NCBI RefSeq assembly: GCF_002744755.1 | Contig: NZ_KZ319289.1 | Coordinates: forward strand, 310,001-374,000 | From: Leeuwenhoekiella nanhaiensis | GTDB lineage: Bacteria; Bacteroidota; Bacteroidia; Flavobacteriales; Flavobacteriaceae | DNA length: 64,000 nucleotides | Direction of reading: 5' to 3' | Shown: piece after piece, positions 1-64,000 of the stretch | How positions within the stretch are numbered: position 1 is the stretch's first letter | How the letters are laid out: each line of letters starts with the position of its first letter | Notes under the pieces: model-generated | Database searches by the model: none | What the model was told of the DNA's origin: nothing | The model's input: the letters and a program-made list of their open reading frames with translations, nothing else | Program-made: the position numbers and the translations under genes

Positions 1-1
1 T

Positions 2-196
2 TATGAGGGGAATTACGTAAACGATATGCGTAGCGGTACAGGTACCTATTATTGGCCTAACGGCGAAAAATTTACAGGTGAATGGAAGGATGACCTGCGC
101 AACGGAGCGGGCGTTTTTTATGGTAAAGATGGTGAAGTAATCGCCAGCGGTATCTGGAAAGATGATAAACTGGTAGAACAGAATAAAGACAAATAG
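2..196 (+). CDS. MORN-repeat protein, C-terminal fragment (5' end outside window)
   Basis: The reading frame is open from the window edge to a TAG at 194-196, giving 64 residues. It shows MORN-type repeats: YEGNYVNDMRSGTGTYYWPN, then GEKFTGEWKDDLRNGAGVFY, with the usual G-x-W and G-x-G spacing. MORN repeats form beta-hairpin arrays that often mediate membrane or protein contacts. The charged tail ends in NKDK. Only the C-terminus is present, so no catalytic partner domain can be judged. It converges on the histidine kinase gene, whose stop lies 18 bases further on; a short AGTCC/GGACT dyad at 203-214 separates them. Confidence 0.75.
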   Translation, partial: YEGNYVNDMRSGTGTYYWPNGEKFTGEWKDDLRNGAGVFYGKDGEVIASGIWKDDKLVEQNKDK

Positions 197-214
197 ATTT
201 TTAGTCCGTGGACT

Positions 215-1558
215 TTAAAACTGCAGCGTAAACTCCGTTCCGTTCTCAGCATCGCTTTTGAGCTGTATTTTACCTTTATGCAGCGTCATAATCTGCTTGC
301 TGAGGCTGAGGCCAATGCCGCTTCCGGTTTTTTTGGTGCTAAAAAACGGAATAAAAATACTTTCCCGTATTTCTTCAGGGATGCCGCTGCCGTTGTCGCG
401 TACCTTGATTTGTACCCTGCCTTTGCTGTTTTGAGATGCGGTAACCACAATCTTCGGCTTTTCGGCCTCACGCGTAGCATCAATCGCATTCAGGATCAGG
501 TTGATCAACACCTGTTCAATCAGATAACTGTCAATCTCGAAAGCCATTTCCGGGTTTTCGGTTTTAAAATGAAGCGCCACAGGCTTGTCTGCCAGTGAAG
601 GTTGCATCAGGTCGCTGATGCTTTTAAAGAGTTCGCCCACCTTGACGGGCTCCAGATTGAGGTGGGTGACTTTACTGAGGCTGCGGTAGGTTTTGGCAAA
701 TTTCATCAGGCCTTCGCTGCGTTTTTTAATGCTGCTGATGCCCGCGTTGAGGTCATCCAATTCCAGCGGATGTAATTCTGCATTTTGCTGGTTGTTTTGA
801 ATGTGGTTTTGTAGCGTTTCGGCGAGCGACGAGATGGGCGCGATGCTGTTCATAATCTCATGCGTCATTACACTTAGGAGTTTTTTCCAGGCGTCAGACT
901 CGTTTTGGTTGAGCGTATTTTCAATATTCTGCAGCACCACGAGCTTAAAGGCATCTTCTTCCACCTGAAAAACCGTTTCTGAAATCAGCACTTTTAACTG
1001 TTCGTTTCGCAGTGTGATTTCTACCGAAACCGCTTCAGTGCGGTAGGTGTCAAACAATTCGGTGTACAGTTGCGGCCTGCGCTTTTCAACAAAGCCAATG
1101 TTTTTAAAGTTGGGCAAATCGAGCGTGTTGAGCAGCGATTCATTAGTCCACAGCACTTCGCCGGTATCCAGATTGTAGGCGATGATTCCCACGTCAACCA
1201 TTTCGAGAATTTTCTGCAGGTATACAAACTGCGCCTGCCGCTCGTTGTTGATGGCCTTGATGGTTTTGTTGACGTTATTAAAGCCCTTATGCAGGTTTCG
1301 TAAATCTTGCGGACCGTGTTTTTCCGAAAACCAGCGGGAGAAATCCCGGTATTTTACGGCTTCAAAAAAGTCGTCCATCGCGACAAACCGCCGTGTCAAA
1401 AATCGGTAGAGATTGAATAACAAGATAAGTGTTAGTGCCGCGCCACCCGTAATAAAATAGACATTGCCGCTTACGATACCCCAGGCGATGCCCGTAAGTG
1501 CGGCCAGTAAAAGCAACACCCGCAGCAAAAGGCCGGCGATGTAGCTTTTATAGATCAT
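215..1558 (-). CDS. Membrane-bound sensor histidine kinase (NtrY/NtrB-like), partner of the adjacent NtrC-type regulator
   Basis: The 447-residue protein has two N-terminal membrane segments (about 8-28 and 31-52), a linker, a PAS-like region (about 110-210) and a transmitter core. The phospho-accepting histidine is His233 in [13 protein letters not shown]. The ATPase domain shows an N box ([12 protein letters not shown]), a G1 box ([11 protein letters not shown]) and a G2 box ([17 protein letters not shown]). There is little periplasmic sequence between the membrane segments, so sensing is probably within the membrane or cytoplasm. Its ATG lies inside the 3' end of the regulator gene (11-base overlap), which implies translational coupling. 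By position it should control the divergent ABC-transporter operon; the signal is unknown. Confidence 0.92.
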
Positions 1559-2894
1559 ACTTGTTGAGTCTGCGGTAGAGGGCAGTGCGGGTGATGCCCA
1601 GTTCTTTAGCTGATTTGGAAATATTGCCTTTATTCTTTTCGATCACTCTTAGAATCGTATTCTTCTCTACCGCATCCAGATTGGTGGTCTTGAGTTTGTG
1701 CTCGGTTTCCGTTTGTTGTTCTATGGGCGAAAAGGCTAAATCTTCAGCGACTAGAATGGAACCTTCGGCCATAATGACGGCACGTTCTAGGGCATATTGC
1801 AGTTCGCGAACGTTGCCCGGAAACGCATGTTCTTTCAATTTTTTGATGAAGCCGGGATCAAGGCTGAAAGCTTGTTTGCCATACTTCTCGGCATACAGCT
1901 TTACAAAATACTGAGCCAGCAGGCTCAGGTCAGTACCGCGGTCCCGCAGCGGCGGAATCATCAGATCTACGGTATTGATGCGGTAAATCAAATCTTTCCG
2001 GAATTTGCCTTCATCGGCGAGATCTTTAAGGCTCAGGTTGGTTGCGCAAATAAGCCGGATGTCAATGTTTACCGGTTCGTTTGAGCCCAGTGGCGTCACC
2101 TGGCGATTCTGTAAAACGGTAAGTAAACGCGCCTGTTGCCGCAGGCTGATGTTTCCTATTTCATCCAAAAACAGTGTGCCGCCATCGGCAGCTTCAAAAC
2201 GACCTTTTCGATCTTCACGGGCATCGGTAAAGGCCCCTTTTTTGTACCCGAAGAGTTCACTTTCAAAGAGACTTTCGGTCAGGGCACCGACATCTACTTT
2301 TACAAAAGGCTTGTTTTTACGCAGCGAATTTTCGTGGATGGAGCGTGCAATCAGGTCTTTTCCGGTACCGTTTTCGCCCAAAACCAGGACGTTAGCATCG
2401 GTAGGCGCCACTTTTTTCAGTTTTACAAAAACCTCCTGCATGGGTTCGCTGTCCCCAATAATCTGGGTTTCTGAATCCAGTTTGATTTTCTGAGCCCCCG
2501 CTTTTTTCTTTTTGGCTAAAATCTCAGCGATAGACTCCAGCAGTTTTTCATTCTTCCAGGGCTTTACCAAAAAGTCAGACGCACCTTCTTTAAGCGAGCG
2601 AATGGCGAGGTCAATATCACCGTAAGCCGTGATGAGCATCACAGCGGTCGCGGGTTTCCAGCTTTTTATTTTGTTGAGCCAAAAAATCCCTTCGTTGCCC
2701 GTATTTACGAGTCCGTTGTAATTCATATCGAGAATCACCACGTCAAAATCCTGTTTGCTCAAAATCCCCTGCAGGGCATTAGGATTTTTTTCAACCACAA
2801 CCTGTTTGACCTGAGGTTTGAGCAAAAGACGAAGCGCGGTAAGTACATCTTCATCGTCGTCAATGACCAGTATGTGAGCGTCTTTGAGTTGCAT
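1548..2894 (-). CDS. Sigma-54-dependent response regulator, NtrC family (receiver-AAA+-Fis HTH)
   Basis: The 448 residues carry a receiver domain with acidic pocket DDDED (12-16) and phospho-acceptor Asp56. A central AAA+ domain follows with Walker A GENGTGKD (about 170), the sigma-54 contact motif GAFTDA (about 222) and Walker B TLFLDEIGN (about 240). The C-terminus is a Fis-type helix-turn-helix (KSAKELGITRTALYRRL). GAFTDA is close to the canonical GAFTGA and is compatible with sigma-54 activation. The gene is first in a two-gene operon with the kinase at 215-1558 and is transcribed away from the transporter operon. The shared 207-base intergenic region holds a likely binding site and a -24/-12-like element, so it probably activates the transporter genes. 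Confidence 0.95.
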   Translation of the reverse strand: MQLKDAHILVIDDDEDVLTALRLLLKPQVKQVVVEKNPNALQGILSKQDFDVVILDMNYNGLVNTGNEGIFWLNKIKSWKPATAVMLITAYGDIDLAIRSLKEGASDFLVKPWKNEKLLESIAEILAKKKKAGAQKIKLDSETQIIGDSEPMQEVFVKLKKVAPTDANVLVLGENGTGKDLIARSIHENSLRKNKPFVKVDVGALTESLFESELFGYKKGAFTDAREDRKGRFEAADGGTLFLDEIGNISLRQQARLLTVLQNRQVTPLGSNEPVNIDIRLICATNLSLKDLADEGKFRKDLIYRINTVDLMIPPLRDRGTDLSLLAQYFVKLYAEKYGKQAFSLDPGFIKKLKEHAFPGNVRELQYALERAVIMAEGSILVAEDLAFSPIEQQTETEHKLKTTNLDAVEKNTILRVIEKNKGNISKSAKELGITRTALYRRLNKYDL

Positions 2895-2962
2895 ATCTAC
2901 AATATTACAATTTTCGGTTTTTGAGTAGCGGGCAGAAAGCGGCTAATTTTTAGCGGTGCCAA

Positions 2963-3019
2963 AAGTGTATCGGCAGCGTACATGAAGTGTATCAAAACCG
3001 AACACTTTGATTAAGTGTT
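2963..3019. promoter_or_regulatory. Candidate enhancer (UAS) for the NtrC-type regulator
   Basis: A perfect inverted repeat AACACTT-TGATT-AAGTGTT lies at 3001-3019. Two direct copies of the related half site AAGTGTATC lie at 2963-2971 and 2985-2993, exactly 22 bases apart (about two helical turns). NtrC-family activators usually bind short dyads tens of bases upstream of a -24/-12 promoter, and this cluster ends about 38 bases upstream of such an element. Assignment to the adjacent regulator is inference. Confidence 0.55.
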
Positions 3020-3056
3020 TTATTTTTAAATAATTAATAATCAATAACTTATGGTT

Positions 3057-3072
3057 TTGGCACAGTATTGCT
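3057..3072 (+). promoter_or_regulatory. Sigma-54-like -24/-12 promoter (spacer one base short)
   Basis: TTGGCAC at 3057-3063 matches the -24 element and TTGC at 3068-3071 the -12 element. GG and GC are separated by nine bases, whereas the canonical spacing is ten, so function is uncertain. If used, transcription would begin near 3083. That is downstream of the ATG at 3051 and upstream of the ATG at 3102, which supports the shorter start for the membrane-fusion protein. Confidence 0.45.
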
Positions 3073-3101
3073 TTGTAACTAAGCGCAAACACGAATTTTT
3101 T

Positions 3102-4355
3102 ATGGACATCCCTTTAGAAAAGAAACGCTTTACCACTCAAAAAATACTGATGATCGCAGGCGGAATTGCCCTTGCAGGCCTGATCGTTTTTGTGATTCTT
3201 TCCACCACCGGAACGTCAAAGCTCAACGTTCAAAAAGAACGTCTGAGCATCGCAACAGTTAAGCAGGACGTGTTTCAGGAAAACATTCCGGTGAACGGGG
3301 TGGTGATGCCTATTACCACCATTTACCTCGATGCGCTTGAGGGCGGAAGGGTTGAAGAAAAGTTTGTGGAAGATGGCGCTGTGATGAAAAAAGGCGAACC
3401 CATTTTACGCCTGTCCAATACCGATCTCGAGCTGAGTCTGGTAAATCAGGAAACGCAGGTATACAATTTATTGACTCAAATGCAAATTTCGCAGAACGCC
3501 GCGCGCCAAAATACCATTGTAAAACTCAACCAGTACACCGATGTGGAGAACAGCCTTATTGAAGCGAAACGGGTGTACGAGCTCAACAAAAAGCTCTACA
3601 ACAAAGACGCGATCGCGCGTCAGGATTTGATCAAATCTGAAAATGAGTACAATTATCAGAAGGAGCGTATGCAGCTGGCCGGGCAGATTTTGGCTCAGGA
3701 TTCAATTGCGGTGAAGCAGGAGAAAAATCAGGTTTCCAGTTCGTATGAACGTACCCAGAACGCCTTAGAATTGATGCGTCGTAAAGTCGCAGATCTTGTG
3801 GTGCGGGCGCCGGTAGACGGGCAGCTTACTTCGCTTGATGCCGAAATAGGTCAGTCTAAAAACAAAGGCGAACGTCTGGGTCAGATAGACGTTTTGAGCG
3901 GATACAAAGTGCGCGTGGATATTGACGAGCACTATATTTCTCGAATCTATACCGGGCAAAAAGGCTCTTTTGATTTCGACGGAAAAAGCTACACACTGGT
4001 CATCAAAAAAGTCTTTACTCAGGTGACAAACGGAAGATTTCAGGTAGATATGGAATTTGAATCGGATGTGCCGGAAGGGATACGCCGCGGTCAAACCCTG
4101 CAAATACGGGTGGCGCTGAGTCAGGAAAAACAGGCTTTGCTCATCCCCAAAGGCGGGTTCTTTCAGGAAACCGGCGGCAACTGGATTTTTAAAGTGAGCG
4201 AAGACGGAAACACCGCCTATAAAGCAGACATTTCGCTGGGAAGCCAAAATACCGAGTATTACGAGGTTTTAAGCGGCCTTGAGCCGGGAGACCGCGTGAT
4301 CACCAGCAGTTACGATAATTATGATGAAGTGCAGGAACTGGTACTTCAGGATTAA
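3102..4355 (+). CDS. Periplasmic adaptor (membrane-fusion) protein, HlyD/MacA type
   Basis: From the ATG at 3102 the protein has 417 residues. A basic N-terminus (MDIPLEKKRFTTQK) precedes one membrane anchor (about 13-34). Next come a lipoyl-like half (VEEKFVEDGAVMKKGEPI), a long coiled-coil hairpin (about 95-210, rich in Gln, Lys and Glu), the returning lipoyl half (VVRAPVDGQLTSLDAEIGQ), a beta-barrel and a membrane-proximal domain. This is the standard adaptor layout that bridges inner-membrane MacB-type transporters and TolC. An in-frame ATG at 3051 would add 17 residues but overlaps the promoter-like element. It is the first gene of the operon, 55 bases before the first ATPase, and the only adaptor for seven permeases. 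Confidence 0.92.
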   Translation: MDIPLEKKRFTTQKILMIAGGIALAGLIVFVILSTTGTSKLNVQKERLSIATVKQDVFQENIPVNGVVMPITTIYLDALEGGRVEEKFVEDGAVMKKGEPILRLSNTDLELSLVNQETQVYNLLTQMQISQNAARQNTIVKLNQYTDVENSLIEAKRVYELNKKLYNKDAIARQDLIKSENEYNYQKERMQLAGQILAQDSIAVKQEKNQVSSSYERTQNALELMRRKVADLVVRAPVDGQLTSLDAEIGQSKNKGERLGQIDVLSGYKVRVDIDEHYISRIYTGQKGSFDFDGKSYTLVIKKVFTQVTNGRFQVDMEFESDVPEGIRRGQTLQIRVALSQEKQALLIPKGGFFQETGGNWIFKVSEDGNTAYKADISLGSQNTEYYEVLSGLEPGDRVITSSYDNYDEVQELVLQD

Positions 4356-4410
4356 ACCAGAACAAATGACAACACTAATCTTAGCATTTATAAACCTAAT
4401 CCTTTCTTAG

Positions 4411-5115
4411 ATGATCAAAATAACAGACTTAGAAAAGTATTACGCCACCGAAGAGGTGCGCACCATCGCCCTCAACAAACTGTCTTTTCAGGTGCAGGAA
4501 GGCGAATTTGTAGCCGTAATGGGACCTTCGGGCTGCGGTAAATCGACTTTGCTCAATATTCTTGGACTGCTGGACGACCCGGACGGCGGCAGCTTTATCT
4601 TCAACGGTATTGAAGTAGCCGGGTTTAACGAGCGCAAGCGGGCCGATCTGCGCAAGCACAACATCGGGTTTGTCTTTCAAAGCTTTAACCTGATTGACGA
4701 ACTTACGGTTTTTGAAAACGTGGAGCTTCCGTTGATTTACACCGGCGTAAAACCAGCCGAGCGAAAAAAGCGGGTAGACGAGGTGCTTGAAAAAATGCAA
4801 ATTATGCACCGCCGCAAGCACTTTCCGCAGCAATTATCAGGAGGGCAGCAGCAGCGTGTGGCCGTAGCCCGGGCCGTGGTTAACAATCCCAAACTCATTT
4901 TGGCCGATGAGCCTACCGGTAACCTGGACAGCAGCAACGGGAACGAGGTGATGGATTTGCTTACCGAACTCAACGAAGCCGGCACGACCATTATTATGGT
5001 AACGCACAGCGAGCACGACGCCAAGTACAGCCACCGCATCATCAGGATGCTAGACGGTCAGAAGGTCACCGAAAATGTACTCTCAGAATACAAAAGCAAA
5101 ACCTTAGAGGTTTAA
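4411..5115 (+). CDS. ABC transporter ATPase 1 (MacB/LolD type)
   Basis: The 234-residue nucleotide-binding protein has Walker A GPSGCGKST (38-46), the Q-loop region VFQSFNLIDELTV, signature LSGGQQQRVAVARA, Walker B LILADEP, D-loop GNLDS and H-loop VTHSEHD. All expected catalytic motifs are intact. This family powers FtsX-type permeases of the MacB, LolCDE and FtsEX group, which use ATP for mechanical work on periplasmic or outer-membrane substrates. It sits between the adaptor and the first permease. With the second ATPase at 22411 it brackets the permease array, so two ATPases appear to serve seven permeases. Confidence 0.95.
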   Translation: MIKITDLEKYYATEEVRTIALNKLSFQVQEGEFVAVMGPSGCGKSTLLNILGLLDDPDGGSFIFNGIEVAGFNERKRADLRKHNIGFVFQSFNLIDELTVFENVELPLIYTGVKPAERKKRVDEVLEKMQIMHRRKHFPQQLSGGQQQRVAVARAVVNNPKLILADEPTGNLDSSNGNEVMDLLTELNEAGTTIIMVTHSEHDAKYSHRIIRMLDGQKVTENVLSEYKSKTLEV

Positions 5116-5207
5116 GATTTCCTTACGGGGATTCATTCATCAATCGGCAGCAGCCGAAACAATCAATCAAAAACCGGGATTTCATCACTCCCAACATCTT
5201 ATCAGCT

Positions 5208-7565
5208 ATGCTTAAAAACTATTTCAAAATCGCCTTTAGAAACCTTTTGAAGAACAAGGGATACAGCGCACTCAATATTTTTGGCCTTGCCATAGGAATC
5301 ACCTGTGCCAGCTTCATTTTCTTATGGGTGGAAGATGAAATGAGTTATGATACCGTTGTTGCAGATCAGGAACGGGTGTACAGTGTGCCTACCAATCAGG
5401 TCTATGAAGGAAAAACCCGTACTTTTTTTACAGCTACTCCGGGGCCTTTAGCGGCAGATTTAAAGGCTGAGATTCCTGAGATAACTAAGGCAGCCCGCTT
5501 TCGTAATGCAGACTTTTTGTTTAGCGTTAATAATTCTTCAGTAATCAGTGCCGGTTCGTATGCCGATGCCGATTTTCTGGATCTGTACGACCTGAAATTT
5601 ATTGAGGGCAATGCATCCGAAGCATTTAAGAGTAAAGACGGAATCGTTATTACGCAGGAGTTGGCTCAAATTCTTTTTGAAAATCCAAACAATGTATACG
5701 GACAGCGTGTTCAGATTAATCAGAAGGAACATTTTAAAATAACCGGAGTAATTGAAAATCTTCCAAAAAATACCACTTACGGTTTTAGCTGGCTTGTACC
5801 TTTTGAAAACTTTACCCAGGATAAACCCTGGACTCAGGAGTACGGTAGCAAGTTTACAGACACCTTTGTGATGTTGGCACCGGGAGCCGATTTTAATACG
5901 GTCAATGCTAAAGTAAAGCAGCTGCTACCTTCAAAGACCGATGATTCAGAAACTCAGGCAATTCTACACGCTGCAAAAGACTGGCATCTCAGATCTGATT
6001 TCAAAAACGGAGAAGTGGTAGGCGGAAGAATAGAATACGTGCGCTTATTCAGTTTTGTGGCCCTGATCATCTTAATCATTGCCTGCATAAATTTTATGAA
6101 TTTATCAACTGCCAGAAGCGAGAAACGGGCTAACGAAGTAGGGGTTCGAAAAACCCTGGGCTCAGATAAAAAGCAGCTCATTTTTCAATTTATTACTGAA
6201 GCCTTGCTTACCGCACTATTGGCGGCGGTATTGAGTGTGTTTGTCCTGTTACTCCTCATACCGGCTTTTAATGGGCTTATAGGAAAACAGCTTTCATTAG
6301 GTCTTACAGTACCCTCACATTTAATTTCATTATTAGGAATAACGCTTACCTGCGGGATTTTGGCAGGCATTTATCCGGCATTTTACCTCTCTTCCTTCAA
6401 ACCTATAGCTGTTTTAAAAGGCAATCGCATACAGGCTAAAGGAGCCGGTTTTGTGCGGAAGGGGCTTGTGATAACCCAGTTTGCGGTTTCTATTGTTTTC
6501 ATCATCAGTACACTTTTGGTTTATCAGCAGGTGCAGCACGTAAAAAATCGGGATCTGGGCTTAAATAAAGAAAACCTGATTGAAATACCGGTAAATGGGG
6601 ATTTGATTAAAAACAGAAATGCGATAGCTGAAAGCCTAAAGAATACAGGGACGGTAAGCAGTTTGGGTCTGTCTAATTCAAACCTAATGTCTGCCGGTAA
6701 TAACGGTTCAGGTTTGAGATGGCAGGGAGGAACCGATACAGAAGATGTTTTGGTTTCTTTCAGATATGTAACGGATGGCTATTTAGAAACGACCGGGATT
6801 AAGATTCTTGAAGGCCGTGGTTTCAGCACCAGTGTGGCACAAGACAGCACGCGTGTACTCATCACCGAATCATTTGCAAAACTGATGGGAACAGGCAGTG
6901 CACTTGGCAAAACCATAGACTGGTTTGGCGATACCGTTACCGTTGTTGGAGTGACTAATAATTATTTATATGGTGATATGTATGGCACCAGTGATCCGGT
7001 TATGTTTTTCAACTTTCCGTCTGAGGCGCAATATATGTATCTGAGAACCAACCCCAACTACCCGGCAGATGAAATCCTGAGTACTGTAGAGCAGACTCTC
7101 AAAACCTACAACCCGGGTTATCCCTTTGAATACGAGTTTGTAGATGCCGCGTTTGACCGTCGGTTTAAAAACGAACAGTTGATGGGTTCGTTATCCCAAA
7201 TTTTTGCCGCGCTTTCCATTTTGATATCCTGCCTGGGTCTGTTTGGACTTTCGGCCTATACCGCACAGCAACGCCGTAAGGAAATAGGAGTGCGCAAAGT
7301 GTTAGGCTCGAGTGTTGCCGGTATTGTGCGCCTCCTGTCAAAAGATTTTATAGTGCTGGTACTGATTGCCATTGTAGTTGCAGTGCCGCTCGCCTGGTAC
7401 ATTATGCACAATTGGTTGCAGGGATTTGCGTACCGCATATCGATTAATGTCTGGGTATTTGTTTTTGCCGGTATTGCAGCTATAGGGATTGCCCTGTTAA
7501 CCGTAAGCTTTCAGGCTGTAAAAGCGGCCATCGCCAACCCGGTAAAATCGCTAAGAATGGAATAA
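5208..7565 (+). CDS. Double-FtsX ABC permease P1 (MacB_PCD-FtsX, two copies)
   Basis: The 785-residue protein is two fused MacB-like halves. Half one has TM1 (19-41, in YSALNIFGLAIGITCAS), a periplasmic domain (about 45-275) and three membrane segments (about 280-300, 325-350, 373-394). Half two has TM5 (418-437), a second periplasmic domain (about 440-655) and three further segments (663-683, 714-733, 748-768). Each half has the cytoplasmic ATPase-contact motif after its second segment: EVGVRKTLG (about 310) and EIGVRKVLG (about 690). The chain ends NPVKSLRME, a tail shared by all seven paralogues. One chain may act as the equivalent of a MacB dimer. Substrate unknown. Confidence 0.93.
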   Translation: MLKNYFKIAFRNLLKNKGYSALNIFGLAIGITCASFIFLWVEDEMSYDTVVADQERVYSVPTNQVYEGKTRTFFTATPGPLAADLKAEIPEITKAARFRNADFLFSVNNSSVISAGSYADADFLDLYDLKFIEGNASEAFKSKDGIVITQELAQILFENPNNVYGQRVQINQKEHFKITGVIENLPKNTTYGFSWLVPFENFTQDKPWTQEYGSKFTDTFVMLAPGADFNTVNAKVKQLLPSKTDDSETQAILHAAKDWHLRSDFKNGEVVGGRIEYVRLFSFVALIILIIACINFMNLSTARSEKRANEVGVRKTLGSDKKQLIFQFITEALLTALLAAVLSVFVLLLLIPAFNGLIGKQLSLGLTVPSHLISLLGITLTCGILAGIYPAFYLSSFKPIAVLKGNRIQAKGAGFVRKGLVITQFAVSIVFIISTLLVYQQVQHVKNRDLGLNKENLIEIPVNGDLIKNRNAIAESLKNTGTVSSLGLSNSNLMSAGNNGSGLRWQGGTDTEDVLVSFRYVTDGYLETTGIKILEGRGFSTSVAQDSTRVLITESFAKLMGTGSALGKTIDWFGDTVTVVGVTNNYLYGDMYGTSDPVMFFNFPSEAQYMYLRTNPNYPADEILSTVEQTLKTYNPGYPFEYEFVDAAFDRRFKNEQLMGSLSQIFAALSILISCLGLFGLSAYTAQQRRKEIGVRKVLGSSVAGIVRLLSKDFIVLVLIAIVVAVPLAWYIMHNWLQGFAYRISINVWVFVFAGIAAIGIALLTVSFQAVKAAIANPVKSLRME

Positions 7566-7617
7566 AGCTCCCTGGCCCCAAAGGAATAATGAATAACAAT
7601 AATAATAGCAATAGATT
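7566..7617 (+). repeat. Intergenic leader repeat S1 (P1-P2 spacer)
   Basis: The 52-base spacer has a C-rich run with a short purine partner (CTCCCTGGCCCCAAAGG) followed by an AAT/AAC/AGC triplet tract ending in GCAATAG just before the ATG. The same two-part layout recurs in the later spacers S2, S4, S5 and S6. Confidence 0.7.
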
Positions 7618-10014
7618 ATGCTTAGAAACTATTTCAAAATCGCCTGGCGGAACTTACTTAAGCACAAAGGATATTCGGCTATCAACATCTTTGGTCTAGC
7701 ACTGGGGATGGCGGTAACGCTTATGATAGGTCTTTGGGTCGCAGATGAGCTTAATTTTAACGCCTATTATAAAAATAAGGATCGCATTGCCCAGGTGTAC
7801 CAAACCCAAACCTACAATGGGGAGATCGGTACAGGAACAGCTATTCCCAGACCGCTTGAGTTTGTACTGAGGCAAGAATATGCCGATAATTTTGAGCGTA
7901 TTGTGATGGCTTCCTGGGAGCAACCCATGACCTTACGGGTAGGTGATAAAGTAATCGGTCAAACCGGCATAAGCATCCAGGAAGAAGCCCCTCAAATGTT
8001 GGATTTGCAGATCACGCAGGGCGAGCAAAATCCGTTAAAGGAACAAAATGCCGTGATGATCTCACAGTCCTGTGCCAAAGCGCTTTTTGGTACTGAAAAA
8101 GCTTTGGGTAAAATAATCAATGTAAACGATCGGGATGATATGATGGTCACCGCGGTTTATGAGGATATTCCTAAAAACAACTCGTTTCATTCCATCAACT
8201 TTTTTCTGCCGTGGAAACATTATATAACCACAGCACACTGGTTAAAAAACGCTGCAGATCAGTGGGGTAATAATTCCTTTCAGCTTTTTGTACAATTAAA
8301 AGAGAATGCTGATTTAGCAGGTGTTTCTCAGGCTATCGCAAACATAAAGCACAACAAAGATGCAAACGAGGCGCAATTTGAGCCCAAGTTATTTCTTTGG
8401 CCAATGGAAAAATGGCATCTGTATTCCCGGTTTAAAAATGGAGTGCCTAGTGGAGGCCGAATAGAAAACGTATGGCTTTTTGGTATCATTGGGACTTTCG
8501 TATTATTACTGGCCTGCATCAACTTTATGAATCTGAGCACCGCACGCTCTGAAAAACGCGCGATGGAGGTAGGCATACGCAAAACCATAGGTTCGACGAA
8601 AAATCAACTCGTCAGGCAGTTTCTTGTAGAATCCCTCTTAGTCGTGTTCTTTGCTTTCGCTCTTGCAATGGGTTTGGTGTTACTATTCTTAAATGCGTTT
8701 AACGATCTGGCCAGTAAAGCGATAGATTTTCCCTGGTCAAGTCCTGTTTTTTGGGTGACGGCTTTAGTTTTTATTACACTTACTGCATTGATTTCAGGCA
8801 GTTATCCTGCTCTCTACTTATCTGCCTTCAGACCTATAAAAGTATTGAAGGGAACATTTAAAGCCGGAAAAATGGCTGCCTTACCTCGAAAGGTATTGGT
8901 AGTAACTCAATTCAGCGTTTCAATCGCTCTGATAATTGGGACGCTTATTGTAATGTCTCAGATCGAATTCAGCAAAAACAGACCGATAGGTTATCAAACG
9001 GAAGGGTTGATTCAAATTCCAGTAATGAGTTATGAATTCGTAGGAAAAGATGATTTTATGCGTCAGCAGTTTTTAGCCTCGGGAGCAGTGATGGAGATGG
9101 CTACTTCTAGCAGTCCCAGTACAGATATTTGGTCTCATAGAAGTGGCTACAATTGGGAAAGTAAACCTGAAGAATTTCAGGAAGAATTCGCCTATACCGA
9201 GGTTTCTTATGAATACGTGGAGACGTTGGGACTGAAAGTTGTGGACGGGCGGGGTTTTTCAAGAGAATTTGCTACAGATTCCAGCGCAATTCTTCTTAAT
9301 GAAGCTGCAGTTAAATATATGGGATTAAAAAATCCTGTGGGCGAAATCATCCGTCAGGGAAGTGAGGAAAACCCAACACTTTTACGTGTGATAGGCGTTG
9401 TGGAAGATGCGGTTGTACAGTCACCCTATGAACCGGTGAAGCAGGCTATCTATGTGTTTGATCGTTATGGCAATGCCAGCTATTGGAATTTGCGCTTGAA
9501 CCCGGATCAAAGTGCGGGTGAAAATTTGGCGCAGATTGAAGAGGTGTTTACCCGTAATTTTCCCAACTCTCCATTTACCTACGATTTTGTTGATCAGGAA
9601 TATGCTCAAAAATTTGACGAGGAAGAGCGCATTGCCAGTCTGGCAAAAGTATTTACAGTACTTGCTATTCTCATAAGTTGTCTGGGGCTGTTTGGTCTGG
9701 CCTCTTTTGTGGCAGAGCAGCGCACTAAAGAAATCGGCGTACGCAAAGTTTTGGGTGCTTCGGTAGCTAACCTGTGGTTGCTACTTTCTAAGGATTTTGT
9801 AATGCTGGTCGTCATGGCCATTCTTGTTGCATCGCCAGTAGCTTTCTACCTGATGCAGCAATGGGTTCAAAAGTTCTCCTATCGAACCGATATTTCACTC
9901 TGGATATTTATAGCTGCAGCATTTGGAGCTATGTCAATAACCCTGATTACGGTAAGCTTTCAGGCCATTAAAGCTGCAATCGCCAACCCCGTAAAATCAT
10001 TGAGAAACGAATAA
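7618..10014 (+). CDS. Double-FtsX ABC permease P2
   Basis: The 798-residue paralogue of P1 has the same eight-segment layout. It opens MLRNYFKIAWRNLLKHKGYS, with TM1 at about 19-41 and TM2 at about 285-306 (VLLLACINFMNLS). Contact motifs are EVGIRKTIG (about 316) and EIGVRKVLG (about 704), and the C-terminus is NPVKSLRNE. The membrane and contact regions are close to P1, while the two periplasmic domains (about 45-280 and 445-675) have clearly different sequences. That pattern suggests a shared motor interface with divergent periplasmic contacts. It lies 52 bases after P1 and 56 bases before P3 in the same operon. Confidence 0.93.
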   Translation: MLRNYFKIAWRNLLKHKGYSAINIFGLALGMAVTLMIGLWVADELNFNAYYKNKDRIAQVYQTQTYNGEIGTGTAIPRPLEFVLRQEYADNFERIVMASWEQPMTLRVGDKVIGQTGISIQEEAPQMLDLQITQGEQNPLKEQNAVMISQSCAKALFGTEKALGKIINVNDRDDMMVTAVYEDIPKNNSFHSINFFLPWKHYITTAHWLKNAADQWGNNSFQLFVQLKENADLAGVSQAIANIKHNKDANEAQFEPKLFLWPMEKWHLYSRFKNGVPSGGRIENVWLFGIIGTFVLLLACINFMNLSTARSEKRAMEVGIRKTIGSTKNQLVRQFLVESLLVVFFAFALAMGLVLLFLNAFNDLASKAIDFPWSSPVFWVTALVFITLTALISGSYPALYLSAFRPIKVLKGTFKAGKMAALPRKVLVVTQFSVSIALIIGTLIVMSQIEFSKNRPIGYQTEGLIQIPVMSYEFVGKDDFMRQQFLASGAVMEMATSSSPSTDIWSHRSGYNWESKPEEFQEEFAYTEVSYEYVETLGLKVVDGRGFSREFATDSSAILLNEAAVKYMGLKNPVGEIIRQGSEENPTLLRVIGVVEDAVVQSPYEPVKQAIYVFDRYGNASYWNLRLNPDQSAGENLAQIEEVFTRNFPNSPFTYDFVDQEYAQKFDEEERIASLAKVFTVLAILISCLGLFGLASFVAEQRTKEIGVRKVLGASVANLWLLLSKDFVMLVVMAILVASPVAFYLMQQWVQKFSYRTDISLWIFIAAAFGAMSITLITVSFQAIKAAIANPVKSLRNE

Positions 10015-10070
10015 TCCCCTAACCCTAAAAGGGGGAATGAATAGCAATAACAATAATAATAGCAATAATC
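10015..10070 (+). repeat. Intergenic leader repeat S2 (P2-P3 spacer)
   Basis: The dyad CCCCTAACCCTAAAAGGGG can pair its CCCCT and AGGGG ends. It is followed by the longest class of AAT/AAC/AGC triplet tract, ending AATAATC before the ATG. Confidence 0.75.
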
Positions 10071-12458
10071 ATGCTTAGAAATTATATCAAAATCGCCTTT
10101 AGAAACCTTTGGAAAAACAAGGGGTATTCGTTTTTAAACATCAGCGGTCTAGCCATTGGGATGACTGCCGGGTTTCTGATTTTGCTGTATGTCGCCTTCG
10201 AACTGAGCTACGACCAGATGTATCCTGAAAAAGACCGCATTCACAGGCTGGTGAGTACTATCAAAACACCTTCTGACGAGTACAATATCGCGATTATAGA
10301 CTGGACGGTTCTTAATAAAATAAGTCCGCAGTTTCCTGAAATTGAAACTTCCACCCGTGTTTTTGATATCAATCTGAATATGCAAAAAGGCACCGAAACG
10401 GTACGAGAGCAAAACGTTTTGGCTGTTGACTCTACGTTTCTCAACATTTTTGGCGTAGAACTTTTACGCGGAAATGCTACCGAAGCCTTACGGGCGCCGT
10501 TGAGTCTTGTTTTGAGCGAAAGCGCGGTGCAGAAATATTTTGGCGATCAGGATCCTTTGGGAAAAACCCTGAAGATCATGAACGGTAAATACACCGCTCA
10601 GGTCACCGGAATTATGCCTGCGCTGCCCGAAAACTCCCAGATTAAGGCAGATATGTTGCTTTCAATTTCCAGCTACACTCAGGTTTTTTCACCTGATATT
10701 GATGAATCCTGGGCAGATTACGAACCTCGTGGATATCTGCTGCTTCGCGAAAACACCGATGCAAAAGCTTTAGTGCCTAAAATCAATGCCTATGTAAAAG
10801 AGATTGACGGCGCTAAAATGGAGGCTGCGCAATTGTATATCAGTCACGACCTGGAGCCGGTTGATGAGGTGTATCTCTATTCCGAACGAAACCGTAAAAA
10901 ACAGGGGCATATCACCAATGTGTATGTTTTCAGTCTTGTGGCCTTGTTTATCCTGCTTATCGCGGGGATCAATTTTGTAAATCTCACTACCGCACGCTCT
11001 GTAGAACGCGCAAAAGAAGTAGGCGTACGTAAAGTAATCGGGGCTCAGAAACAGCAATTGTCCTTTCAGTTCTTAAGCGAGTCGCTAATGATCAGCCTTT
11101 TGGCATTTGTACTGGCACTGGGGCTTACCGCTTTGGCCTTGCCCTATTTTAATAGTTTGGCCGGAAAGGAGATCGCCACCGGAATCTTTAACGATTTTAC
11201 CTATATCGCTTTACTCTTCGGCCTTGCGGTGCTTATAGGTTTGCTGGCGGGGGTGTATCCGGCGCTGGTATTGTCTTCATTTAAACCCGTTCAGGTGCTT
11301 AAAGGCAGGTTTACTGCTACCCGAAACGGTGCGATTTTGAGAAAAGGGCTTGTTGTGGTTCAATTTGCGGTTTCCATCCTGCTTATAATAGGTACGCTGG
11401 TGATTTACAATCAGACGCGTTTTATGCAGAATTACGATTTAGGTTTTGCCAAAGACCGCCTGCTGATTCTCGATACCCAATCGGCCGCCGGCCGTGATGT
11501 TTTGCAACAACAGCTTGCCGGAAATCCCAATATTCTATCCGTAAGCCGGGCATCGTCGGTTCCCGGTGGCGGAGGTGATAACAGTTCGGCATTATCAACC
11601 ATATCAAACAGTGAGGGGAACGATCAAACCTTAACGGTAGACCGGTATGTAATCGACGACCGGTATCTGGACCAACTGGATATCAAACTGCTTGCCGGGC
11701 GTAATTTTGACCGTAATCTGGCTCAGGACAGCGTTTCGGCCATGATCGTTAATGAGCGCATTACTCAAATGCTGGGTTTTGTAAATCCCGAGGATGCTCT
11801 GGGGGCTTCGTTTAGCCAATGGGGGCGAAAAGGAGAGATCGTAGGAGTTACTCAAAATTTCCACACCAGCTCTCTGCAACAGAATGTGGGTCCGCTTTCT
11901 TTCGTATTTGATCCGGAACAATCCCGATTACTAACCGTGAAAGTTGCTGCCGGAACTATCAACCAAACTCTTGATTTTATAGAAGATTCCTGGCAACGTG
12001 CCCTGCCCGAAATTCCGTTTGACTACTATTTTCTCGACGAATTTTTTGACCGGCAATACCGCGCCGAGCGGCAATTTGGCAAACTGTTTCTCAATTTCTC
12101 GATGCTCGCGATTTTTATCTCGTGTCTGGGACTTTTAGGACTGGCGGCTTACAGTATGTTGCAACGCAAACGCGAAATAGGAATACGAAAGATCGTTGGT
12201 GCCAGTGTATTTAGCATCGTAAACCTCGTTTCTGCTGAATTTATCAAGTTAGTAGGTATTGCCTTTGTAATCGCGGCACCCATTGCCTGGTTTGCGATGC
12301 ATAGTTGGCTGGAAGGCTTTGCCTATCGCATCAGCCTATCGTGGTATCTATTTGCCGGAGCAGGAGTTCTGGTCATTGGCATTGCCCTGTTAACCGTAAG
12401 TATACAGGCGATTCGGGCAGCAGTGGCAAATCCTGTAAAATCCTTAAGAACTGAATAG
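10071..12458 (+). CDS. Double-FtsX ABC permease P3
   Basis: The 795-residue paralogue opens MLRNYIKIAFRNLWKNKGYS, with TM1 at about 19-43. Contact motifs are EVGVRKVIG (about 316) and EIGIRKIVG (about 702), and the C-terminus is NPVKSLRTE. Its second periplasmic domain includes a short Gly/Ser-rich stretch (VPGGGGDNSSA) not seen in P1 or P2. In the second half LQRKREIGIRK replaces the more usual QQRxKEIGVRK. The spacer to P4 is only 25 bases and lacks the C/G-rich dyad, so P3 and P4 are probably the most tightly coupled pair. Confidence 0.93.
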   Translation: MLRNYIKIAFRNLWKNKGYSFLNISGLAIGMTAGFLILLYVAFELSYDQMYPEKDRIHRLVSTIKTPSDEYNIAIIDWTVLNKISPQFPEIETSTRVFDINLNMQKGTETVREQNVLAVDSTFLNIFGVELLRGNATEALRAPLSLVLSESAVQKYFGDQDPLGKTLKIMNGKYTAQVTGIMPALPENSQIKADMLLSISSYTQVFSPDIDESWADYEPRGYLLLRENTDAKALVPKINAYVKEIDGAKMEAAQLYISHDLEPVDEVYLYSERNRKKQGHITNVYVFSLVALFILLIAGINFVNLTTARSVERAKEVGVRKVIGAQKQQLSFQFLSESLMISLLAFVLALGLTALALPYFNSLAGKEIATGIFNDFTYIALLFGLAVLIGLLAGVYPALVLSSFKPVQVLKGRFTATRNGAILRKGLVVVQFAVSILLIIGTLVIYNQTRFMQNYDLGFAKDRLLILDTQSAAGRDVLQQQLAGNPNILSVSRASSVPGGGGDNSSALSTISNSEGNDQTLTVDRYVIDDRYLDQLDIKLLAGRNFDRNLAQDSVSAMIVNERITQMLGFVNPEDALGASFSQWGRKGEIVGVTQNFHTSSLQQNVGPLSFVFDPEQSRLLTVKVAAGTINQTLDFIEDSWQRALPEIPFDYYFLDEFFDRQYRAERQFGKLFLNFSMLAIFISCLGLLGLAAYSMLQRKREIGIRKIVGASVFSIVNLVSAEFIKLVGIAFVIAAPIAWFAMHSWLEGFAYRISLSWYLFAGAGVLVIGIALLTVSIQAIRAAVANPVKSLRTE

Positions 12459-12483
12459 TAATAGAAATAGTAATAACAATAGC
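12459..12483 (+). repeat. Intergenic leader repeat S3, short form (P3-P4 spacer)
   Basis: This 25-base spacer consists only of the triplet-rich tract (AAT, AGA, AGT and AAC units) ending CAATAGC before the ATG. The C/G-rich dyad found in S1, S2, S4, S5 and S6 is absent. Confidence 0.6.
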
Positions 12484-14955
12484 ATGCTTAGAAACTACAT
12501 CAAAATCGCCTGGCGGAACATAATAAGATACAAGACTAACAGTCTGCTTAATATTTTGGGGTTGACCATTGGGTTAGCTTCTGTAATGCTGATTGCGCTC
12601 TATATTCAGAATGAATTGAGTTATGATACTGCCTTTAAGGACGCAGACCGTGTTTATCGGGTAAATATGAAAGGTAAGATGGGCGATAATAGTTTCTACG
12701 CCGGCTATACCCCTCCACCGGCAGGAGAAGCTTTGGTTTCAAATTTTCCGGAGATAGAAAGTGCGACACGTATTTATCAGCCTTATAATACTACAGTAGC
12801 CTATACCAATGGAGAAACTCCAAAGGCTTTTAGTGAGTCTGAAATTTTGGCGGTTGACCCTAATTTTTTGGAAGTGCTTAGCTATCCTTTGCTTAAAGGA
12901 GATGCTGCGACCTGCCTACAACAACCCAACAGCATCGTGATCACGCCTCAGATCGCTCATAAATATTTTGGCTCCGAAAACCCTCTGGGTAAAACCTTGC
13001 TTTATGGAGAGGAGCAAAGGCCTCTGCAGGTGACCGGAGTGCTTACCGATCTGGAGCAGTATCCCGCTTCAGTAAAGTTTGATATCCTGATGCCGGTAGC
13101 CAATTTTGGTGATGTGAGCTATTTTAATTGGAGCTGGGTTTGGCTTAACATGGCCACCTATGTGAAATTAACCAAACAAGCCAGCGAGAATCCTGATGCC
13201 TTATCCCGTCTGGAAGCAGGTTTTCCCGAGATGCTTCGCGTGCAGGCAGCTCCCGGATTTAAACGTATTGGGCAGCCTTTTGATGAGTTTTTGGAAAAGG
13301 GAAACTATTGGGAATTGCATTTACAACCTCTTAAAGATGTGCACCTCTATTCTCAGGATATTACTTCTTCCATTACCGAGCAGCACGATGTCAAAAGCCT
13401 TTATATTTTAGGGATCATCGCCTTATTTATCGTGGTGCTGGCCTGCGTGAATTTTATGAATCTCGCAACGGTACAGTCGGTAAAGCGCAGTAAGGAAATA
13501 GGCATTCGTAAAGTTTTAGGTTCGCAAAGAGCCCAATTGGTAAAGCAATTTATGACAGAGGTTGTTTGTTATACCTTTTTTGCGATGCTGCTTGCAATGG
13601 TTTTGGTCTTTTTGCTCCTACCGGGTTTCAATGAACTCACCGGAAAATCAATCGCCGCTGCGGATTTTTTCAATGTTGAACTAGTTGTACTTACACTAGC
13701 CATAGCCACCATAACTGCTTTTTTAGCCGGAAGTTATCCTGCCTTTTTTCTTACCTCCTTCAATCCCATACACGTCTTAAAAGGAAAAGGTAAAACCACA
13801 AAAACTAACGGATTGGTGCGCAACGGACTTGTAGTTTTTCAGTTTTGCATAGCCATTGCACTCATCAGTTGCACGCTCATCGTTTTCACGCAACTGCGTT
13901 ATACGCAACAAAAAGATCTGGGTTTTGATAAGGAAAATGTGTTGGTGCTAAACAACACCGAGCGTCTTGGCACTGGCGAAAATTCGTTTAAAGAAGAACT
14001 TACCGCTATCCCTGGAGTAAGAAATGCGAGCAGCTCATCAAGTATGTTAACACGGGGACAATTTGGAGATTTTTATGTGCCAAAAGCTACAACCGACGAA
14101 CCCAATATTGCCTCAGATATTTCCTTGGGTTCTTATTTGGTAGATGATGAATTTATTGAAACACTTGATCTTGAACTGACCGAAGGAAGAGCATTTAAAA
14201 AGGAGTTTAATGACTCCCTTTCTGTACTGCTTAACGAAACTGCAGTTGCCCAAATAGGTTGGAAAAATCCTATTGGTAAGCAACTACAATATCCGGGCGG
14301 AAATATGGAATATTACACCGTAGTGGGTGTTTTAAAAGATTTCAATCTGGAATCGTTGCATACCGCAATTGAGCCTTTTGCCCTATTTTCGGAAACTTCA
14401 CAGAGTTATGAATCGGGAGTCTCTTACATCACGCTTAAAATTTCAGGAGAGAATACCGTAAACACCTTAGGTCAGATTGAGAAACTCTGGGAAGGGTATT
14501 CTGAAAGTGCTCCTCTGGAATATACGTTTTTAGATGAAGATCTGTCTCATGCCTATCAGGAGGACCGGCGCCTGGCGTCACTGTTTACCATTTTTACGGC
14601 ACTTGCTATTGTAGTAGCGTGTTTGGGATTATTTGGGCTGATTGCCTTTACAGCACAACAGCGTAGCAAGGAAATCGGGGTACGTAAAGTGTTGGGGGCG
14701 AGTGTGGGTGATATTGTAAGCTTGCTTGCTGTGAATTTCTTAAAGCTGGTCCTGCTCGCATTAATTTTGGCGATTCCTATTGCCTGGCTTGCTATGAGCA
14801 AATGGCTTCAGGATTTTGTCTATCGTATTGATATCCCGCTATGGACTTTTGTGGTCGCCGGTGCTTTGGCTTTAGGTATTGCCCTCATAACCGTAAGTTT
14901 TCAGGCCATCAAAGCCGCCATCGCTAACCCTGTAAAATCCTTAAGAACCGAATAA
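12484..14955 (+). CDS. Double-FtsX ABC permease P4
   Basis: At 823 residues this is the longest of the seven. It opens MLRNYIKIAWRNIIRYKTNS, with TM1 at about 19-41. Contact motifs are EIGIRKVLG (about 338) and EIGVRKVLG (about 729), and the C-terminus is NPVKSLRTE. The first periplasmic domain is about 20 residues longer than in P1-P3 because of a segment around residues 215-260 (KQASENPDALSRLEAGFPEM and following). It also contains an aromatic-rich stretch, SYFNWSWVWLNMATY. Both FtsX halves look intact. It lies 47 bases before P5. Confidence 0.93.
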   Translation: MLRNYIKIAWRNIIRYKTNSLLNILGLTIGLASVMLIALYIQNELSYDTAFKDADRVYRVNMKGKMGDNSFYAGYTPPPAGEALVSNFPEIESATRIYQPYNTTVAYTNGETPKAFSESEILAVDPNFLEVLSYPLLKGDAATCLQQPNSIVITPQIAHKYFGSENPLGKTLLYGEEQRPLQVTGVLTDLEQYPASVKFDILMPVANFGDVSYFNWSWVWLNMATYVKLTKQASENPDALSRLEAGFPEMLRVQAAPGFKRIGQPFDEFLEKGNYWELHLQPLKDVHLYSQDITSSITEQHDVKSLYILGIIALFIVVLACVNFMNLATVQSVKRSKEIGIRKVLGSQRAQLVKQFMTEVVCYTFFAMLLAMVLVFLLLPGFNELTGKSIAAADFFNVELVVLTLAIATITAFLAGSYPAFFLTSFNPIHVLKGKGKTTKTNGLVRNGLVVFQFCIAIALISCTLIVFTQLRYTQQKDLGFDKENVLVLNNTERLGTGENSFKEELTAIPGVRNASSSSSMLTRGQFGDFYVPKATTDEPNIASDISLGSYLVDDEFIETLDLELTEGRAFKKEFNDSLSVLLNETAVAQIGWKNPIGKQLQYPGGNMEYYTVVGVLKDFNLESLHTAIEPFALFSETSQSYESGVSYITLKISGENTVNTLGQIEKLWEGYSESAPLEYTFLDEDLSHAYQEDRRLASLFTIFTALAIVVACLGLFGLIAFTAQQRSKEIGVRKVLGASVGDIVSLLAVNFLKLVLLALILAIPIAWLAMSKWLQDFVYRIDIPLWTFVVAGALALGIALITVSFQAIKAAIANPVKSLRTE

Positions 14956-15002
14956 AGCTCCCTGACCCCCAAGGGGAGAATTAATAGCAATAACAATAGA
15001 TC
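14956..15002 (+). repeat. Intergenic leader repeat S4 (P4-P5 spacer)
   Basis: The dyad CTCCCTGACCCCCAAGGGGAG has CTCCC and GGGAG ends that can pair. A shortened AAT/AGC/AAC tract ending AATAGATC follows, before the ATG. Confidence 0.75.
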
Positions 15003-17414
15003 ATGTTAAAGAACTATATCAAAATCGCTTTTAGGAATTTGTGGAAAGACAAAAGCTTTACCCTGCTCAACCTGCTGGGATTGAGTATTGCTTTTGCAGC
15101 AGCGCTTTTGCTGGCGATGTATGCTTTTTTCGACCTGTCTTACGATCAGTTTCATAAGAATAAGGAAGCTATTTTTCAGGTGTATTATACCGAGCAGACC
15201 CCGGGCGGGCGGGCCCTGGCTACATCTATGCCGGTTCCTTTTGCTCCGGCGCTCAGAGAGGAACTTCCTAATATAAAGCATGTCACACGCTATATGAGTG
15301 ACGGCGCTCTTAATCTGGAAGAGGGTAAGGAGCTCAATCTGAGATTGATTTTTACAGATCCTGATTTTTTTGAAATGTTCACCTTTGAGACCCTTTTGGG
15401 GTCGGCAGATGTTTTAAAGGAAAATTCAAAAATCAGCATTACCGAGGAGACGGCTCAAAAATTATTTGGAAGAACAGATGTGCTTGGCCAAAGCCTGAAT
15501 TTGCTCATTAACGGGCGTAAAGAAGCGTTTACTGTAGGGAGTATTCTTAAAGATATTCCGATTACCAGCGGACTTCGGTTTGATGTAGCGGTTAATTTTA
15601 CGCACTCACCTAATTATGCCGAAAATCTAGACCGCTGGGATGCCCGCAATCATTCGGTTTTTATTCAACTTGATGAAGGCGCTACCCCTTCCGCATTAAC
15701 AAAAAGCGCGGCTTCTTTTACCAATTTGCATTATCAGGGGAATATTGAAGATCTTAAACGGGACGGCGCACAACCCAATGCCAATGGCAATTATTTGGAA
15801 CTGAATTTACTACCGTTTAAAGACATGCATTTCGCAGATTTTAGTGGTGATTCGTTGAAGGTAAGTAGAGCCTATCCCTATATGATTTTGGGAATTGGTT
15901 TACTCATCCTGTTTATTGCCGGGATCAATTTTGTGAATATGAGCATCGCGCGCAGTGCCCAGCGCCTGCGCGAAATAGGCATGCGTAAAACCCTGGGAGC
16001 TGCTAAAAAGCAATTGTTTTTTCAGTTTTGGAGCGAAAGCGTCTGGATCTTTTTAATAGCACTGCTGCTGGGGATAGGTCTTAGTCTGGCTTTAGAATCC
16101 CCTTTTCGCCAACTCTTCAATACCCCGGCGAGACTTACAGATCTGAGTTCGTCAACCTTATTGATCGCACTTTTCATTTCATTTATCCTGATCACGTTTA
16201 TTGCGGGTGGCTATCCTGCTTTGGTTTTGAGCAAACTGGGTACACTCAAAGCCTTAAAAGGAAAGCTTGATCTGGCCGGTAAAAACCGGGTGCGCAACGT
16301 CTTGATGGTCGTTCAGTTTAGTATTGCGATTGTGTTGATTTCGGGGACTTTTGTCCTGGGGAAACAGCTAGACTATATGCGGAATAAAGATCTGGGTTTT
16401 AATAAAGAAGAAGTGATAGCTATTCCTTTAAACGGAAAGCGGGCAAACCGGCAAAATGTGGCCTTGTTACGCAACGAACTGGCAGGAAAACCGGGTATTC
16501 TTTCGGTTTCTGCTTCCGATAATAACCTGGGACTGGGAAGAGACGGAAGCACCTATTTTAGCCGGATGGGTTTTGATTATAAAGGCCGTGGCGTTGCTAC
16601 CAATATGCTGGTGGTAGATTATGATTATCCCGAAACTTTAGGCCTTCAGTTGAAAGAAGGGCGTACGTTTAGCCGAAGTTTTTCCGGCGACAGCCTTTCT
16701 ATAGTAATCAATGAAGCTATGGCGCGCGAACTTCAGGAGAAAGAACCCGTGAACAAGCAGATTATCCTTGACGATTCCATCACCTACACCATAGTAGGGG
16801 TCCTGAAAGATTACAACTTTCAGTCGCTTAGCAAAAAGATTGAACCCATAAGCATGTTTATGAACCGCGATTGGGATTTGTATTATGCCTTTATCAAAAT
16901 AGCACCTCAAAATAGGGTTCAGAGTTTTGAAGCTATTGAAGATGCCTGGAAACGCATTGAACCTAATGCCGAATTTCTCGGCTCTTTTATAGACGAAAAC
17001 ATCGACCGCACCTTTAAGCGCGAACGTACGATGACCACCATCATCAGCAGCGGTTCGCTGATTGCAATCATATTAAGCTGTATCGGACTTTTTGCAATCT
17101 CGATGCTGGTAGTGACACAACGTACTAAAGAAATCGGGGTGCGTAAAGTAGTAGGCGCCAGTGTTGCGCAGATCACGTTTTTATTGACTAAAGATTTTCT
17201 GAAACTCGTAGGCGTCGCCTTTCTAATTGCCGCCCCGGTTGCCTGGTGGCTGTTATCACAATGGCTGCAGGATTATGAATACCGTATTGAATTACATCTT
17301 TGGATTTTTCTGGCTGCTGGTCTGCTGGCTGTTTTCATCGCACTGGTCACCATAAGTTTCAGGACTATTCGGGCAGCGCTTAAGAATCCGGTGGAATCGC
17401 TGCGTACCGAATGA
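15003..17414 (+). CDS. Double-FtsX ABC permease P5
   Basis: The 803-residue paralogue opens MLKNYIKIAFRNLWKDKSFT, with TM1 at about 19-43. Contact motifs are EIGMRKTLG (about 324) and EIGVRKVVG (about 709), and the C-terminus is NPVESLRTE. The line before the first motif reads MSIARSAQRLR rather than LSTARSEKRA, and the C-terminal basic run reads RTIRAALKNPVE. P5, P6 and P7 begin MLKNYIKIA, whereas P2-P4 begin MLRNY. This hints at two subgroups within the array. It lies 57 bases before P6. Confidence 0.93.
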   Translation: MLKNYIKIAFRNLWKDKSFTLLNLLGLSIAFAAALLLAMYAFFDLSYDQFHKNKEAIFQVYYTEQTPGGRALATSMPVPFAPALREELPNIKHVTRYMSDGALNLEEGKELNLRLIFTDPDFFEMFTFETLLGSADVLKENSKISITEETAQKLFGRTDVLGQSLNLLINGRKEAFTVGSILKDIPITSGLRFDVAVNFTHSPNYAENLDRWDARNHSVFIQLDEGATPSALTKSAASFTNLHYQGNIEDLKRDGAQPNANGNYLELNLLPFKDMHFADFSGDSLKVSRAYPYMILGIGLLILFIAGINFVNMSIARSAQRLREIGMRKTLGAAKKQLFFQFWSESVWIFLIALLLGIGLSLALESPFRQLFNTPARLTDLSSSTLLIALFISFILITFIAGGYPALVLSKLGTLKALKGKLDLAGKNRVRNVLMVVQFSIAIVLISGTFVLGKQLDYMRNKDLGFNKEEVIAIPLNGKRANRQNVALLRNELAGKPGILSVSASDNNLGLGRDGSTYFSRMGFDYKGRGVATNMLVVDYDYPETLGLQLKEGRTFSRSFSGDSLSIVINEAMARELQEKEPVNKQIILDDSITYTIVGVLKDYNFQSLSKKIEPISMFMNRDWDLYYAFIKIAPQNRVQSFEAIEDAWKRIEPNAEFLGSFIDENIDRTFKRERTMTTIISSGSLIAIILSCIGLFAISMLVVTQRTKEIGVRKVVGASVAQITFLLTKDFLKLVGVAFLIAAPVAWWLLSQWLQDYEYRIELHLWIFLAAGLLAVFIALVTISFRTIRAALKNPVESLRTE

Positions 17415-17471
17415 GTCCCTGGCCTCCTAGGTGGGAATGGATAACAATAACAATAATAATAGCAATAGATC
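17415..17471 (+). repeat. Intergenic leader repeat S5 (P5-P6 spacer)
   Basis: A TCCC...GGGA dyad encloses CCTAGG, followed by a long AAT/AAC/AGC tract ending AATAGATC. The last 20 or so bases are nearly identical to the matching part of S1. Confidence 0.75.
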
Positions 17472-19916
17472 ATGTTAAAGAACTACATAAAAATCGCCTG
17501 GCGGAATATCTGGAACAATAAATTGTTTTCATTCATAAACGTCATCAGTCTGGCCATCGGGTTTAGCGCATCTTTTGTGATCGGCCTGATGGTATATTAT
17601 GATTTTACTTTTGATAAATTTCATAAGGATGGGGATCGTATTTACCGCGCAACCACCCAATTTATAAGTCCTGAAGGAACCGATCATTTCAATGGTGTAA
17701 ACGCCCTGTTGGCCGATGCTTTAAAACAAGATGTGAGCGGTCTTGAAAATGTGAGTGCTTTTTATACGTACCGCCCTTTAAAAGTGGAAGTCGAAAGCCG
17801 TGACTTGGTCTTCAAAAAGCCTAACCATGTTATTTTTACAGATAGTGATTATTTTAAGGTGATTGACTATAACTGGTTAGCAGGTAATAAGGCAACCAGT
17901 CTGCTTGAGCCAAACGAGGTGGTGCTGACGCAGCAGCGCGCCGAAAGCTACTTCCCCAACACACCAGTAGAAAATCTTATTGGGAAAATCCTGATGTATA
18001 ACGACTCTATCCCTGCAAAAATCACGGGTGTTGTAGCCAATTTTGAGGAGCGTAGCGATTTTGTTTTTCAGGAATTTATCTCGTTGCCCACCGCCTTGCA
18101 ATCTGATCTTAAATCAATGGTGACTAATACGATCTGGGATAGTTATAACTCAGATGCGCAGGTACTGTTTAAAACTCTTCCCGGAGTCGCCGGTAATACC
18201 ATTCAGGAGCAGTTAGATAACCTGAGTAAGTCTCGCGCTGATAAAGACGACCTGGCAGACGGAGAGTGGTCCCGTTTTTATGCACAGCCTTTAGAGGAAC
18301 TGCATTTTGATACGCGCTACGGCACCTTTGACTATAGCGTTCCGCAGGCGAGTAAAAAGGTACTTTTGAATCTGGGCATTGTAGCCTTGTTTCTCCTGCT
18401 TTTAGGCAGCATCAACTTTATCAATTTAACGACAGCTCAGGCGACACAACGGGCACGCGAAATAGGTATTCGCAAGACGCTGGGTAGTTCAAAAAAGCAA
18501 CTGATCTTTCAATTCTTAGGCGAAACCTTTCTGCTTACCCTATTGTCTGCACTGGTGTCTGTTGTTCTAGCTTTCTGGTTGCTGCGTGTTTTTGCAGGAT
18601 TTATTCCGTCGGGATTAAATTTCGGACTTTTTGCAAACCCCTGGATTATTACTGCTATGCTGGTCTTATTGGTGGTGGTTACACTCTTGTCCGGTATGTA
18701 TCCGGCCTTTGTACTTTCCGGATTTAAACCCGTTTCGGTGTTAAAGAACAGGCTTAGCTCGCAAACCTCTGCGACCGGTTTTAGAAAGGGACTTACCGTT
18801 TTTCAGTTTGTAGTTGCTCAGGTTTTTATAATCGGGACTTTGTTGGTGGGCAAGCAAATAGATTACCTGATGCATAAAGACATAGGTGTCAATACAGCTA
18901 ATATCGCATATGTCAAACTTCCGTGGAATGATGCTGCGATCACAAAAAAGAAGCTTTTAAAAAATAAACTGGCTACGATTCCGGAACTCTCTACAATCAG
19001 CCTGGGCGGGGCACCCCCGGCGTCAATGTACATCAATTCAAATCTTGTGGAATTCAGCAAAGATGGCGAAACTATTGAAGTGTTGCAGGAACAGCGATTT
19101 GGTGATGCGACGTATTTTGATCTGTATGGACTAGAACTGCTGGCGGGCCGAAAACCCATTAACGACACGATTAAAGAATATGTGATCAACGAAACCATGC
19201 TGCATAAACTGGGCTTTACAGCACCTGAAGAAGCGGTGGGCCAGCAATTGCTGATGGGATCTAAGAGCTATCCCATTGTTGGCGTTATGCGTGATTTTAA
19301 TGAAAAGCCTTTGAACTCTGACATCCAGCCGGTCGTATTTGTGGGTGATATTTACCGGGACTGGTTTTCCCAATTCAATATGCTTCATTTTAAGATTGAG
19401 CCGAAAACTCAAGACCTGGCAGGTACTCTTGAGAAGGTAGAAGATATTTGGAAATCGGTTTATCCGGATTCAGATTTTGAGATCCAGTTTATGGACGAAA
19501 CAGTAGCTAATTTTTACAGGTCGCAGCAGCGCACCCAGAAACTGTTGAACTGGGCGACTGGTCTTGCTATTTTAATAAGCGCTTTAGGCCTGCTGGCTCT
19601 GGTGATCTATACCACCGAACGTCGTATTAAAGAGATCGGCATCCGCAAAGTGCTGGGCGCTTCATTAATGGAGCTACAAGTCCTGCTGTGCAAAGATTTT
19701 CTGAAACTCATAGCTATAGCTTTTGTGATTGCTGCTCCCATCGCTTACTGGCGAATGCATATATGGCTGGAAGACTTTGCCTACAAAACCGAAATGAGCT
19801 GGTGGGTTTTCGCCCTAAGCGGCATCGGAATGGTTGTGCTTGCCCTGGCGATAATGAGTTTTAAAACATTGAGAACTGCGATGAGAAATCCCGTAAAATC
19901 TTTAAGAACTGAATAA
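17472..19916 (+). CDS. Double-FtsX ABC permease P6
   Basis: The 814-residue paralogue opens MLKNYIKIAWRNIWNNKLFS, with TM1 at about 19-43. Contact motifs are EIGIRKTLG (about 330) and EIGIRKVLG (about 721), and the C-terminus is NPVKSLRTE. The TM6-TM7 region is more divergent than in P1-P5 (SALGLLALVIYTTERRIKE instead of SCLGLFGL...AQQRxKE), and the last basic stretch reads KTLRTAMRNPVK. The periplasmic domains have their own sequences. It lies 64 bases before P7. Confidence 0.93.
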   Translation: MLKNYIKIAWRNIWNNKLFSFINVISLAIGFSASFVIGLMVYYDFTFDKFHKDGDRIYRATTQFISPEGTDHFNGVNALLADALKQDVSGLENVSAFYTYRPLKVEVESRDLVFKKPNHVIFTDSDYFKVIDYNWLAGNKATSLLEPNEVVLTQQRAESYFPNTPVENLIGKILMYNDSIPAKITGVVANFEERSDFVFQEFISLPTALQSDLKSMVTNTIWDSYNSDAQVLFKTLPGVAGNTIQEQLDNLSKSRADKDDLADGEWSRFYAQPLEELHFDTRYGTFDYSVPQASKKVLLNLGIVALFLLLLGSINFINLTTAQATQRAREIGIRKTLGSSKKQLIFQFLGETFLLTLLSALVSVVLAFWLLRVFAGFIPSGLNFGLFANPWIITAMLVLLVVVTLLSGMYPAFVLSGFKPVSVLKNRLSSQTSATGFRKGLTVFQFVVAQVFIIGTLLVGKQIDYLMHKDIGVNTANIAYVKLPWNDAAITKKKLLKNKLATIPELSTISLGGAPPASMYINSNLVEFSKDGETIEVLQEQRFGDATYFDLYGLELLAGRKPINDTIKEYVINETMLHKLGFTAPEEAVGQQLLMGSKSYPIVGVMRDFNEKPLNSDIQPVVFVGDIYRDWFSQFNMLHFKIEPKTQDLAGTLEKVEDIWKSVYPDSDFEIQFMDETVANFYRSQQRTQKLLNWATGLAILISALGLLALVIYTTERRIKEIGIRKVLGASLMELQVLLCKDFLKLIAIAFVIAAPIAYWRMHIWLEDFAYKTEMSWWVFALSGIGMVVLALAIMSFKTLRTAMRNPVKSLRTE

Positions 19917-19980
19917 GCCCTAGCCATCTAACCCTTAAATGGGGAGTTAATGGCAATAACAATAATAATCGCAATAGATA
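19917..19980 (+). repeat. Intergenic leader repeat S6 (P6-P7 spacer)
   Basis: At 64 bases this is the longest spacer. It contains ACCC-TTAAAT-GGGG within a C-rich to G-rich layout. The triplet tract that follows carries one CGC in place of AGC and ends CAATAGATA before the ATG. Confidence 0.7.
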
Positions 19981-22377
19981 ATGTTAAAGAACTATATAAA
20001 AATCGCCTGGCGGAATCTGCTAAAGAATAAACTCTCCGGCTTTATTACCATCGGTGGGCTGGCTGTAGGGCTTACCGCCTGCACGCTAATTCTGTTTTAT
20101 GTAGCGCACGAGCGCAGTTACGACAGCTTTCATACAGATTCTGATCGTATTTATACGGTGGAGGCTCAGGTAAATATGGGCGGAGATAGCATTTATATGA
20201 ACTCGATGAATGCCACGGTTGGAAAGCTCACCGAAAATGCGAGTCCGGCGGTTTCTAGCAGCCTGCGTCTAAAGGAAGAATACAAGCCGGTAATCATCAC
20301 CAATGCGAGCCAGCCGGGCACGCGATTTTCGGAAAAAGATTTCAGCTATGCCGATGCGAATTTCTTTGACTTCTTTTCATTTAGATTGAAAAAAGGCAAC
20401 ACGGCAACTGTTTTAAGCAAGCCCTATTCGCTGGTGCTTAGCGAGGATATGGCCAAAAAGTATTTTGGTAACCAAAGTCCTATTGGCGAAACACTATCAG
20501 TGCGAAAGGACAGCACCTACCTGTTTACCGTCACCGGTGTGATGGAAAATACACCTAGCAATTCCAGCTTACACCCCGACTTTGTAGCATCGCTGAGCAG
20601 TATGCCAACCATAAAAGAGTTTGAGAGGGATTTTGATTCGGAAGCCTTTAGATTAGGTTCTTTCCCTACGTACTTAAAGTTGAATGAATCTGCAGATAAA
20701 AGTGCAGTCGAAAAAACGATGCAGGAACTCAGTATTCAAGGCAATGCAGAGGCTTCTGATGTTTACAGCCTGAGTCTGTTAAGGGATAAACATTTAAACG
20801 GAAGAGACGCTTCAAACACCAGGTACATCAGTATTTTTCCGTTGATAGCGGTGCTAATTCTGTTGCTTGCCTTAGTCAATTATTTGAGTTTATCAACAGC
20901 ACGTGCCACCTTGCGTTCTAAAGAAATCGGTGTGCGTAAAGTAAATGGTGCCAGCAGAAAAAGTGTGGCGTTGCAGTTTTATGTGGAATCTACCCTTTAT
21001 GTAATCTTTGCGTTTCTGGTTTCGGTAGCCCTTAGTGTAGTTTTAAAACCCTGGTTTTTTAGCCTTCTGGACATTGAGATTGACGCTTCCTTTTTCCTTA
21101 ATAAAAACTTCCTCCTGATCCTTACAGGTCTGTTAGGCTTCACCGTTTTGGCAACCGGTTTTTACCCGGCATTGGTGATGTCTGCCTTCAATCCTGTTGA
21201 GAACCTGAGAAGCAGCAGGACTTCAAAAATGGGAGGAGAACGCTTACGTAAGGTTTGTACTACCGTCCAGTTTGTCATTGCGATTGCCCTTTTAATAAGC
21301 GGTGTTATCATCCATCAGCAATTGGATTATGTGCGCGGGGTGGATACCGGTCTTAACCGTTCTGACGTAGTTATGGTAACGCTGCAGAATACCGTGGGGA
21401 CTAACAGTACTCCTTTTAGAAATGAGATCGAAAAGCTCTCACAGGTAACCAGCACCGCAGTAGCTCAATATCCTATTTACAAAGGGTATAATATGTTTTT
21501 TGCGTCTTCAGAACAAGTGCCTGATGCTACGGGTCTGCCCATATTTTCGGTAGATGATGATTTCTTTAAAACCCTGGGTGTAACCTGGGAAACAAAGCCG
21601 GATGACGAAAATTTCTATTCTAAAAGCGATCCGGTGATTATTAACGAAGCGGCAATCAGCAAATTTAAACTGGGACCAAATCCTATAGGAGAAAGTCTGC
21701 TTTTTGGAAACAGTAAAAGAGAAATTGTTGGTGTAGTTAAGGATTTCCATTTTGAAAATCTGGATGCGCCCATAAATGCAGTGGCTTTGTTTGTGAATCC
21801 AAAAACCAAAGCAACCACAAATATTCTGGGCAAAAATGGCGGTTGTTTATTTGTGCGTTTTCAGCCCGATAGTAACGTACCCCAATTGCTTTCAAAAATG
21901 GAAACGATCTATACCCAATACGATTCTGCTACTCCTTTTGAATACCAGTTTCTGGATGACGCGTTTGACGCGATGTTTCGTTCCGAAGAACGCTTATCAC
22001 ACGTGTTTAACCTGTTTATCATTCTGGCGATGCTGATTGCCGGTATGGGGCTTTTTGCCCTGGCAACCTTCAGCGCACAGCAGCGTATGAAAGAGCTGGG
22101 AGTTCGTAAAGTTCTGGGCGCATCGGTGTTGCAGCTTACCACCTTACTTTCTTTTGATTTTCTTAAACTGATTTTGCTGGCTATTCTGGTCGCCTCACCG
22201 CTCGCGTGGTATTTTATGCACGAGTGGCTTCAGGACTTTAATTATAAAACAACTATACACTGGTGGGTTTTTGCTGGTGCAGGCGTTGGCGCTTTTGTCC
22301 TTGCCATTTTTACGGTAAGTTTTCAAGCCATTAAGGCGGCATTGGCAAACCCCGTAGAATCCTTAAGAACCGAATAA
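19981..22377 (+). CDS. Double-FtsX ABC permease P7
   Basis: The 798-residue paralogue opens MLKNYIKIAWRNLLKNKLSG. It is the most divergent of the set. TM1 reads ITIGGLAVGLTACTLILFYV. The first contact motif is EIGVRKVNG (about 314), with Asn where the others have Leu, Ile or Val; the second is ELGVRKVLG (about 704). TM2 ends ALVNYLSLSTARA instead of INFMNLSTARS. The C-terminus is NPVESLRTE. It is last in the permease array, and the second ATPase follows after 33 bases. Confidence 0.92.
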   Translation: MLKNYIKIAWRNLLKNKLSGFITIGGLAVGLTACTLILFYVAHERSYDSFHTDSDRIYTVEAQVNMGGDSIYMNSMNATVGKLTENASPAVSSSLRLKEEYKPVIITNASQPGTRFSEKDFSYADANFFDFFSFRLKKGNTATVLSKPYSLVLSEDMAKKYFGNQSPIGETLSVRKDSTYLFTVTGVMENTPSNSSLHPDFVASLSSMPTIKEFERDFDSEAFRLGSFPTYLKLNESADKSAVEKTMQELSIQGNAEASDVYSLSLLRDKHLNGRDASNTRYISIFPLIAVLILLLALVNYLSLSTARATLRSKEIGVRKVNGASRKSVALQFYVESTLYVIFAFLVSVALSVVLKPWFFSLLDIEIDASFFLNKNFLLILTGLLGFTVLATGFYPALVMSAFNPVENLRSSRTSKMGGERLRKVCTTVQFVIAIALLISGVIIHQQLDYVRGVDTGLNRSDVVMVTLQNTVGTNSTPFRNEIEKLSQVTSTAVAQYPIYKGYNMFFASSEQVPDATGLPIFSVDDDFFKTLGVTWETKPDDENFYSKSDPVIINEAAISKFKLGPNPIGESLLFGNSKREIVGVVKDFHFENLDAPINAVALFVNPKTKATTNILGKNGGCLFVRFQPDSNVPQLLSKMETIYTQYDSATPFEYQFLDDAFDAMFRSEERLSHVFNLFIILAMLIAGMGLFALATFSAQQRMKELGVRKVLGASVLQLTTLLSFDFLKLILLAILVASPLAWYFMHEWLQDFNYKTTIHWWVFAGAGVGAFVLAIFTVSFQAIKAALANPVESLRTE

Positions 22378-22410
22378 CAATAGAAATAATAATAACAATA
22401 AAAATAAATC
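22378..22410 (+). repeat. Intergenic triplet-rich leader S7 (P7-ATPase 2 spacer)
   Basis: A dyad-free 33-base spacer of AAT, AAC and AGA triplets ending AAATC before the ATG. It resembles S3 and shows that the triplet design extends beyond the permease genes. Confidence 0.55.
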
Positions 22411-23088
22411 ATGCTCTTACAACTCAATCATATTTATAAATGGGTCAAACAAGGCGGCAAACGCGTCTTTTTACTAAATGACATCAGTCTTGATGTCGAA
22501 GAAGGCGAGTTCATCTCCATTATGGGTCCTTCAGGTTCCGGGAAGTCGACTTTACTCAACGTCATCGGGATGCTTGACGAATTTCAGGAAGGGGAATACA
22601 TTTTTGATGGCGAACCGGTGCATAGCCTTAAGGAAAAGCAACGTGCAAAACTCTATAAAGAATACATCGGTTTTGTGTTTCAGGCGTATCACCTCATCGA
22701 CGAGTTGACCGTTTATGAAAACATTGAAACCCCGCTTTTGTACAAGAATATCAAGTCTTCCGAACGTAAAGCTTTGGTAGCCGATATGCTCGACCGCTTT
22801 AATATTGTGGGCAAAAAAGACCTGTTTCCGGCGCAGCTGAGTGGCGGGCAGCAGCAACTGGTAGGCATCGCCCGGGCACTAATTGCAAAGCCCAAACTTA
22901 TTTTGGCAGATGAACCCACCGGAAATCTAAACTCGAAGCAGGGCGAAGAAATCATGGAACTCTTTAAGGAGCTCAATACCGAAGGGGTCACCATCATCCA
23001 GGCGACGCACTCGGAGTCTAACGCGGCTTACGGTAATCGCATCATTCACCTGCTTGACGGGAGTAAACAGCTTCAACCCCAGAATTAA
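22411..23088 (+). CDS. ABC transporter ATPase 2 (MacB/LolD type, altered signature and D-loop)
   Basis: The 225-residue paralogue of the ATPase at 4411 has Walker A GPSGSGKST (39-47), Q-loop region VFQAYHLIDELTV, Walker B LILADEP and H-loop ATHSESN. Two positions differ from ATPase 1. The signature reads LSGGQQQLVGIARA, with Leu where LSGGQQQR is usual. The D-loop reads GNLNS where GNLDS is usual. Walker B Glu is kept, so it may still hydrolyse ATP, but asymmetric pairing with ATPase 1 is conceivable. It follows P7, and the TolC-like gene starts 64 bases later. Confidence 0.94.
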   Translation: MLLQLNHIYKWVKQGGKRVFLLNDISLDVEEGEFISIMGPSGSGKSTLLNVIGMLDEFQEGEYIFDGEPVHSLKEKQRAKLYKEYIGFVFQAYHLIDELTVYENIETPLLYKNIKSSERKALVADMLDRFNIVGKKDLFPAQLSGGQQQLVGIARALIAKPKLILADEPTGNLNSKQGEEIMELFKELNTEGVTIIQATHSESNAAYGNRIIHLLDGSKQLQPQN

Positions 23089-23152
23089 AATAACACGAGG
23101 GACTCATCAACCCGATAGTTTAAAAACATACAAACACATCAATCAAAAGAAT

Positions 23153-24568
23153 ATGAAAATTCCATTCGCAGGCTTGTTAGCGGCCTGGCTGTTTACGATC
23201 TGCACTATGCAGGCACAGGAAACGCTTACACTTGAGGATTGCATCGAGATTGCTTTGGCCCAAAACTTCAGTGTACAACAGGCGGAGATCAATGCACAGG
23301 GCGAAAGCATTCAGTATAAACAAAGCCGAAACGCACTTTTGCCAAGGATAAATGCCGATTACAACTATGGCGTGAGCAATGGCCGAAGCATTGACCCCTT
23401 TACCAATGCCTATGTGACCGAGCAGCTTAACTTCTCTAATGTAGGACTCAGTCTAAGTACCACCGTATTTAATGGGTTTAGATTGCTCAACAGCCTGAAG
23501 CAAAGCAGTCTCAACAAGGCCGCTGCCGGGATGGAAGTGGAAGAAGCCCGCCAAAACCGAATGCTTGATGTTACGCTGAGCTTTTTGCAGGTTTTGAATG
23601 CCCGCGAACTCGTAAAACTGGCCGAAACCCGCTTACTTACTACCCGCGAACAGCTCAAACGGCTGGAGAAACTCAACGAAGAGGAGAGCGGCAATCCTTC
23701 TGATTTTTACGATTTGAGAGGTCAGCTTGCATTGGATCAAAATGCCATTATAGATGCCAAAAACAGTCTGAATAACGCGCTTGAAGAGCTCAAGTTTCTG
23801 CTGAATACCGATGCCGAAATAGAGGCGGAAAGTCTGGCTTTAATAACCGAATTTAAAAATCAGGAGCTGTCTGCCGAAGGAATCTATGAGCAGGCTTTGC
23901 AAAATCTGGCTGCAATCAAAGCCCGTGAACTCAGGCTGGAAGCTGCCGAAAAAGGAGTGGCTGTCGCCCGCTCGCAGTACGTGCCTGAAATCAGTTTATT
24001 TGCCAATCTGAATACCAACTACTCGAGTGCTGCACGCCTGTTTGAAGAGACCGGAACAGAGCTTTTAGAAACTACAGATTTTGTAAGCATTTCGGGAATC
24101 GACTACAATGTCTTTACTCAGGAAACCCGGTTTAATTCCCGCGGGATATCGTATATAGATCAGTTAAACAACAACCTCAATTCTACCATCGGAGTTAGCG
24201 TGAGTATTCCGTTGTTTAACGGGTTTCGGGCCAAAAACAATGTGCAACTACAAAAAGTAGAACAGAGCAGGGCTGAGGTAGCTTTGGCAGAAACCAAACG
24301 CGCGCTGAAGCAAAACATCACGCAGGCCTATAACGACTGGGATGCAGCGGCTACGAGCTATGAGTTGCTACAGGAACAGGTCGTGGCTTATGAAAAGTCG
24401 TTTGCGATCAACGAAGCCCGTTTTAATCTGGGTGTGGCCACCAGTGTTGAATACATCACCAGCAAAAACCGGCTCGACAACGCCCGAATCAATTTAACCA
24501 ACACCCGCTATACCTACCTGCTGCGGGATAAGGTGCTGGAGTTTTATAAGGGTAGGGTGATTAGATAA
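23153..24568 (+). CDS. TolC-family outer-membrane channel protein
   Basis: From the ATG at 23153 the protein has 471 residues, with a signal peptide (MKIPFAGLLAAWLFTICTMQAQ). Two outer-membrane-efflux repeats follow: the first starts LTLEDCIEIALAQNFSVQQAE, and a matching second half has the beta segment SIPLFNGFRAKNNVQLQK. STTVFNGFRLLNSLKQS in the first half is the internal counterpart. Long Glu, Ala and Gln-rich helices between them fit the TolC helical barrel. An in-frame ATG at 23054 overlaps the ATPase gene and lacks a signal peptide directly after it, so the later start is preferred. It completes a tripartite export system with the adaptor at 3102. Confidence 0.93.
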   Translation: MKIPFAGLLAAWLFTICTMQAQETLTLEDCIEIALAQNFSVQQAEINAQGESIQYKQSRNALLPRINADYNYGVSNGRSIDPFTNAYVTEQLNFSNVGLSLSTTVFNGFRLLNSLKQSSLNKAAAGMEVEEARQNRMLDVTLSFLQVLNARELVKLAETRLLTTREQLKRLEKLNEEESGNPSDFYDLRGQLALDQNAIIDAKNSLNNALEELKFLLNTDAEIEAESLALITEFKNQELSAEGIYEQALQNLAAIKARELRLEAAEKGVAVARSQYVPEISLFANLNTNYSSAARLFEETGTELLETTDFVSISGIDYNVFTQETRFNSRGISYIDQLNNNLNSTIGVSVSIPLFNGFRAKNNVQLQKVEQSRAEVALAETKRALKQNITQAYNDWDAAATSYELLQEQVVAYEKSFAINEARFNLGVATSVEYITSKNRLDNARINLTNTRYTYLLRDKVLEFYKGRVIR

Positions 24569-24625
24569 GTGGGTTTAAGTCGCAAGGATCCATTGCTTAT
24601 TTTTAGTACTTTACTAACTACACTT

Positions 24626-25420
24626 CTACTCACGAACAAATGAAGAAGGTTTATTTTGGTGAATGGGTACGTATTTTTCTACGATATATTCAGTCACGGC
24701 TTTTAAGGTTTTTCCGTTTACGGGGTGCAAACCGGGAGCGGTATAGTACTCAATTTCTCCCTGCTTGTTTTTGTAATACCACAGGAGCGGCTTTTGATTC
24801 TGCTCCGAAAAAAAAGGTGTGGTAATATCAACCTCTACCCGTTTAAAATTTTCAAAACGCTTTTCATCATAAGGTTCAATAGCGTTGCCATACGTGGAAT
24901 AGGAGCCTTTTGAGCAGGGTATTTTTTCATAGAACCTTCCGGTCCAGGTCATACAGTTTACAGAATCTGCTGTTTTACTTGTTTTATTTTGAAAGAGCAG
25001 ATAAAATACTAGTAATAGCGTAAGCGCAATCGCGCCAAGTATAGAGGCGGAGTGCAAGTTTTTCTGACCTGGTTTAGTTGCTGCACCTGTGGAGGAATCC
25101 TGGGTTTCTTTTTTGTCTTTCAGACTTGAGGGAAGTGAGCCATTACCGGGCTCCTTTGCTTTATTTTTTTCAACGTAGCCGGCATAATCCTGATAGCCGA
25201 GATACACACAGAACTCTTCTATAGTATTTGAAGACGGATTATAGTCTTCATCTTTTCTTCTAATAAACTTATCATACGTCCTTTCAATGGTGCGGTAACT
25301 CAATCCTGTTGCTGCCTCAACTTCTTTGGCCAGGGCATATTTCTTATGGGAAGCCGACTTGTCTTTGGCTTTTTTAAATACTTCTTCCGTGATTTTTTTT
25401 ACGTAGAATTCTTCCATCAT
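24626..25420 (-). CDS. Membrane-anchored protein with N-terminal HTH-like region
   Basis: From the ATG at 25420 (another ATG is at 25417) the protein has 264 residues. Residues about 25-52 (YALAKEVEAATGLSYRTIER) look like a helix-turn-helix. It is followed by a segment seen in Bacteroidota regulators (TIEEFCVYLGYQDYAGYVEK), a polar linker (85-118), one membrane span (about 120-140, LGAIALTLLLVFYLLF) and a periplasmic C-terminal domain with two cysteines (Cys in VNCMTW and PCSKGS). This suggests a DNA-binding protein that senses periplasmic conditions. That function is inference and the family was not recognised with certainty. It converges on the TolC-like gene. A 12-base inverted repeat lies about 30 bases upstream of its start. 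Confidence 0.75.
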   Translation of the reverse strand: MMEEFYVKKITEEVFKKAKDKSASHKKYALAKEVEAATGLSYRTIERTYDKFIRRKDEDYNPSSNTIEEFCVYLGYQDYAGYVEKNKAKEPGNGSLPSSLKDKKETQDSSTGAATKPGQKNLHSASILGAIALTLLLVFYLLFQNKTSKTADSVNCMTWTGRFYEKIPCSKGSYSTYGNAIEPYDEKRFENFKRVEVDITTPFFSEQNQKPLLWYYKNKQGEIEYYTAPGLHPVNGKTLKAVTEYIVEKYVPIHQNKPSSFVRE

Positions 25421-25449
25421 CCTAAAAATACAAATTATCCCCAAACATT

Positions 25450-25508
25450 TTTTAGACAACTACTTCTGCGAAGCCTTGTGTTTAGTGATGTCGAAAAGTT
25501 GTCTAAAA
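25450..25508. promoter_or_regulatory. Perfect 12-base inverted repeat upstream of the HTH-membrane protein
   Basis: TTTTAGACAACT (25450-25461) and AGTTGTCTAAAA (25497-25508) are exact reverse complements separated by 35 bases. Related fragments (AAGTCTAA, GACTGTCT) follow within 25 bases. The site lies in the divergent region between the minus-strand HTH gene and the plus-strand lipoprotein operon, so it could be a two-site operator for either. Binding by the adjacent HTH protein is inference. Confidence 0.45.
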
Positions 25509-25575
25509 CAAGTCTAATGACTGTCTGCAACCAAACTTCAATCTTCCCTTTACTTTGTCCCATAGGATGCTTGCT

Positions 25576-25696
25576 GCTATGTCTTGCTAACATAGCTGTT
25601 CTAGAACAGGCATTCTAAAGGAAATCTCTAATGCAGTGGCCAAGGGCCAAATTGGAAAGTAGTTCAACGCTGCTGCATGAGATTTCCACTTTCCAA
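25576..25696 (+). promoter_or_regulatory. Structured intergenic/leader region with pseudoknot-like pairing
   Basis: Several dyads are packed together. GCTATGT/ACATAGC is at 25576-25596. The 14-base palindrome CTGTTCTAGAACAG is at 25596-25609. Stem A pairs GGAAATCTC+ATGCAG (25620-25636, two-base bulge) with CTGCATGAGATTTCC (25673-25687). The hairpin TGGCC-AAG-GGCCA (25637-25649) lies inside stem A. Stem B pairs TTGGAAAGT (25652-25660) with ACTTTCCAA (25688-25696). The A5'-B5'-A3'-B3' order is the topology of an H-type pseudoknot or of two alternative folds. It lies about 100 bases upstream of the small lipoprotein ATG; a CCGGG/CCCGG dyad at 25746-25759 follows. No known riboswitch class was recognised. 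Confidence 0.5.
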
Positions 25697-25799
25697 AAAA
25701 AAACGGAGTACTCCAAAACTCAATGGTGGCTGTAAAGCAATAAGACCGGGAAATCCCGGGACGGCCACCCCTTTGTTCAATCACAAAACTTCTAAAAGG

Positions 25800-25973
25800 A
25801 TGAAAAAAATAATAGTAGCCCTATTTATTGTGGCATTAAATGGGGTGATTACCTCGTGCAGCGCAGACGCTTATGAAGAAAGTTTAATTAACGGAACCCA
25901 GGCAACTGAAGGAGATGACGGAAAGGTAACGCCCCCGCCACCCCCACCGCCCCCTCTTGATGAGGGAAATTAA
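25800..25973 (+). CDS. Small polyproline lipoprotein
   Basis: From the ATG at 25800 this encodes 57 residues. It has a lipoprotein signal (MKKIIVALFIVALNGVITSC, lipidated Cys20), a short acidic mature part and a run of eight prolines before LDEGN at the C-terminus. An in-frame ATG at 25677 lies inside stem A of the upstream dyad region and would bury the signal peptide, so it was not used. The gene is followed after 13 bases by a terminator-like hairpin and then a histidine kinase gene. It could be a surface-attached partner of that kinase; this is inference from position only. Confidence 0.65.
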   Translation: MKKIIVALFIVALNGVITSCSADAYEESLINGTQATEGDDGKVTPPPPPPPPLDEGN

Positions 25974-25986
25974 GAGCTTTAAAAAG

Positions 25987-26019
25987 AAAAGGTTTGTGCT
26001 ATTTGCATAAACCTTTTTT
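25987..26019 (+). terminator. Terminator-like hairpin between lipoprotein and kinase genes
   Basis: AAAAGGTTT (25987-25995) pairs with AAACCTTTT (26009-26017), and T residues follow to 26019. It ends 24 bases before the kinase start codon, so read-through would be needed if the two genes share a promoter. It may set the ratio of lipoprotein to kinase. Confidence 0.65.
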
Positions 26020-26043
26020 AGTAGTTTTAAATTAAAAACTGCC

Positions 26044-27984
26044 TTGTACCGCTCAGCCCTTGTCTTCTTTATTATCTTATTGTTTTATTCCTGTAAGGAG
26101 CAGTTAAATTTTGATCGTGGGGCTTTAAAAGCTGCTAACGATAGTATCACACATTATTATAAAAATGCCCAGGATAATAACCTCCCTTTAGACGACCGGC
26201 TAAGATTTACCAATCAGGCACTTCAATCCTTAGAGAATCAAAAATCCGATTCTCTGTACCTAAAGCTCCTGTATCAAAAGAGTTGGTTGCAGTATTCTAT
26301 GGGGCAATACGACAGCCTTATAAAAAGTGACCGGCTCCTCCACGATACGGCTAATCCCACTGAGGCAGCAGCTATTTTGGGAATGCAAAATTATCTTATG
26401 GGCTACTATTTTGAGCAGGTTGCGCAGAAACCGGATAGTGCATTTCAACGCTTTAACAGATCCAGATTTTATTATAAACAAACTAACGACAGCAGCTGGA
26501 TTGGTAAAAACCTGCTGAATATGGCCAACATTCAACAAACTCAAAGTGATTTTTTTGGAAGTAAAGAAACCCTTACCGAGGCCATTCAATACATAGAAGC
26601 AGGGGAGGATGCTAACACGATTGCTTCGGTTTACAATAGTCTTGGCACCAATCACCGCAAACTCTTTAACTATACTGATGCCCTTGATTATTACTTAAAG
26701 GCCATTAAAACTTCAGATGAACAAGCAGCCATTAGTAACTATAAAAATAATCTGGCTACGGTATATATAGATCTGAAATCCCTTGATAAAGCCCGGTCGA
26801 TTTTAGAGGCGATCGCAGCTGATAGTCTGGACAGGCCAGATGCCCGGGCGCGCGTTTATGATAACCTGGCCTATGCAAATTGGTTGTCTGGCAGAGCGGT
26901 TTCAGCTAATGCTTTTTTAGAGCCGCTGAGGTTACGCAAACAGGAGCAGGATAAACGCGGATTATTAGCCAGTTACACACATCTCGGCGAGTATTACAGC
27001 AAGACCCAACCGCAACGCGCGGTGAGCTATTTAGATTCGGTTATTGATCTTTCTAAAGAGCTTAAAGCTCCCCGTGCAGAATATGACGCGCTTGGGTTTT
27101 TGATGAAACTCAAACCCGGCAATATGGGCATTCGGGACCGTTATATTCACCTGCAGGATAGTCTCTACAAGCGGGAGTTGAAGGTCAAGACCCAATTTGC
27201 CAAGTACAAGTATGATGACCGGCTTAAGGAAGAGTCTATACTAAGGCTTGAAAAGGAAAATGCTCAGGCCGAGCTTGAAGCAACCCGGGAGCGCAACTAC
27301 AGGTATTGGCTTCTTGCAGGAGTTATAGGACTTGTTGCTCTAATAGTCCTGGGTTTTTATACGTATCAACAGCGCATTAAGCGTTTAAAAGCGCAAAATC
27401 GGGCAGATCGTCTGGAAGCCTCTTATGCTACCGAAGCGGCTTTATCCCAACGTTTACATGATGATTTTGGGGCAGGTTTGCATCACGTAATGCTTCTGGT
27501 TCAAAGTAATGCCGATTCCGGAAAAATACTTGACGAACTCGATAAACTCTATCAGCAAAGCCGAAATTTTTCGCGCGAAATCAATGCGGTTGACACCGGG
27601 GTAAACTTTAAGGAGGCACTTTACGCTATGCTTGACCAGCATAAACCGGAAGAAACCCGTCTGCTGATAAGCGGGAGTAAAGAGGTTGCCTGGCAATCTT
27701 TGAGTAATGTGACCAAAATTACCTTGTATAAAATATTACGAGAGTTGTTTATCAATATGAGCAAACACAGCCGTGCCGGTCTGGTTACCTTAAACCTGAA
27801 GCAGCACCCGGATAAACTTGAAATTCGCTATTCTGATAACGGGGTGGGTGTTGATGCTGCTCTTGGATTTGAGAAAAACGGCCTGTTGATTACAGAAAAG
27901 CGTATGGAAGCCATAGGGGGAACCATTACTTTTGAATCAGATCGAGGCAAAGGATTTAAAGCCGTGATCAGCATTCCAAATTAA
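26044..27984 (+). CDS. TPR-containing sensor histidine kinase, lipoprotein-like N-terminus, TTG start
   Basis: The 646-residue protein appears to start at TTG 26044, because no ATG lies in frame upstream and the N-terminus reads as a lipoprotein signal (YRSALVFFIILLFYSC, Cys17). TPR-like helices fill about 25-390 (IASVYNSLGTNHRKLFNYTD and similar). Then come a coiled-coil, one membrane span (about 419-441), a HisKA_3-type dimerisation helix (LSQRLHDDFGAGLHHVM, His near 475) and a degenerate HATPase domain (FINMSKHS, YSDNGVGVD, ESDRGKGFKAVI). This architecture is common in Bacteroidota kinases with extracytoplasmic TPR sensors. Its partner regulator starts 14 bases after its stop. Confidence 0.88.
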   Translation: MYRSALVFFIILLFYSCKEQLNFDRGALKAANDSITHYYKNAQDNNLPLDDRLRFTNQALQSLENQKSDSLYLKLLYQKSWLQYSMGQYDSLIKSDRLLHDTANPTEAAAILGMQNYLMGYYFEQVAQKPDSAFQRFNRSRFYYKQTNDSSWIGKNLLNMANIQQTQSDFFGSKETLTEAIQYIEAGEDANTIASVYNSLGTNHRKLFNYTDALDYYLKAIKTSDEQAAISNYKNNLATVYIDLKSLDKARSILEAIAADSLDRPDARARVYDNLAYANWLSGRAVSANAFLEPLRLRKQEQDKRGLLASYTHLGEYYSKTQPQRAVSYLDSVIDLSKELKAPRAEYDALGFLMKLKPGNMGIRDRYIHLQDSLYKRELKVKTQFAKYKYDDRLKEESILRLEKENAQAELEATRERNYRYWLLAGVIGLVALIVLGFYTYQQRIKRLKAQNRADRLEASYATEAALSQRLHDDFGAGLHHVMLLVQSNADSGKILDELDKLYQQSRNFSREINAVDTGVNFKEALYAMLDQHKPEETRLLISGSKEVAWQSLSNVTKITLYKILRELFINMSKHSRAGLVTLNLKQHPDKLEIRYSDNGVGVDAALGFEKNGLLITEKRMEAIGGTITFESDRGKGFKAVISIPN

Positions 27985-27998
27985 AAAAGGATTCGCTT

Positions 27999-28664
27999 AT
28001 GTTTAAAAAGGTATTAATAGCAGAAGATTTTCAGGGGGATAATAAGAGTATTGTAGATACACTTAAGGCCGAATTAACGATACCCGAAGTACAGGAAGAG
28101 TTTTATTGCGACAAAGCCTATAACCGGCTTCAGGTTGCTTGCCAAACCCCCGAAGCCTTCGAGTTGTTGATTACAGATCTTTCATTTAAAGAAAACCACA
28201 GTCCCCGCAGCTTAACAAATGGAGTTGAGTTAATCACAGCTGCACGAAAGCTTCAGCCCGACCTTAAGATCATCGTGAACTCTATGGAGGAGCAGGCGGT
28301 AAAAATAAAAGGCCTGTTTGAAAAGCATCACATCAACGCGTACGTGTGCAAAGGCCGGCAAAGTCTTGACGAACTCGTAAAAGCCATTCACGCAGTCGCG
28401 CTGGGCAATACCTATCTTTCGCCCCAAATAGATTTGAATACCGCAAAAAATGTGTTTGAACTGGATGAAGTTGATTTGTTTATTCTAAAAGACCTGGCAG
28501 AGGGTTTTAGTAAAAAGGAGATACGCTTCAGACTGAAAAAGATAGATTTAAGGCCTAATAGTGAAAGCTCTATTGATAAACGGGTGAGCAAATTATTTGA
28601 TGAATTTGGCGCTAAGAATTCTACAGAACTCGTTGCAAAGCTTATTCGGGAGGGGTTGATCTAA
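27999..28664 (+). CDS. Response regulator with receiver and divergent C-terminal HTH
   Basis: The 221-residue receiver has the acidic pair AED (8-10), the likely phospho-acceptor Asp60 in ELLITDLSF and a conserved Lys in YVCKGRQSL. The C-terminal region (about 150-221: VDLFILKDLAEGFSKKEIRF...SSIDKRVSKLFDEFGAKNST) is spaced like a LuxR/NarL HTH, with an insertion (LKKIDLRPNSE) before the recognition helix. It therefore departs from the usual family sequence. It is co-transcribed with the kinase upstream and followed by a strong terminator. Confidence 0.85.
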   Translation: MFKKVLIAEDFQGDNKSIVDTLKAELTIPEVQEEFYCDKAYNRLQVACQTPEAFELLITDLSFKENHSPRSLTNGVELITAARKLQPDLKIIVNSMEEQAVKIKGLFEKHHINAYVCKGRQSLDELVKAIHAVALGNTYLSPQIDLNTAKNVFELDEVDLFILKDLAEGFSKKEIRFRLKKIDLRPNSESSIDKRVSKLFDEFGAKNSTELVAKLIREGLI

Positions 28665-28686
28665 AACCCAATATCATTTTAGTTAA

Positions 28687-28728
28687 AAAAATCAATGCCT
28701 TACAGATATCTGTAAGGCATTGATTTTT
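28687..28728 (+). terminator. Rho-independent terminator (perfect 21-base palindrome arms)
   Basis: The arms AAAAATCAATGCCTTACAG... (28687-28707) and their exact complement (28708-28728) meet at GATATC. The A and T runs at the two ends make it usable in both directions. It closes the kinase-regulator operon. Confidence 0.9.
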
Positions 28729-28769
28729 AATAGCCTTAGGTTTGATTTTTATTTATTCAATATTAGCTT

Positions 28770-29816
28770 ATGGAACTCAATAATCAACTTAAGGCACTCG
28801 CTGATAAGATAGATAGACTGAAAGATCAAATCGAAACAGAAGAGTCTACTAAACATGCATTTGTCTTACCCTTTATTAATTTATTGGGCTATGATACCTT
28901 CAATCCCTTAGAAGTAGTGCCCGAGTTTACAGCAGATCTTGGACTGAAAAAGGGCGAAAAAGTAGATTATGCGATTTTTCAGGACGGACAACCCATTATA
29001 ATTATAGAATGTAAAAACTGGAAAGAGAAAATGGATCCACATAATTCTCAGTTGTTCCGTTATTTTCACGTTTCTAAAACCCGTTTTGCACTATTAACCA
29101 ATGGCATCGAATATCGTTTTTACACTGATTTGGAGAACCCAAATAAAATGGATGAAAAGCCTTTTCTGGAATTTGATATTACCAGACTAAAGGAAAATGT
29201 GATTCCTGAGATAGCTAAATTTCATAAATCCAATTTTGATGTACATAAGATTGTAGATAACGCAAGCTCTTTAAAATACACAAAAGAAATACGAAAGCTA
29301 ATCTCGAGAGAAATACAAACTCCGTCTTTCAATTTTGTAAAACTTTTCGCGAGTGAGGTTTATAGTGGGAGGTTAACGGAAAAAGTTATGACTGAATTTA
29401 CCGGTTTAGTTGAGAAGGCTTTTAGTCAGACAATTAGTGATCGGGTGAATGATCGTCTCAATGCCGCATTAAATAAAGAAGCTGAAGGGCAACACGAGGT
29501 TACGCCAGAACCTCAGGAAATAAGTAAAGTAGTTACCACAGAAGAGGAAATGGAAGGATACCGAATTGTGGTGGCTATTTTACGTCGTAAGCTGGATGTA
29601 AGCCGAATCGTTCATCGGGACACTCAGTCTTATTTCGGAATTTTACTTGATGATAACAATCGTAAACCGCTATGCCGACTACATTTTAATGGAAGTACAA
29701 AATATTTGGGAATATTCGATGCAAAGAAAAATGAACATCGTCATGCCCTGGAATCTCTTGAAGATATATACCAATATGAAGAACAGCTTTTAGAAACCGC
29801 AACTAATTATGAGTAA
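28770..29816 (+). CDS. Solitary type I restriction HsdR_N-like nuclease-domain protein
   Basis: The 348-residue protein has a PD-(D/E)XK-type core: KVDYAIFQDGQPIIIIECKNW gives Asp66, Glu80 and Lys82. The surrounding sequence (FVLPFINLLGYDTFNPLEVV, FALLTNGIEYRFYTDLE) is typical of the HsdR N-terminal domain. No helicase domain and no HsdM or HsdS gene is nearby, so it is not a complete restriction system. The C-terminal part (about 265-340, including KPLCRLHFNGSTKYLGIFD) is a separate small domain. TAGGTTTG at 28737-28744 fits a flavobacterial -7 box. A role in defence or DNA maintenance is inference. Confidence 0.82.
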   Translation: MELNNQLKALADKIDRLKDQIETEESTKHAFVLPFINLLGYDTFNPLEVVPEFTADLGLKKGEKVDYAIFQDGQPIIIIECKNWKEKMDPHNSQLFRYFHVSKTRFALLTNGIEYRFYTDLENPNKMDEKPFLEFDITRLKENVIPEIAKFHKSNFDVHKIVDNASSLKYTKEIRKLISREIQTPSFNFVKLFASEVYSGRLTEKVMTEFTGLVEKAFSQTISDRVNDRLNAALNKEAEGQHEVTPEPQEISKVVTTEEEMEGYRIVVAILRRKLDVSRIVHRDTQSYFGILLDDNNRKPLCRLHFNGSTKYLGIFDAKKNEHRHALESLEDIYQYEEQLLETATNYE

Positions 29817-29892
29817 TACCTTTTGTGATGGGATGGTTCATTAGGGTTTCTACTCTAGAAGAAAAGCTTACATTTTCATTTTACAGAAGAAT

Positions 29893-30699
29893 TCAATTCA
29901 GGCTAAACCTGAAAAAAATCGGTAAGTGGTCTGAAAGTTCGCGCGCCTTTTCCAGTTGATCACAGGTAAATATAAAGTCGAGCACTCCGCTTTTCAGATA
30001 TTTTAGATCCTTAGAATAGAAAATATTGTCAATCGCATAATTAAGATAGTCCACACCGGTACAGGTTTTTTTAAGTGTGGTCTTTTGGTTGACCAAAGCG
30101 GGAGTAAAGCCATTACTTTTTAGTTCATTAAATACCGGGTCTTCATTGGTGACATTGAAATCTCCGGCAAAAATCACGGACCCATTCATAGTATTGACGA
30201 TGTGTTTAGATATGGCTTTTATCTCAGCCTGTGGATTTTGATTGTAAGGCCTGGAATGAAAGTTTACGATTTGTAAAACCTTTTGATCCAGATAAAAGTT
30301 AATTGCAAAGGGTTCGCGCTCTACTTTAGAATCCAAAGCGGCGATTAACGCACCTCTGTTTTTTATTTTGATATTCGCGGTTTTCCAGATAAACGCATAA
30401 CGCTCGGTCACGTATTTTGAACTATGGGTAGGATCGCTTATGACGTAATCCCATTTAGAGCCCTTACGGTTTAAAATAGCTGCCAGTCTGGCGACAGCCT
30501 GTGCTCCCCCGTAACCTGCAACCACCTCCTGAATGGCGAGTATATCGGCGGCTCGTACAATTTCTGCAATTTGATCCAGTTCTTCGGCGCTTTTGGTCTT
30601 TCCAAAATCCCGAATATTCCAGGAAACAAGGGTGAGTTCTTTTTGAGCACTTAGGGAAAATGAGTAGAAGGCAACAAACAGAACGAAAAACTGTTTCAT
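29893..30699 (-). CDS. Secreted endonuclease/exonuclease/phosphatase-family protein
   Basis: The 268-residue protein has a signal peptide (MKQFFVLFVAFYSFSLSAQ). It carries the family's metal and catalytic motifs in order: SWNIRDFG (Asn), LAIQEVV (Glu), FHSRPYN, GDFNVT (Asp and Asn) and the C-terminal SDHLPIFF (Asp-His). The fold cleaves phosphodiester or phosphomonoester bonds in nucleic acids or lipids; export favours extracellular DNA or phosphate use, which is inference. It is monocistronic, convergent with the HsdR_N-like gene, and has an inverted repeat just upstream of its ATG. Confidence 0.88.
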   Translation of the reverse strand: MKQFFVLFVAFYSFSLSAQKELTLVSWNIRDFGKTKSAEELDQIAEIVRAADILAIQEVVAGYGGAQAVARLAAILNRKGSKWDYVISDPTHSSKYVTERYAFIWKTANIKIKNRGALIAALDSKVEREPFAINFYLDQKVLQIVNFHSRPYNQNPQAEIKAISKHIVNTMNGSVIFAGDFNVTNEDPVFNELKSNGFTPALVNQKTTLKKTCTGVDYLNYAIDNIFYSKDLKYLKSGVLDFIFTCDQLEKARELSDHLPIFFRFSLN

Positions 30700-30702
30700 A
30701 CG

Positions 30703-30726
30703 TTAGGGTATATTAGTGAACCCTAA
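30703..30726 (-). promoter_or_regulatory. Inverted repeat directly upstream of the secreted nuclease
   Basis: TTAGGGT (30703-30709) and ACCCTAA (30720-30726) are exact complements with a 10-base spacer. The dyad begins four bases upstream of the start codon, where it could be an operator or a leader hairpin affecting translation. Confidence 0.35.
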
Positions 30727-31246
30727 AAATACAATTATCCATAGCCTTCATTTTACAGAAATCTATATACGGATAATTTAAATAAACCCCATTTCCCTCC
30801 ATTCCGCAAAAGGCTCCATTATAGGAAAAGAGGTTCATTTCAAAATCTTGAACGCAATCCCGAAAAAGGATTGCGTTCGCCTGATCCTGCTGACTTCAAG
30901 GTTGCGTTTCTTCAGGAAACTTTTTAATCAACTTTAAACCGGTAGTTCAACATCCTGCACAGCACCCGTTTCCTGATTTAGTTTTACTTTTTCTGTAAAA
31001 AAACATTTAAACAACATCTTGGCTCTATCTTTTTATCCTGACCCGTCCTAAAATAGCTATACCCATTATTACCTAAATCCTGTTAGAGCCCTATCCTTCT
31101 AAATTATAGGTGATTGAGTCTTTGGTAAGTCGGCTCAAATAACGTACTGTCCTATAGTCCGGCTCAGAAAGACCATTCAAAGATCCGGATACACCTATAT
31201 AATTCATAGTTCATCACATTATAAACCAATACTAACCCACGAAAAA
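30727..31246. other. Intergenic stretch, mostly featureless
   Basis: No convincing coding frame was seen. Two items stand out: a strong hairpin at 30850-30878 and, at 31044-31064, a 21-base sequence (GTCCTAAAATAGCTATACCC core) that recurs with two changes at 46679-46699 in the second degenerate module copy. Confidence 0.5.
30850..30878. repeat. Strong hairpin without T tract
   Basis: GAACGCAATCC (30850-30860) and GGATTGCGTTC (30868-30878) pair perfectly around CGAAAAA. There is no T run on either side, so a classical terminator is unlikely. It is isolated in noncoding DNA. Confidence 0.6.
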
Positions 31247-31295
31247 TGTGGCAAAGTGTGGTTGCAGTGTGGGTTTACTGTGGGCTCAGTGTGGG
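31247..31295 (+). repeat. Five TGTGG(G) direct repeats with 10-11 base period
   Basis: TGTGG or TGTGGG starts at 31247, 31257, 31268, 31279 and 31290, giving steps of 10, 11, 11 and 11 bases. The copies therefore lie on one face of the helix. The array ends about 58 bases upstream of a small ORF. A shorter degenerate version occurs at 46572-46605. It resembles an iteron or multi-site operator; the binding protein is unknown. Confidence 0.65.
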
Positions 31296-31352
31296 ATCAT
31301 TCTGCTTTTTCAGGGCAGTTAAGTAGCTCCAATCAGCTTTTAAATCATCACT

Positions 31353-31523
31353 ATGCGTTCATTGTACCCGTCTAATACCGTTCAGGACGGTGTAGCTGGT
31401 TTTGCTTTTAAGGGCGAAAGCATCAACGAAACGATAAACAAGATGGTAACTGCATTTGACAGGTGTTTAAGCGTATTTAACGAAGATAAAACCACCTGCA
31501 AGAAGATGCGTAAGAAAGCCTAG
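31353..31523 (+). CDS. Small ORF of unknown function, apparently frameshifted at its 3' end
   Basis: The ATG at 31353 opens 56 codons (starting MRSLYPSNTVQDGVAGFAF and ending CKKMRKKA) to a TAG at 31521. Another frame then continues without a break as AARFSGEDLVNYYYAKLYTY to TAA at 31583-31585, eight bases before a terminator. The tail looks coding in composition, so the original product was probably about 76 residues and is now broken by an indel, or is made by frameshifting. I do not recognise the family. The second module copy near 46653 has ATGCGCTCC followed at once by TAA, so it is a dead remnant. Confidence 0.4.
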   Translation: MRSLYPSNTVQDGVAGFAFKGESINETINKMVTAFDRCLSVFNEDKTTCKKMRKKA

Positions 31524-31592
31524 CAGCCCGTTTTTCCGGCGAAGACCTGGTGAATTACTACTATGCAAAGCTTTATACCTATTAATAAAACT

Positions 31593-31625
31593 AAAATCCC
31601 CGAAGCATTAAACTTCGGGGATTTT
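31593..31625. terminator. Bidirectional terminator of the secreted-protein operon
   Basis: AAAATCCCCGAAG (31593-31605) pairs perfectly with CTTCGGGGATTTT (31613-31625) around a seven-base loop. It lies 20 bases past the stop of the minus-strand lipoprotein gene and also closes the plus-strand small ORF. Confidence 0.9.
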
Positions 31626-31644
31626 CAGTTTAATGTAAGCGGGA

Positions 31645-32034
31645 TTATTCTACAAGTTCAAAGTCACCCTGCATCACAACATAAACACGGGCACTTTGCG
31701 AAGTACCGCTTATTTGTGCAACGTTTTCACCAGATATAAGTTGAATTGGGATCGTTTGTACCCCGCGTTGTTTAAAAGTAAGACTGTACTGAACACCGTT
31801 TATGGTTAAATCGAGAACTTCAGGCTCTACTTCTCCGTTACCTGAAGCAGTCGCTTCTATACGCACGGCATATTGTTTTGAAGGGTCAAAACAGGGATTG
31901 CTACCCAGAGCACTGCCATCACGAGCAACAAAGTCTAGTGAATTGAATTCAAGAACAGTAGGGTTATCATCTTTTTCACAAGCCATAAGACCCAAAAGCA
32001 GACCTAGCGTGAGGATTAATTTAAAGCTTTTCAT
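31645..32034 (-). CDS. Lipoprotein of unknown function
   Basis: The 129-residue protein has a clear lipoprotein signal (MKSFKLILTLGLLLGLMAC, lipidated Cys19) followed by the acidic EKDDNP stretch often seen on exported flavobacterial lipoproteins. The rest (about 28-129) is predicted mostly beta and contains one more cysteine (SNPCFDP). No known domain was recognised. It is last in the four-gene operon with the tail-collar and giant proteins, two bases after its upstream neighbour, so it is probably translationally coupled and may help anchor or assemble those products. Confidence 0.7.
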   Translation of the reverse strand: MKSFKLILTLGLLLGLMACEKDDNPTVLEFNSLDFVARDGSALGSNPCFDPSKQYAVRIEATASGNGEVEPEVLDLTINGVQYSLTFKQRGVQTIPIQLISGENVAQISGTSQSARVYVVMQGDFELVE

Positions 32035-32036
32035 AA

Positions 32037-32948
32037 CTATTGTTTTTGGATTATGGTTACACTTTTACTAAAACCGGATGTACTTATGGTATAGGTTCCT
32101 GTCGCCAGATTTTCAAAAATAATGGACTCCCCATTACTGGTTTTGGTCTGAATCACATTTCCGGCTAAACTTAGATTAAAGCTCTCATTTGTACCAGAGC
32201 TTGTAACCTTGATTGCACCAGGGGCATAACATACGGCGTCCTTCTTGTAAATCTGAATGTCAGAAACTTTTTGTACCGAAACTTTCCAGTCTTTTACGAC
32301 CGAGCGATCTTCAGAACGCACGCTTAGCGTTACATCATTCGTGAGATTCATCGAATTACTACCCGAAATCACGGGAGTAGTCCCAACAAAAGCATCAGCA
32401 TTTGTACTCAGTTGAAAAACGACATTTTGAGCACTTAAATCTGTGGAAGACGCTACTTTTAGTACCACTGTGTTTTCACCAATAATCAAGTCTTTCTTCT
32501 CTATACCCATTAAATTCAAATCGGTAATGGCTGCATTTTTATTAAGTGCAGGCTGAGCAAAACTATAGGGCTGAAACAAATCACCTGTGTGCTGATTGAT
32601 TTTAAAAACCATGGTTTGGGTAAGGTCTGTTACGGTATCTGCTTCCGAATCGTAGATCTTAAAATTTAAAGTTTCACCATTTGAATTAGAGAAAATAGAT
32701 AGGTAAGCATAATATGCTCCCTGAGCACTTACATAGGTCAATTTTGAAACACCACGACACTCACCGTTTACAAAAGCAGCAATCATATCATTGGGATTGC
32801 CCAGGGTTTTTCCGTTTACATTCAAAAACGAAACCAGAGACATGCTGTGTTCAAAGTTACTTTCGGCAACATTCCAGTTGGGAGCCTGGCTCCAACTGTA
32901 TGCGCTTAAAAAAAGCAACAAACCGAATATATATAATTTTGATTTCAT
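32037..32948 (-). CDS. Secreted protein sharing a domain with the giant LamG/T9SS protein
   Basis: The 303-residue protein has a signal peptide (MKSKLYIFGLLLFLSAYSWSQ). Residues about 25-125 (NWNVAESNFEHSMSLVSFLN, MIAAFVNGECRGVSKL, AYLSIFSNSNGETLNFKIYD) match a domain near residues 2319-2420 of the giant protein (DRVAAFVGDEVRGVAELVYD, YFAFLTVYG). Residues about 140-230 look like a beta-sandwich (VLKVASSTDLSAQNVVFQLS). The C-terminus (TGTYTISTSGFSKSVTIIQKQ) resembles the end of a T9SS sorting domain but is short. Probably exported and a partner of the giant protein. Confidence 0.72.
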   Translation of the reverse strand: MKSKLYIFGLLLFLSAYSWSQAPNWNVAESNFEHSMSLVSFLNVNGKTLGNPNDMIAAFVNGECRGVSKLTYVSAQGAYYAYLSIFSNSNGETLNFKIYDSEADTVTDLTQTMVFKINQHTGDLFQPYSFAQPALNKNAAITDLNLMGIEKKDLIIGENTVVLKVASSTDLSAQNVVFQLSTNADAFVGTTPVISGSNSMNLTNDVTLSVRSEDRSVVKDWKVSVQKVSDIQIYKKDAVCYAPGAIKVTSSGTNESFNLSLAGNVIQTKTSNGESIIFENLATGTYTISTSGFSKSVTIIQKQ

Positions 32949-32966
32949 TGTGGTTATTGTTTAATC

Positions 32967-32991
32967 TCCCCCCGGTATCATTGCGGGGGGA
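32967..32991 (-). promoter_or_regulatory. GC-rich intra-operon hairpin
   Basis: TCCCCCCG (32967-32974) and CGGGGGGA (32984-32991) are exact complements with a nine-base loop. The hairpin lies between the stop of the giant gene and the start of the next gene, with no T tract. It could protect the long upstream mRNA from 3' decay or reduce read-through. Confidence 0.6.
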
Positions 32992-33001
32992 AACTATAGG
33001 G

Positions 33002-36000
33002 TTATTGTTTAATCACTTTTTTGGTTAGTACACCATCTGCGTGTTTAATACTCAGGAAATAGGTTCCTGCGCTAAGCTGTGGTGATATGCTGTAATCGCC
33101 TGAGCCAGTATCAGTTTCAACCTTTTCATCCAGTATGACCTGCCCACTAAGCGAGAATAATTTAATGGAAAGCGTTTGTGCTTTACTAAAATTAAATCGC
33201 ACTTGTAGCCTATCTGAGAACGGGTTGGGGAATAGGGCAAGAGCATCTTCAGCAGCTTGCTTATCCTCGAGGATTACAGGGTTTTTAACCGTGCCCATCA
33301 CCGCATTTGATTTAAACTCAAAGCTTTTTGAAGTGGCTTTTGAATTCATCGCATCTGCAATGTGGAAAACCAGATTTTCAGGTTGATCCCCGTAAATGGT
33401 GATAAAGCTGAGATCCTCATCACCTACACGCTGGTTTTTGGCTACTCCTTTTAAAACACCCTCGGTATTCAATACAAGCAATTGGTCATAGCCTTGCGGA
33501 AGTCTAACAACGGCATTCATGGTCTCACCAAAGCCGGTAAACTCAGGTAAAACATTGGGTTGCTCTGTTTGAATTCCTTTGGCCGACTTCGACTTCGACT
33601 TATTGAAGATTGCAGGGTAGCTAAATTGCTGTGCAGTGGCTGCTTTAAGCATATATCCCTTACCTGCTTCAAGATAAGTAAGCGTCCCGCTCCAGCCATT
33701 ACGCGTATCGTAAATCGCAAAGAGGTTTTGAGACTTGATCACATCACCCTCTACAGGGCTAAAAGTGGCCAGTGCTTCACGTACCAGAACATTTTTACCA
33801 ATAGGATAGGGCAGCCAGTTCCAGTTTGTATTTAAGTTTAACGTAAATTGTGAGAGATCAACTTCTTCACCTTCAATTCTAAGCTGTTGTCCCTGAGCCA
33901 GATTAAACTTATACATTCTGGCAGTCGAAAGTCCGCCGCCATTGCTGATATCTCCATTCCAGCCGCTGTTTGCAGGATTGGAACCATCTTTATAATAGGT
34001 TTCCAATTGCGCTGGATTTACCGTCATAATTCGATCTGAGGTTGAAAGATTCATGGGAGAGGTCAGCGTGTTAAGATCTACAAAGAGCGGATCGTCTACT
34101 CTGAGCGATACCCAGGTCCAGCCGGTATTGAAACGTAAAACCTGTTCCATTACAGCAGTGTTCTCAAACAGGGCGGGATTACTTAAGCTTCCGGTAATAC
34201 CATTTACTTCGAAAACTACTGAATTTTCACTATTTAAAGTAACCTGAAGAATTTCGCCGGTCGAGGCATCCCATGCCTTAAAGCGCACATTTTCTGTAAG
34301 CTCATTAGTTCCATAAACAGTAAGGAAAGCGAAATATTCTGCATAATTGGCATCATAAACCAGCTCTGCAACACCCCGTACTTCATCGCCTACAAATGCA
34401 GCAACACGGTCGTACGGATCTTCAGAAATCACTCCGTCTATCTGAACACGAGCTATGACATTCATCGTATAGTCAAATGCAGAAGGGTCAACCGTCCAGG
34501 CTGGCTCTTCAGCAAGTACACGCAGGTCAACCTGAATTTTCTGAGAGTAGCCGAAATCGGTTTCCAAACTTATATTCTCAAGGTATTCACCTGTGGTCAG
34601 TTTTTCATCTATGGTTGCGATAATTGCAAGTTCGCTGGCAGGAGCAATAGTTCCCGATGTACTTGATAGTTTCAACCAGGACGGTACCTGAGTAATCGAG
34701 TAGGGCTGTGTAGTTCCTCCTTTGTTGAGGAGGACAATTTTAAAGGTGGGCGCTTCGCCACTTTCTTTAACAATCTTCACAATCTCGTTATAGCCTTCAG
34801 CATACCAACTTACAGGATTTTGCTGTATAAAGGCAGTCCAGGTTACCGGAGATTGCTGCATATTGTTAGCGGAGTCAAACATACGGTGTACTGTAATATC
34901 CAAAACCTGACCTTCAATTTCAGCTAGTCGGTTAACCACGGGTTCCAGAATCATTTCATCCTGATTGATTACGCGGTTGACCTGAAACCTGATGATGTCA
35001 CGTGCCGGTTTAAGAGCCGGAGTGTCATCGGTATAGGTAACCCTACCTGCACTGAGTTTGGCGTTACTGGGTATAACCGTATTATTACTATAGGCGTGGA
35101 AGTACTGCGGCCCATTTCCATTTAGCGGATCTGGGGCATTCATCCGGGCATATAGCATTAGACCAATACTCTCCGGATCTACCTCGTGATAACTGTCTCG
35201 TGTTATTTGTTCTACGTTACGTAAGGTATTCCACAGTCTGAATTCATCGATCTGACCGGTAAACTGACGGTCAAACGTCTCAAAACCACCCAGGTCTTTA
35301 GCTCCCCGAACACCCAGCCAGATTCGGTTACCGGAGAAGCCTCCAATGCCGGTCATGGGGTTTGAAGAAACCTGTTTGCCATCAACATAGGTGCGTAACG
35401 AACCCAATCTGTTTAACAGAAGCGTGACATGGTGCCAATTATTATCGGCAATCGAAGCCGTGGTAAGTGGCAGGTTTTTTCCTTCTGCAGCAAAAGAAAG
35501 GTTACCGGAAGCGTTCATATTAATGGCCCACTTGTTTGAGAAGCCGTTAGATTGAACCACATCAGTACCGTCACCTTTACCATTAGAGAAAAGGGTGGCT
35601 TCCTCTCCGTTTTCGGTCTTAACCCAAAATGAAATGGTCGCATCCATCTGTTCGGTTAACTGAACAAAATCGACATTGTCTAAAGTAAGGTATTGACTAT
35701 TCTCAAATTTGTATGCGGTGCCTTTAGGTTTAATATCCCAGTCTGCAGTAACGATTGCATGCTTGAAGCGTGCCAGATCGTTGGCTATGGTTCCGTGACC
35801 TTCATTCATAGGATAATAGCCAATGAGGTTGGCCTCATTTCCCTGTAAGGAGTTATACATGGTAGCAAAAGCATCTCCCAGTGAAATATCTTTATTCCAG
35901 ATACGCAGGCTGTGTATGTTGCCTATAAATGTATTACCACCTATAAAAATAGGATTGTCATTTGCGATTTGCATTGCGGTACCCCCGTTAGCTGCGTCAA

Positions 36001-39000
36001 GTACTCGTGATTCCTCATAAATCTGAAGATCTCCCGTTGCTTTCGTAAACGTAAAGGTATAATGATGGAACAATCCATCTGTGGCAATAGCCCCACTGGC
36101 TGTAACTCCGCCAAGCGTAAAACTGATCTCACCATTATTCAAACTGATGTTTAAACCCTGAGTCTGATTTACAATTGTGGCTGTCGTTGCCTTGGTAGCA
36201 TTTTTCATCCAAAACTCCATCGTAAAATCTTCATTCAGAATCATTGGTTTTTCGATGGTCATGGTGTTATTGGCTCCTGCAAATAATACCGAAACCGCGT
36301 TATCGATGGGTAACTGATTGGTCTTTCCTTTTATCTCAATTACCGAAACTGCCGAATTATAGAAGATGTTTTCATTAAAGCGAACTTTAAGATCTTCACC
36401 TGCAGATAAAATTCCGTCAGTAGGAGTAGGGGTGCCAAAGCGCTGTGGAGCTGTGAGATCAACCCTTCCCGTTACTACGTCTGATATAAACTCGGTACCG
36501 TTAGTACATGTGCTTCGGGCTCGTATTTCATAACCTCCATCTGCCAGTTTCATTCCGGCAATATCAAACGGATAGGTCAGCGTAGCATCGGTTATGAGGC
36601 TAATCTCATCTTCGTTGTTTGCTACGGCATCGTCATAAAAGGCCTGAGTACTGTAATAGGTTTGCAGGCGCGTCCAGGTAGGTGAACCTACAGATCTGTA
36701 TTCCAGATCAATTTTTTGGAAACTGTTAAAACCGGTATTGAACTCATTTAAGCTGATATTGACCGGATTTGTGGTTCCATCCAGATTGTAAGCCGTCTCG
36801 CGGTTAAACGTCCAGTTATTGAGTGGTGCGCTTACATTAACCGATGAACAGGAAGGTACAAACGAAGCCGAAATGGCCACCTTATCAAAGGTATTTACAG
36901 GATCACACCTTGAGGCCAGGTAAATGTTTATATTTTCATAGTTGTAAACATCTGAAACTGATTTTTCTAAAGTTAGTGTAAATTCAACAGGATCTCCCGG
37001 CGGTACAAAAACGGTAGTACCATTAGCGCCCAAATTAAAAATTGCATTATTAGGATTTGTTGTATTGTCTACAATTAAATCGAAATAGTTGAAATCAGCA
37101 TTGTCACTGGTAAAATCAGCCCTGTTTTCTAACAAAAGCTTAAATTCGGCTTTACGTGTTTCAGGGATATTCGTGACACTGGCAACTTCTACACTAATTC
37201 GTGGATCTTCAGTGCGTTGTGTTGCGTAGCTTAATTGCTCTTTGTCAATTTCTTCTAACTCAGGTATAACGCTTGCATCTGCATCGTAAGCACTATGGTC
37301 GTAGAAATTGGACAACTCAGCTCCTTCATAAGGACATGAGGTTCTACCGCCAATGGTTGTAAAAATGGGACCATTACCGTCAAACGTATTAACAACATCT
37401 ACGCTTAATAAATTGGCAGGGTCATTGTCCTTGAGGGTATAACTAATGTTTAGTGCACTGGCATCAGAATTGCTTGTTCCAAATTGGTCTTTTTGTTTCA
37501 AAAACCCGTTTACATTTATCACAGCACCAAAGGAATTGATTAAAAAGCCTAATTGAGTAGAAATTGTTTCGTTTACTTCGTTTTCAAATGATAGTGTTCT
37601 GCTTTTGATTATTAAACTTTCTAAACTTCGTGAAATCTCGCCCAAACCACTGTCAAATGAAATATTGTCTTCAAATTGATTTTTTACTATGTCGTCAGCA
37701 TATTCGTCTTCAGTTATTCTAAGTTGGTCCCTGTCATTTAATGCAAGATATTTGGTACGCTCATTTTCACGAATTACCTTTCTCCAGAGATTAATCTGCT
37801 GCTCATAAAAGCCACGGGTTTGGACTCCCGGGTCATCCGGTTTAATGATACCGTTGTCCAGATTGCTTATGATTAATTGCAAATCTGGGATTAGGCTGGT
37901 TAGTATAAACTTTTGAGAATACAGAAAGAAGGTTGAGGTAGGTTCCTCAGTAAAGAACACCGCTTTTTGTTTACTGATGTAAGCTTTTTTACCTTCTGAG
38001 TTTGTGAGTTCAAGATACGGGTTGGTGCCTCTAGGTGCAGCAGAACTTTGTATATCGTCAAATACACCATAGGCGTAATTTTTACTCTGGCCTATGTATA
38101 AATCTCCATCTGCACCCGTGAACTCAGGATCATCGCTTGTGGAAATAGTTTGATTGAACGTATAGGATACGGTGGTGCTCCTGCCATCAAATGAAGAATA
38201 GGAATACGAGGCACCAAAAGACGCATTATTAATAGTCTCGGTTTCAATCACCGGTCCGGCTAAACCACCACCGGCAGCGACTTTAAGCCCTCCTCGAGCC
38301 GTTCCGGACACACCACCACCAGCTCCAAAAGTAAAGGCGTTGCTTTTGGTTATCTCTATAGTTTGACCCGCTTCAATAGAAGCATAGCTGTTAGATCCCG
38401 GGGGGTCACGTAAAACAATATCGGGAATATCGGGTCCTGCGGTTATAAAGGTTTGACTTCCATCAGATTGACCTCCCATAATAATACCTTTATTGGTGTA
38501 ATTTTCTGCAGGATAATCCACCCCGTTGATGCGGTACTTAATATCCAGTGTTTTTGTAAAAGGTGGTGCTATTGCGGGTATACCGGCGCGAAATCTGTAA
38601 TTGATGATACTTGTATCATCAGGATCCCGTGTGATTTCTTCAGTGTCTGTAAACGCCAGGTTGTTTGTTACCTTGAGCTCTCCATCAATTACGGGCACTA
38701 TATCCTCAATGTTATTTCCCCCATCATAATTGGTATACCGTTCAAAAGTATTGAGCGCGATATCATACCACAGAAATTGCGTATAGATGGGATATGCAAA
38801 TCCTTCCGTACTTATTGTTTCGGTTTCGTTGATAGGTATTTCCTGATCAGAATTTTGACTAACCACTCTTAAAACCGGTGTGGAGCGATAGGTAAAACTT
38901 TTGGTGTATTGATAGGGATCACTTGTTAAGATTTCCGTATCAGAAACCGCAAATTCAGAAGTAACCTGTGGTTTAATATCCATAAGATTAAGCGTTTCCT

Positions 39001-41458
39001 TTGTCTGAATCAAACTGATACTCGTATTTGAAGGAATGCGTAAACCAGTAGTAGGATCAATACTGTAATTAAGCGGCAGCACATCTACACGATATTCACC
39101 AGATTCCTCATTCGTTTGAAAATTAAAACGGGTATACGGGGTAGGGTTTGCTCCGGTTGGGGCATATTCCAATGTAAGTTCAGCAACTCCAATATTGTTT
39201 TTGGAGCTTACCTGTAAGGTGGTGGCGTTTCCATTACTATCTGTAGTACTTACTTCATAAAGACCAGATCCACCAAAGCCTATGGGTTGCTCAGACTCTA
39301 CCGGTCCACCTACAACGCGCCCTACGAGCGTAACTTTTGTGGTGTCTACAAAAACAACCTGCTCTACGGCATCTTCAAAAAATTCTTGGGTACTACCCGA
39401 AGCAGCCGGGAATCTACCTCCATAAACAAATTCATGACCGTTCTTTTTAACCGTTATAAAGTGGTTTCCGATGGGTACCGAAACCTGAAAGTTTCCTTCA
39501 TCATCTGTTACTATCGGGGCACCATTGCTATCGACAACAATCTGGTTGTCAATATAAATATTTACCTCTTCAGGACTCACACGGGCATACCGTTCCAGAT
39601 AATCATCGGTATCATCATTCGGCGTGCCTTTATCATTAAGCCACCATTCTCCTTTTGAGTATTTGATACCGCTTTTTTCGTAATAATTATAAGCTTCGTC
39701 AAGAATACCGGGGCCTTCTACATAATCAATTCCAGGAGTAAGGTCCTTGAAATCCCCTCCGTTAACTTCTACAAAAGATTTAAATACGCCACGCGTATCA
39801 TAGAGAATTTTACCACTGAAGTTGAACGACGAAATGTCTACAAAGTCAATCTTATTGACCACCTCTGAGCCTTCTCCCAAAAATACCAGTTGTTGTGCCG
39901 GTTTAAATTTATGTTGACCAAATACCGGGGTGATATTGAATGATTCGCCGGTACCGGAATAGGGAACAGCAGTAATCTCATAATTTCCACTGGCATCGGT
40001 CACCCCCAATACGCCCAGCTGGTCTGATGCCGGAATGTTTCCTGCACCGCTTATCCACTGTACCCTGTTGGCATCAGCGGTATTCAGGTTGTAAAGTTCG
40101 CCGTTGTTTTTATTGTAATCAAAGCCCGATCTGGAGAGGTCATAGGCATACTGACCCGCATTTTCGTTGGCTCGCAGGTAAGAAATCAAGTTAGAATCAT
40201 TACCGCTAATATAGCGTCTGAAATCACGGCGAATATCCGCTTCAGTCAGGGCCTTTTTCCAAATGCGAATTTCGTCCATATCTAAAGGGCGAAGTCCACC
40301 GCTTATGACTTTGTTCCATTCTGTATCAGCCGTAATGGCAAGCGTGTTAGTAGTTGTGCCTTCAGTAACCGAGAAATAGGGTGCTGTGTATCCCGGCTCG
40401 ATATCCACTAATGCTTCATTTGCCAATGTAGCGTAAGAAGAAGTTACCGGGCGCCCGTTAATGAATAGTTTTGGTATTGTATTATGTTCCAGCACCACAG
40501 AAACGTGCGTAAATTTTGTGTTGAAATTTTCAATAGGAATCAGCACATCATCGCCTCGTGAATTGATTTCACCAGATGGTAAATAATTGTTCAATATAAA
40601 AACGGAACCACCGATTGTAAATCTCAATTCCCGTGAACCGGCATCAAATCGCGTATCTATATTAATGGCATTGGTAAAGCTTTCCATTCGGAAGAGACGC
40701 GTATTCATTTCACCGTCACTGGTGTAAGACTGAGCAGGTCTTAACCAAGCCTGGTAGGTAGCTGCGGTTGTAATGGGGCGGTCGATACCATCAACGGTTA
40801 TGCCTCCACCTGCAGGAACCCGCAAGGCAGCACCATAAGTATTAGCACTTCCGTTAGGATTGGCTTTTAAAATAACGTCTTTAACGGGATTACCGCCTTC
40901 AAAACTTACGTTACCCGTTACCACAGCGGTGGGGTTTCTAAACCCTACACCCGTAATAAAGTTTGAATAGCTAACCTCACTGTCAATAATACCATCAGCG
41001 AAGAGTTTGTACTCATATAAAACACCACCTTCTACATAACGATCCTCATATTGCGTTTCTGCTGGCGATATATTAGCCACAAAATTAAAGGGAAGTGATC
41101 CATCGGGCGTAAAAACCCTTCTGTATATCTTTATAGTTTTTAGCAGGTCAAAGTTGTTCCTGATCTCCCAATTGATTAAAACCTTATCCCCATAATAGCC
41201 TTTAGAAATATCGAAAGAGTCATCAGAAAAGGTTTCAAAAAGGTAGAGAACTCCCCAGGGAAATCGTATATCGGCCGGTCTTACCGGTCTTTCAGTCATA
41301 CGCTGATTTAAACCTAAAATGGGCATACCCACTTGTAAGGTATAGTTAGGATTCTGCACAGCCTGAGATACTGTAACCGGCTTGGAGCCATCACGCTGCG
41401 ACCATAACGAGGAGGTCACGAGCAGCCAAAAGCCCGTAAAATAGACTAATTTTTTCAT
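33002..41458 (-). CDS. Giant secreted LamG-domain protein with T9SS type A sorting domain (2818 aa)
   Basis: A signal peptide (MKKLVYFTGFWLLVTSSLWSQ) is followed by a fibronectin-like start. LamG/concanavalin-type domains lie at about 205-430, 1715-1880 and 1915-2090 (ITFTEFWMKN-like strands such as MEFWMKNATK, ISFWVKTENG). Carboxypeptidase-regulatory-like segments lie at about 480-560 and 640-700, and a long beta-rich centre follows. Near 2319-2420 is the domain shared with the next gene. Residues about 2740-2818 form a typical T9SS sorting domain (ALFPNPFSDRLQVRFN...LSAGTYFLSIKHADG...KVIKQ). It should cross the outer membrane by T9SS and be surface-attached or released. LamG domains suggest glycan or protein binding, so adhesion is likely but unproven. 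Confidence 0.88.
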   Translation of the reverse strand: MKKLVYFTGFWLLVTSSLWSQRDGSKPVTVSQAVQNPNYTLQVGMPILGLNQRMTERPVRPADIRFPWGVLYLFETFSDDSFDISKGYYGDKVLINWEIRNNFDLLKTIKIYRRVFTPDGSLPFNFVANISPAETQYEDRYVEGGVLYEYKLFADGIIDSEVSYSNFITGVGFRNPTAVVTGNVSFEGGNPVKDVILKANPNGSANTYGAALRVPAGGGITVDGIDRPITTAATYQAWLRPAQSYTSDGEMNTRLFRMESFTNAINIDTRFDAGSRELRFTIGGSVFILNNYLPSGEINSRGDDVLIPIENFNTKFTHVSVVLEHNTIPKLFINGRPVTSSYATLANEALVDIEPGYTAPYFSVTEGTTTNTLAITADTEWNKVISGGLRPLDMDEIRIWKKALTEADIRRDFRRYISGNDSNLISYLRANENAGQYAYDLSRSGFDYNKNNGELYNLNTADANRVQWISGAGNIPASDQLGVLGVTDASGNYEITAVPYSGTGESFNITPVFGQHKFKPAQQLVFLGEGSEVVNKIDFVDISSFNFSGKILYDTRGVFKSFVEVNGGDFKDLTPGIDYVEGPGILDEAYNYYEKSGIKYSKGEWWLNDKGTPNDDTDDYLERYARVSPEEVNIYIDNQIVVDSNGAPIVTDDEGNFQVSVPIGNHFITVKKNGHEFVYGGRFPAASGSTQEFFEDAVEQVVFVDTTKVTLVGRVVGGPVESEQPIGFGGSGLYEVSTTDSNGNATTLQVSSKNNIGVAELTLEYAPTGANPTPYTRFNFQTNEESGEYRVDVLPLNYSIDPTTGLRIPSNTSISLIQTKETLNLMDIKPQVTSEFAVSDTEILTSDPYQYTKSFTYRSTPVLRVVSQNSDQEIPINETETISTEGFAYPIYTQFLWYDIALNTFERYTNYDGGNNIEDIVPVIDGELKVTNNLAFTDTEEITRDPDDTSIINYRFRAGIPAIAPPFTKTLDIKYRINGVDYPAENYTNKGIIMGGQSDGSQTFITAGPDIPDIVLRDPPGSNSYASIEAGQTIEITKSNAFTFGAGGGVSGTARGGLKVAAGGGLAGPVIETETINNASFGASYSYSSFDGRSTTVSYTFNQTISTSDDPEFTGADGDLYIGQSKNYAYGVFDDIQSSAAPRGTNPYLELTNSEGKKAYISKQKAVFFTEEPTSTFFLYSQKFILTSLIPDLQLIISNLDNGIIKPDDPGVQTRGFYEQQINLWRKVIRENERTKYLALNDRDQLRITEDEYADDIVKNQFEDNISFDSGLGEISRSLESLIIKSRTLSFENEVNETISTQLGFLINSFGAVINVNGFLKQKDQFGTSNSDASALNISYTLKDNDPANLLSVDVVNTFDGNGPIFTTIGGRTSCPYEGAELSNFYDHSAYDADASVIPELEEIDKEQLSYATQRTEDPRISVEVASVTNIPETRKAEFKLLLENRADFTSDNADFNYFDLIVDNTTNPNNAIFNLGANGTTVFVPPGDPVEFTLTLEKSVSDVYNYENINIYLASRCDPVNTFDKVAISASFVPSCSSVNVSAPLNNWTFNRETAYNLDGTTNPVNISLNEFNTGFNSFQKIDLEYRSVGSPTWTRLQTYYSTQAFYDDAVANNEDEISLITDATLTYPFDIAGMKLADGGYEIRARSTCTNGTEFISDVVTGRVDLTAPQRFGTPTPTDGILSAGEDLKVRFNENIFYNSAVSVIEIKGKTNQLPIDNAVSVLFAGANNTMTIEKPMILNEDFTMEFWMKNATKATTATIVNQTQGLNISLNNGEISFTLGGVTASGAIATDGLFHHYTFTFTKATGDLQIYEESRVLDAANGGTAMQIANDNPIFIGGNTFIGNIHSLRIWNKDISLGDAFATMYNSLQGNEANLIGYYPMNEGHGTIANDLARFKHAIVTADWDIKPKGTAYKFENSQYLTLDNVDFVQLTEQMDATISFWVKTENGEEATLFSNGKGDGTDVVQSNGFSNKWAINMNASGNLSFAAEGKNLPLTTASIADNNWHHVTLLLNRLGSLRTYVDGKQVSSNPMTGIGGFSGNRIWLGVRGAKDLGGFETFDRQFTGQIDEFRLWNTLRNVEQITRDSYHEVDPESIGLMLYARMNAPDPLNGNGPQYFHAYSNNTVIPSNAKLSAGRVTYTDDTPALKPARDIIRFQVNRVINQDEMILEPVVNRLAEIEGQVLDITVHRMFDSANNMQQSPVTWTAFIQQNPVSWYAEGYNEIVKIVKESGEAPTFKIVLLNKGGTTQPYSITQVPSWLKLSSTSGTIAPASELAIIATIDEKLTTGEYLENISLETDFGYSQKIQVDLRVLAEEPAWTVDPSAFDYTMNVIARVQIDGVISEDPYDRVAAFVGDEVRGVAELVYDANYAEYFAFLTVYGTNELTENVRFKAWDASTGEILQVTLNSENSVVFEVNGITGSLSNPALFENTAVMEQVLRFNTGWTWVSLRVDDPLFVDLNTLTSPMNLSTSDRIMTVNPAQLETYYKDGSNPANSGWNGDISNGGGLSTARMYKFNLAQGQQLRIEGEEVDLSQFTLNLNTNWNWLPYPIGKNVLVREALATFSPVEGDVIKSQNLFAIYDTRNGWSGTLTYLEAGKGYMLKAATAQQFSYPAIFNKSKSKSAKGIQTEQPNVLPEFTGFGETMNAVVRLPQGYDQLLVLNTEGVLKGVAKNQRVGDEDLSFITIYGDQPENLVFHIADAMNSKATSKSFEFKSNAVMGTVKNPVILEDKQAAEDALALFPNPFSDRLQVRFNFSKAQTLSIKLFSLSGQVILDEKVETDTGSGDYSISPQLSAGTYFLSIKHADGVLTKKVIKQ

Positions 41459-41470
41459 GTCTAAATCCTC

Positions 41471-42346
41471 TTAAAGTTTAATGATATAATTCACCCCATA
41501 GTTGACGGGGCGTGTTTCATTATCACCTGTTAATCCAGAATTCCCCTTAACATCATGATTATGATCCCCAGCTGTTGACATTGTTGCTGAACTTGCAAGA
41601 TTTGGCTCATTGGGGGTGTTATCACTAGCACCCGTAGTATACTGGCCATCAATTGAAAGTAATTGATTATAACCACCATTATTATGGTTATGATTACCAT
41701 TAATAGTCGTTTTGAGGTCTATATTGTGTAAATGGGATTTAAAAGCCTCATCCTGTACTGCTCCAAGTGTTGTATTAACAGCGTTAAATCTATTATTTCC
41801 TGCCCCCCGTAAAAACATACCTCTTAGATCAGGAGCATTGTTAACACCCAATAGATCAATAAGCTTTTGAGAACCGGTTACAACAGTAAGGCTTGAGCCG
41901 TCACAAAGAACCCATCCATAGGGAGCCGTTGTTCCCATAAAAGGTATTATGGCACCGGTGGGAACCCCATTATTTGCTGAAATCGCGTAGGGTACGTGCT
42001 TTAAAGGTTCGTCTGAAATAATCGTTTGCCCTTCTTCAATTTTAAGATAAGCCTGAGTGTTTGCGATTACTACGTTATTTACTGCTCCGGGATCTACCAC
42101 GTGGCTAAAAACCCCAAAACTATCTGTACTAAGTGATTCATTATCCACATAAATTTCCTGCATCTGATTATTACTATCCAGATAATAAATGGTAAACTTA
42201 AGGTTCACAGTTTCATTGGATTTTGCAGTGTTGTTGTCGTCCCGTGCGATGCCCTGTACTGCAATTCCTGCGGCTTCTGCAGAAGTTTGAGCAAAAGTAA
42301 AAGCTCCCATAAAGAGCGCTAATAAAAGAAGTAGTTTTGATTTCAT
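41471..42346 (-). CDS. Exported phage tail-collar-domain protein
   Basis: The 291-residue protein has a signal peptide (MKSKLLLLLALFMGAFTFAQ). An N-terminal beta region (about 28-125: AVQGIARDDNNTAKSNETVN) ends in HVPYAISANNG. A tail-collar domain (about 127-291) shows PTGAIIPFMGTTAPYGWVLC, APDLRGMFLRGAG, a Gly, Asn and His-rich loop region and the end ETRPVNYGVNYIIKL. Tail-collar domains occur in phage tail fibres and also in non-phage bacterial surface proteins. A signal peptide and no other phage genes argue for the latter. It is first in the operon, 12 bases before the giant gene, so the two are probably made together. Confidence 0.85.
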   Translation of the reverse strand: MKSKLLLLLALFMGAFTFAQTSAEAAGIAVQGIARDDNNTAKSNETVNLKFTIYYLDSNNQMQEIYVDNESLSTDSFGVFSHVVDPGAVNNVVIANTQAYLKIEEGQTIISDEPLKHVPYAISANNGVPTGAIIPFMGTTAPYGWVLCDGSSLTVVTGSQKLIDLLGVNNAPDLRGMFLRGAGNNRFNAVNTTLGAVQDEAFKSHLHNIDLKTTINGNHNHNNGGYNQLLSIDGQYTTGASDNTPNEPNLASSATMSTAGDHNHDVKGNSGLTGDNETRPVNYGVNYIIKL

Positions 42347-42380
42347 TTGGATTTTGTTTGTTGATTAATACACCTAAACA

Positions 42381-42388
42381 CGAAAGTA
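42381..42388 (-). promoter_or_regulatory. Candidate -7 promoter box of the secreted-protein operon
   Basis: Read on the minus strand this is TACTTTCG, one mismatch from the flavobacterial TAnnTTTG box, about 35 bases upstream of the tail-collar ATG. No clear -33 TTG is present, which would fit a promoter that needs an activator bound upstream. Confidence 0.4.
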
Positions 42389-42410
42389 GAATGAACTGTT
42401 TGGGTAAACC

Positions 42411-42428
42411 ATACGTACCCCTACGTAT
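42411..42428. promoter_or_regulatory. Inverted repeat operator candidate 1 (7-4-7)
   Basis: ATACGTA-CCCC-TACGTAT is a perfect dyad. Its centre lies about 45 bases upstream of the transcription start expected from the -7 box at 42381, a usual activator position. The LuxR-type regulator encoded just upstream is the natural candidate. Confidence 0.55.
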
Positions 42429-42468
42429 AAGTTATTAGGCACTTACAGTTTTATGGGTACAGGTTTAA

Positions 42469-42486
42469 AATCGACATAGGTCGATT
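42469..42486. promoter_or_regulatory. Inverted repeat operator candidate 2 (7-4-7)
   Basis: AATCGAC-ATAG-GTCGATT is a second perfect dyad with the same 7-4-7 geometry but another sequence, about 58 bases further upstream. It may bind a different factor or be a secondary site. Confidence 0.45.
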
Positions 42487-42594
42487 AAAGGGAAGAAGCG
42501 GGAAATGCATAGAACCTAACAACCCAATAAGGCCTATCATGGTTTATTAAATTTTTTTTGAGAAGACGAGCGATTTTCCCTGCTATTGAAACTA

Positions 42595-43224
42595 TTATGT
42601 ATTCAGAAAAAGATCAGGATGTTGTTTTAGCCAAAGTATCAAAGCATTTGGGGAAGAAGTTAGGTTCAATTTATCAATTATGTTGCTCCGGTGTTTTTCT
42701 ACGGTGCGCTTGGATATAAACAATTCTTCGGCTATCTGAGCACTGGTATAGGTTTGCTCTAAATATTTTAAAATTTTTAATTCGGTAGCGGTAAGCTTAT
42801 CTACAGCACGCTGTTTGTAATCAAAATGAATAGACATCTTTAAGTCTGTACTGATGTATTCCCTTCCGGCTATAACCTCCCGCAAGCATTCTTCCAGTTC
42901 GTCTAAAGCCACGTTTTTAGTTAAGTAGCCGGCAATACTATCCCCTACTTCCTGAAGTATAGCTTCCTGTTTATGTAAAGTCAATATAATGGCTTTGGTG
43001 CCTATTTTTTCGTGTCTTATTTTTTTTGCGATTTCCAGTCCGTTTAGCTTGGGCATGTCAAAGTCCAGTATAGCTACGTCCGGTCTAAACTTCAGGATTT
43101 TATAAAAGGCATCATTGCCATCCTCCGCAGTAGCCACTACATCATATGCGTTTTTATTAAGAAAACTTTTCGTACCGTTTAATAGTAAGGGATGGTCGTC
43201 TGCGACTAAAACACGTATAGCCAT
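42595..43224 (-). CDS. LuxR/NarL-family response regulator
   Basis: The 209-residue protein has a receiver with acidic pair DD (9-10), phospho-acceptor Asp54 in VAILDFDMP and Lys in YLTKNVAL. The LuxR-type HTH (about 143-200) reads LTATELKILKYLEQTYTSAQ, then IAEELFISKRTVEKHRSNII. Its ATG overlaps the stop codon of the kinase gene by one base (TAATG), a sign of translational coupling. It is followed by the regulatory region of the tail-collar/LamG operon, so that operon is its likely target. No hairpin terminator separates it from the operon. Confidence 0.92.
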   Translation of the reverse strand: MAIRVLVADDHPLLLNGTKSFLNKNAYDVVATAEDGNDAFYKILKFRPDVAILDFDMPKLNGLEIAKKIRHEKIGTKAIILTLHKQEAILQEVGDSIAGYLTKNVALDELEECLREVIAGREYISTDLKMSIHFDYKQRAVDKLTATELKILKYLEQTYTSAQIAEELFISKRTVEKHRSNIIDKLNLTSSPNALILWLKQHPDLFLNT

Positions 43225-45260
43225 TAGTTGGTCTTTTTGGGTATAATTATAGTAACGAGCGTGCCTTTACCAATTTTAGATTCAACTTTTAAATCGGCTC
43301 CAATCAATTGTGCCCGTTCCTTCAGGTTTTTAAGCCCTAAACTATTTAAAGCCTGTGTTTTTTGTGTGACCTCAAAACCTTTTCCGTTATCTTTAACTGT
43401 AAATATAAACTGTGTTGCTGTTTCTAACACCTGAATTTGACAGGCAACCGCTTGAGAATGTTTCTCAACATTGGCTAGGCATTCCTGTAACATTCGGTAA
43501 ATGAAAAGCTCCTTTTCTTTTTCGATTTCAAGTTTTTTGATTTGTATATCTGCCGAATAAAAAATAGTTGAATTCTTCTGAAAATTCTCGACCGTATACC
43601 GAATAGAGGTAATTAAGCCCAGTTTTTCAAACTGAAAAGGATGTAAACTTTGCGACATGGACTGTACTTCCTGAATGCTTTGGTCTATGAGAGCCGGAGC
43701 ACTTTGCACATTGAGCAGGAGACTATTTTTAATAAGTAATAAGTTGTGGCCAATACTGTCATGTAACTCTCTTGCGATACGCTTACGCTCATCTTCCAAA
43801 TGGCGGATTAGGTTCTGCGCAAATCTCTTTTGCAATTTGCCTTCCCGGATAGAGAACAAACGCTGTCTCCAAAAATAAATACTAACAAATAAACCGATAG
43901 CGATAATGCCTCCCAGTAAAAAACGCTGATTGGCGATTCTATTTTCAGCTTGTAGCAATTCAATAGCCTGGTTTTGCTGTTGGATTTCCAGATCCTTCTT
44001 TTCAGATTGAAATTCTGCCTGAACATAGGCAAAGCGTTTTTTTGCAGCATTGACATTTAAAGAGTCCTTAAACCGAATGTAGTTTTTGTAATGCTGCAAT
44101 GCCTGAATGCTATTGCCCTGAGCCTCGCTAATTTTAGCCAGCAGTGCTTCCAGCTCTAGCATAAATCTTAAATCTCTGGAGTTCTCGACATTATCAATAA
44201 GGGAACGTGCTAATTGTTCAGCATTTGCCCAATCCCCCCTGGCAAAACTATTTTCGCTTTGCGCAATAACATAGTAGGCATTGAGAAAAGTACTGCTTGA
44301 TCTGTTTGACATTTTAAGCCTGAGCGTATCTAAAAGCTGATTTGCCCGATCAAGCTGTTCATTTACCGAGAATGTTATGACCGCATTGGCAAGAACAAGT
44401 ATTCGTACAATCTCGTTAATATCTGCTGCCGGATTATCATTTACCAGCGCTTTGTTAATGTGGTATAACTCGTCTTTTGTATTTTCTAGCCTACGCGCAT
44501 CCAAAGATGCTTGTAGATGAGCCATGGCCACGATTTGCTTTTCTTTGATTTTAGTTTCTAAATCAAAAATAATAGACCGTTCTTTAGTAGCTTCCTCATA
44601 CAGACTGTTCTGACTTAATAAAGAACTCAGGCCGTTTTGCGTCCAAAGGTAATATAAAGTATCATTTTGATGTTTAAACAGTTGGCCCGCCTTTCTAAAG
44701 AGTGATACGCTCTTTACAACGTGATTGAGCCTCGAATTATTCTCAGCGGCTTTCAAATAGGCGTAGCCAAATTCATACAGGGAAGAATCTTTTTGTTTTT
44801 CGAGAAATTCGATTGCGCGATCCAGGATTTTTAAGGAGTTTTCAAATTCCTGTTTATACGTTGCTGCTTCTGCATAAGAAATGTAGAACTTGGCCCTTTC
44901 TTTTACATCTTTAGTTTTCAAAAGATGCTTTTCAAAAGATTTCAATTCATTTAAAGCGGCTTCATGATCTATATTTTCATAGATGTAGTATGCCGCAAGA
45001 CGGTTAGTAAAAACCAGGGCTTCATCCCAATCTTTATTTTCAAGGGCGAACAACTGATATTTAGATACTAAAAGACGAAAGGATTCATCCTTTAGGGTTT
45101 CACTCTTTTTTAAAAAATCAGATAAAAAACCAATCCTTTCTTCATCTGATGGAAGCTTTTGTAGTTGGGTTTCCACTACATCAATTGAAGTCGTATTTTG
45201 CGATAAAGCCTGATAAAACACCAGGATGAACCAAATATTAAGAATAATTTTACCGCTCAT
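43224..45260 (-). CDS. TPR sensor histidine kinase (HisKA_3)
   Basis: From the ATG at 45260 (678 residues) the protein starts with a signal sequence (MSGKIILNIWFILVFYQALSQ); an in-frame start 16 codons earlier would mask it. TPR-like helical repeats follow to about 400, then a coiled-coil, one membrane span (FLLGGIIAIGLFVSIYFW, about 450-468), the HisKA_3 motif KRIARELHDSIGHNLLLIKN (His near 497) and a HATPase domain (ECLANVEKHSQA, VKDNGKGFE, ESKIGKGTLVTIIIP). It is the partner of the LuxR-type regulator downstream and shows more canonical catalytic boxes than the kinase at 26044. Confidence 0.92.
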   Translation of the reverse strand: MSGKIILNIWFILVFYQALSQNTTSIDVVETQLQKLPSDEERIGFLSDFLKKSETLKDESFRLLVSKYQLFALENKDWDEALVFTNRLAAYYIYENIDHEAALNELKSFEKHLLKTKDVKERAKFYISYAEAATYKQEFENSLKILDRAIEFLEKQKDSSLYEFGYAYLKAAENNSRLNHVVKSVSLFRKAGQLFKHQNDTLYYLWTQNGLSSLLSQNSLYEEATKERSIIFDLETKIKEKQIVAMAHLQASLDARRLENTKDELYHINKALVNDNPAADINEIVRILVLANAVITFSVNEQLDRANQLLDTLRLKMSNRSSSTFLNAYYVIAQSENSFARGDWANAEQLARSLIDNVENSRDLRFMLELEALLAKISEAQGNSIQALQHYKNYIRFKDSLNVNAAKKRFAYVQAEFQSEKKDLEIQQQNQAIELLQAENRIANQRFLLGGIIAIGLFVSIYFWRQRLFSIREGKLQKRFAQNLIRHLEDERKRIARELHDSIGHNLLLIKNSLLLNVQSAPALIDQSIQEVQSMSQSLHPFQFEKLGLITSIRYTVENFQKNSTIFYSADIQIKKLEIEKEKELFIYRMLQECLANVEKHSQAVACQIQVLETATQFIFTVKDNGKGFEVTQKTQALNSLGLKNLKERAQLIGADLKVESKIGKGTLVTIIIPKKTN

Positions 45261-45295
45261 AAGAATACATAAATGGAAATAGCAATGACCTGTTT

Positions 45296-45556
45296 TTATT
45301 TTGAACAACCCATTGTGTATTCCAGATAATGCTGATTTTTTATGTCGTGGATGTTCCTTGAGAATACAAACTTATTTATGTGCTGAACTACTGTCAATGC
45401 TGTTGTCGTTGCTAATATTCTTGGCTTGAACCAGATAAAGGATTTGTAGAATGTTTGTTTGAGATAAGACTGCTCACGCATTGGTAAAAAGAGTTTTTCT
45501 ATTAATTTCCTTAACACATATGACTGTTTTCTATAATCGTGGTGGTTTGTTCTCAT
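45296..45556 (-). pseudogene. IS982-like transposase, C-terminal remnant
   Basis: The 86-codon frame reads like the last part of an IS982-family transposase: SYLKQTFYKSFIWFKPRILA followed by TTTALTVVQHINKFVFSRNI and HDIKNQ. Full IS982 transposases are about 280-300 residues, and the catalytic DDE part is missing. No terminal inverted repeats were seen. It lies just upstream of the kinase gene at 43224-45260 and may mark an old insertion that changed that promoter region. Confidence 0.6.
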
Positions 45557-45660
45557 AAGTGGAATGCGTTTTATATTGCTACTCTCGAAAAGGTTGGGCT
45601 GAACCTCCGCTGAGAAATACTCCTCGTTATCTTATTGTTTTTGTACTGATACACATACGC

Positions 45661-45963
45661 TTACAGTAGATCGGTCTTTTCAACACGACTATCTTCAGTT
45701 TCATAAGCATAATTCCCTACATATTGAGTTGCTTTTCCCGTTAAAGACTTGGTCAGCTCGATTTTGCGGTGTCTAAAATATATGGGAATAGGTCCATTTC
45801 CACCCCCTTCATTGTTTAAGATAGTTGCAGAAGTTGGCAGGTTTAAGTGGTTGTACTGAATGCCCGCCTTATTGTTTGCTGCGACGATTCCCTTATTCAA
45901 ATCTTTAATCCTATTTCTGTTAGGGTCGTGATTCATAATCATCCCCAGTTTTAATAACCTCAT
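45661..45963 (-). pseudogene. Rhs-repeat protein fragment
   Basis: The 100-codon frame contains Rhs/YD-repeat hallmarks: NRNRIKDLNKGI, IQYNHLNLPTSATI, and SLTGKATQYVGNYAYET. These match the Bacteroidota form D-N-G-N-..-D-x-N-K-G-I / I-x-Y-N-x-L-N-L-P / Y-x-G-N-x-Y-E. Real Rhs proteins are far longer, and no flanking Rhs core or toxin domain is present, so this is a decayed piece. Its ATG probably has no biological meaning. Confidence 0.6.
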
Positions 45964-46995
45964 AAAATTGTTCCTTAAACGTGTTCGAAAAATTTACTAC
46001 ATCGGTCACTTTTAAGAGTTTGTTAACTACATTATAAACTTAGACCAAATTATCCATTGTCACAAAATGACTACTATTTCATGCTGCAGGATTTACAATC
46101 ATGCAACCCTTACGTATCATTGATATTATATTCCAATTAGGGTCTACTTTTTACATCTGTAGGAATACAAGCAAGCCCCACAATAGTTGAAATGGAGCTT
46201 GCATCCGACGAGTGCAACGAGGGGAACGCATAGGCGCAACGGACAGCCATCTCAACCAGAAAGGAGTTTTAAGGATGTAAAAATAATCCAAGCATTATTT
46301 TTGTTTCTTTTTGGGCAATGAAAAAACGAAAGGAATATGCCAATATCTATAAATATCCAAGTTCAGTTTGAATATTTTTCAGTTCTAAATATTCTTCATG
46401 TCCTTCTTAGGCTTGCTGTAGCTCTTTTATTTTGGAATTCCTGAATCTCCTGTTGTTGGTTTTTTTAATTACTGCTGTCCCAATAACCTAAATGGAGAAG
46501 TATGAATGCAAGGATACTGAATCATGCTCCCCACTCATAAGCTTATGAACCTATAGCTCTTACAAAAAGAGTGTCAATCTGTGGTTGAAATGTGGAGCCA
46601 TTGGGTCTTATCTGAGAAGCCTGGCAGCTCTAATTAACTATAGTAGCATCACGATGCGCTCCTAATACCTGTCTAAAACCGTCCTAAAATGGCTATGCCA
46701 ATTAATAGTATTGGACTTCAAATACTATTCAATGACGAACTGATTTTATCTATAAACTCGTATCGAGGCTTAATTGTAGCGAGCCCATTTTGCATTAAAA
46801 CATTTCAAACATTATTAAAAACGGCTAAACGTTTGTAGTCGGAATTTTAAAGCGTTTTAAAAAACGAATTTGGTGGCCAATGTTCCTCGTTCAATTCTAT
46901 GTGTAAGAGGCTTAAGCAGCATTAAACATCAATCAGAGACTAATCTTGTAAACTTCTCGTTCCTGATATTTTAGAATGAAAACGCTATAAACGAA
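45964..46995. other. Gene-poor stretch with decayed sequence next to tRNA-Asp
   Basis: No intact gene was found in about 1 kb. On the minus strand near 46330-46470 a helical, Lys/Glu-rich reading (KIKELQQA, EEYLELKNIQTELGYL) is broken by in-frame stops. The degenerate TGTGG module lies at 46565-46699. The rest shows no recognisable feature. With the IS982 and Rhs remnants this looks like an insertion site that has decayed. Confidence 0.5.
46565..46699 (+). repeat. Degenerate second copy of the TGTGG/small-ORF module
   Basis: TGTGGTTGAAATGTGGAGCC at 46580-46599 aligns with TGTGGTTGCAGTGTGGGTTT at 31257. Downstream, GCATCACGATGCGCTCC aligns with the ATG region at 31353, and GTCTAAAACCGTCCTAAAAT aligns with the following bases. 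The ORF start is intact but a TAA follows two codons later, so this copy is nonfunctional. Confidence 0.55.
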
Positions 46996-47025
46996 AAAAG
47001 CTCCTCAATTTCTTGAGGAGCTTTT
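46996..47025 (-). terminator. Terminator of the tRNA-Asp gene
   Basis: AAAAGCTCCTCAA (46996-47008) and TTGAGGAGCTTTT (47013-47025) form a perfect 13-base stem with a four-base loop, directly past the 3' end of the tRNA on the minus strand. Confidence 0.9.
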
Positions 47026-47026
47026 G

Positions 47027-47100
47027 CGGTCTGGACGGGACTCGAACCCGCGACCCCATGCGTGACAGGCATGTATTCTAACCAACTGAACTACCAGACC
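47027..47100 (-). tRNA. tRNA-Asp (anticodon GTC)
   Basis: On the minus strand the acceptor arms GGTCTGG (47100-47094) and CCAGACC (47034-47028) pair perfectly, with discriminator G at 47027. The anticodon arm reads ATGCC-TGTCACG-CAT with anticodon GTC, and the T arm shows GCGGGTTCGAGTCCCGT. CCA is not encoded. The 3' end faces the decayed accessory region, a common integration target. Confidence 0.97.
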
Positions 47101-47213
47101 AATATTTTAAGAACTTTTGCAAAAGTGAAACGCTTGTCATTTCCTTTCTTGCGGGTGCAAATATACACCCATTTTTAAAGTACACAAACAAATTTTAAAA
47201 GTTTTTTTAAATA

Positions 47214-48146
47214 CTATAAAAACTGTCTGCGCTCCACCAGAAAGCTGCTCAAAATTGGAGCGAAGCCGCGCTGTATATCTGCTGGAACATAACTGATGCG
47301 GTATTGGGCACAGCGCAGTTTAACCGCCTCAAAATAAGCGGTGACCGCATCCTTATAGCTTTCTTTTACGGTGTCTGAAAACACATCAATGCGTTTGCCG
47401 GTCTCCACATCTTCAAAACGCTTGGGCGCATTATCAAAATCAAAATTTAATTCGGTAGCGCTGTCGTAGGTGTGAAAGAGTACGACTTCGTGCTTGTTAT
47501 ATTTTAAATGCTGAAGCGCTTCAAAAGTTTTCTCCTGCTGCACTTCATTTTGAAACAGATCACTGAATAAGAATACCAGCGAGCGCCGTTTCAGCTTTTC
47601 GGCAATAAAATGCAGATTGGCGTAAGTATCGGTCTTAATCGATTTGTTGGCATTTTTCAATACTCCATTGAGCTGATCAAGCAGCATATGATGATGCCGC
47701 TCGCTGCCTTTTTCCGGAGCGTAATACTCAAAATGTTCAGCGTAGATACTCAGGCCTACCGCATCCCGCTGTTTTTTCATCAACTGCATAATCGCAGCCG
47801 ACGCGAGTACCGCAAAAGCAATCTTATTGGGCTTGTTAAGGTCCGCCTGCTTTAGCGCCGGGTAGTGCATGCTGCTGCTGTTATCCAAAATCAGATGACA
47901 ACGCAGGTTGGTCTCCTCCTCATAGCGTTTGGTATACAGCTTATCGGTGCGGGCATAGAGCTTCCAGTCTATATGTTTGGTGCTTTCGCCGCTGTTGTAG
48001 ACCTTATGCTCTGCAAACTCAGCCGAAAACCCGTGAAACGGACTCTTGTGCATCCCACTGATAAACCCCTCAACAACCTGACCTGCGAGCAGCTCCAGAT
48101 TGTTAAAACCGGCAATACTGTTTAAATGCGCCTGTAGGTCTATCAC
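47214..48146 (-). CDS. DUF58 / VWA-like domain protein
   Basis: The 310-residue protein starts with GTG at 48146; no better ATG lies upstream. It has the DUF58 core GESTKHIDWKLYART followed by a VWA-like fold with a DxSxS metal site (LILDNSSSMHY) and later SLVFLFSDLF. DUF58 proteins usually sit next to MoxR AAA+ ATPases and act as partners in chaperone-like complexes; no MoxR gene is in view here. It lacks membrane segments. The neighbourhood of trxA and dnaE on the same strand is one I associate with flavobacterial genomes. Confidence 0.88.
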   Translation of the reverse strand: MIDLQAHLNSIAGFNNLELLAGQVVEGFISGMHKSPFHGFSAEFAEHKVYNSGESTKHIDWKLYARTDKLYTKRYEEETNLRCHLILDNSSSMHYPALKQADLNKPNKIAFAVLASAAIMQLMKKQRDAVGLSIYAEHFEYYAPEKGSERHHHMLLDQLNGVLKNANKSIKTDTYANLHFIAEKLKRRSLVFLFSDLFQNEVQQEKTFEALQHLKYNKHEVVLFHTYDSATELNFDFDNAPKRFEDVETGKRIDVFSDTVKESYKDAVTAYFEAVKLRCAQYRISYVPADIQRGFAPILSSFLVERRQFL

Positions 48147-48163
48147 TTTTTAAGTTTAGAGTT

Positions 48164-48466
48164 CGGTTTTCAGTTTTCAGTTCACAGTCTCAGTCGGCAG
48201 TGAAACGTGCACAAATGAAATTTTTAATTTCGTACTTCGTATTTCAAACCGTCCCTTCGATACACCGCTCTTTGGGTCGCGGCACTCAGTGACCGGTTTT
48301 CAGTTCACAGTTTTCAGTCTCAGTCAGCAGCAAAACGTGCACACATTGTATTTTTAATTTCGTACTTCGTATTTCAAGCCGTTCCCTTTGGAACACCGCT
48401 CGTTGGGTCGCGGCACTCAGTGACCGGTTTTCAGTTTTCAGTTCACAGTCTCAGTCGGCAGTAATT
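48164..48466. repeat. Tandem 130-131 base repeat, 2.3 copies, rich in NCAGT units
   Basis: Copy 1 is 48164-48293, copy 2 is 48294-48424, and a partial third copy is 48425-48466. Each begins CGGTTTTCAGT followed by several CAGT steps about seven bases apart, then a TTTTTAATTTCGTACTTCGT block and a GGGTCGCGGCACTCAGTGAC end. More ACTG-rich sequence (CCCACTGCTACTGCCTGCTG and similar) fills the region up to clpP. No gene lies in these 500 bases. Confidence 0.8.
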
Positions 48467-48644
48467 TTAATCACACTTTGTATATTCAAACTGCCCACTG
48501 CTACTGCCTGCTGCTTACTGGTCTTCTGTTTCCAGTTCGATAGCCTCCAATTAACAATTAACGTTTAATCAGTAACTGAAGGAATTTCGTGTTTCAAAGT
48601 CCGCCCACTGCTACTGCAGACTGCTACTGCCCGCTGTCTACTGA

Positions 48645-49190
48645 TTAAAGTATTCCGTCTACGATACCGTATGCTACAGACTCCTCAGCACCCATCCAGT
48701 GGTCGCGGTTAAAGTCTTTCATCACTTTGTCATAATCCTGACCGCAGTTTTCGGCAAGAATTTTTGCACTCAGTTCTTTGGTCTTTAAAATTTCCTGAGC
48801 GGTAATTTCGATATCACTCGCCTGGCCGCGTGCACCACCGCTAGGCTGGTGAATCATCACACGGGCGTGAGGCTGTATAAAACGACGTCCTTTTTCGCCC
48901 ACACTCAATAAAATACTACCCATACTGGCAGCAAGACCGGTACAAATGGTAGAAACCGGACTCTTAATAGACTTGATTGTATCGTAAATCGAAAATCCCG
49001 AAGTCACATAACCTCCCGGACTGTTGATGTAAAACTGAATTTCGTCATTGCTAATTGCATCCAGGTACAGCAGGCGGTCTACAACGTGCTTGGCACTCTT
49101 GTCGTCAACCTGTCCCCATAAAAAGACTTTGCGCTCTTCAAGCAATTTAGCATCAATAATATCTTGTGGTTTTCCTTTTTTGGTTTCCAT
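48645..49190 (-). CDS. clpP: ATP-dependent Clp protease proteolytic subunit
   Basis: The 181-residue protein has the complete Ser-His-Asp triad: Ser89 in GLAASMGSILL, His114 in VMIHQPSGG and Asp163 in NRDHWMGAEE. The spacing of 25 and 49 residues equals that of Escherichia coli ClpP (Ser97, His122, Asp171). It is shorter at the N-terminus than usual. The chain forms tetradecameric chambers that degrade proteins delivered by ClpX- or ClpA-type unfoldases. No clpX or tig is adjacent, so this may be a second clpP copy apart from a clpPX locus; that is inference. Confidence 0.93.
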   Translation of the reverse strand: METKKGKPQDIIDAKLLEERKVFLWGQVDDKSAKHVVDRLLYLDAISNDEIQFYINSPGGYVTSGFSIYDTIKSIKSPVSTICTGLAASMGSILLSVGEKGRRFIQPHARVMIHQPSGGARGQASDIEITAQEILKTKELSAKILAENCGQDYDKVMKDFNRDHWMGAEESVAYGIVDGIL

Positions 49191-49390
49191 TGTTCTTTTT
49201 TATTTTCTAATTAAAGCTGTTTGGGCTTCGGCTTTCCGGCTTTTAAGATGCGCCAGGCAGCAATTTTACTAACCCAGTAAATTTCGGAACATTTTTTCAG
49301 CCCCCCAACAAGTATACAGAATATGTTTGGGAAAAGCTTGTAAAAACATTCCGCTCCCGGCGGAATAAAATTACCACCAAAACCCAATAA

Positions 49391-49424
49391 AAAAGGCCTG
49401 ACCCTGCGGTCAAACCTTCTTTAT
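49391..49424 (-). terminator. Probable terminator downstream of trxA
   Basis: AAAAGG-CC-TGACC (from 49391) can pair with GGTCA-AA-CCTT (to 49418) with an internal mismatch. An A run before it on the plus strand gives the T tract on the minus transcript. Confidence 0.6.
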
Positions 49425-49445
49425 CTTTTTCAAATGCTTTGCGGA

Positions 49446-49763
49446 TTATAGTAAACCGTCTATAGCTTCTGTATATACATTTTTAGGAGCAACACCTACC
49501 TGGCGGCCTACAACTTCACCACCTTTAAACATCAATACCGTTGGGATGTTACGCACGCCGTATTTCGCTGCAAATTCCTGATTGGCATCTACATCAAGCT
49601 TACCTACAACCGCCTTGCCTTCGTATTCTTTGCTTATTTCTTCAATTACGGGTCCTACCATTCTGCAGGGACCACACCAGGCTGCCCAAAAGTCAACCAA
49701 TACCGGCTTGTCTGATTGCAATACCGCTTCTTCAAAATTTGCGTCTGTTATTTCTAGTGCCAT
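49446..49763 (-). CDS. trxA: Thioredoxin
   Basis: The 105-residue protein is standard length for thioredoxin. The active site WCGPC is at 29-33 in VDFWAAWCGPCRMVGP, with the cis-proline region RNIPTVLMFKGGEVV further on. It reduces disulfides in cytoplasmic proteins and is itself reduced by thioredoxin reductase, which is not in this window. No signal peptide is present. A TAnnTTTG-type promoter lies 28 bases upstream, and the gene appears to be transcribed alone. Confidence 0.97.
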   Translation of the reverse strand: MALEITDANFEEAVLQSDKPVLVDFWAAWCGPCRMVGPVIEEISKEYEGKAVVGKLDVDANQEFAAKYGVRNIPTVLMFKGGEVVGRQVGVAPKNVYTEAIDGLL

Positions 49764-49790
49764 TTTTCGTTATTTTAGTGGATTAAAACA

Positions 49791-49826
49791 CAAAATTAGT
49801 CATTTATTTTTCCAAAGCTTACAAAA
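49791..49826 (-). promoter_or_regulatory. Candidate flavobacterial promoter of trxA
   Basis: On the minus strand TAATTTTG (49798-49791) matches TAnnTTTG exactly. A TTTTG (49826-49822) lies 23 bases upstream, at the long end of the usual spacing. Confidence 0.55.
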
Positions 49827-49892
49827 GCCAAATCAGATTTGGCTATCCGTTTATCACTTTAATTGATTTTAAAGGCTTTATCGGGCGGCTTT

Positions 49893-50027
49893 GGGCGTGT
49901 CCCCGCAAAAGGCGGGGTCGGGCTGTACGCTATATCTTTTTTACGGCAACAAAGGAATCCGTTTGCTTAATTTAAGCATCTTGTAATTGCCGTAAAAAAG
50001 GATGCCGCTGCCATCCCTCACGCGGGC
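49893..50027 (+). repeat. Flavobacterial intergenic palindromic repeat, copy A (long form)
   Basis: The element starts GGGCGT, then CCCCGC-AAAA-GCGGGG, then TCGGGCT. A long internal stem follows: ATCTTTTTTACGGCAA (49934-49949) with TTGCCGTAAAAAAGGAT (49987-50003), and GCTTAATTTAAGC nested in its loop. It closes with CATCCCTCACGCGGGC, ending just before the stop codon of the GH13 gene. I know this type of element from flavobacterial genomes, but its mobility and function are unknown to me. Confidence 0.75.
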
Positions 50028-50028
50028 A

Positions 50029-51831
50029 TTAGCCTTCCGTTTCAGATACCGTATAAATCAGGGCACCATAACTCGGTATGTTAAATACTCCCGTAAAAGG
50101 CTTGCCGTCTGTCTCGCGTTCCTCTTTAACCAGATCCCGTACCTCCAGATCTGAAAGGGCTTCGTCATAACCTTTCCAGTCTGCGTTGATACGTAGTTTC
50201 CAGTTTTTATTAGCATCAATGCCTATTCCATAGTCGGTATAATCCTGATTCCTAAAATTCAAAATTACCAGCACCTGTTCTTCTTCAGCCCCGCCGCGTT
50301 TATAGGCCAGTACTTTGGTTTCCGTATTAAAATGGATGATTTGCAGGTGTTGCCCGTTAAGTCCGTTTGCACCTTCCAGCGCTCCGGTTCTGAGTCTGAT
50401 GATATCGCCTAGCAATTGTGCAATGCCCTGATGCCTGTCGTGTTTGTCCCAATCCAGCGCTTCGGTATCCTGAAAATACTCGTCTTCAATAAACTCCTGC
50501 CCCTGAAACAGCATCGGAATTCCCGGTGCCGTCAGCGTAAGTACCATGCCCAAAATCGCACGGCGTTTCGCAAATTCGCTCTCCGCATCCCCCGGCTGAA
50601 TTTCCTCAGGCACGCGGGCTTTTCCGTTGGCCACCTCGTCGTGCGATTCGGTATATACCACCCGCTTAAATACGTTTCCGCTATAGGTGTGCTCCAGCGC
50701 ATCTACAATCTTTTGAAGATCACGCCCGTCATCACTGGTGTTCTGTAAAACTTCCCGAACCGGGTGTACAAAATGCATATCCCACTGCGCGCCGTAGCCT
50801 ATTCCGCCGTAGGCGATACCGTTGGTGACAAACTCGTCGCCCTTTAAATCCTCGGCAATGGTGAGCACTTTTGGATATTTGGCTTGTAGTTCCTGATTGA
50901 TATCGCGCATCATCTGGTTGCCTTCATCAATTGCGGTATCTGCCCCCAGACCGCCGCCTTCATAGCGAATGTAGGAGGTGGCATCCATGCGCAGGCCGTC
51001 GCAATGGTATTTTTCGATCCACATCAGGGCGTTATCGCGCAAATACTGGCGTACTTCGGGTCTGCCGTAATCTGGGCGCGTGTCTCCCCAGGGTGTTGTG
51101 CTGCGGTGGTCGTTGTAAAAGTAAATACCACCCTTTTCGTTAGCGCTCCAGCCGTCAAACTGCCACAAATCCACATCGCTGGGGCCAAAATGGTTGTACA
51201 CCACATCCATAATCACGGCGATACCATGTTGGTGCGCTTCGTTAACCAGCTTCGCAAAACCATCGGGACCTCCATAGTCTGTTTCAACAGCAAAGGGCTG
51301 CGCGGGATTATAACCCCACGAAATACCCCCTGCAAATTCCGCCACCGGTAACAATTCAATACAGTTGATGCCTAGTTCTTGTAGATACGGCAATTTTTCA
51401 ATTACATCCTCAAAGGTTCCCACACGATCCGGGTCTTTGCGGTTAAAGGTGCCCACGTGCAGTTCGTAGATCACGAGTTTATTCCAGTCGGCGATTTCAA
51501 AAGCCTCATCATCCCAGTCAAAACCGAGACTTCTGATGATGCTGTTACCGTTACTGTTTGTCATTTCAAACGCATAGGGATCGTTGCGAAACAGCTTTTG
51601 CTCCCCATTGTGAATGATGTATTTGTATTCATCACCTTCCTGCGCATCTGCAGAGGCACCTGCCCAGTAGCCATTTTCTTCGGCTTCGAGGGCAAAATCA
51701 GTTTCCTGCCAGTTATTAAAATCCCCGGTAACGTAGACTTTATCGGCGTTGGGCGCCCAAACGCGAAAGGTGGTTACCCCGTCAAGCAAAACGGCTCCCA
51801 TTCCGGCCGATTTTTCAATTGTAGTTTGCAT
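50029..51831 (-). CDS. GH13 alpha-glucan enzyme (branching-enzyme/amylase-like) with N-terminal CBM48
   Basis: The 600-residue protein has a CBM48-like domain (about 10-105: TTFRVWAPNADKVYVTGDFN) and a TIM barrel. GH13 conserved regions are VIMDVVYNHFG (207-217), the nucleophile Asp283 in DGLRMDAT, the general acid Glu327 in TIAEDLKG, and His397-Asp398 in TESHDEV. A C-terminal beta domain ends the chain. There is no signal peptide, so it acts in the cytoplasm on alpha-1,4 or alpha-1,6 glucans such as glycogen or maltodextrins. Branching enzyme, alpha-amylase-like hydrolase and trehalohydrolase-like activities cannot be separated from sequence alone. No other glycogen genes are nearby. Confidence 0.9.
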   Translation of the reverse strand: MQTTIEKSAGMGAVLLDGVTTFRVWAPNADKVYVTGDFNNWQETDFALEAEENGYWAGASADAQEGDEYKYIIHNGEQKLFRNDPYAFEMTNSNGNSIIRSLGFDWDDEAFEIADWNKLVIYELHVGTFNRKDPDRVGTFEDVIEKLPYLQELGINCIELLPVAEFAGGISWGYNPAQPFAVETDYGGPDGFAKLVNEAHQHGIAVIMDVVYNHFGPSDVDLWQFDGWSANEKGGIYFYNDHRSTTPWGDTRPDYGRPEVRQYLRDNALMWIEKYHCDGLRMDATSYIRYEGGGLGADTAIDEGNQMMRDINQELQAKYPKVLTIAEDLKGDEFVTNGIAYGGIGYGAQWDMHFVHPVREVLQNTSDDGRDLQKIVDALEHTYSGNVFKRVVYTESHDEVANGKARVPEEIQPGDAESEFAKRRAILGMVLTLTAPGIPMLFQGQEFIEDEYFQDTEALDWDKHDRHQGIAQLLGDIIRLRTGALEGANGLNGQHLQIIHFNTETKVLAYKRGGAEEEQVLVILNFRNQDYTDYGIGIDANKNWKLRINADWKGYDEALSDLEVRDLVKEERETDGKPFTGVFNIPSYGALIYTVSETEG

Positions 51832-51922
51832 AATTTACAGCTTTATCCTACCGAAATTACTAAAGCCCAACAGCTGTAACCGCTTTGTTGTGATATGCTT
51901 AACTGCCAAATAAAGCATAAAA

Positions 51923-51945
51923 AAACCACCCGAAATGGGTGGTTT
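51923..51945 (-). terminator. Terminator downstream of the choice-of-anchor gene
   Basis: AAACCACCC (51923-51931) pairs with GGGTGGTTT (51937-51945) around GAAAT. The A run just before it supplies the T tract on the minus transcript. Confidence 0.85.
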
Positions 51946-51969
51946 CTGGGGCAAATTCAAATAAGCAGG

Positions 51970-53523
51970 TTAATTATTCTGATAAATGCTAACCGTTCCG
52001 GAAGCTTCATGTGCGGCGATGATGAGGTCTTTGCCGTTAGGACTGTCCTCTCGTGAAACGGTGATCAGGCCTTCCGGAGCCACATCGGTGTTGCGTTGCA
52101 GCCATTGCAGGAACACCGGTGCAGCCGGGTTGGTCACATCATACACCATCAGGGCGCTTACCCGCTCCAGGCCAATGATTGCAATCTGGCGCTCGCCGGC
52201 TATATCCAATATTGCAGTTGATTCAGGCTCTGCACCCTTGTCGTCGCTTCTTCCGTCTTTTTCACCGTCCTGAAGATTGGTCGCGTTGTCTTCGTTGTCC
52301 AGGTTAAAGTATTGAGGTGCAAACTCCAGATTTTTACGGGCGATGTCATCGCCGCTGTCGTAAACCAAAGTTCCGTTAGTATCCCAGATCGAGAACGAGC
52401 GCGCACCGTAGCTGTATAAAACATCAAAATCTCCATCATTATCGGTATCTCCGTTTGCAGTGGTGATTTTTAAACGACCCAGATTTTCATCTTCCAGTAG
52501 CATCGCAATATCAAAAGCAGCAAAGGCAGTAGGATCAAGGCTAATGTCTTTAATACGCTCTTCTTCGCTATACCCGTCGTAATCACGGGAGTCGCCCTCG
52601 TTAGCCGTGATCAGATAGCTCATTCCTTTTGCGGTAAAATGCGAAATCGCATCGGGCATATAAATCCCGAACACCGGCCAGTTTTTGAGTTCGTCAACAT
52701 CATCGCGATTGCTGGCGTCAAGCATGTTTCCGCTTTGCGAAAAGTCTTTAAAGCCTAACGGATAAATGTCTGTAATGCTTGCCGTGGCGATATCGAGTTT
52801 GGCTATGCCGTTGTTTTCCTGAAGCGTAATCCAGGCGGTAGCCGAGTCGTCTGAGACTGCGATGTATTCAGGTTCTATATCCTGCGTAAAAGACGCGCCG
52901 GGGCCAAAAATGCGCAAGCCTTCTGCTTCCAGACTGGCTTGTTGAGCGCTAAATGCACTAAAGCCGGCATTACGCACCGTTCCTGTCGCCAGGTCAATCA
53001 CGCTTACCGAACCTTCCGGATCTACCGTATAATCATCGTTGGGTTCGCCTTCATTGGCTACCAGAATGTAGTTGCCGTCTGGCGTAAAGGTCACCATATC
53101 GGGCAGGGCGCCCACGGTATATTCGGCATCCAGGCTGAGGTCTGCGGTGTTGTACACGGCAATTTTCCCGTTGTTTTGTTTTACCGTATTTTCAATGGCG
53201 ATGGCCAGTTTGCCGTCTTTTACGGCTACGCTGTTTACCGTACCTACGGCCAAAAAGGAAGCTTCAAGATGTAACGGATTTGCAGGGTCTGAAAGATCAA
53301 CCACCGAAACGCCGCTTTTCTCGGAGTTGGTTACAAACAAACGTTGGGTTTGCGGGTCGTAGGCACTGATTTCGGCAGCGGCCTCGCCACCCAAATCTAC
53401 AGAAGCGAGGTAGGTAAAATTAACCGTGGTATCTACCACCGGTTGTATGGTGTCGTCGTCATTTTCACAGCCTGTAAATGCCAGTGCCGCCACGACTAAA
53501 GCGGAAAGTATTCTTTTTTTCAT
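51970..53523 (-). CDS. Choice-of-anchor I-type lipoprotein (beta-propeller-like)
   Basis: The 517-residue protein has a lipoprotein signal (MKKRILSALVVAALAFTGC, Cys19) followed by ENDDD. The mature part shows repeated propeller-like strands (ISAYDPQTQRLFVTNSEKSG, VSVVDLSDPANPLHLE, YILVANEGEPNDDYTVDPEG) and an acidic DTDNDGDFDVLYSYGARSFS stretch that could bind calcium. This pattern is the choice-of-anchor I family, often linked to alkaline-phosphatase-like secreted proteins. It is likely outer-membrane or surface attached. It appears monocistronic, with its own terminator. Confidence 0.83.
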   Translation of the reverse strand: MKKRILSALVVAALAFTGCENDDDTIQPVVDTTVNFTYLASVDLGGEAAAEISAYDPQTQRLFVTNSEKSGVSVVDLSDPANPLHLEASFLAVGTVNSVAVKDGKLAIAIENTVKQNNGKIAVYNTADLSLDAEYTVGALPDMVTFTPDGNYILVANEGEPNDDYTVDPEGSVSVIDLATGTVRNAGFSAFSAQQASLEAEGLRIFGPGASFTQDIEPEYIAVSDDSATAWITLQENNGIAKLDIATASITDIYPLGFKDFSQSGNMLDASNRDDVDELKNWPVFGIYMPDAISHFTAKGMSYLITANEGDSRDYDGYSEEERIKDISLDPTAFAAFDIAMLLEDENLGRLKITTANGDTDNDGDFDVLYSYGARSFSIWDTNGTLVYDSGDDIARKNLEFAPQYFNLDNEDNATNLQDGEKDGRSDDKGAEPESTAILDIAGERQIAIIGLERVSALMVYDVTNPAAPVFLQWLQRNTDVAPEGLITVSREDSPNGKDLIIAAHEASGTVSIYQNN

Positions 53524-53868
53524 GTCTTGATTGGTTTAAGACGTGAAAATAGCGTGGAGCTCCCCATTTCCCGGTTTATACAGGATTATGGGTTTGCTAA
53601 ATAATCGTTACGTCGGGGCGTAAGAGCCGCTTGGGATAAAGTTTTGGTAACCTTTGGGTAAAGAAGGAGGGGGAGTTGGGGGTTTTGTTTGTTTTTGGGC
53701 GTGACCCCGCAAAAGGCGGGGTCGGGCTTTCCGTTTCAAGTCCTCGTCCCGATCCCGATAACTATCGGGACGGGACTGTGGGCTTTTCACTACAATCCCT
53801 CACGCGGGTTTATGATACTGTGGTTAATCTGAATTTAGTTCTTGAGAGTATAGATAGAAGAAAAATGT
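53524..53868. other. Gene-free stretch containing repeat copy B
   Basis: No coding frame is credible here. The stretch holds the intergenic palindromic repeat at 53697-53808 and, before it, a G-rich run (GGAGGGGGAGTTGGGGG near 53667). It separates the choice-of-anchor gene from the DUF2075 gene. Confidence 0.55.
53697..53808 (+). repeat. Flavobacterial intergenic palindromic repeat, copy B (short form)
   Basis: It starts GGGCGTGACCCCGCAAAAGG like copy A and ends TCCCTCACGCGGG. The long internal stem of copy A is replaced by a stem built from GTCCC..CCCGAT and ATCGGG..GGGAC (53747-53777). It points toward the DUF2075 gene. Confidence 0.75.
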
Positions 53869-55842
53869 CTACAAAACTTTAAGTCCAATACTTTTAAGAT
53901 ATTCGAAAGTTGGATTATAAAACTTAGGGTTTCGAGTATGGTCGTCGCTATTTCCTTCTGGAATAACGATGACCATCCCTTGACGAGCGCGCGTTAGCAA
54001 TACTCGGTAGGCATTGAGTAAATACTTTTTACGATCCTCTTTATGTATATTTTGCCATTTATTCCCCTTGAAGGAATAGGATTGCCAACCTTCTTCAGAG
54101 TACCTCAAATCTCCATCCCAAGTCACACAAGCCCAGTCTAGTTCCAAACCTTGAACCTGAAATTCAGTAGCAACATCTTCCAGGAAGTAAGAGGATCTAA
54201 TATCATCTTTTCCATTTAAGAACCAATTCACGTGATTGATTGGAGACCGAACGTCCATTGCTAGAGGTTTCAGTCGATATGCTTGAGAGGAAACCACAAT
54301 GCCATAGCGTTCTGATCCCCGTGCTTTTTCTTTAAGCCAGTTTTTTGCGGTTTCGATATCACGAGTAATTACAATCGGGTATTTGTCATTTAATAATCTC
54401 AGTGTATTATTTGCATTTTTATCTACATCAAGTATTTCCTTAACCAATTTCGATACGTATTCTGCTCGAAAGGAACGCATGGAAACGGAAAGATGTAGGC
54501 TCTCATTAAAGACGACCCTACTTTTCAGCTTCAGTTTTTCTATAGCTTTAATTGCGTCGTATTCTTTTGCGTACAAATTGGCAGAAATTCGAGTTTCCCA
54601 ATCAGGGAATTCATTATCAATAGCTTCAATCCATTCTTGAATACCTGCTTCACCAGTATTTATTTCTTGACCTCCTCCAACTAGACAAATTATAACAGCC
54701 CAATCCTTATGCCTATTTAAACACGATATTAAAAACTCAGGCTCTGAAAACTGAAAGTTAGGCTGGTTTTTCTTTTCGCGCATGAACTTAACAGTCTGCT
54801 CACGTGTCCAAGCGCGTTGAGCTTCATCAAAAATGGCAATGTGATCGTAAGGAGCTTTTTTATCTCTTAAGTATTCATCTCGGTAATGATGTATGATCTG
54901 AATGAAAGCCTTTACACTTTCTTTTGCTGCTTTTTTTGTAATTCTATTCCCTTTTAATTTCTCTTGAACCACTTTATCTCTAGTGAGCGCTTCTTGAAGA
55001 ATGTCTACGAGAGGTTTATTTCCAGATAGAAACACGCTAGAATTACCTTTTTTTCTATCGAGATGTTCTGCGGCTACTTTTAACCCAACGAGTGTTTTCC
55101 CAGCGCCAGGGACCCCGGTAACAAAACAAATCACTTTTTTGTTATTAGACTTAGCGTAATCAATGGTTTTAGAAATATAACTTGTTGTAACCTTTAGATT
55201 AGTCGCACCGGCATCACTCCGCGTAATTTCCTCAACATTGTGATTATTGTACATAGAAACAGCGGCTTCAATAATTGTAGGAGTAGGCGAGTAGCTACCA
55301 GTAATAAATCTCTCTGAATTTATGTGTTCATTATCTCGAAAGAAGTTAAAGGCCGAAGCGATGCAGTGAGCTAAATTTTCTGCATTGCATTTTAATGGCT
55401 TAACCAAATTGTCGTTGTGGCTGGTTGATAAAATCTCAACAAATGAGTCTTTAGCTTTTGTGGCAACTAGAACTGGAATTAAAATACTATCGTGACTTGG
55501 TTTGTGAAAATTTTTCAGGTCTAAAGCATAATCCCAAACTTGTTCTATGTCATGTTTTAAATAATTCTTTTCCCCAACTTTAAACTCAATGATGAAGACT
55601 AAATTTTCTATAATAAGCAGGCAGTCAACCCTTTTTCCCATCCGCGGAATCGAGAATTCGAAGAATAGACTTCCATCATACTTAAAAAGAACATTCTTTA
55701 AAATTTCGATTTGTCCTTCCCAAGCAAACAATTCGGTTGTAATATGGCCGGTTCTACTATTAGTTGCGATTTCGCCTACAATTGTTTGAGTTGACTTCTT
55801 TAGAAAATCTCTAATCGTATCAGAATAATAGAAGTTTAGCAT
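53869..55842 (-). CDS. PD-(D/E)XK nuclease-DUF2075 ATPase/helicase fusion
   Basis: The 657-residue protein has an N-terminal nuclease-like core (RVDCLLIIENLVFIIEFKVG: Asp73, Glu86, Lys88) and a DUF2075 AAA/helicase domain. That domain has Walker A GVPGAGKT (about 247), Walker B-like HIAIFDEAQRA, ISCLNRHKDWAVIICLVGGG (motif III-like) and the C-terminal motif YRVLLTRARQGMVI. The domain pairing suggests DNA or RNA processing, possibly phage defence, which is inference. The gene looks more AT-rich than dnaE beside it. It is flanked by copies of one repeat in opposite orientation, as if carried in as a cassette. Confidence 0.85.
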   Translation of the reverse strand: MLNFYYSDTIRDFLKKSTQTIVGEIATNSRTGHITTELFAWEGQIEILKNVLFKYDGSLFFEFSIPRMGKRVDCLLIIENLVFIIEFKVGEKNYLKHDIEQVWDYALDLKNFHKPSHDSILIPVLVATKAKDSFVEILSTSHNDNLVKPLKCNAENLAHCIASAFNFFRDNEHINSERFITGSYSPTPTIIEAAVSMYNNHNVEEITRSDAGATNLKVTTSYISKTIDYAKSNNKKVICFVTGVPGAGKTLVGLKVAAEHLDRKKGNSSVFLSGNKPLVDILQEALTRDKVVQEKLKGNRITKKAAKESVKAFIQIIHHYRDEYLRDKKAPYDHIAIFDEAQRAWTREQTVKFMREKKNQPNFQFSEPEFLISCLNRHKDWAVIICLVGGGQEINTGEAGIQEWIEAIDNEFPDWETRISANLYAKEYDAIKAIEKLKLKSRVVFNESLHLSVSMRSFRAEYVSKLVKEILDVDKNANNTLRLLNDKYPIVITRDIETAKNWLKEKARGSERYGIVVSSQAYRLKPLAMDVRSPINHVNWFLNGKDDIRSSYFLEDVATEFQVQGLELDWACVTWDGDLRYSEEGWQSYSFKGNKWQNIHKEDRKKYLLNAYRVLLTRARQGMVIVIPEGNSDDHTRNPKFYNPTFEYLKSIGLKVL

Positions 55843-55914
55843 TACAGAATTTGATAGTTTAATTTCTTGAGCAGAAGCTCTCCAAAACTCCCGAAAGATA
55901 TCATTAATATTCCT

Positions 55915-56017
55915 GCGTTAGGGATAGCAGCGTAAATCCTGTCCTGTCCCGATAATTATCGGGATCGGGACAGATTGCAGCTAATAGCCCGCCCCCGCCT
56001 CATGCGGGGGAACGCCC
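55915..56017 (-). repeat. Flavobacterial intergenic palindromic repeat, copy C (inverted)
   Basis: Read on the minus strand it starts GGGCGTTCCCCCGCATGAGG, has GTCCCGATCCCGATAATTATC and ends ATCCCTAACGC. It is the same short form as copy B but in opposite orientation, on the other side of the DUF2075 gene. Confidence 0.75.
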
Positions 56018-56034
56018 AAATTATCTCTTTACAG

Positions 56035-59000
56035 TTAATTCAATTTAAAACTAAAGCGTTGCGCATTTAGCTCGTGCAACAGGGCGCTGCTTATTTTAAC
56101 TTTTTTCTTTCGGCTGGGCATTTGCAAGGCGATTTTTTCGTCACTTTCAAACACATAAAAATGCAAATTATGATCGCCGCGGTGGTTAAACAGGGTTTCT
56201 CTTAGCTGGTCTATACGGGCGCTTTGCACTTCCTTTAAATCGAGGTTGATCGTGAGTTTTTTACTAAACGTCTCCATCACGTCCTGCAGCTGCATAAAGT
56301 TGTTGAACTGCAAACGGGGATCGCCTTTTTTGCCGGTATCACGGTTCGTCCATCCCTCGCGTACAAACACGCGCATATGCACAAAGGAGTTGGGGATTAG
56401 AAAATGCCTGAACTTGAGGTACTCCTCGCCAAACATTCTAAACTCAAAAGACTCGTCAAAATCTTCTACCGTAAAGGCAGCCCAGCCTTTTCCGTTTTTG
56501 GAAACCCGGTGCTGCACGTCGCTAATCACCCCGCCAATGGTGAGTTCGCGGTTGAGGTGCTGCTCCAGATTGTTAAAATCACTGATTTTGCCGTTGCAAA
56601 AGTTTTCCATTTCCAGTTTAAAATCATCGAGCGGGTGCCCCGAAATGTAGATACCCACCACTTCTTTCTCGCGGCGCAATTTTTCCATCGTGCCCCATTC
56701 TTCGCAGGGCGGTACCAGGGGCTCGGGGATCTGCACTTCGCTGGCTTCGCCAAAAAGACTTACTTGCGCCGAGTTTTCATTTTCCTGAAACTTGGCTCCG
56801 TATTTTACCGCTTTCTCCAGGAAGGTGATGCCGTCGCCCTCATCTTTAAAATACTGGGCACGGTGGGTCGCGGTAAAGCTGTCAAAGCCCCCGGCAAGCG
56901 CGAGGCTTTCAAAGGCTTTTTTATTGGCTGCCCGCAGATCGATGCGTTTCGCAAGGTCAAATACCGAGCGATACGGACCGTCTTTCCGGTTTTCAACAAT
57001 GGTTTGTACGGCATTACCGCCCACACCTTTAACGGCTCCCATCCCAAAACGGATGGCACCGCGGTCGTTTACGGTAAATTTTCTAAAGGATTCGTTGACA
57101 TCAGGGCCCAAAACCTCGAGCCCCATACGCTTACACTCTTCCATAAAGAAGGTGACCTGCTTGATGTCGTTCATATTGTTTGACAGTACCGCCGCCATAT
57201 ATTCGGCAGGGTAGTGCGCCTTGCAATAGGCGGTCTGGTAGGCAATCCACGCGTAGCAGGTAGAGTGCGACTTGTTAAAGGCGTAGGCTGCAAAAGCTTC
57301 CCAGTCTTTCCAGATTTTCTCGAGTATTTCACGCGGATGCCCGTTTTTCTCCCCACCGTCGAGAAACTGGGGTTTTAATTTTTCAAGCAGGGCAAAAATC
57401 TTTTTACCCATCGCCTTCCGCAACACGTCGGCATCACCCTTACTGAAGCCTGCCAGACTCTGGGACAGAAGCATCACCTGCTCCTGATACACCGTGATCC
57501 CATAGGTTTCTTCCAGGTATTCCTGCATCGCGGGCAGGTCGTACTGAATCTCTTCTTCCCCGTGTTTCCGCGCGATAAAGCTGGGGATGTATTCCATAGG
57601 TCCCGGGCGGTACAGCGCGTTCATCGCAATAAGATCTTCAAACACCGTAGGCTTTAAGGCCTGCATGTGTTTCTGCATTCCGGGCGATTCATATTGGAAT
57701 ATCCCTACGGTATCCCCGCGTTGAAAGAGTTCGTAGGTTTTTTGATCATCAAGCGGAAAGTTATCGGGATCGAGGTCGATGCCGTGCTTGTGCTTCACCA
57801 ATTTTACGGTGTCTTTAATCAGCGTAAGGGTCTTTAGACCCAGGAAGTCCATCTTTAGAAGTCCTGCTTCTTCCACGACCGAGTTGTCAAACTGGGTGAC
57901 GTAGAGATCGGAATCTTTTGCGGTGGAGACGGGAACGAAATTGGTAATATCATCGGGTGTGATGATCACCCCGCAGGCGTGAATCCCCGTGTTACGCACC
58001 GAACCTTCCAATTGGCGCGCCTGGCGCAGGGTTTGTCCCTCCAGGTCATCACCTTCGGCAAGATTGAGCAGTTCGTTAACCTTTACCAGATCGTCTGAAC
58101 GGAATTTCTTCTTGAGATCAGCCTCGCTTTGCCCGAATATTTTCGCCAGCTTAGACATATTGGGGATCAGCTTGGCGATACGGTCTGCATCGCCCAGTGG
58201 CAGATCGAGTACCCGCGCGGTATCGCGAATAGACGACTTGGCCGCCATAGTACCGTAGGTGATGATCTGCGCCACCTGATTGGCCCCGTATTTATTGATT
58301 ACATAATCCATAACCCGGCTGCGGCCCTCATCATCAAAATCGATATCAATATCGGGCATACTCACCCGGTCCGGATTGAGGAAACGCTCAAACAGCAGGT
58401 CGTACTTGATCGGGTCAATGTTTGTAATCCCCAGACAGTAGGCGACTGCAGAACCGGCAGCCGAACCCCGGCCGGGACCTACCGAAACATCCATATTACG
58501 TGCCTCGCGAATAAAGTCTTCCACAATAAGGAAATATCCCGGGTAACCCGTGTTTTCGATAACACTCAGCTCAAAGTCGAGGCGCTCCTTGATTTCGGGG
58601 GTGATTTCTTTGTAGCGTTTTTTAGCACCTTCATAGGTAATGTGCGCCAAGTATTTGTTTTCCCCGCGCTTGCCGCCATCCAGTTTATCTTCTTCAAACT
58701 GAAATTCTTCGGGAATCTTAAAGGCGGGTAAGAGTACATCTCGTGCCAGTTCAAAGGCTTCAATCTTATCAACCACTTCCGAAACATTGCTGATGGCTTC
58801 GGGCAAATCGGTAAACAGGGCCTTCATCTCGTCTGCCGATTTGAAGTAGTACTCTTCATTATCAAGTCCAAAACGATAACCCCGACCGCGACCTTTTGGT
58901 GTTGCCACCTTTTCACCATCCTTTACACAAAGCAAGATATCGTGCGCTGCGGCGTCTTCCTTGCTGATGTAAAAGGTGTTGTTTGTAGCAACCAGTTTGA

Positions 59001-60417
59001 CATTATGTTTTTTGGAAAATTCCACCAAAGTAAGATTTACCCGGTCTTCATCTTCCTGCCCATGGCGCATCACCTCGATGTAGAGGTCGTCGCCAAAAGT
59101 TTCCTTCCACCAAAGTAGCGCTTCTTCAGCTTGTTTTTCGCCCACATTCAGCACCTTGCCCGGTACTTCCCCATAGAGGTTACCGGTAAGCACGATGAGG
59201 TCTTCTTTATAGCGCTCTACAATTTTTCGGTCTATACGCGGCACGTAGTAAAACCCGTCTGTGTAAGCGATAGAGGCCATTTTGGCCAGATTGTGATAGC
59301 CTTTTTTGTTTTTGGCCAAAAACACAATCTGATAGCCGTTGTCTTTTTGACTCTTATTGGTGTGGTCTTCACACACGTTAAGCTCAATCCCTACAATGGG
59401 TTTGATGATGGTTTCGGTGGGTGTTTCACCCGCTTCTTCCAGTTGTTTGTTTTTTGCTGCGGCAGCCTTGTTATGGGTACTTAGTGCTTTCACAAAGTGG
59501 AAAGCCCCCATCATATTGCCCATATCGCTCAGGGCAACTGCAGGCATTTTTTGACTTTTGGCCGCTGCCACCAGATCGTGAACGCTGGAGGTAGACTGAA
59601 GGATAGAAAACTGGGAATGGTTGTGCAGGTGTACAAAATCTACCTTGGCCAACTGCTCCTTGTTTTCCTTAATTTCTTCCCTTGAAATATCGGCCTGATC
59701 TGCTTTTTGCAGGGTTTTGCGTATTTCTTTTGAAGCTTTTTTAAGGTTGATGTGCTTCAGCCCGATGAATTCTATAGGCTGTGGATTCTCCCTGTCAAAC
59801 TTCTCAAAGTATCCAGCAGGAACGTCGAGTTGCTCCTGGGTGAAAATGCGACGGCGCACCAGTTCAAAGAAGCAACGCGTGGTTGCCTCAACGTCTGCGG
59901 TGGCGTTGTGCGCCTCAGCAAAAGGCTGGTTAAACAGGTACTCGTGCAGTTCGGTTAGGGTAGGGAGTTTAAAACGCCCGCCACGCCCTCCGGGAATCTG
60001 GCAAAGTTGTGCGGTGGTTTCGGTACAGGTATCGAGAACCGGCAATTCCTGCAGCTGGTTAGCCACGTCAAGCCGATGAAATTCGGCGCCCATAATATTC
60101 ACGTCAAAACCCACATTCTGACCTACAACAAATTTGGTTTTCTCTAAGGCTGTTTTAAATTTCCCCAGAACTTCTCCTAAAGGCAAACCGTCGCGCTGGG
60201 CGAGTTCGGTAGAAATACCGTGTATACGCTCGGCATCAAAGGGAATGTCAAAACCATCAGGACGAATTAAGTAATCCTGATGCTCGATACACTTACCCAT
60301 CTCGTCGTGCAGTTGCCACGCGATCTGTATGGCGCGGGGCCAGTTGTCAGAATCGGTGATGGGCGCATTCCAGTCTTTGGGTAAGCCGGTGGTTTCAGTA
60401 TCAAATATGAGGTACAT
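56035..60417 (-). CDS. dnaE: DNA polymerase III alpha subunit with fused N-terminal exonuclease
   Basis: The 1460-residue protein is longer than Escherichia coli DnaE (1160) because it has an N-terminal DEDDh exonuclease (about 1-190: Asp6 and Glu8 in FDTETTG, VVGQNVGFDVN, EAHNATADVEATT). Then come the PHP domain (from about 262, FVHLHNHSQFSIL), the family C polymerase core with palm motif PDIDIDFDD (about 686) and GPGRGSAAGSAVAY, helix-hairpin-helix and OB-fold regions (about 1295, GGVISDVQHRVSKNGKGWA) and a tail domain. It is the replicative polymerase, probably with its own proofreading. No PolC-like order is seen. A GNRA-type hairpin lies in its upstream region. Confidence 0.96.
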   Translation of the reverse strand: MYLIFDTETTGLPKDWNAPITDSDNWPRAIQIAWQLHDEMGKCIEHQDYLIRPDGFDIPFDAERIHGISTELAQRDGLPLGEVLGKFKTALEKTKFVVGQNVGFDVNIMGAEFHRLDVANQLQELPVLDTCTETTAQLCQIPGGRGGRFKLPTLTELHEYLFNQPFAEAHNATADVEATTRCFFELVRRRIFTQEQLDVPAGYFEKFDRENPQPIEFIGLKHINLKKASKEIRKTLQKADQADISREEIKENKEQLAKVDFVHLHNHSQFSILQSTSSVHDLVAAAKSQKMPAVALSDMGNMMGAFHFVKALSTHNKAAAAKNKQLEEAGETPTETIIKPIVGIELNVCEDHTNKSQKDNGYQIVFLAKNKKGYHNLAKMASIAYTDGFYYVPRIDRKIVERYKEDLIVLTGNLYGEVPGKVLNVGEKQAEEALLWWKETFGDDLYIEVMRHGQEDEDRVNLTLVEFSKKHNVKLVATNNTFYISKEDAAAHDILLCVKDGEKVATPKGRGRGYRFGLDNEEYYFKSADEMKALFTDLPEAISNVSEVVDKIEAFELARDVLLPAFKIPEEFQFEEDKLDGGKRGENKYLAHITYEGAKKRYKEITPEIKERLDFELSVIENTGYPGYFLIVEDFIREARNMDVSVGPGRGSAAGSAVAYCLGITNIDPIKYDLLFERFLNPDRVSMPDIDIDFDDEGRSRVMDYVINKYGANQVAQIITYGTMAAKSSIRDTARVLDLPLGDADRIAKLIPNMSKLAKIFGQSEADLKKKFRSDDLVKVNELLNLAEGDDLEGQTLRQARQLEGSVRNTGIHACGVIITPDDITNFVPVSTAKDSDLYVTQFDNSVVEEAGLLKMDFLGLKTLTLIKDTVKLVKHKHGIDLDPDNFPLDDQKTYELFQRGDTVGIFQYESPGMQKHMQALKPTVFEDLIAMNALYRPGPMEYIPSFIARKHGEEEIQYDLPAMQEYLEETYGITVYQEQVMLLSQSLAGFSKGDADVLRKAMGKKIFALLEKLKPQFLDGGEKNGHPREILEKIWKDWEAFAAYAFNKSHSTCYAWIAYQTAYCKAHYPAEYMAAVLSNNMNDIKQVTFFMEECKRMGLEVLGPDVNESFRKFTVNDRGAIRFGMGAVKGVGGNAVQTIVENRKDGPYRSVFDLAKRIDLRAANKKAFESLALAGGFDSFTATHRAQYFKDEGDGITFLEKAVKYGAKFQENENSAQVSLFGEASEVQIPEPLVPPCEEWGTMEKLRREKEVVGIYISGHPLDDFKLEMENFCNGKISDFNNLEQHLNRELTIGGVISDVQHRVSKNGKGWAAFTVEDFDESFEFRMFGEEYLKFRHFLIPNSFVHMRVFVREGWTNRDTGKKGDPRLQFNNFMQLQDVMETFSKKLTINLDLKEVQSARIDQLRETLFNHRGDHNLHFYVFESDEKIALQMPSRKKKVKISSALLHELNAQRFSFKLN

Positions 60418-60461
60418 CGCTGATTGTGTTTGAGTTGCCCCGATGTTTCGGGAATGAAATC

Positions 60462-60479
60462 TTTTCGCGAAAGCGAAAA
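60462..60479. repeat. Hairpin with GAAA tetraloop upstream of dnaE
   Basis: TTTTCGC-GAAA-GCGAAAA is a perfect seven-base stem with a GNRA-type loop about 45 bases upstream of the dnaE ATG. CCCGATGTTTCGGG (60439-60452) adds a second short dyad closer to the gene. A role in dnaE expression is inference. Confidence 0.45.
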
Positions 60480-60561
60480 CTGCTAAACGTTTAAAATTAT
60501 AGAAATGCCTTCGCTTTATAAAGAAATCTTCTCAGCAGTTATCAACGGATTTAGACGAAAC

Positions 60562-60599
60562 AAAAAAACAGCCCTGACAAAACTGTCAGAGCTGTTTTT
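60562..60599 (-). terminator. Terminator downstream of the first DUF2383 gene
   Basis: AAAACAGC-C-CTGACA pairs with TGTCAG-A-GCTGTTTT with one mismatch, and the A run before it (from 60562) provides the T tract on the minus transcript. It separates the DUF2383 gene from dnaE. Confidence 0.8.
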
Positions 60600-60639
60600 C
60601 TGGCGAATTAATCGCCGGCTAATTCAAATATTGGGGCTT

Positions 60640-61086
60640 TTACGCCATAATCTCAAATGCTTTTACTTCTTCTAATGCACTCTTGATGTGATCGCGCTGC
60701 ACTTTTAAAATGGATTCAGTCGTTGGCGGTAAGTTTGGCTCTTCAAGAATGTTATTATATTCTTCGATCGCCATTTTCTCACCTCTGATAGTTTCTTCTA
60801 AAATAGCTTCTTCACTATCACTAGATAAGGTTGACTTTACATTCATCCATACTCGGTGCGCATCGCCGGCTAAGCTGGTTCCCTTATCGGGGCTTTCGCC
60901 ATATACCTTAATTTCATTTTTCAGCTGATGGCCAAAATCATAACGTTCTTTGGCTCTCGCATTGAAATATTCTTTTAAAGTATTATTCTTTACGTTTTCT
61001 GAAGCCAACTTATATCCGGCTTCTGCATCGTAATTCTTGGTTAGTAATTCATTTAATTTATTCGAAATTTTCTCTGTATACTTCAT
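60640..61086 (-). CDS. DUF2383 / PA2169-type four-helix protein, copy 1
   Basis: From the ATG at 61086 the protein has 148 residues (a GTG two codons earlier at 61092 is also possible). The family core is visible: KLNELLTKNYDAEAGYKLAS, ARAKERYDFGHQLKNEI, GTSLAGDAHRVWMNVKSTL and LEETIRGEKMAIEEYNNIL. DUF2383 proteins are ferritin-like helical bundles linked to stress and often to metal binding; the Glu and His positions here would allow a metal site. It is closely similar to the gene at 61260-61706, so the pair is a tandem duplication. Each has its own promoter region. Confidence 0.88.
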   Translation of the reverse strand: MKYTEKISNKLNELLTKNYDAEAGYKLASENVKNNTLKEYFNARAKERYDFGHQLKNEIKVYGESPDKGTSLAGDAHRVWMNVKSTLSSDSEEAILEETIRGEKMAIEEYNNILEEPNLPPTTESILKVQRDHIKSALEEVKAFEIMA

Positions 61087-61259
61087 CTTCACTCTTCTTT
61101 TAAATTATCGAAACATTTTTGGTTAGTAGTAAACGCGTTTCGTTAACGTTCATATTTAATGTAAGGGATTAAGTGTCTGATTCCAAATTAATTAAGAGGC
61201 TTTAACGTTATAGCGCAAGCTTTAACATCAATTGGGAAAATAAATCCCAGATACCCGGC

Positions 61260-61706
61260 CTATGCTGTTACTTCTAAGGCTTTAGCTTCATTTAGCGCTG
61301 TTTTTACGCTGTTGCGTTGGGTAGCCAAAATGGTAGCAGTAGAAGTTGGTAAATCGGTATCTTCAATGATCTCGTTGTATTCTTCTAAAGCTGCTTTTTC
61401 GCCTCTAATGGCTTCTTCCAGCACAGCTTCATCCTTATCTGAAGAAAGTGCGGTTTTAAGATCCATCCATAAACGGTGAGCGTCACCGGCAAGGCTGGTA
61501 CCTTTATCGGGTTCCTGTCCAAAGCCTTTTAATTCTGCTTTTAGTTCGTGTCCAAAATCGTAACGATCCTGTGCACGGCTCAGGAGGTAGGATTTAAGCG
61601 CCGCGTTTTTTACTTTTTCGGCCGCTTTTTTATAACCGGCTTCTGCATCATAATTCTTTTCTAATAACTCATTGAGCTTTTTGCCCATTTCTTCTGAATA
61701 ACTCAT
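61260..61706 (-). CDS. DUF2383 / PA2169-type four-helix protein, copy 2
   Basis: The 148-residue paralogue aligns with copy 1 over its full length without gaps: KLNELLEKNYDAEAGYKKAA, RAQDRYDFGHELKAELKGFG, GTSLAGDAHRLWMDLKTALS and LEEAIRGEKAALEEYNEI. It is richer in alanine than copy 1 (ATILATQRNSVKTALNEAKA). The region upstream (61707-61850) has no clear -7 box. General-stress expression would fit the family, but the sequence does not show it. Confidence 0.88.
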   Translation of the reverse strand: MSYSEEMGKKLNELLEKNYDAEAGYKKAAEKVKNAALKSYLLSRAQDRYDFGHELKAELKGFGQEPDKGTSLAGDAHRLWMDLKTALSSDKDEAVLEEAIRGEKAALEEYNEIIEDTDLPTSTATILATQRNSVKTALNEAKALEVTA

Positions 61707-61850
61707 AGCTTAATATTTTTAAATTTTCTTGCCCGATTTCCTCGAACTTTTCATCAAGTTACGTCTGTTTGCTTCAGCTAAAATCATGATTAACAGGATT
61801 TAACCCGTTTTAAGGGGAATTAACAGCAGCTTTAAGAGTATTTCTGTTAA

Positions 61851-61884
61851 AAAAATAACGCGCTGCAAAAGCTGCAGCGCGTTA
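61851..61884 (-). terminator. Terminator of the zinc metalloprotease gene
   Basis: TAACGCGCTGCA (61856-61867) pairs perfectly with TGCAGCGCGTTA (61873-61884) around AAAGC. The A run at 61851-61855 gives the T tract on the minus transcript. Confidence 0.92.
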
Positions 61885-61909
61885 CCGGTCGAACTATAAG
61901 AGTGTGCTT

Positions 61910-64000
61910 CTAATTATTTTCAAAAGCCAGATCGATACGGGCGATTAAATCTTCATAATGCAGGCGGGTCATCCCGTCTGAAGTCGCGTTTTTGCGATTT
62001 CTTAAATCATTTCGCAGTCGCGAAAGCGTGCCACGCATCAAGGCACTTACGTCTGATTTCAGGATTTCATCATCATTAGCTTTTTCTTTATTGATATAGT
62101 CTGAAGCGATATCAATAAAACTGCGTTGCAGGTTTCGTCGGTAGGCATCGGTTTTTTGACCTCGATACAACTCGCTGAAAATTCCTGTACGTAAATCGGT
62201 CATCAACTCCAGCGGAGTGTAAGCAGCAGCACCGTTGTTTTCGGTATTTTCAGCCATACGGTTTAGGCGGCTTGTGCTCAAAAGACCATTCAGTGCCCGC
62301 GATTGAAGGCTTTCTATTCGCTCGATGGCACCGGTTGATTCAATTCGGTTTAAAAGCGTTTCATTTAATAACCAATCCGGAGTTGTAAAGGCGTGATCAT
62401 TTAAAAAACGCACGGCCCGCTCCTGAATTTCTTTAGGCACCGGCTCGTAAACCGCTCCATCCTGATCTGCCGTTTTGATGGTCTCGTAGTAACCGCCCAC
62501 ATTGGTAATGACGTGGTAAATATACCCACGCCATAAACCGGTAAGTTCGCCATAGACTTCATCGAGACTGTCATAGTCATAACCGTCTTTAGTCGTCCAG
62601 TCAATCAGATTAGGCACTACTTTTTTGAGATTAGCCAGACCGTATTCGCTGGCTTTGATGTTGTCGTCACCTAAACTCTCGGTTTGGGAGCGTGGGTCAA
62701 CGCCGTCTGAACTGCCAAACTGATACCAGGGGTTGTCTGCCTTGTCCAGGATCCATTGGTCCAGAGTTTCCTTCTCTGCTTCAGGAGAATCAGCTTCGGG
62801 TAAGTAGCGGTATCCCCAGTTTACGGCATACATATCGTAAGGTCCCATCATGCGGATGTAGCGAACCCCGTCATCACCGGGTTGCGCCACGTAGTTAACC
62901 CGGGCATAATCCATTATAGAAGGCGTGAGGCCGTACTTTTGGGTAAACGAAGCCACGCGCAACGAATCGGTAGGATAGGCCGAGCTGGCCTTCATATTGT
63001 GCGGAAGGCCAATGGCATGACCTACTTCGTGAGCGATGACCATACGCATCATTTCGCCAATTTCCTCTTCGGGAGTGTTGAGCGTGCGGGCATCGGGATT
63101 TTGAGCGCCGGCTTCAATCATAAAACGGTTACGATAGGAGCGCAGGTGGTTGTGGTACCAGATTACATCACTTTCCAGAATTTCACCTGTTCGCGGGTCT
63201 GCAACAGAAGGTCCTACGGCGTTCCGTGTGGTGCTGGCTACATAGCGTATAACCGAGTAGCGCACATCTTCCGGACTGAACTCAGGGTCTTCTTCAGCAG
63301 TTGGCGGATCTTTGGCAATGATGGCATTCTTAAAACCGGCGCCTTCAAAGGCTTTATTCCAGTCTTCAATACCCTGCTTAAAATACGGGCGCCACTTCAT
63401 TGGAGTTGCGGGATCCAGATAATACACAATAGGTTTTACGGGTTCAACGAGTTCGCCGCGCTTATAGGCTTCTATATCTTTTGGCACCAGTCTCCAGCGT
63501 TTCAGGATTCGGTAATCGTCAGATTTGAGTTCGTCTGAATCGTAATCGTATTTTCTAAGCGTAAACCAGCCTACACGTGGGTCTGCCAGTCGCGGTTGCA
63601 TTTTATCATCGGGAAGTAGAATCATAGACTGATTCATCAGGAAGGTCAAAGTCCCGGCCTGATCGCGTGATGGTGGATCTTCGGCCTCATAGGTCATTAC
63701 ATGTTTAACCTCGATATTCATAGGATAGGCATTTGCCGATTCGATATACGAACGGTCGCTGTCGAGTCTTTTGATGCCGTATTGCTTGCGGCTTCGGGAA
63801 GATACCGGGTTAATTGCACTGATATCTTTACTGAAGAAATCGGTGATGTCTACTACGGCCGAAGAATCTTTGGAAAAGGTTTTGATGTCTGCGCTAAATA
63901 AAATGGGGTAGAAGTTGTTAGCCAATACCGATTTGGTAATGGGGCTTTCGGTATCGCTTTCATTTTCAAAACTGATGACTTTTACATCAACTTTATTTCC
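61910..64000 (-). CDS. Zinc-dependent metalloprotease (DUF5117/DUF4953-type), 3' part; start outside window
   Basis: The frame stays open to the window edge, so at least 696 residues are present and the N-terminus is missing. It carries the metzincin-like zinc motif HEVGHAIGLPHN (HExxHxxGxxH) preceded by EIGEMMRMVI. Flanking sequence (VEPVKPIVYYLDPATPMKWR, GPSVADPRTGEILESDVIWY, IMDYARVNYVAQPG) is typical of the large Bacteroidota family of secreted zinc proteases with DUF5117 and DUF4953 domains. Such proteins are normally exported; the signal peptide would lie beyond the window. Leu encoded by TTG near 63925 is internal, not a start. Confidence 0.9.
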   Translation of the reverse strand, partial: GNKVDVKVISFENESDTESPITKSVLANNFYPILFSADIKTFSKDSSAVVDITDFFSKDISAINPVSSRSRKQYGIKRLDSDRSYIESANAYPMNIEVKHVMTYEAEDPPSRDQAGTLTFLMNQSMILLPDDKMQPRLADPRVGWFTLRKYDYDSDELKSDDYRILKRWRLVPKDIEAYKRGELVEPVKPIVYYLDPATPMKWRPYFKQGIEDWNKAFEGAGFKNAIIAKDPPTAEEDPEFSPEDVRYSVIRYVASTTRNAVGPSVADPRTGEILESDVIWYHNHLRSYRNRFMIEAGAQNPDARTLNTPEEEIGEMMRMVIAHEVGHAIGLPHNMKASSAYPTDSLRVASFTQKYGLTPSIMDYARVNYVAQPGDDGVRYIRMMGPYDMYAVNWGYRYLPEADSPEAEKETLDQWILDKADNPWYQFGSSDGVDPRSQTESLGDDNIKASEYGLANLKKVVPNLIDWTTKDGYDYDSLDEVYGELTGLWRGYIYHVITNVGGYYETIKTADQDGAVYEPVPKEIQERAVRFLNDHAFTTPDWLLNETLLNRIESTGAIERIESLQSRALNGLLSTSRLNRMAENTENNGAAAYTPLELMTDLRTGIFSELYRGQKTDAYRRNLQRSFIDIASDYINKEKANDDEILKSDVSALMRGTLSRLRNDLRNRKNATSDGMTRLHYEDLIARIDLAFENN

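Follow-up and report, generated by a model that had tools for sequence, protein, structure and literature searches.

Organization of the locus

The locus was studied in Leeuwenhoekiella nanhaiensis, within a contiguous stretch of 64 kb that was analysed as a whole (hereafter, the window). Reading of the open reading frames (ORFs) showed eleven open frames at positions 3102–24568, all on the + strand, in the order adaptor, ATPase N1, seven double-FtsX permeases (785–823 aa), ATPase N2 and TolC-like channel. A divergent two-component pair of the sigma-54 type lies ahead of the exporter genes. The layout agrees with a preliminary description, which had placed seven permeases between two ATPases on one strand, with an adaptor before and a TolC-like gene after them. 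The features are as follows.

215..1558, -, sensor histidine kinase, HATPase_c; AtoS/ZraS-like matches, below cut-off
1548..2894, -, response regulator, REC-AAA+-Fis HTH, sigma-54-activating; divergent from the array
2966..2982, +, palindromic site 1, TGTATC-N5-CGNACA; putative regulator-binding site
2988..3004, +, palindromic site 2, 22 bp downstream of site 1
3057..3072, +, sigma-54-like -24/-12 element TTGGCACAGTATTGCT, GG-N9-GC
3102..4355, +, periplasmic adaptor (HlyD/RND_mfp); RND_mfp above cut-off
4411..5115, +, N1, ATPase with canonical motifs; profile and motif alignment
5208..7565, +, permease 1, class A, 785 aa; Pfam domains, class tree, AlphaFold model
7618..10014, +, permease 2, class B, 798 aa; Pfam domains, class tree
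10071..12458, +, permease 3, class C, 795 aa; Pfam domains, class tree
12484..14955, +, permease 4, class D, 823 aa; Pfam domains, class tree
15003..17414, +, permease 5, class E, 803 aa; Pfam domains, class tree
17472..19916, +, permease 6, class F, 814 aa; Pfam domains, class tree
19981..22377, +, permease 7, class G, 798 aa; Pfam domains, class tree
22411..23088, +, N2, ATPase with Leu for Arg after LSGGQQQ and Asn for the D-loop Asp
23153..24568, +, TolC-like outer-membrane channel; OEP above cut-off

The longest ORF of the adaptor starts at 3051; the ATG at 3102 is favoured because of the promoter-like element at 3057–3072 and the starts in relatives. The TolC-like gene has its longest ORF from 23054 and its likely start at 23153. 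With the chosen starts, the spacers from adaptor to TolC-like gene measure 55, 92, 52, 56, 25, 47, 57, 64, 33 and 64 bases, mostly below 65 bases as previously stated, the exception being the 92 bases between N1 and permease 1. The arrangement is not attributable to chance, since the same design was seen in the genus and across the phylum. A profile scan of the 18 ORFs of 215–30699 gave no match to a biosynthetic family.

Structure and conservation of the permeases

All seven permeases matched MacB_PCD and FtsX above the Pfam cut-offs, with two stretches of each per chain and a single MacB_PCD stretch in permease 3, which bears out the two MacB-like halves previously assigned to each chain. 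The AlphaFold model of permease 1 (pLDDT 93.9, pTM 0.90) has eight transmembrane helices arranged as a 4+4-helix pseudo-dimer, no additional helix pair between the halves, and coupling helices at 308–316 and 690–698. Domain matches and predicted model together show a single-chain pseudo-dimer: each half has four helices, and the chain contains a pair of MacB-type extracytoplasmic domains and a pair of coupling helices, which should make one chain the equivalent of a MacB dimer. A pseudo-dimer had been offered earlier as the alternative to interchangeable permeases; the model of permease 1 upholds it, and it is no rival to interchangeability, an 8-helix chain being a complete pair of transmembrane domains. 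The best Foldseek match of this model, the one permease modelled, was YbbP (9ge6_A, E 1.3e-19, TM 0.48), followed by MacB, with Bce structures among the weaker matches. By sequence, MacB is the best solved relative.

Permease 1 is 31–39% identical to the other window paralogues. The paralogues share 21–23% identity in the periplasmic domains versus 52–57% in the coupling helices. Both coupling helices are half-specific and similar across 361 permeases; helix 1 was nearest to other helices 1, and helix 2 to other helices 2, in 150 of 150 sampled each way. One alignment comprised the seven window permeases and 110 taken at random from 179 diverse permeases. The same distinction between the two helices was seen, to an equal degree, in 16 permeases whose loci lack N2; the helices are thus no argument for an N1–N2 heterodimer, and their asymmetry was dropped as evidence for it.

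Six window permeases gave dN/dS values of 0.05–0.15 (values of dS above 1 are rough), and dS was saturated for permease 3; the six computable permeases are all under purifying selection. An array of pseudogenes in the window was ruled out by the seven intact frames and the low dN/dS of these six.

The ATPases N1 and N2

Profiles of N1 and N2 were built from the loci of the G-numbered genomes, and 10 of 153 ATPase ORFs, scoring below 230 bits, were excluded from the motif count. The Arg following LSGGQ and the D-loop Asp were present in 73/73 N1 sequences and neither was found in any of the 70 N2 sequences, while Walker A, the Walker B Glu and the H-loop His were retained in the N2 sequences aligned. 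Two ATPases with consistently different motifs are as expected of a heterodimeric pair with unequal sites, and N1 and N2 probably form such a heterodimer, as judged from their sequences and co-occurrence.

N1 was present in 37 of the 38 sampled N2 genomes, against 85/296 overall. The figure of 38/296 for N2 is an undercount, because 6 of 20 pattern-negative genomes had an N2-like ATPase missed by the DNA pattern (the check covered 20 of the 48 genomes that were N1-positive and pattern-negative). One genome (G330) has N2, and N1 is absent from it at E 1e-75. N2 is not obligatory: in G013 and G023 the locus holds N1 with class M and class B permeases and no N2, and a search of the gap for an N2 remnant gave nothing in G013 and matches at chance level in G023. 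At other N1 loci, no N2 was found within the fetched stretch. Nine genomes in which N2 is preceded by 0–1 permease and the N1 locus lies elsewhere were also fetched; seven of them have the adaptor (MFP) and N1 with 2–5 permeases, G312 has one permease beside N1, and in G087 MFP-N1 is followed by ORFs of 265–376 aa, none recognised as a permease.

These loci lacking N2, together with the N2-TolC units lying apart from MFP-N1 and the motifs retained in N2, would suit a different explanation, in which one operon carries two transporter sets, with N1 homodimers and N2 homodimers driving different permeases or N2 acting as an auxiliary tied to TolC. We consider this unlikely, as coupling helices vary by half and not by permease kind, N2 is almost limited to N1 genomes, and an N2 homodimer, without the D-loop Asp, would have two altered sites. 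A shared N1–N2 pair is the preferred reading.

Regulatory region

The sole conserved regulatory signature found at the locus lies before the adaptor gene. In the 4.37 Mb genome, the only two exact matches to the palindrome pattern both lie ahead of this gene, and palindromes were present in 37/39 upstream regions versus 0.31 expected, the motif being derived from these same sequences. The paired palindromes are a probable regulator-binding site, to judge from this pattern. A sigma-54 gene was found in the genome, and a sigma-54 activator adjoins the array. The consensus spacing of sigma-54 promoters is GG-N10-GC, and the window element is one base shorter. The strict GG-N10-GC form is unsupported, because it was detected in 3/39 upstream regions against 1.26 expected. 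A relaxed sigma-54-like element, read off the sequences after the strict scan and then counted in those same sequences, was present in 28/39 against 0.32 expected. Inside the array, promoter-like sites were at the shuffled level (32 versus 34.3) and terminator-like sites numbered 29 versus 22.1 in shuffles (sd 5.7). Thus, at the level of sequence, no sign was seen of the separate permease promoters that the preliminary description had named as evidence against its proposal, and the array would be co-transcribed.

The kinase has two close transmembrane segments, almost without a loop, both here and in the listed relatives, according to hydropathy only. One region is PAS-like by eye, with no Pfam match for PAS, and the kinase may therefore sense in the cytoplasm. 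For permease-to-kinase signalling BceAB-BceS is the model, and the permeases of this locus could likewise be mainly sensors, in that transport or binding by any of them signals to the loop-less kinase and on to the sigma-54 regulator. The nearly loop-less kinase, the restriction of the exact palindrome pattern to the array promoter and the Bce structures among the weaker Foldseek matches agree with such a role, which is compatible with the reading preferred here. As a principal role it is improbable, since the kinase may sense in the cytoplasm and the adaptor and TolC-like channel point to export.

Distribution and turnover of the permeases

A comparison of permease copy number among relatives had been proposed earlier. 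The design recurs in Bacteroidota with 2–14 permeases between N1 and N2. This variation in set size, and the two complete halves already contained in one chain of the permease 1 model, make it very improbable that several permeases jointly form one larger complex instead of acting singly, an idea favoured by their co-occurrence in one operon.

The array layout and the likeness of gene starts, gene ends and spacers could also suggest a recent tandem duplication for dosage, with redundant copies. This was rejected as scarcely credible on paralogue identity (at most 39% in the window) and nearest-relative counts, made with 347 of the 354 permeases of at least 740 aa. For 341/347 permeases the best relative lies outside their own array, in another genus group or locus, and 6/347 are closest to a member of the same array; the best match can be a congener, because outside Leeuwenhoekiella each group consists of one locus or genome. 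Closer neighbours, up to 67% identical, occur in a few arrays elsewhere (G137, G177). The class tree was based on 93 permeases of at least 650 aa; L027–L030 were left out, being the same contigs as G003, G009, G005 and G002, and in one set 80 of 96 relatives were retained. On these sequence comparisons, the permeases are old orthologous classes and not recent duplicates.

Relatives, which are not independent of one another in these comparisons, hold other permease subsets and orders, and the shared genes are nearly fixed. Between the window and G003 the permeases are 52–86% identical and the shared parts 89–100%; in one species pair the shared parts are 97–100% identical and two permeases only 58–65%. 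Since permeases evolve faster anyway, the replacement reading depends on classes standing out within one pair, and the same pattern could arise from hidden paralogy followed by differential loss.

Silent permease pseudogenes in relatives, also named earlier as contrary evidence, were encountered sporadically: class F is interrupted by an in-frame stop codon in the relatives G004, G007 and G009, and permeases are in pieces at a few loci elsewhere, while all frames of the window are intact. The proposal that the permeases are interchangeable parts on common hardware is strengthened by the similar half-specific coupling helices of the 361 permeases, the variable membership and order and the near-fixed shared genes.

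Comparison with known systems

The locus resembles MacAB-TolC, a type VII ABC tripartite pump, in its adaptor, its MacB-type halves with periplasmic domains and its TolC-like channel. In MacB the ATPase is described as fused to a 4-helix half (PMC5985334), whereas the locus has unfused ATPases of two kinds and seven double-length permeases of eight helices. For YbbAP of Escherichia coli, two ATPase copies docking at two coupling helices, an extra linking helix pair in YbbP, a single ATPase species and the partner TesA are described (PMC12646458). The single-chain pseudo-symmetric permease fold is shared with YbbAP (permease 1 model), but the locus differs in its 4+4 helices, two ATPase species, adaptor and channel, and its permeases reached at most 32 bits with the YbbP model NF041854 (cut-off 999).

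The top NCBIfam match of all seven permeases was ADOP, 'acidobacterial duplicated orphan permease' (TIGR03434), with 242–343 bits, below the cut-off of 622.3. Unlike those orphan permeases, the window permeases accompany ATPases and an adaptor. For two strains of Dyadobacter, RAST annotation reportedly gave 28 and 33 ADOP copies per genome (PMC11573002). Components of the darobactin exporter DarBCD were also matched (NF038007, NF038008, NF038010), DarD being the top NCBIfam match of N1 and N2 and DarC that of the adaptor, with the permeases also matching DarB. All scores were below the equivalog cut-offs (N1 298 and N2 251 versus 375; permeases 88–170 versus 700; adaptor 182 versus 450). The darobactin cluster has one permease and one ATPase.

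VarACDEF of Vibrio cholerae is described as a tripartite pump of the MacB kind, whose ATPase is separate from its two permease subunits (PMC5595328). Its own features are 4-helix permeases, a single ATPase and LysR-type control. In the BceAB-BceS modules an FtsX-type permease is found near a kinase without a sensor loop. The locus shares a kinase without periplasmic sensor loop (by hydropathy only) and, unlike these modules, has a sigma-54 regulator, an adaptor, a TolC-like channel and many permeases. Sigma-54 control was predicted for FtsX-like permeases of COG0577, enriched in Bacteroidia among others (PMC12316311); in the text consulted, that study mentions neither an array of permeases nor paired palindromes nor a pair of ATPases. 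The literature searched, chiefly open-access and without bioRxiv preprints, yielded no description of such a permease array.

Proposed mechanism and significance

In ABC exporters, each ATPase set normally serves a single membrane body. Taken as a whole, the data are best explained by an exporter of the MacAB-TolC kind whose transmembrane bodies are interchangeable and use one N1–N2 pair, probably a heterodimer; we assign this reading a rough probability of 0.6. Each permease in turn would dock the same N1–N2 pair through its two coupling helices and pass its substrate, from the inner membrane or the periplasm, to the adaptor and TolC-like channel that all permeases share. At the canonical ATP site, the Walker motifs of N2 would face the signature and D-loop of N1; at the altered site, the Walker motifs of N1 would face the signature and D-loop of N2. 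The adjoining kinase and sigma-54 regulator would turn on the operon via the sites before the adaptor gene, and substrate specificity is presumably set by the divergent periplasmic domains. A wider version of this reading is offered tentatively and at somewhat less than even odds: a fixed chassis (adaptor, channel, asymmetric N1–N2 heterodimer and dedicated sigma-54 switch) serving a recombining library of ancient permeases with substrates of their own and perhaps reporting to the kinase.

Many bodies on one chassis would be a natural experiment on substrate recognition by type VII transporters, because the bodies combine near-constant coupling surfaces with variable periplasmic domains. The fixed residue differences between N1 and N2 offer a clear test of unequal ATP sites in a MacB-family transporter. 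Related bacteria hold differing selections of pump bodies, as if drawn from an exchangeable toolkit, and if the cassettes export or expel compounds made by rivals, one could read the chemical ecology of a strain from the permeases in its array.

In evolution, permease cassettes have probably been gained, lost, moved and replaced, with the shared parts nearly fixed. The within-genome similarity of the spacers exceeded that in all of 1000 label shuffles. An AAT-rich motif has 31 genome matches at up to 3 mismatches versus 4 for the control, with three exact ones inside the array; as it also occurs elsewhere in the genome, the likeness of the spacers does not prove that recombination took place at the junctions. 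The preliminary description did not include the asymmetry between N1 and N2, the dedicated regulator and its sites, or permease exchange.

Organization of the locus

The gene order put forward in the preliminary description, an adaptor (membrane-fusion protein), a MacB-type ATPase (N1), seven double-FtsX permeases, a second ATPase (N2) and a TolC-like gene, was borne out by open reading frame reading and by domain and profile matches. The adaptor gene begins at position 3102; for the TolC-like gene the probable start is 23153. Two genes absent from that description are part of the system:

215–1558, divergent from the array: kinase
1548–2894, divergent from the array: sigma-54-type response regulator

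The hydropathy profile of the kinase shows two closely spaced transmembrane segments with hardly any loop between them. In the 4.37 Mb host genome, the double-permease profile gave 7 matches (E 1e-20), every one inside the array, and the sigma-54 gene gave one. Every part of the system is from already known families. No description of such a permease array was found in the literature searched; the nearest mention concerned Dyadobacter, with many copies of a 'duplicated orphan permease'.

Beyond the TolC gene, past one intervening minus-strand gene, the window encodes another signalling pair linked to the locus, a TPR histidine kinase with a small regulator (26044–28664); in the compared genome G010 the pair directly follows the TolC gene (L016:14911-17579).

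Structure of the permeases

The predicted model of permease 1, built from a 117-row alignment, had a pLDDT of 93.9 and a pTM of 0.90. The following elements were read from it (residues):

17–45, 275–304, 321–358, 369–395, 413–446, 654–688, 703–737, 748–775: transmembrane helices
308–316 and 690–698: short helices, read as coupling helices, between transmembrane helices 2 and 3 and between 6 and 7, respectively
~46–274 and ~447–653: two mixed domains, probably periplasmic as in MacB

The top solved structure match was Escherichia coli YbbP (9ge6_A, E 1.3e-19, TM 0.48), with MacB next. Since one pseudo-symmetric YbbP is bound by two ATPases in YbbAP-TesA (PMC12646458), a single permease chain should by analogy suffice for one transporter core. 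Permeases 2–7 align with permease 1 over their length and have eight hydrophobic peaks in matching positions, one of the eight being split in two in permease 1. Identity among the window paralogues was 21–23% in the periplasmic domains versus 52–57% in the coupling helices, and the variable periplasmic domains may govern the substrate. Transport would be outward, with adaptor, channel and ATPases common to all permeases.

Distribution in related taxa

Gene content, recurrence, class structure and motif differences are established here, as is the fold of one permease as a predicted model. Permease copy number, which the preliminary description had proposed to compare across relatives, varies: 12 same-genus genomes gave 4, 7, 7, 6, 8, 7, 8, 0, 11, 4, 6 and 14 profile matches, including a few that are partial or lie away from the array. 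In the genome with 0 (G008), the adaptor was also not found at E 1e-40.

The same layout was whole from kinase to N2 in Gelidibacter (L037) and Dyadobacter tibetensis (L069), and truncated by the extent of the fetched flank in Cryomorpha (L033), Segetibacter (L047) and Mucilaginibacter (L097, L103). An N2-signature DNA pattern was present in 38 of 296 Bacteroidota genomes, with one match apiece; its reversed control matched in 3 of the 296. N1, permeases (2 to 14) and N2 formed a single run in 19 of the 37 mapped loci, which are all except the window's own; among these runs, the G177 stretch starts at N1, G114 has two other ORFs amid the permeases, and in G092 the final permease is split in two pieces.

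In other Bacteroidota, N1 adjoins N2 and both lie ahead of the permeases rather than bracketing them (L226 in G261, L231 in G296, L222 in G089, L223 in G077). Double permeases, some in rows, also occur on MAG contigs labelled Armatimonadetes, Aminicenantes and Kapaibacterium (L102, L063, L086, L045).

The two ATPases

N1 and N2 form distinct clades, each spanning several genera, among them Leeuwenhoekiella, Gelidibacter, Dyadobacter and Mucilaginibacter. Among 143 sequences compared, N1 carried an Arg three residues past LSGGQ and the D-loop Asp in 73/73, and N2 carried that Arg in 0/70 and the Asp in 0/70, the D-loop residue being Asn (37), His (30), Gln (2) or Tyr (1). Leu in place of that Arg is biased in the 37 of 70 N2 sequences retrieved with the N2-signature pattern, which contains this Leu and leaves the D-loop outside; the remaining 33 had Leu in 30 and the D-loop Asp in 0. 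Walker A, the Walker B Glu and the H-loop His are retained in the aligned N2 subset.

In the TAP transporter, the D-loop Asp touches the partner's Walker A region, and altering this Asp in one subunit made a gated facilitator of the pump (PMC4242082). In unequal exporters the two subunits differ in tolerance of D-loop changes, with no effect in ABCG5/G8 (PMC7756269). By analogy with these cases, N2 seems built as a partner for N1. N1 was present in 37 of the 38 N2 genomes (E <=1e-88) versus 85/296 overall. In nine genomes with a split locus, zero or one permease directly preceded N2 and N1 lay elsewhere, in a stretch that was also fetched: the adaptor and N1 were followed by 2–5 permeases in seven (G164, G223, G184, G231, G310, G286, G227), a single permease stood beside N1 in G312, and none was recognised there in G087. 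Loci with N1 and without N2 also exist, which counts against an obligate pair; we slightly favour an N1–N2 heterodimer.

Permease classes and turnover

At 45% identity, 93 permeases from 16 genomes fell into 26 clusters, 13 with several members. In the nine classes with >=5 members, mean identity inside the class was 63–79% and the nearest member of another class was <=44% identical. Class orders were as follows (A–G, permeases 1–7 of the window; other letters, classes absent from it; ?, no class letter):

Window: A-B-C-D-E-F-G
L. aestuarii (G003): A-D-B-H-E-F-G
L. polynyae (G009): ?-A-B-K-D-J-H-E-F-G-?
G001: J-A-H-B

For 341 of 347 permeases, a different genus group or locus supplied a closer relative than the permease's own array did, and for 82/82 Leeuwenhoekiella permeases loci outside the genus did so; those of the window share 55–65% identity with such counterparts versus <=39% inside their own array. 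Permeases generally diverge more than the common parts (52–86% versus 89–100% identity, window against G003). Between G003 and G009, adaptor, N1, N2, regulator and TolC are 97–100% identical and permeases of classes A, D, F, G and H 94–97%, with B at only 65% and E at only 58%. Replacement of single permeases would give these low values; differential loss among older paralogues is another possible source. The permeases are likely interchangeable membrane bodies. Against G004, dS of the window ranged from 0.20 to 0.93 across four common intact permease classes and from 0.22 to 0.52 across four shared genes. DNA similarity of permease genes was 74% at the starts and 70% at the ends (internal control 26%), which is due in part to conservation of the protein ends.

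Three relatives (G004, G007 and G009) have a class F permease interrupted by an in-frame stop (L006:7384-9828, L012:7346-9796, L014:10300-12420). By eye, inter-permease spacers of the window contain inverted repeats (C-run...G-run) followed by AAT-rich stretches:

7566–7617, 10015–10070, 14956–15002, 17415–17471, 19917–19980: spacers with inverted repeats

Spacer similarity is higher within than between genomes.

Regulation

The region between the regulator and adaptor genes was compared at 39 loci. A palindrome-like site was present in 37/39 (0.31 expected from shuffles), paired 21–22 bp apart in 27 of the 37, and TGGCA[CT]-N4-6-TTG in 28/39 (0.32 expected); both patterns were derived from the regions in which they were counted, so that the expectations are a guide only. 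The exact palindrome, in a scan that variant sites would escape, occurs twice in the window's genome, both times upstream of the adaptor. This confinement suggests a regulator dedicated to the array operon, which would bind these upstream sites. FtsX-like permeases of Bacteroidia had been predicted to be under sigma-54 control (PMC12316311).

Other genes of the window

An HSDR_N-like protein is encoded at 28770–29816 (+), and a protein of 2818 residues that has laminin-G-like domains as well as a Por_Secre_tail sorting domain at 33002–41458 (-), adjoined by a tail-collar-domain protein (41471–42346).
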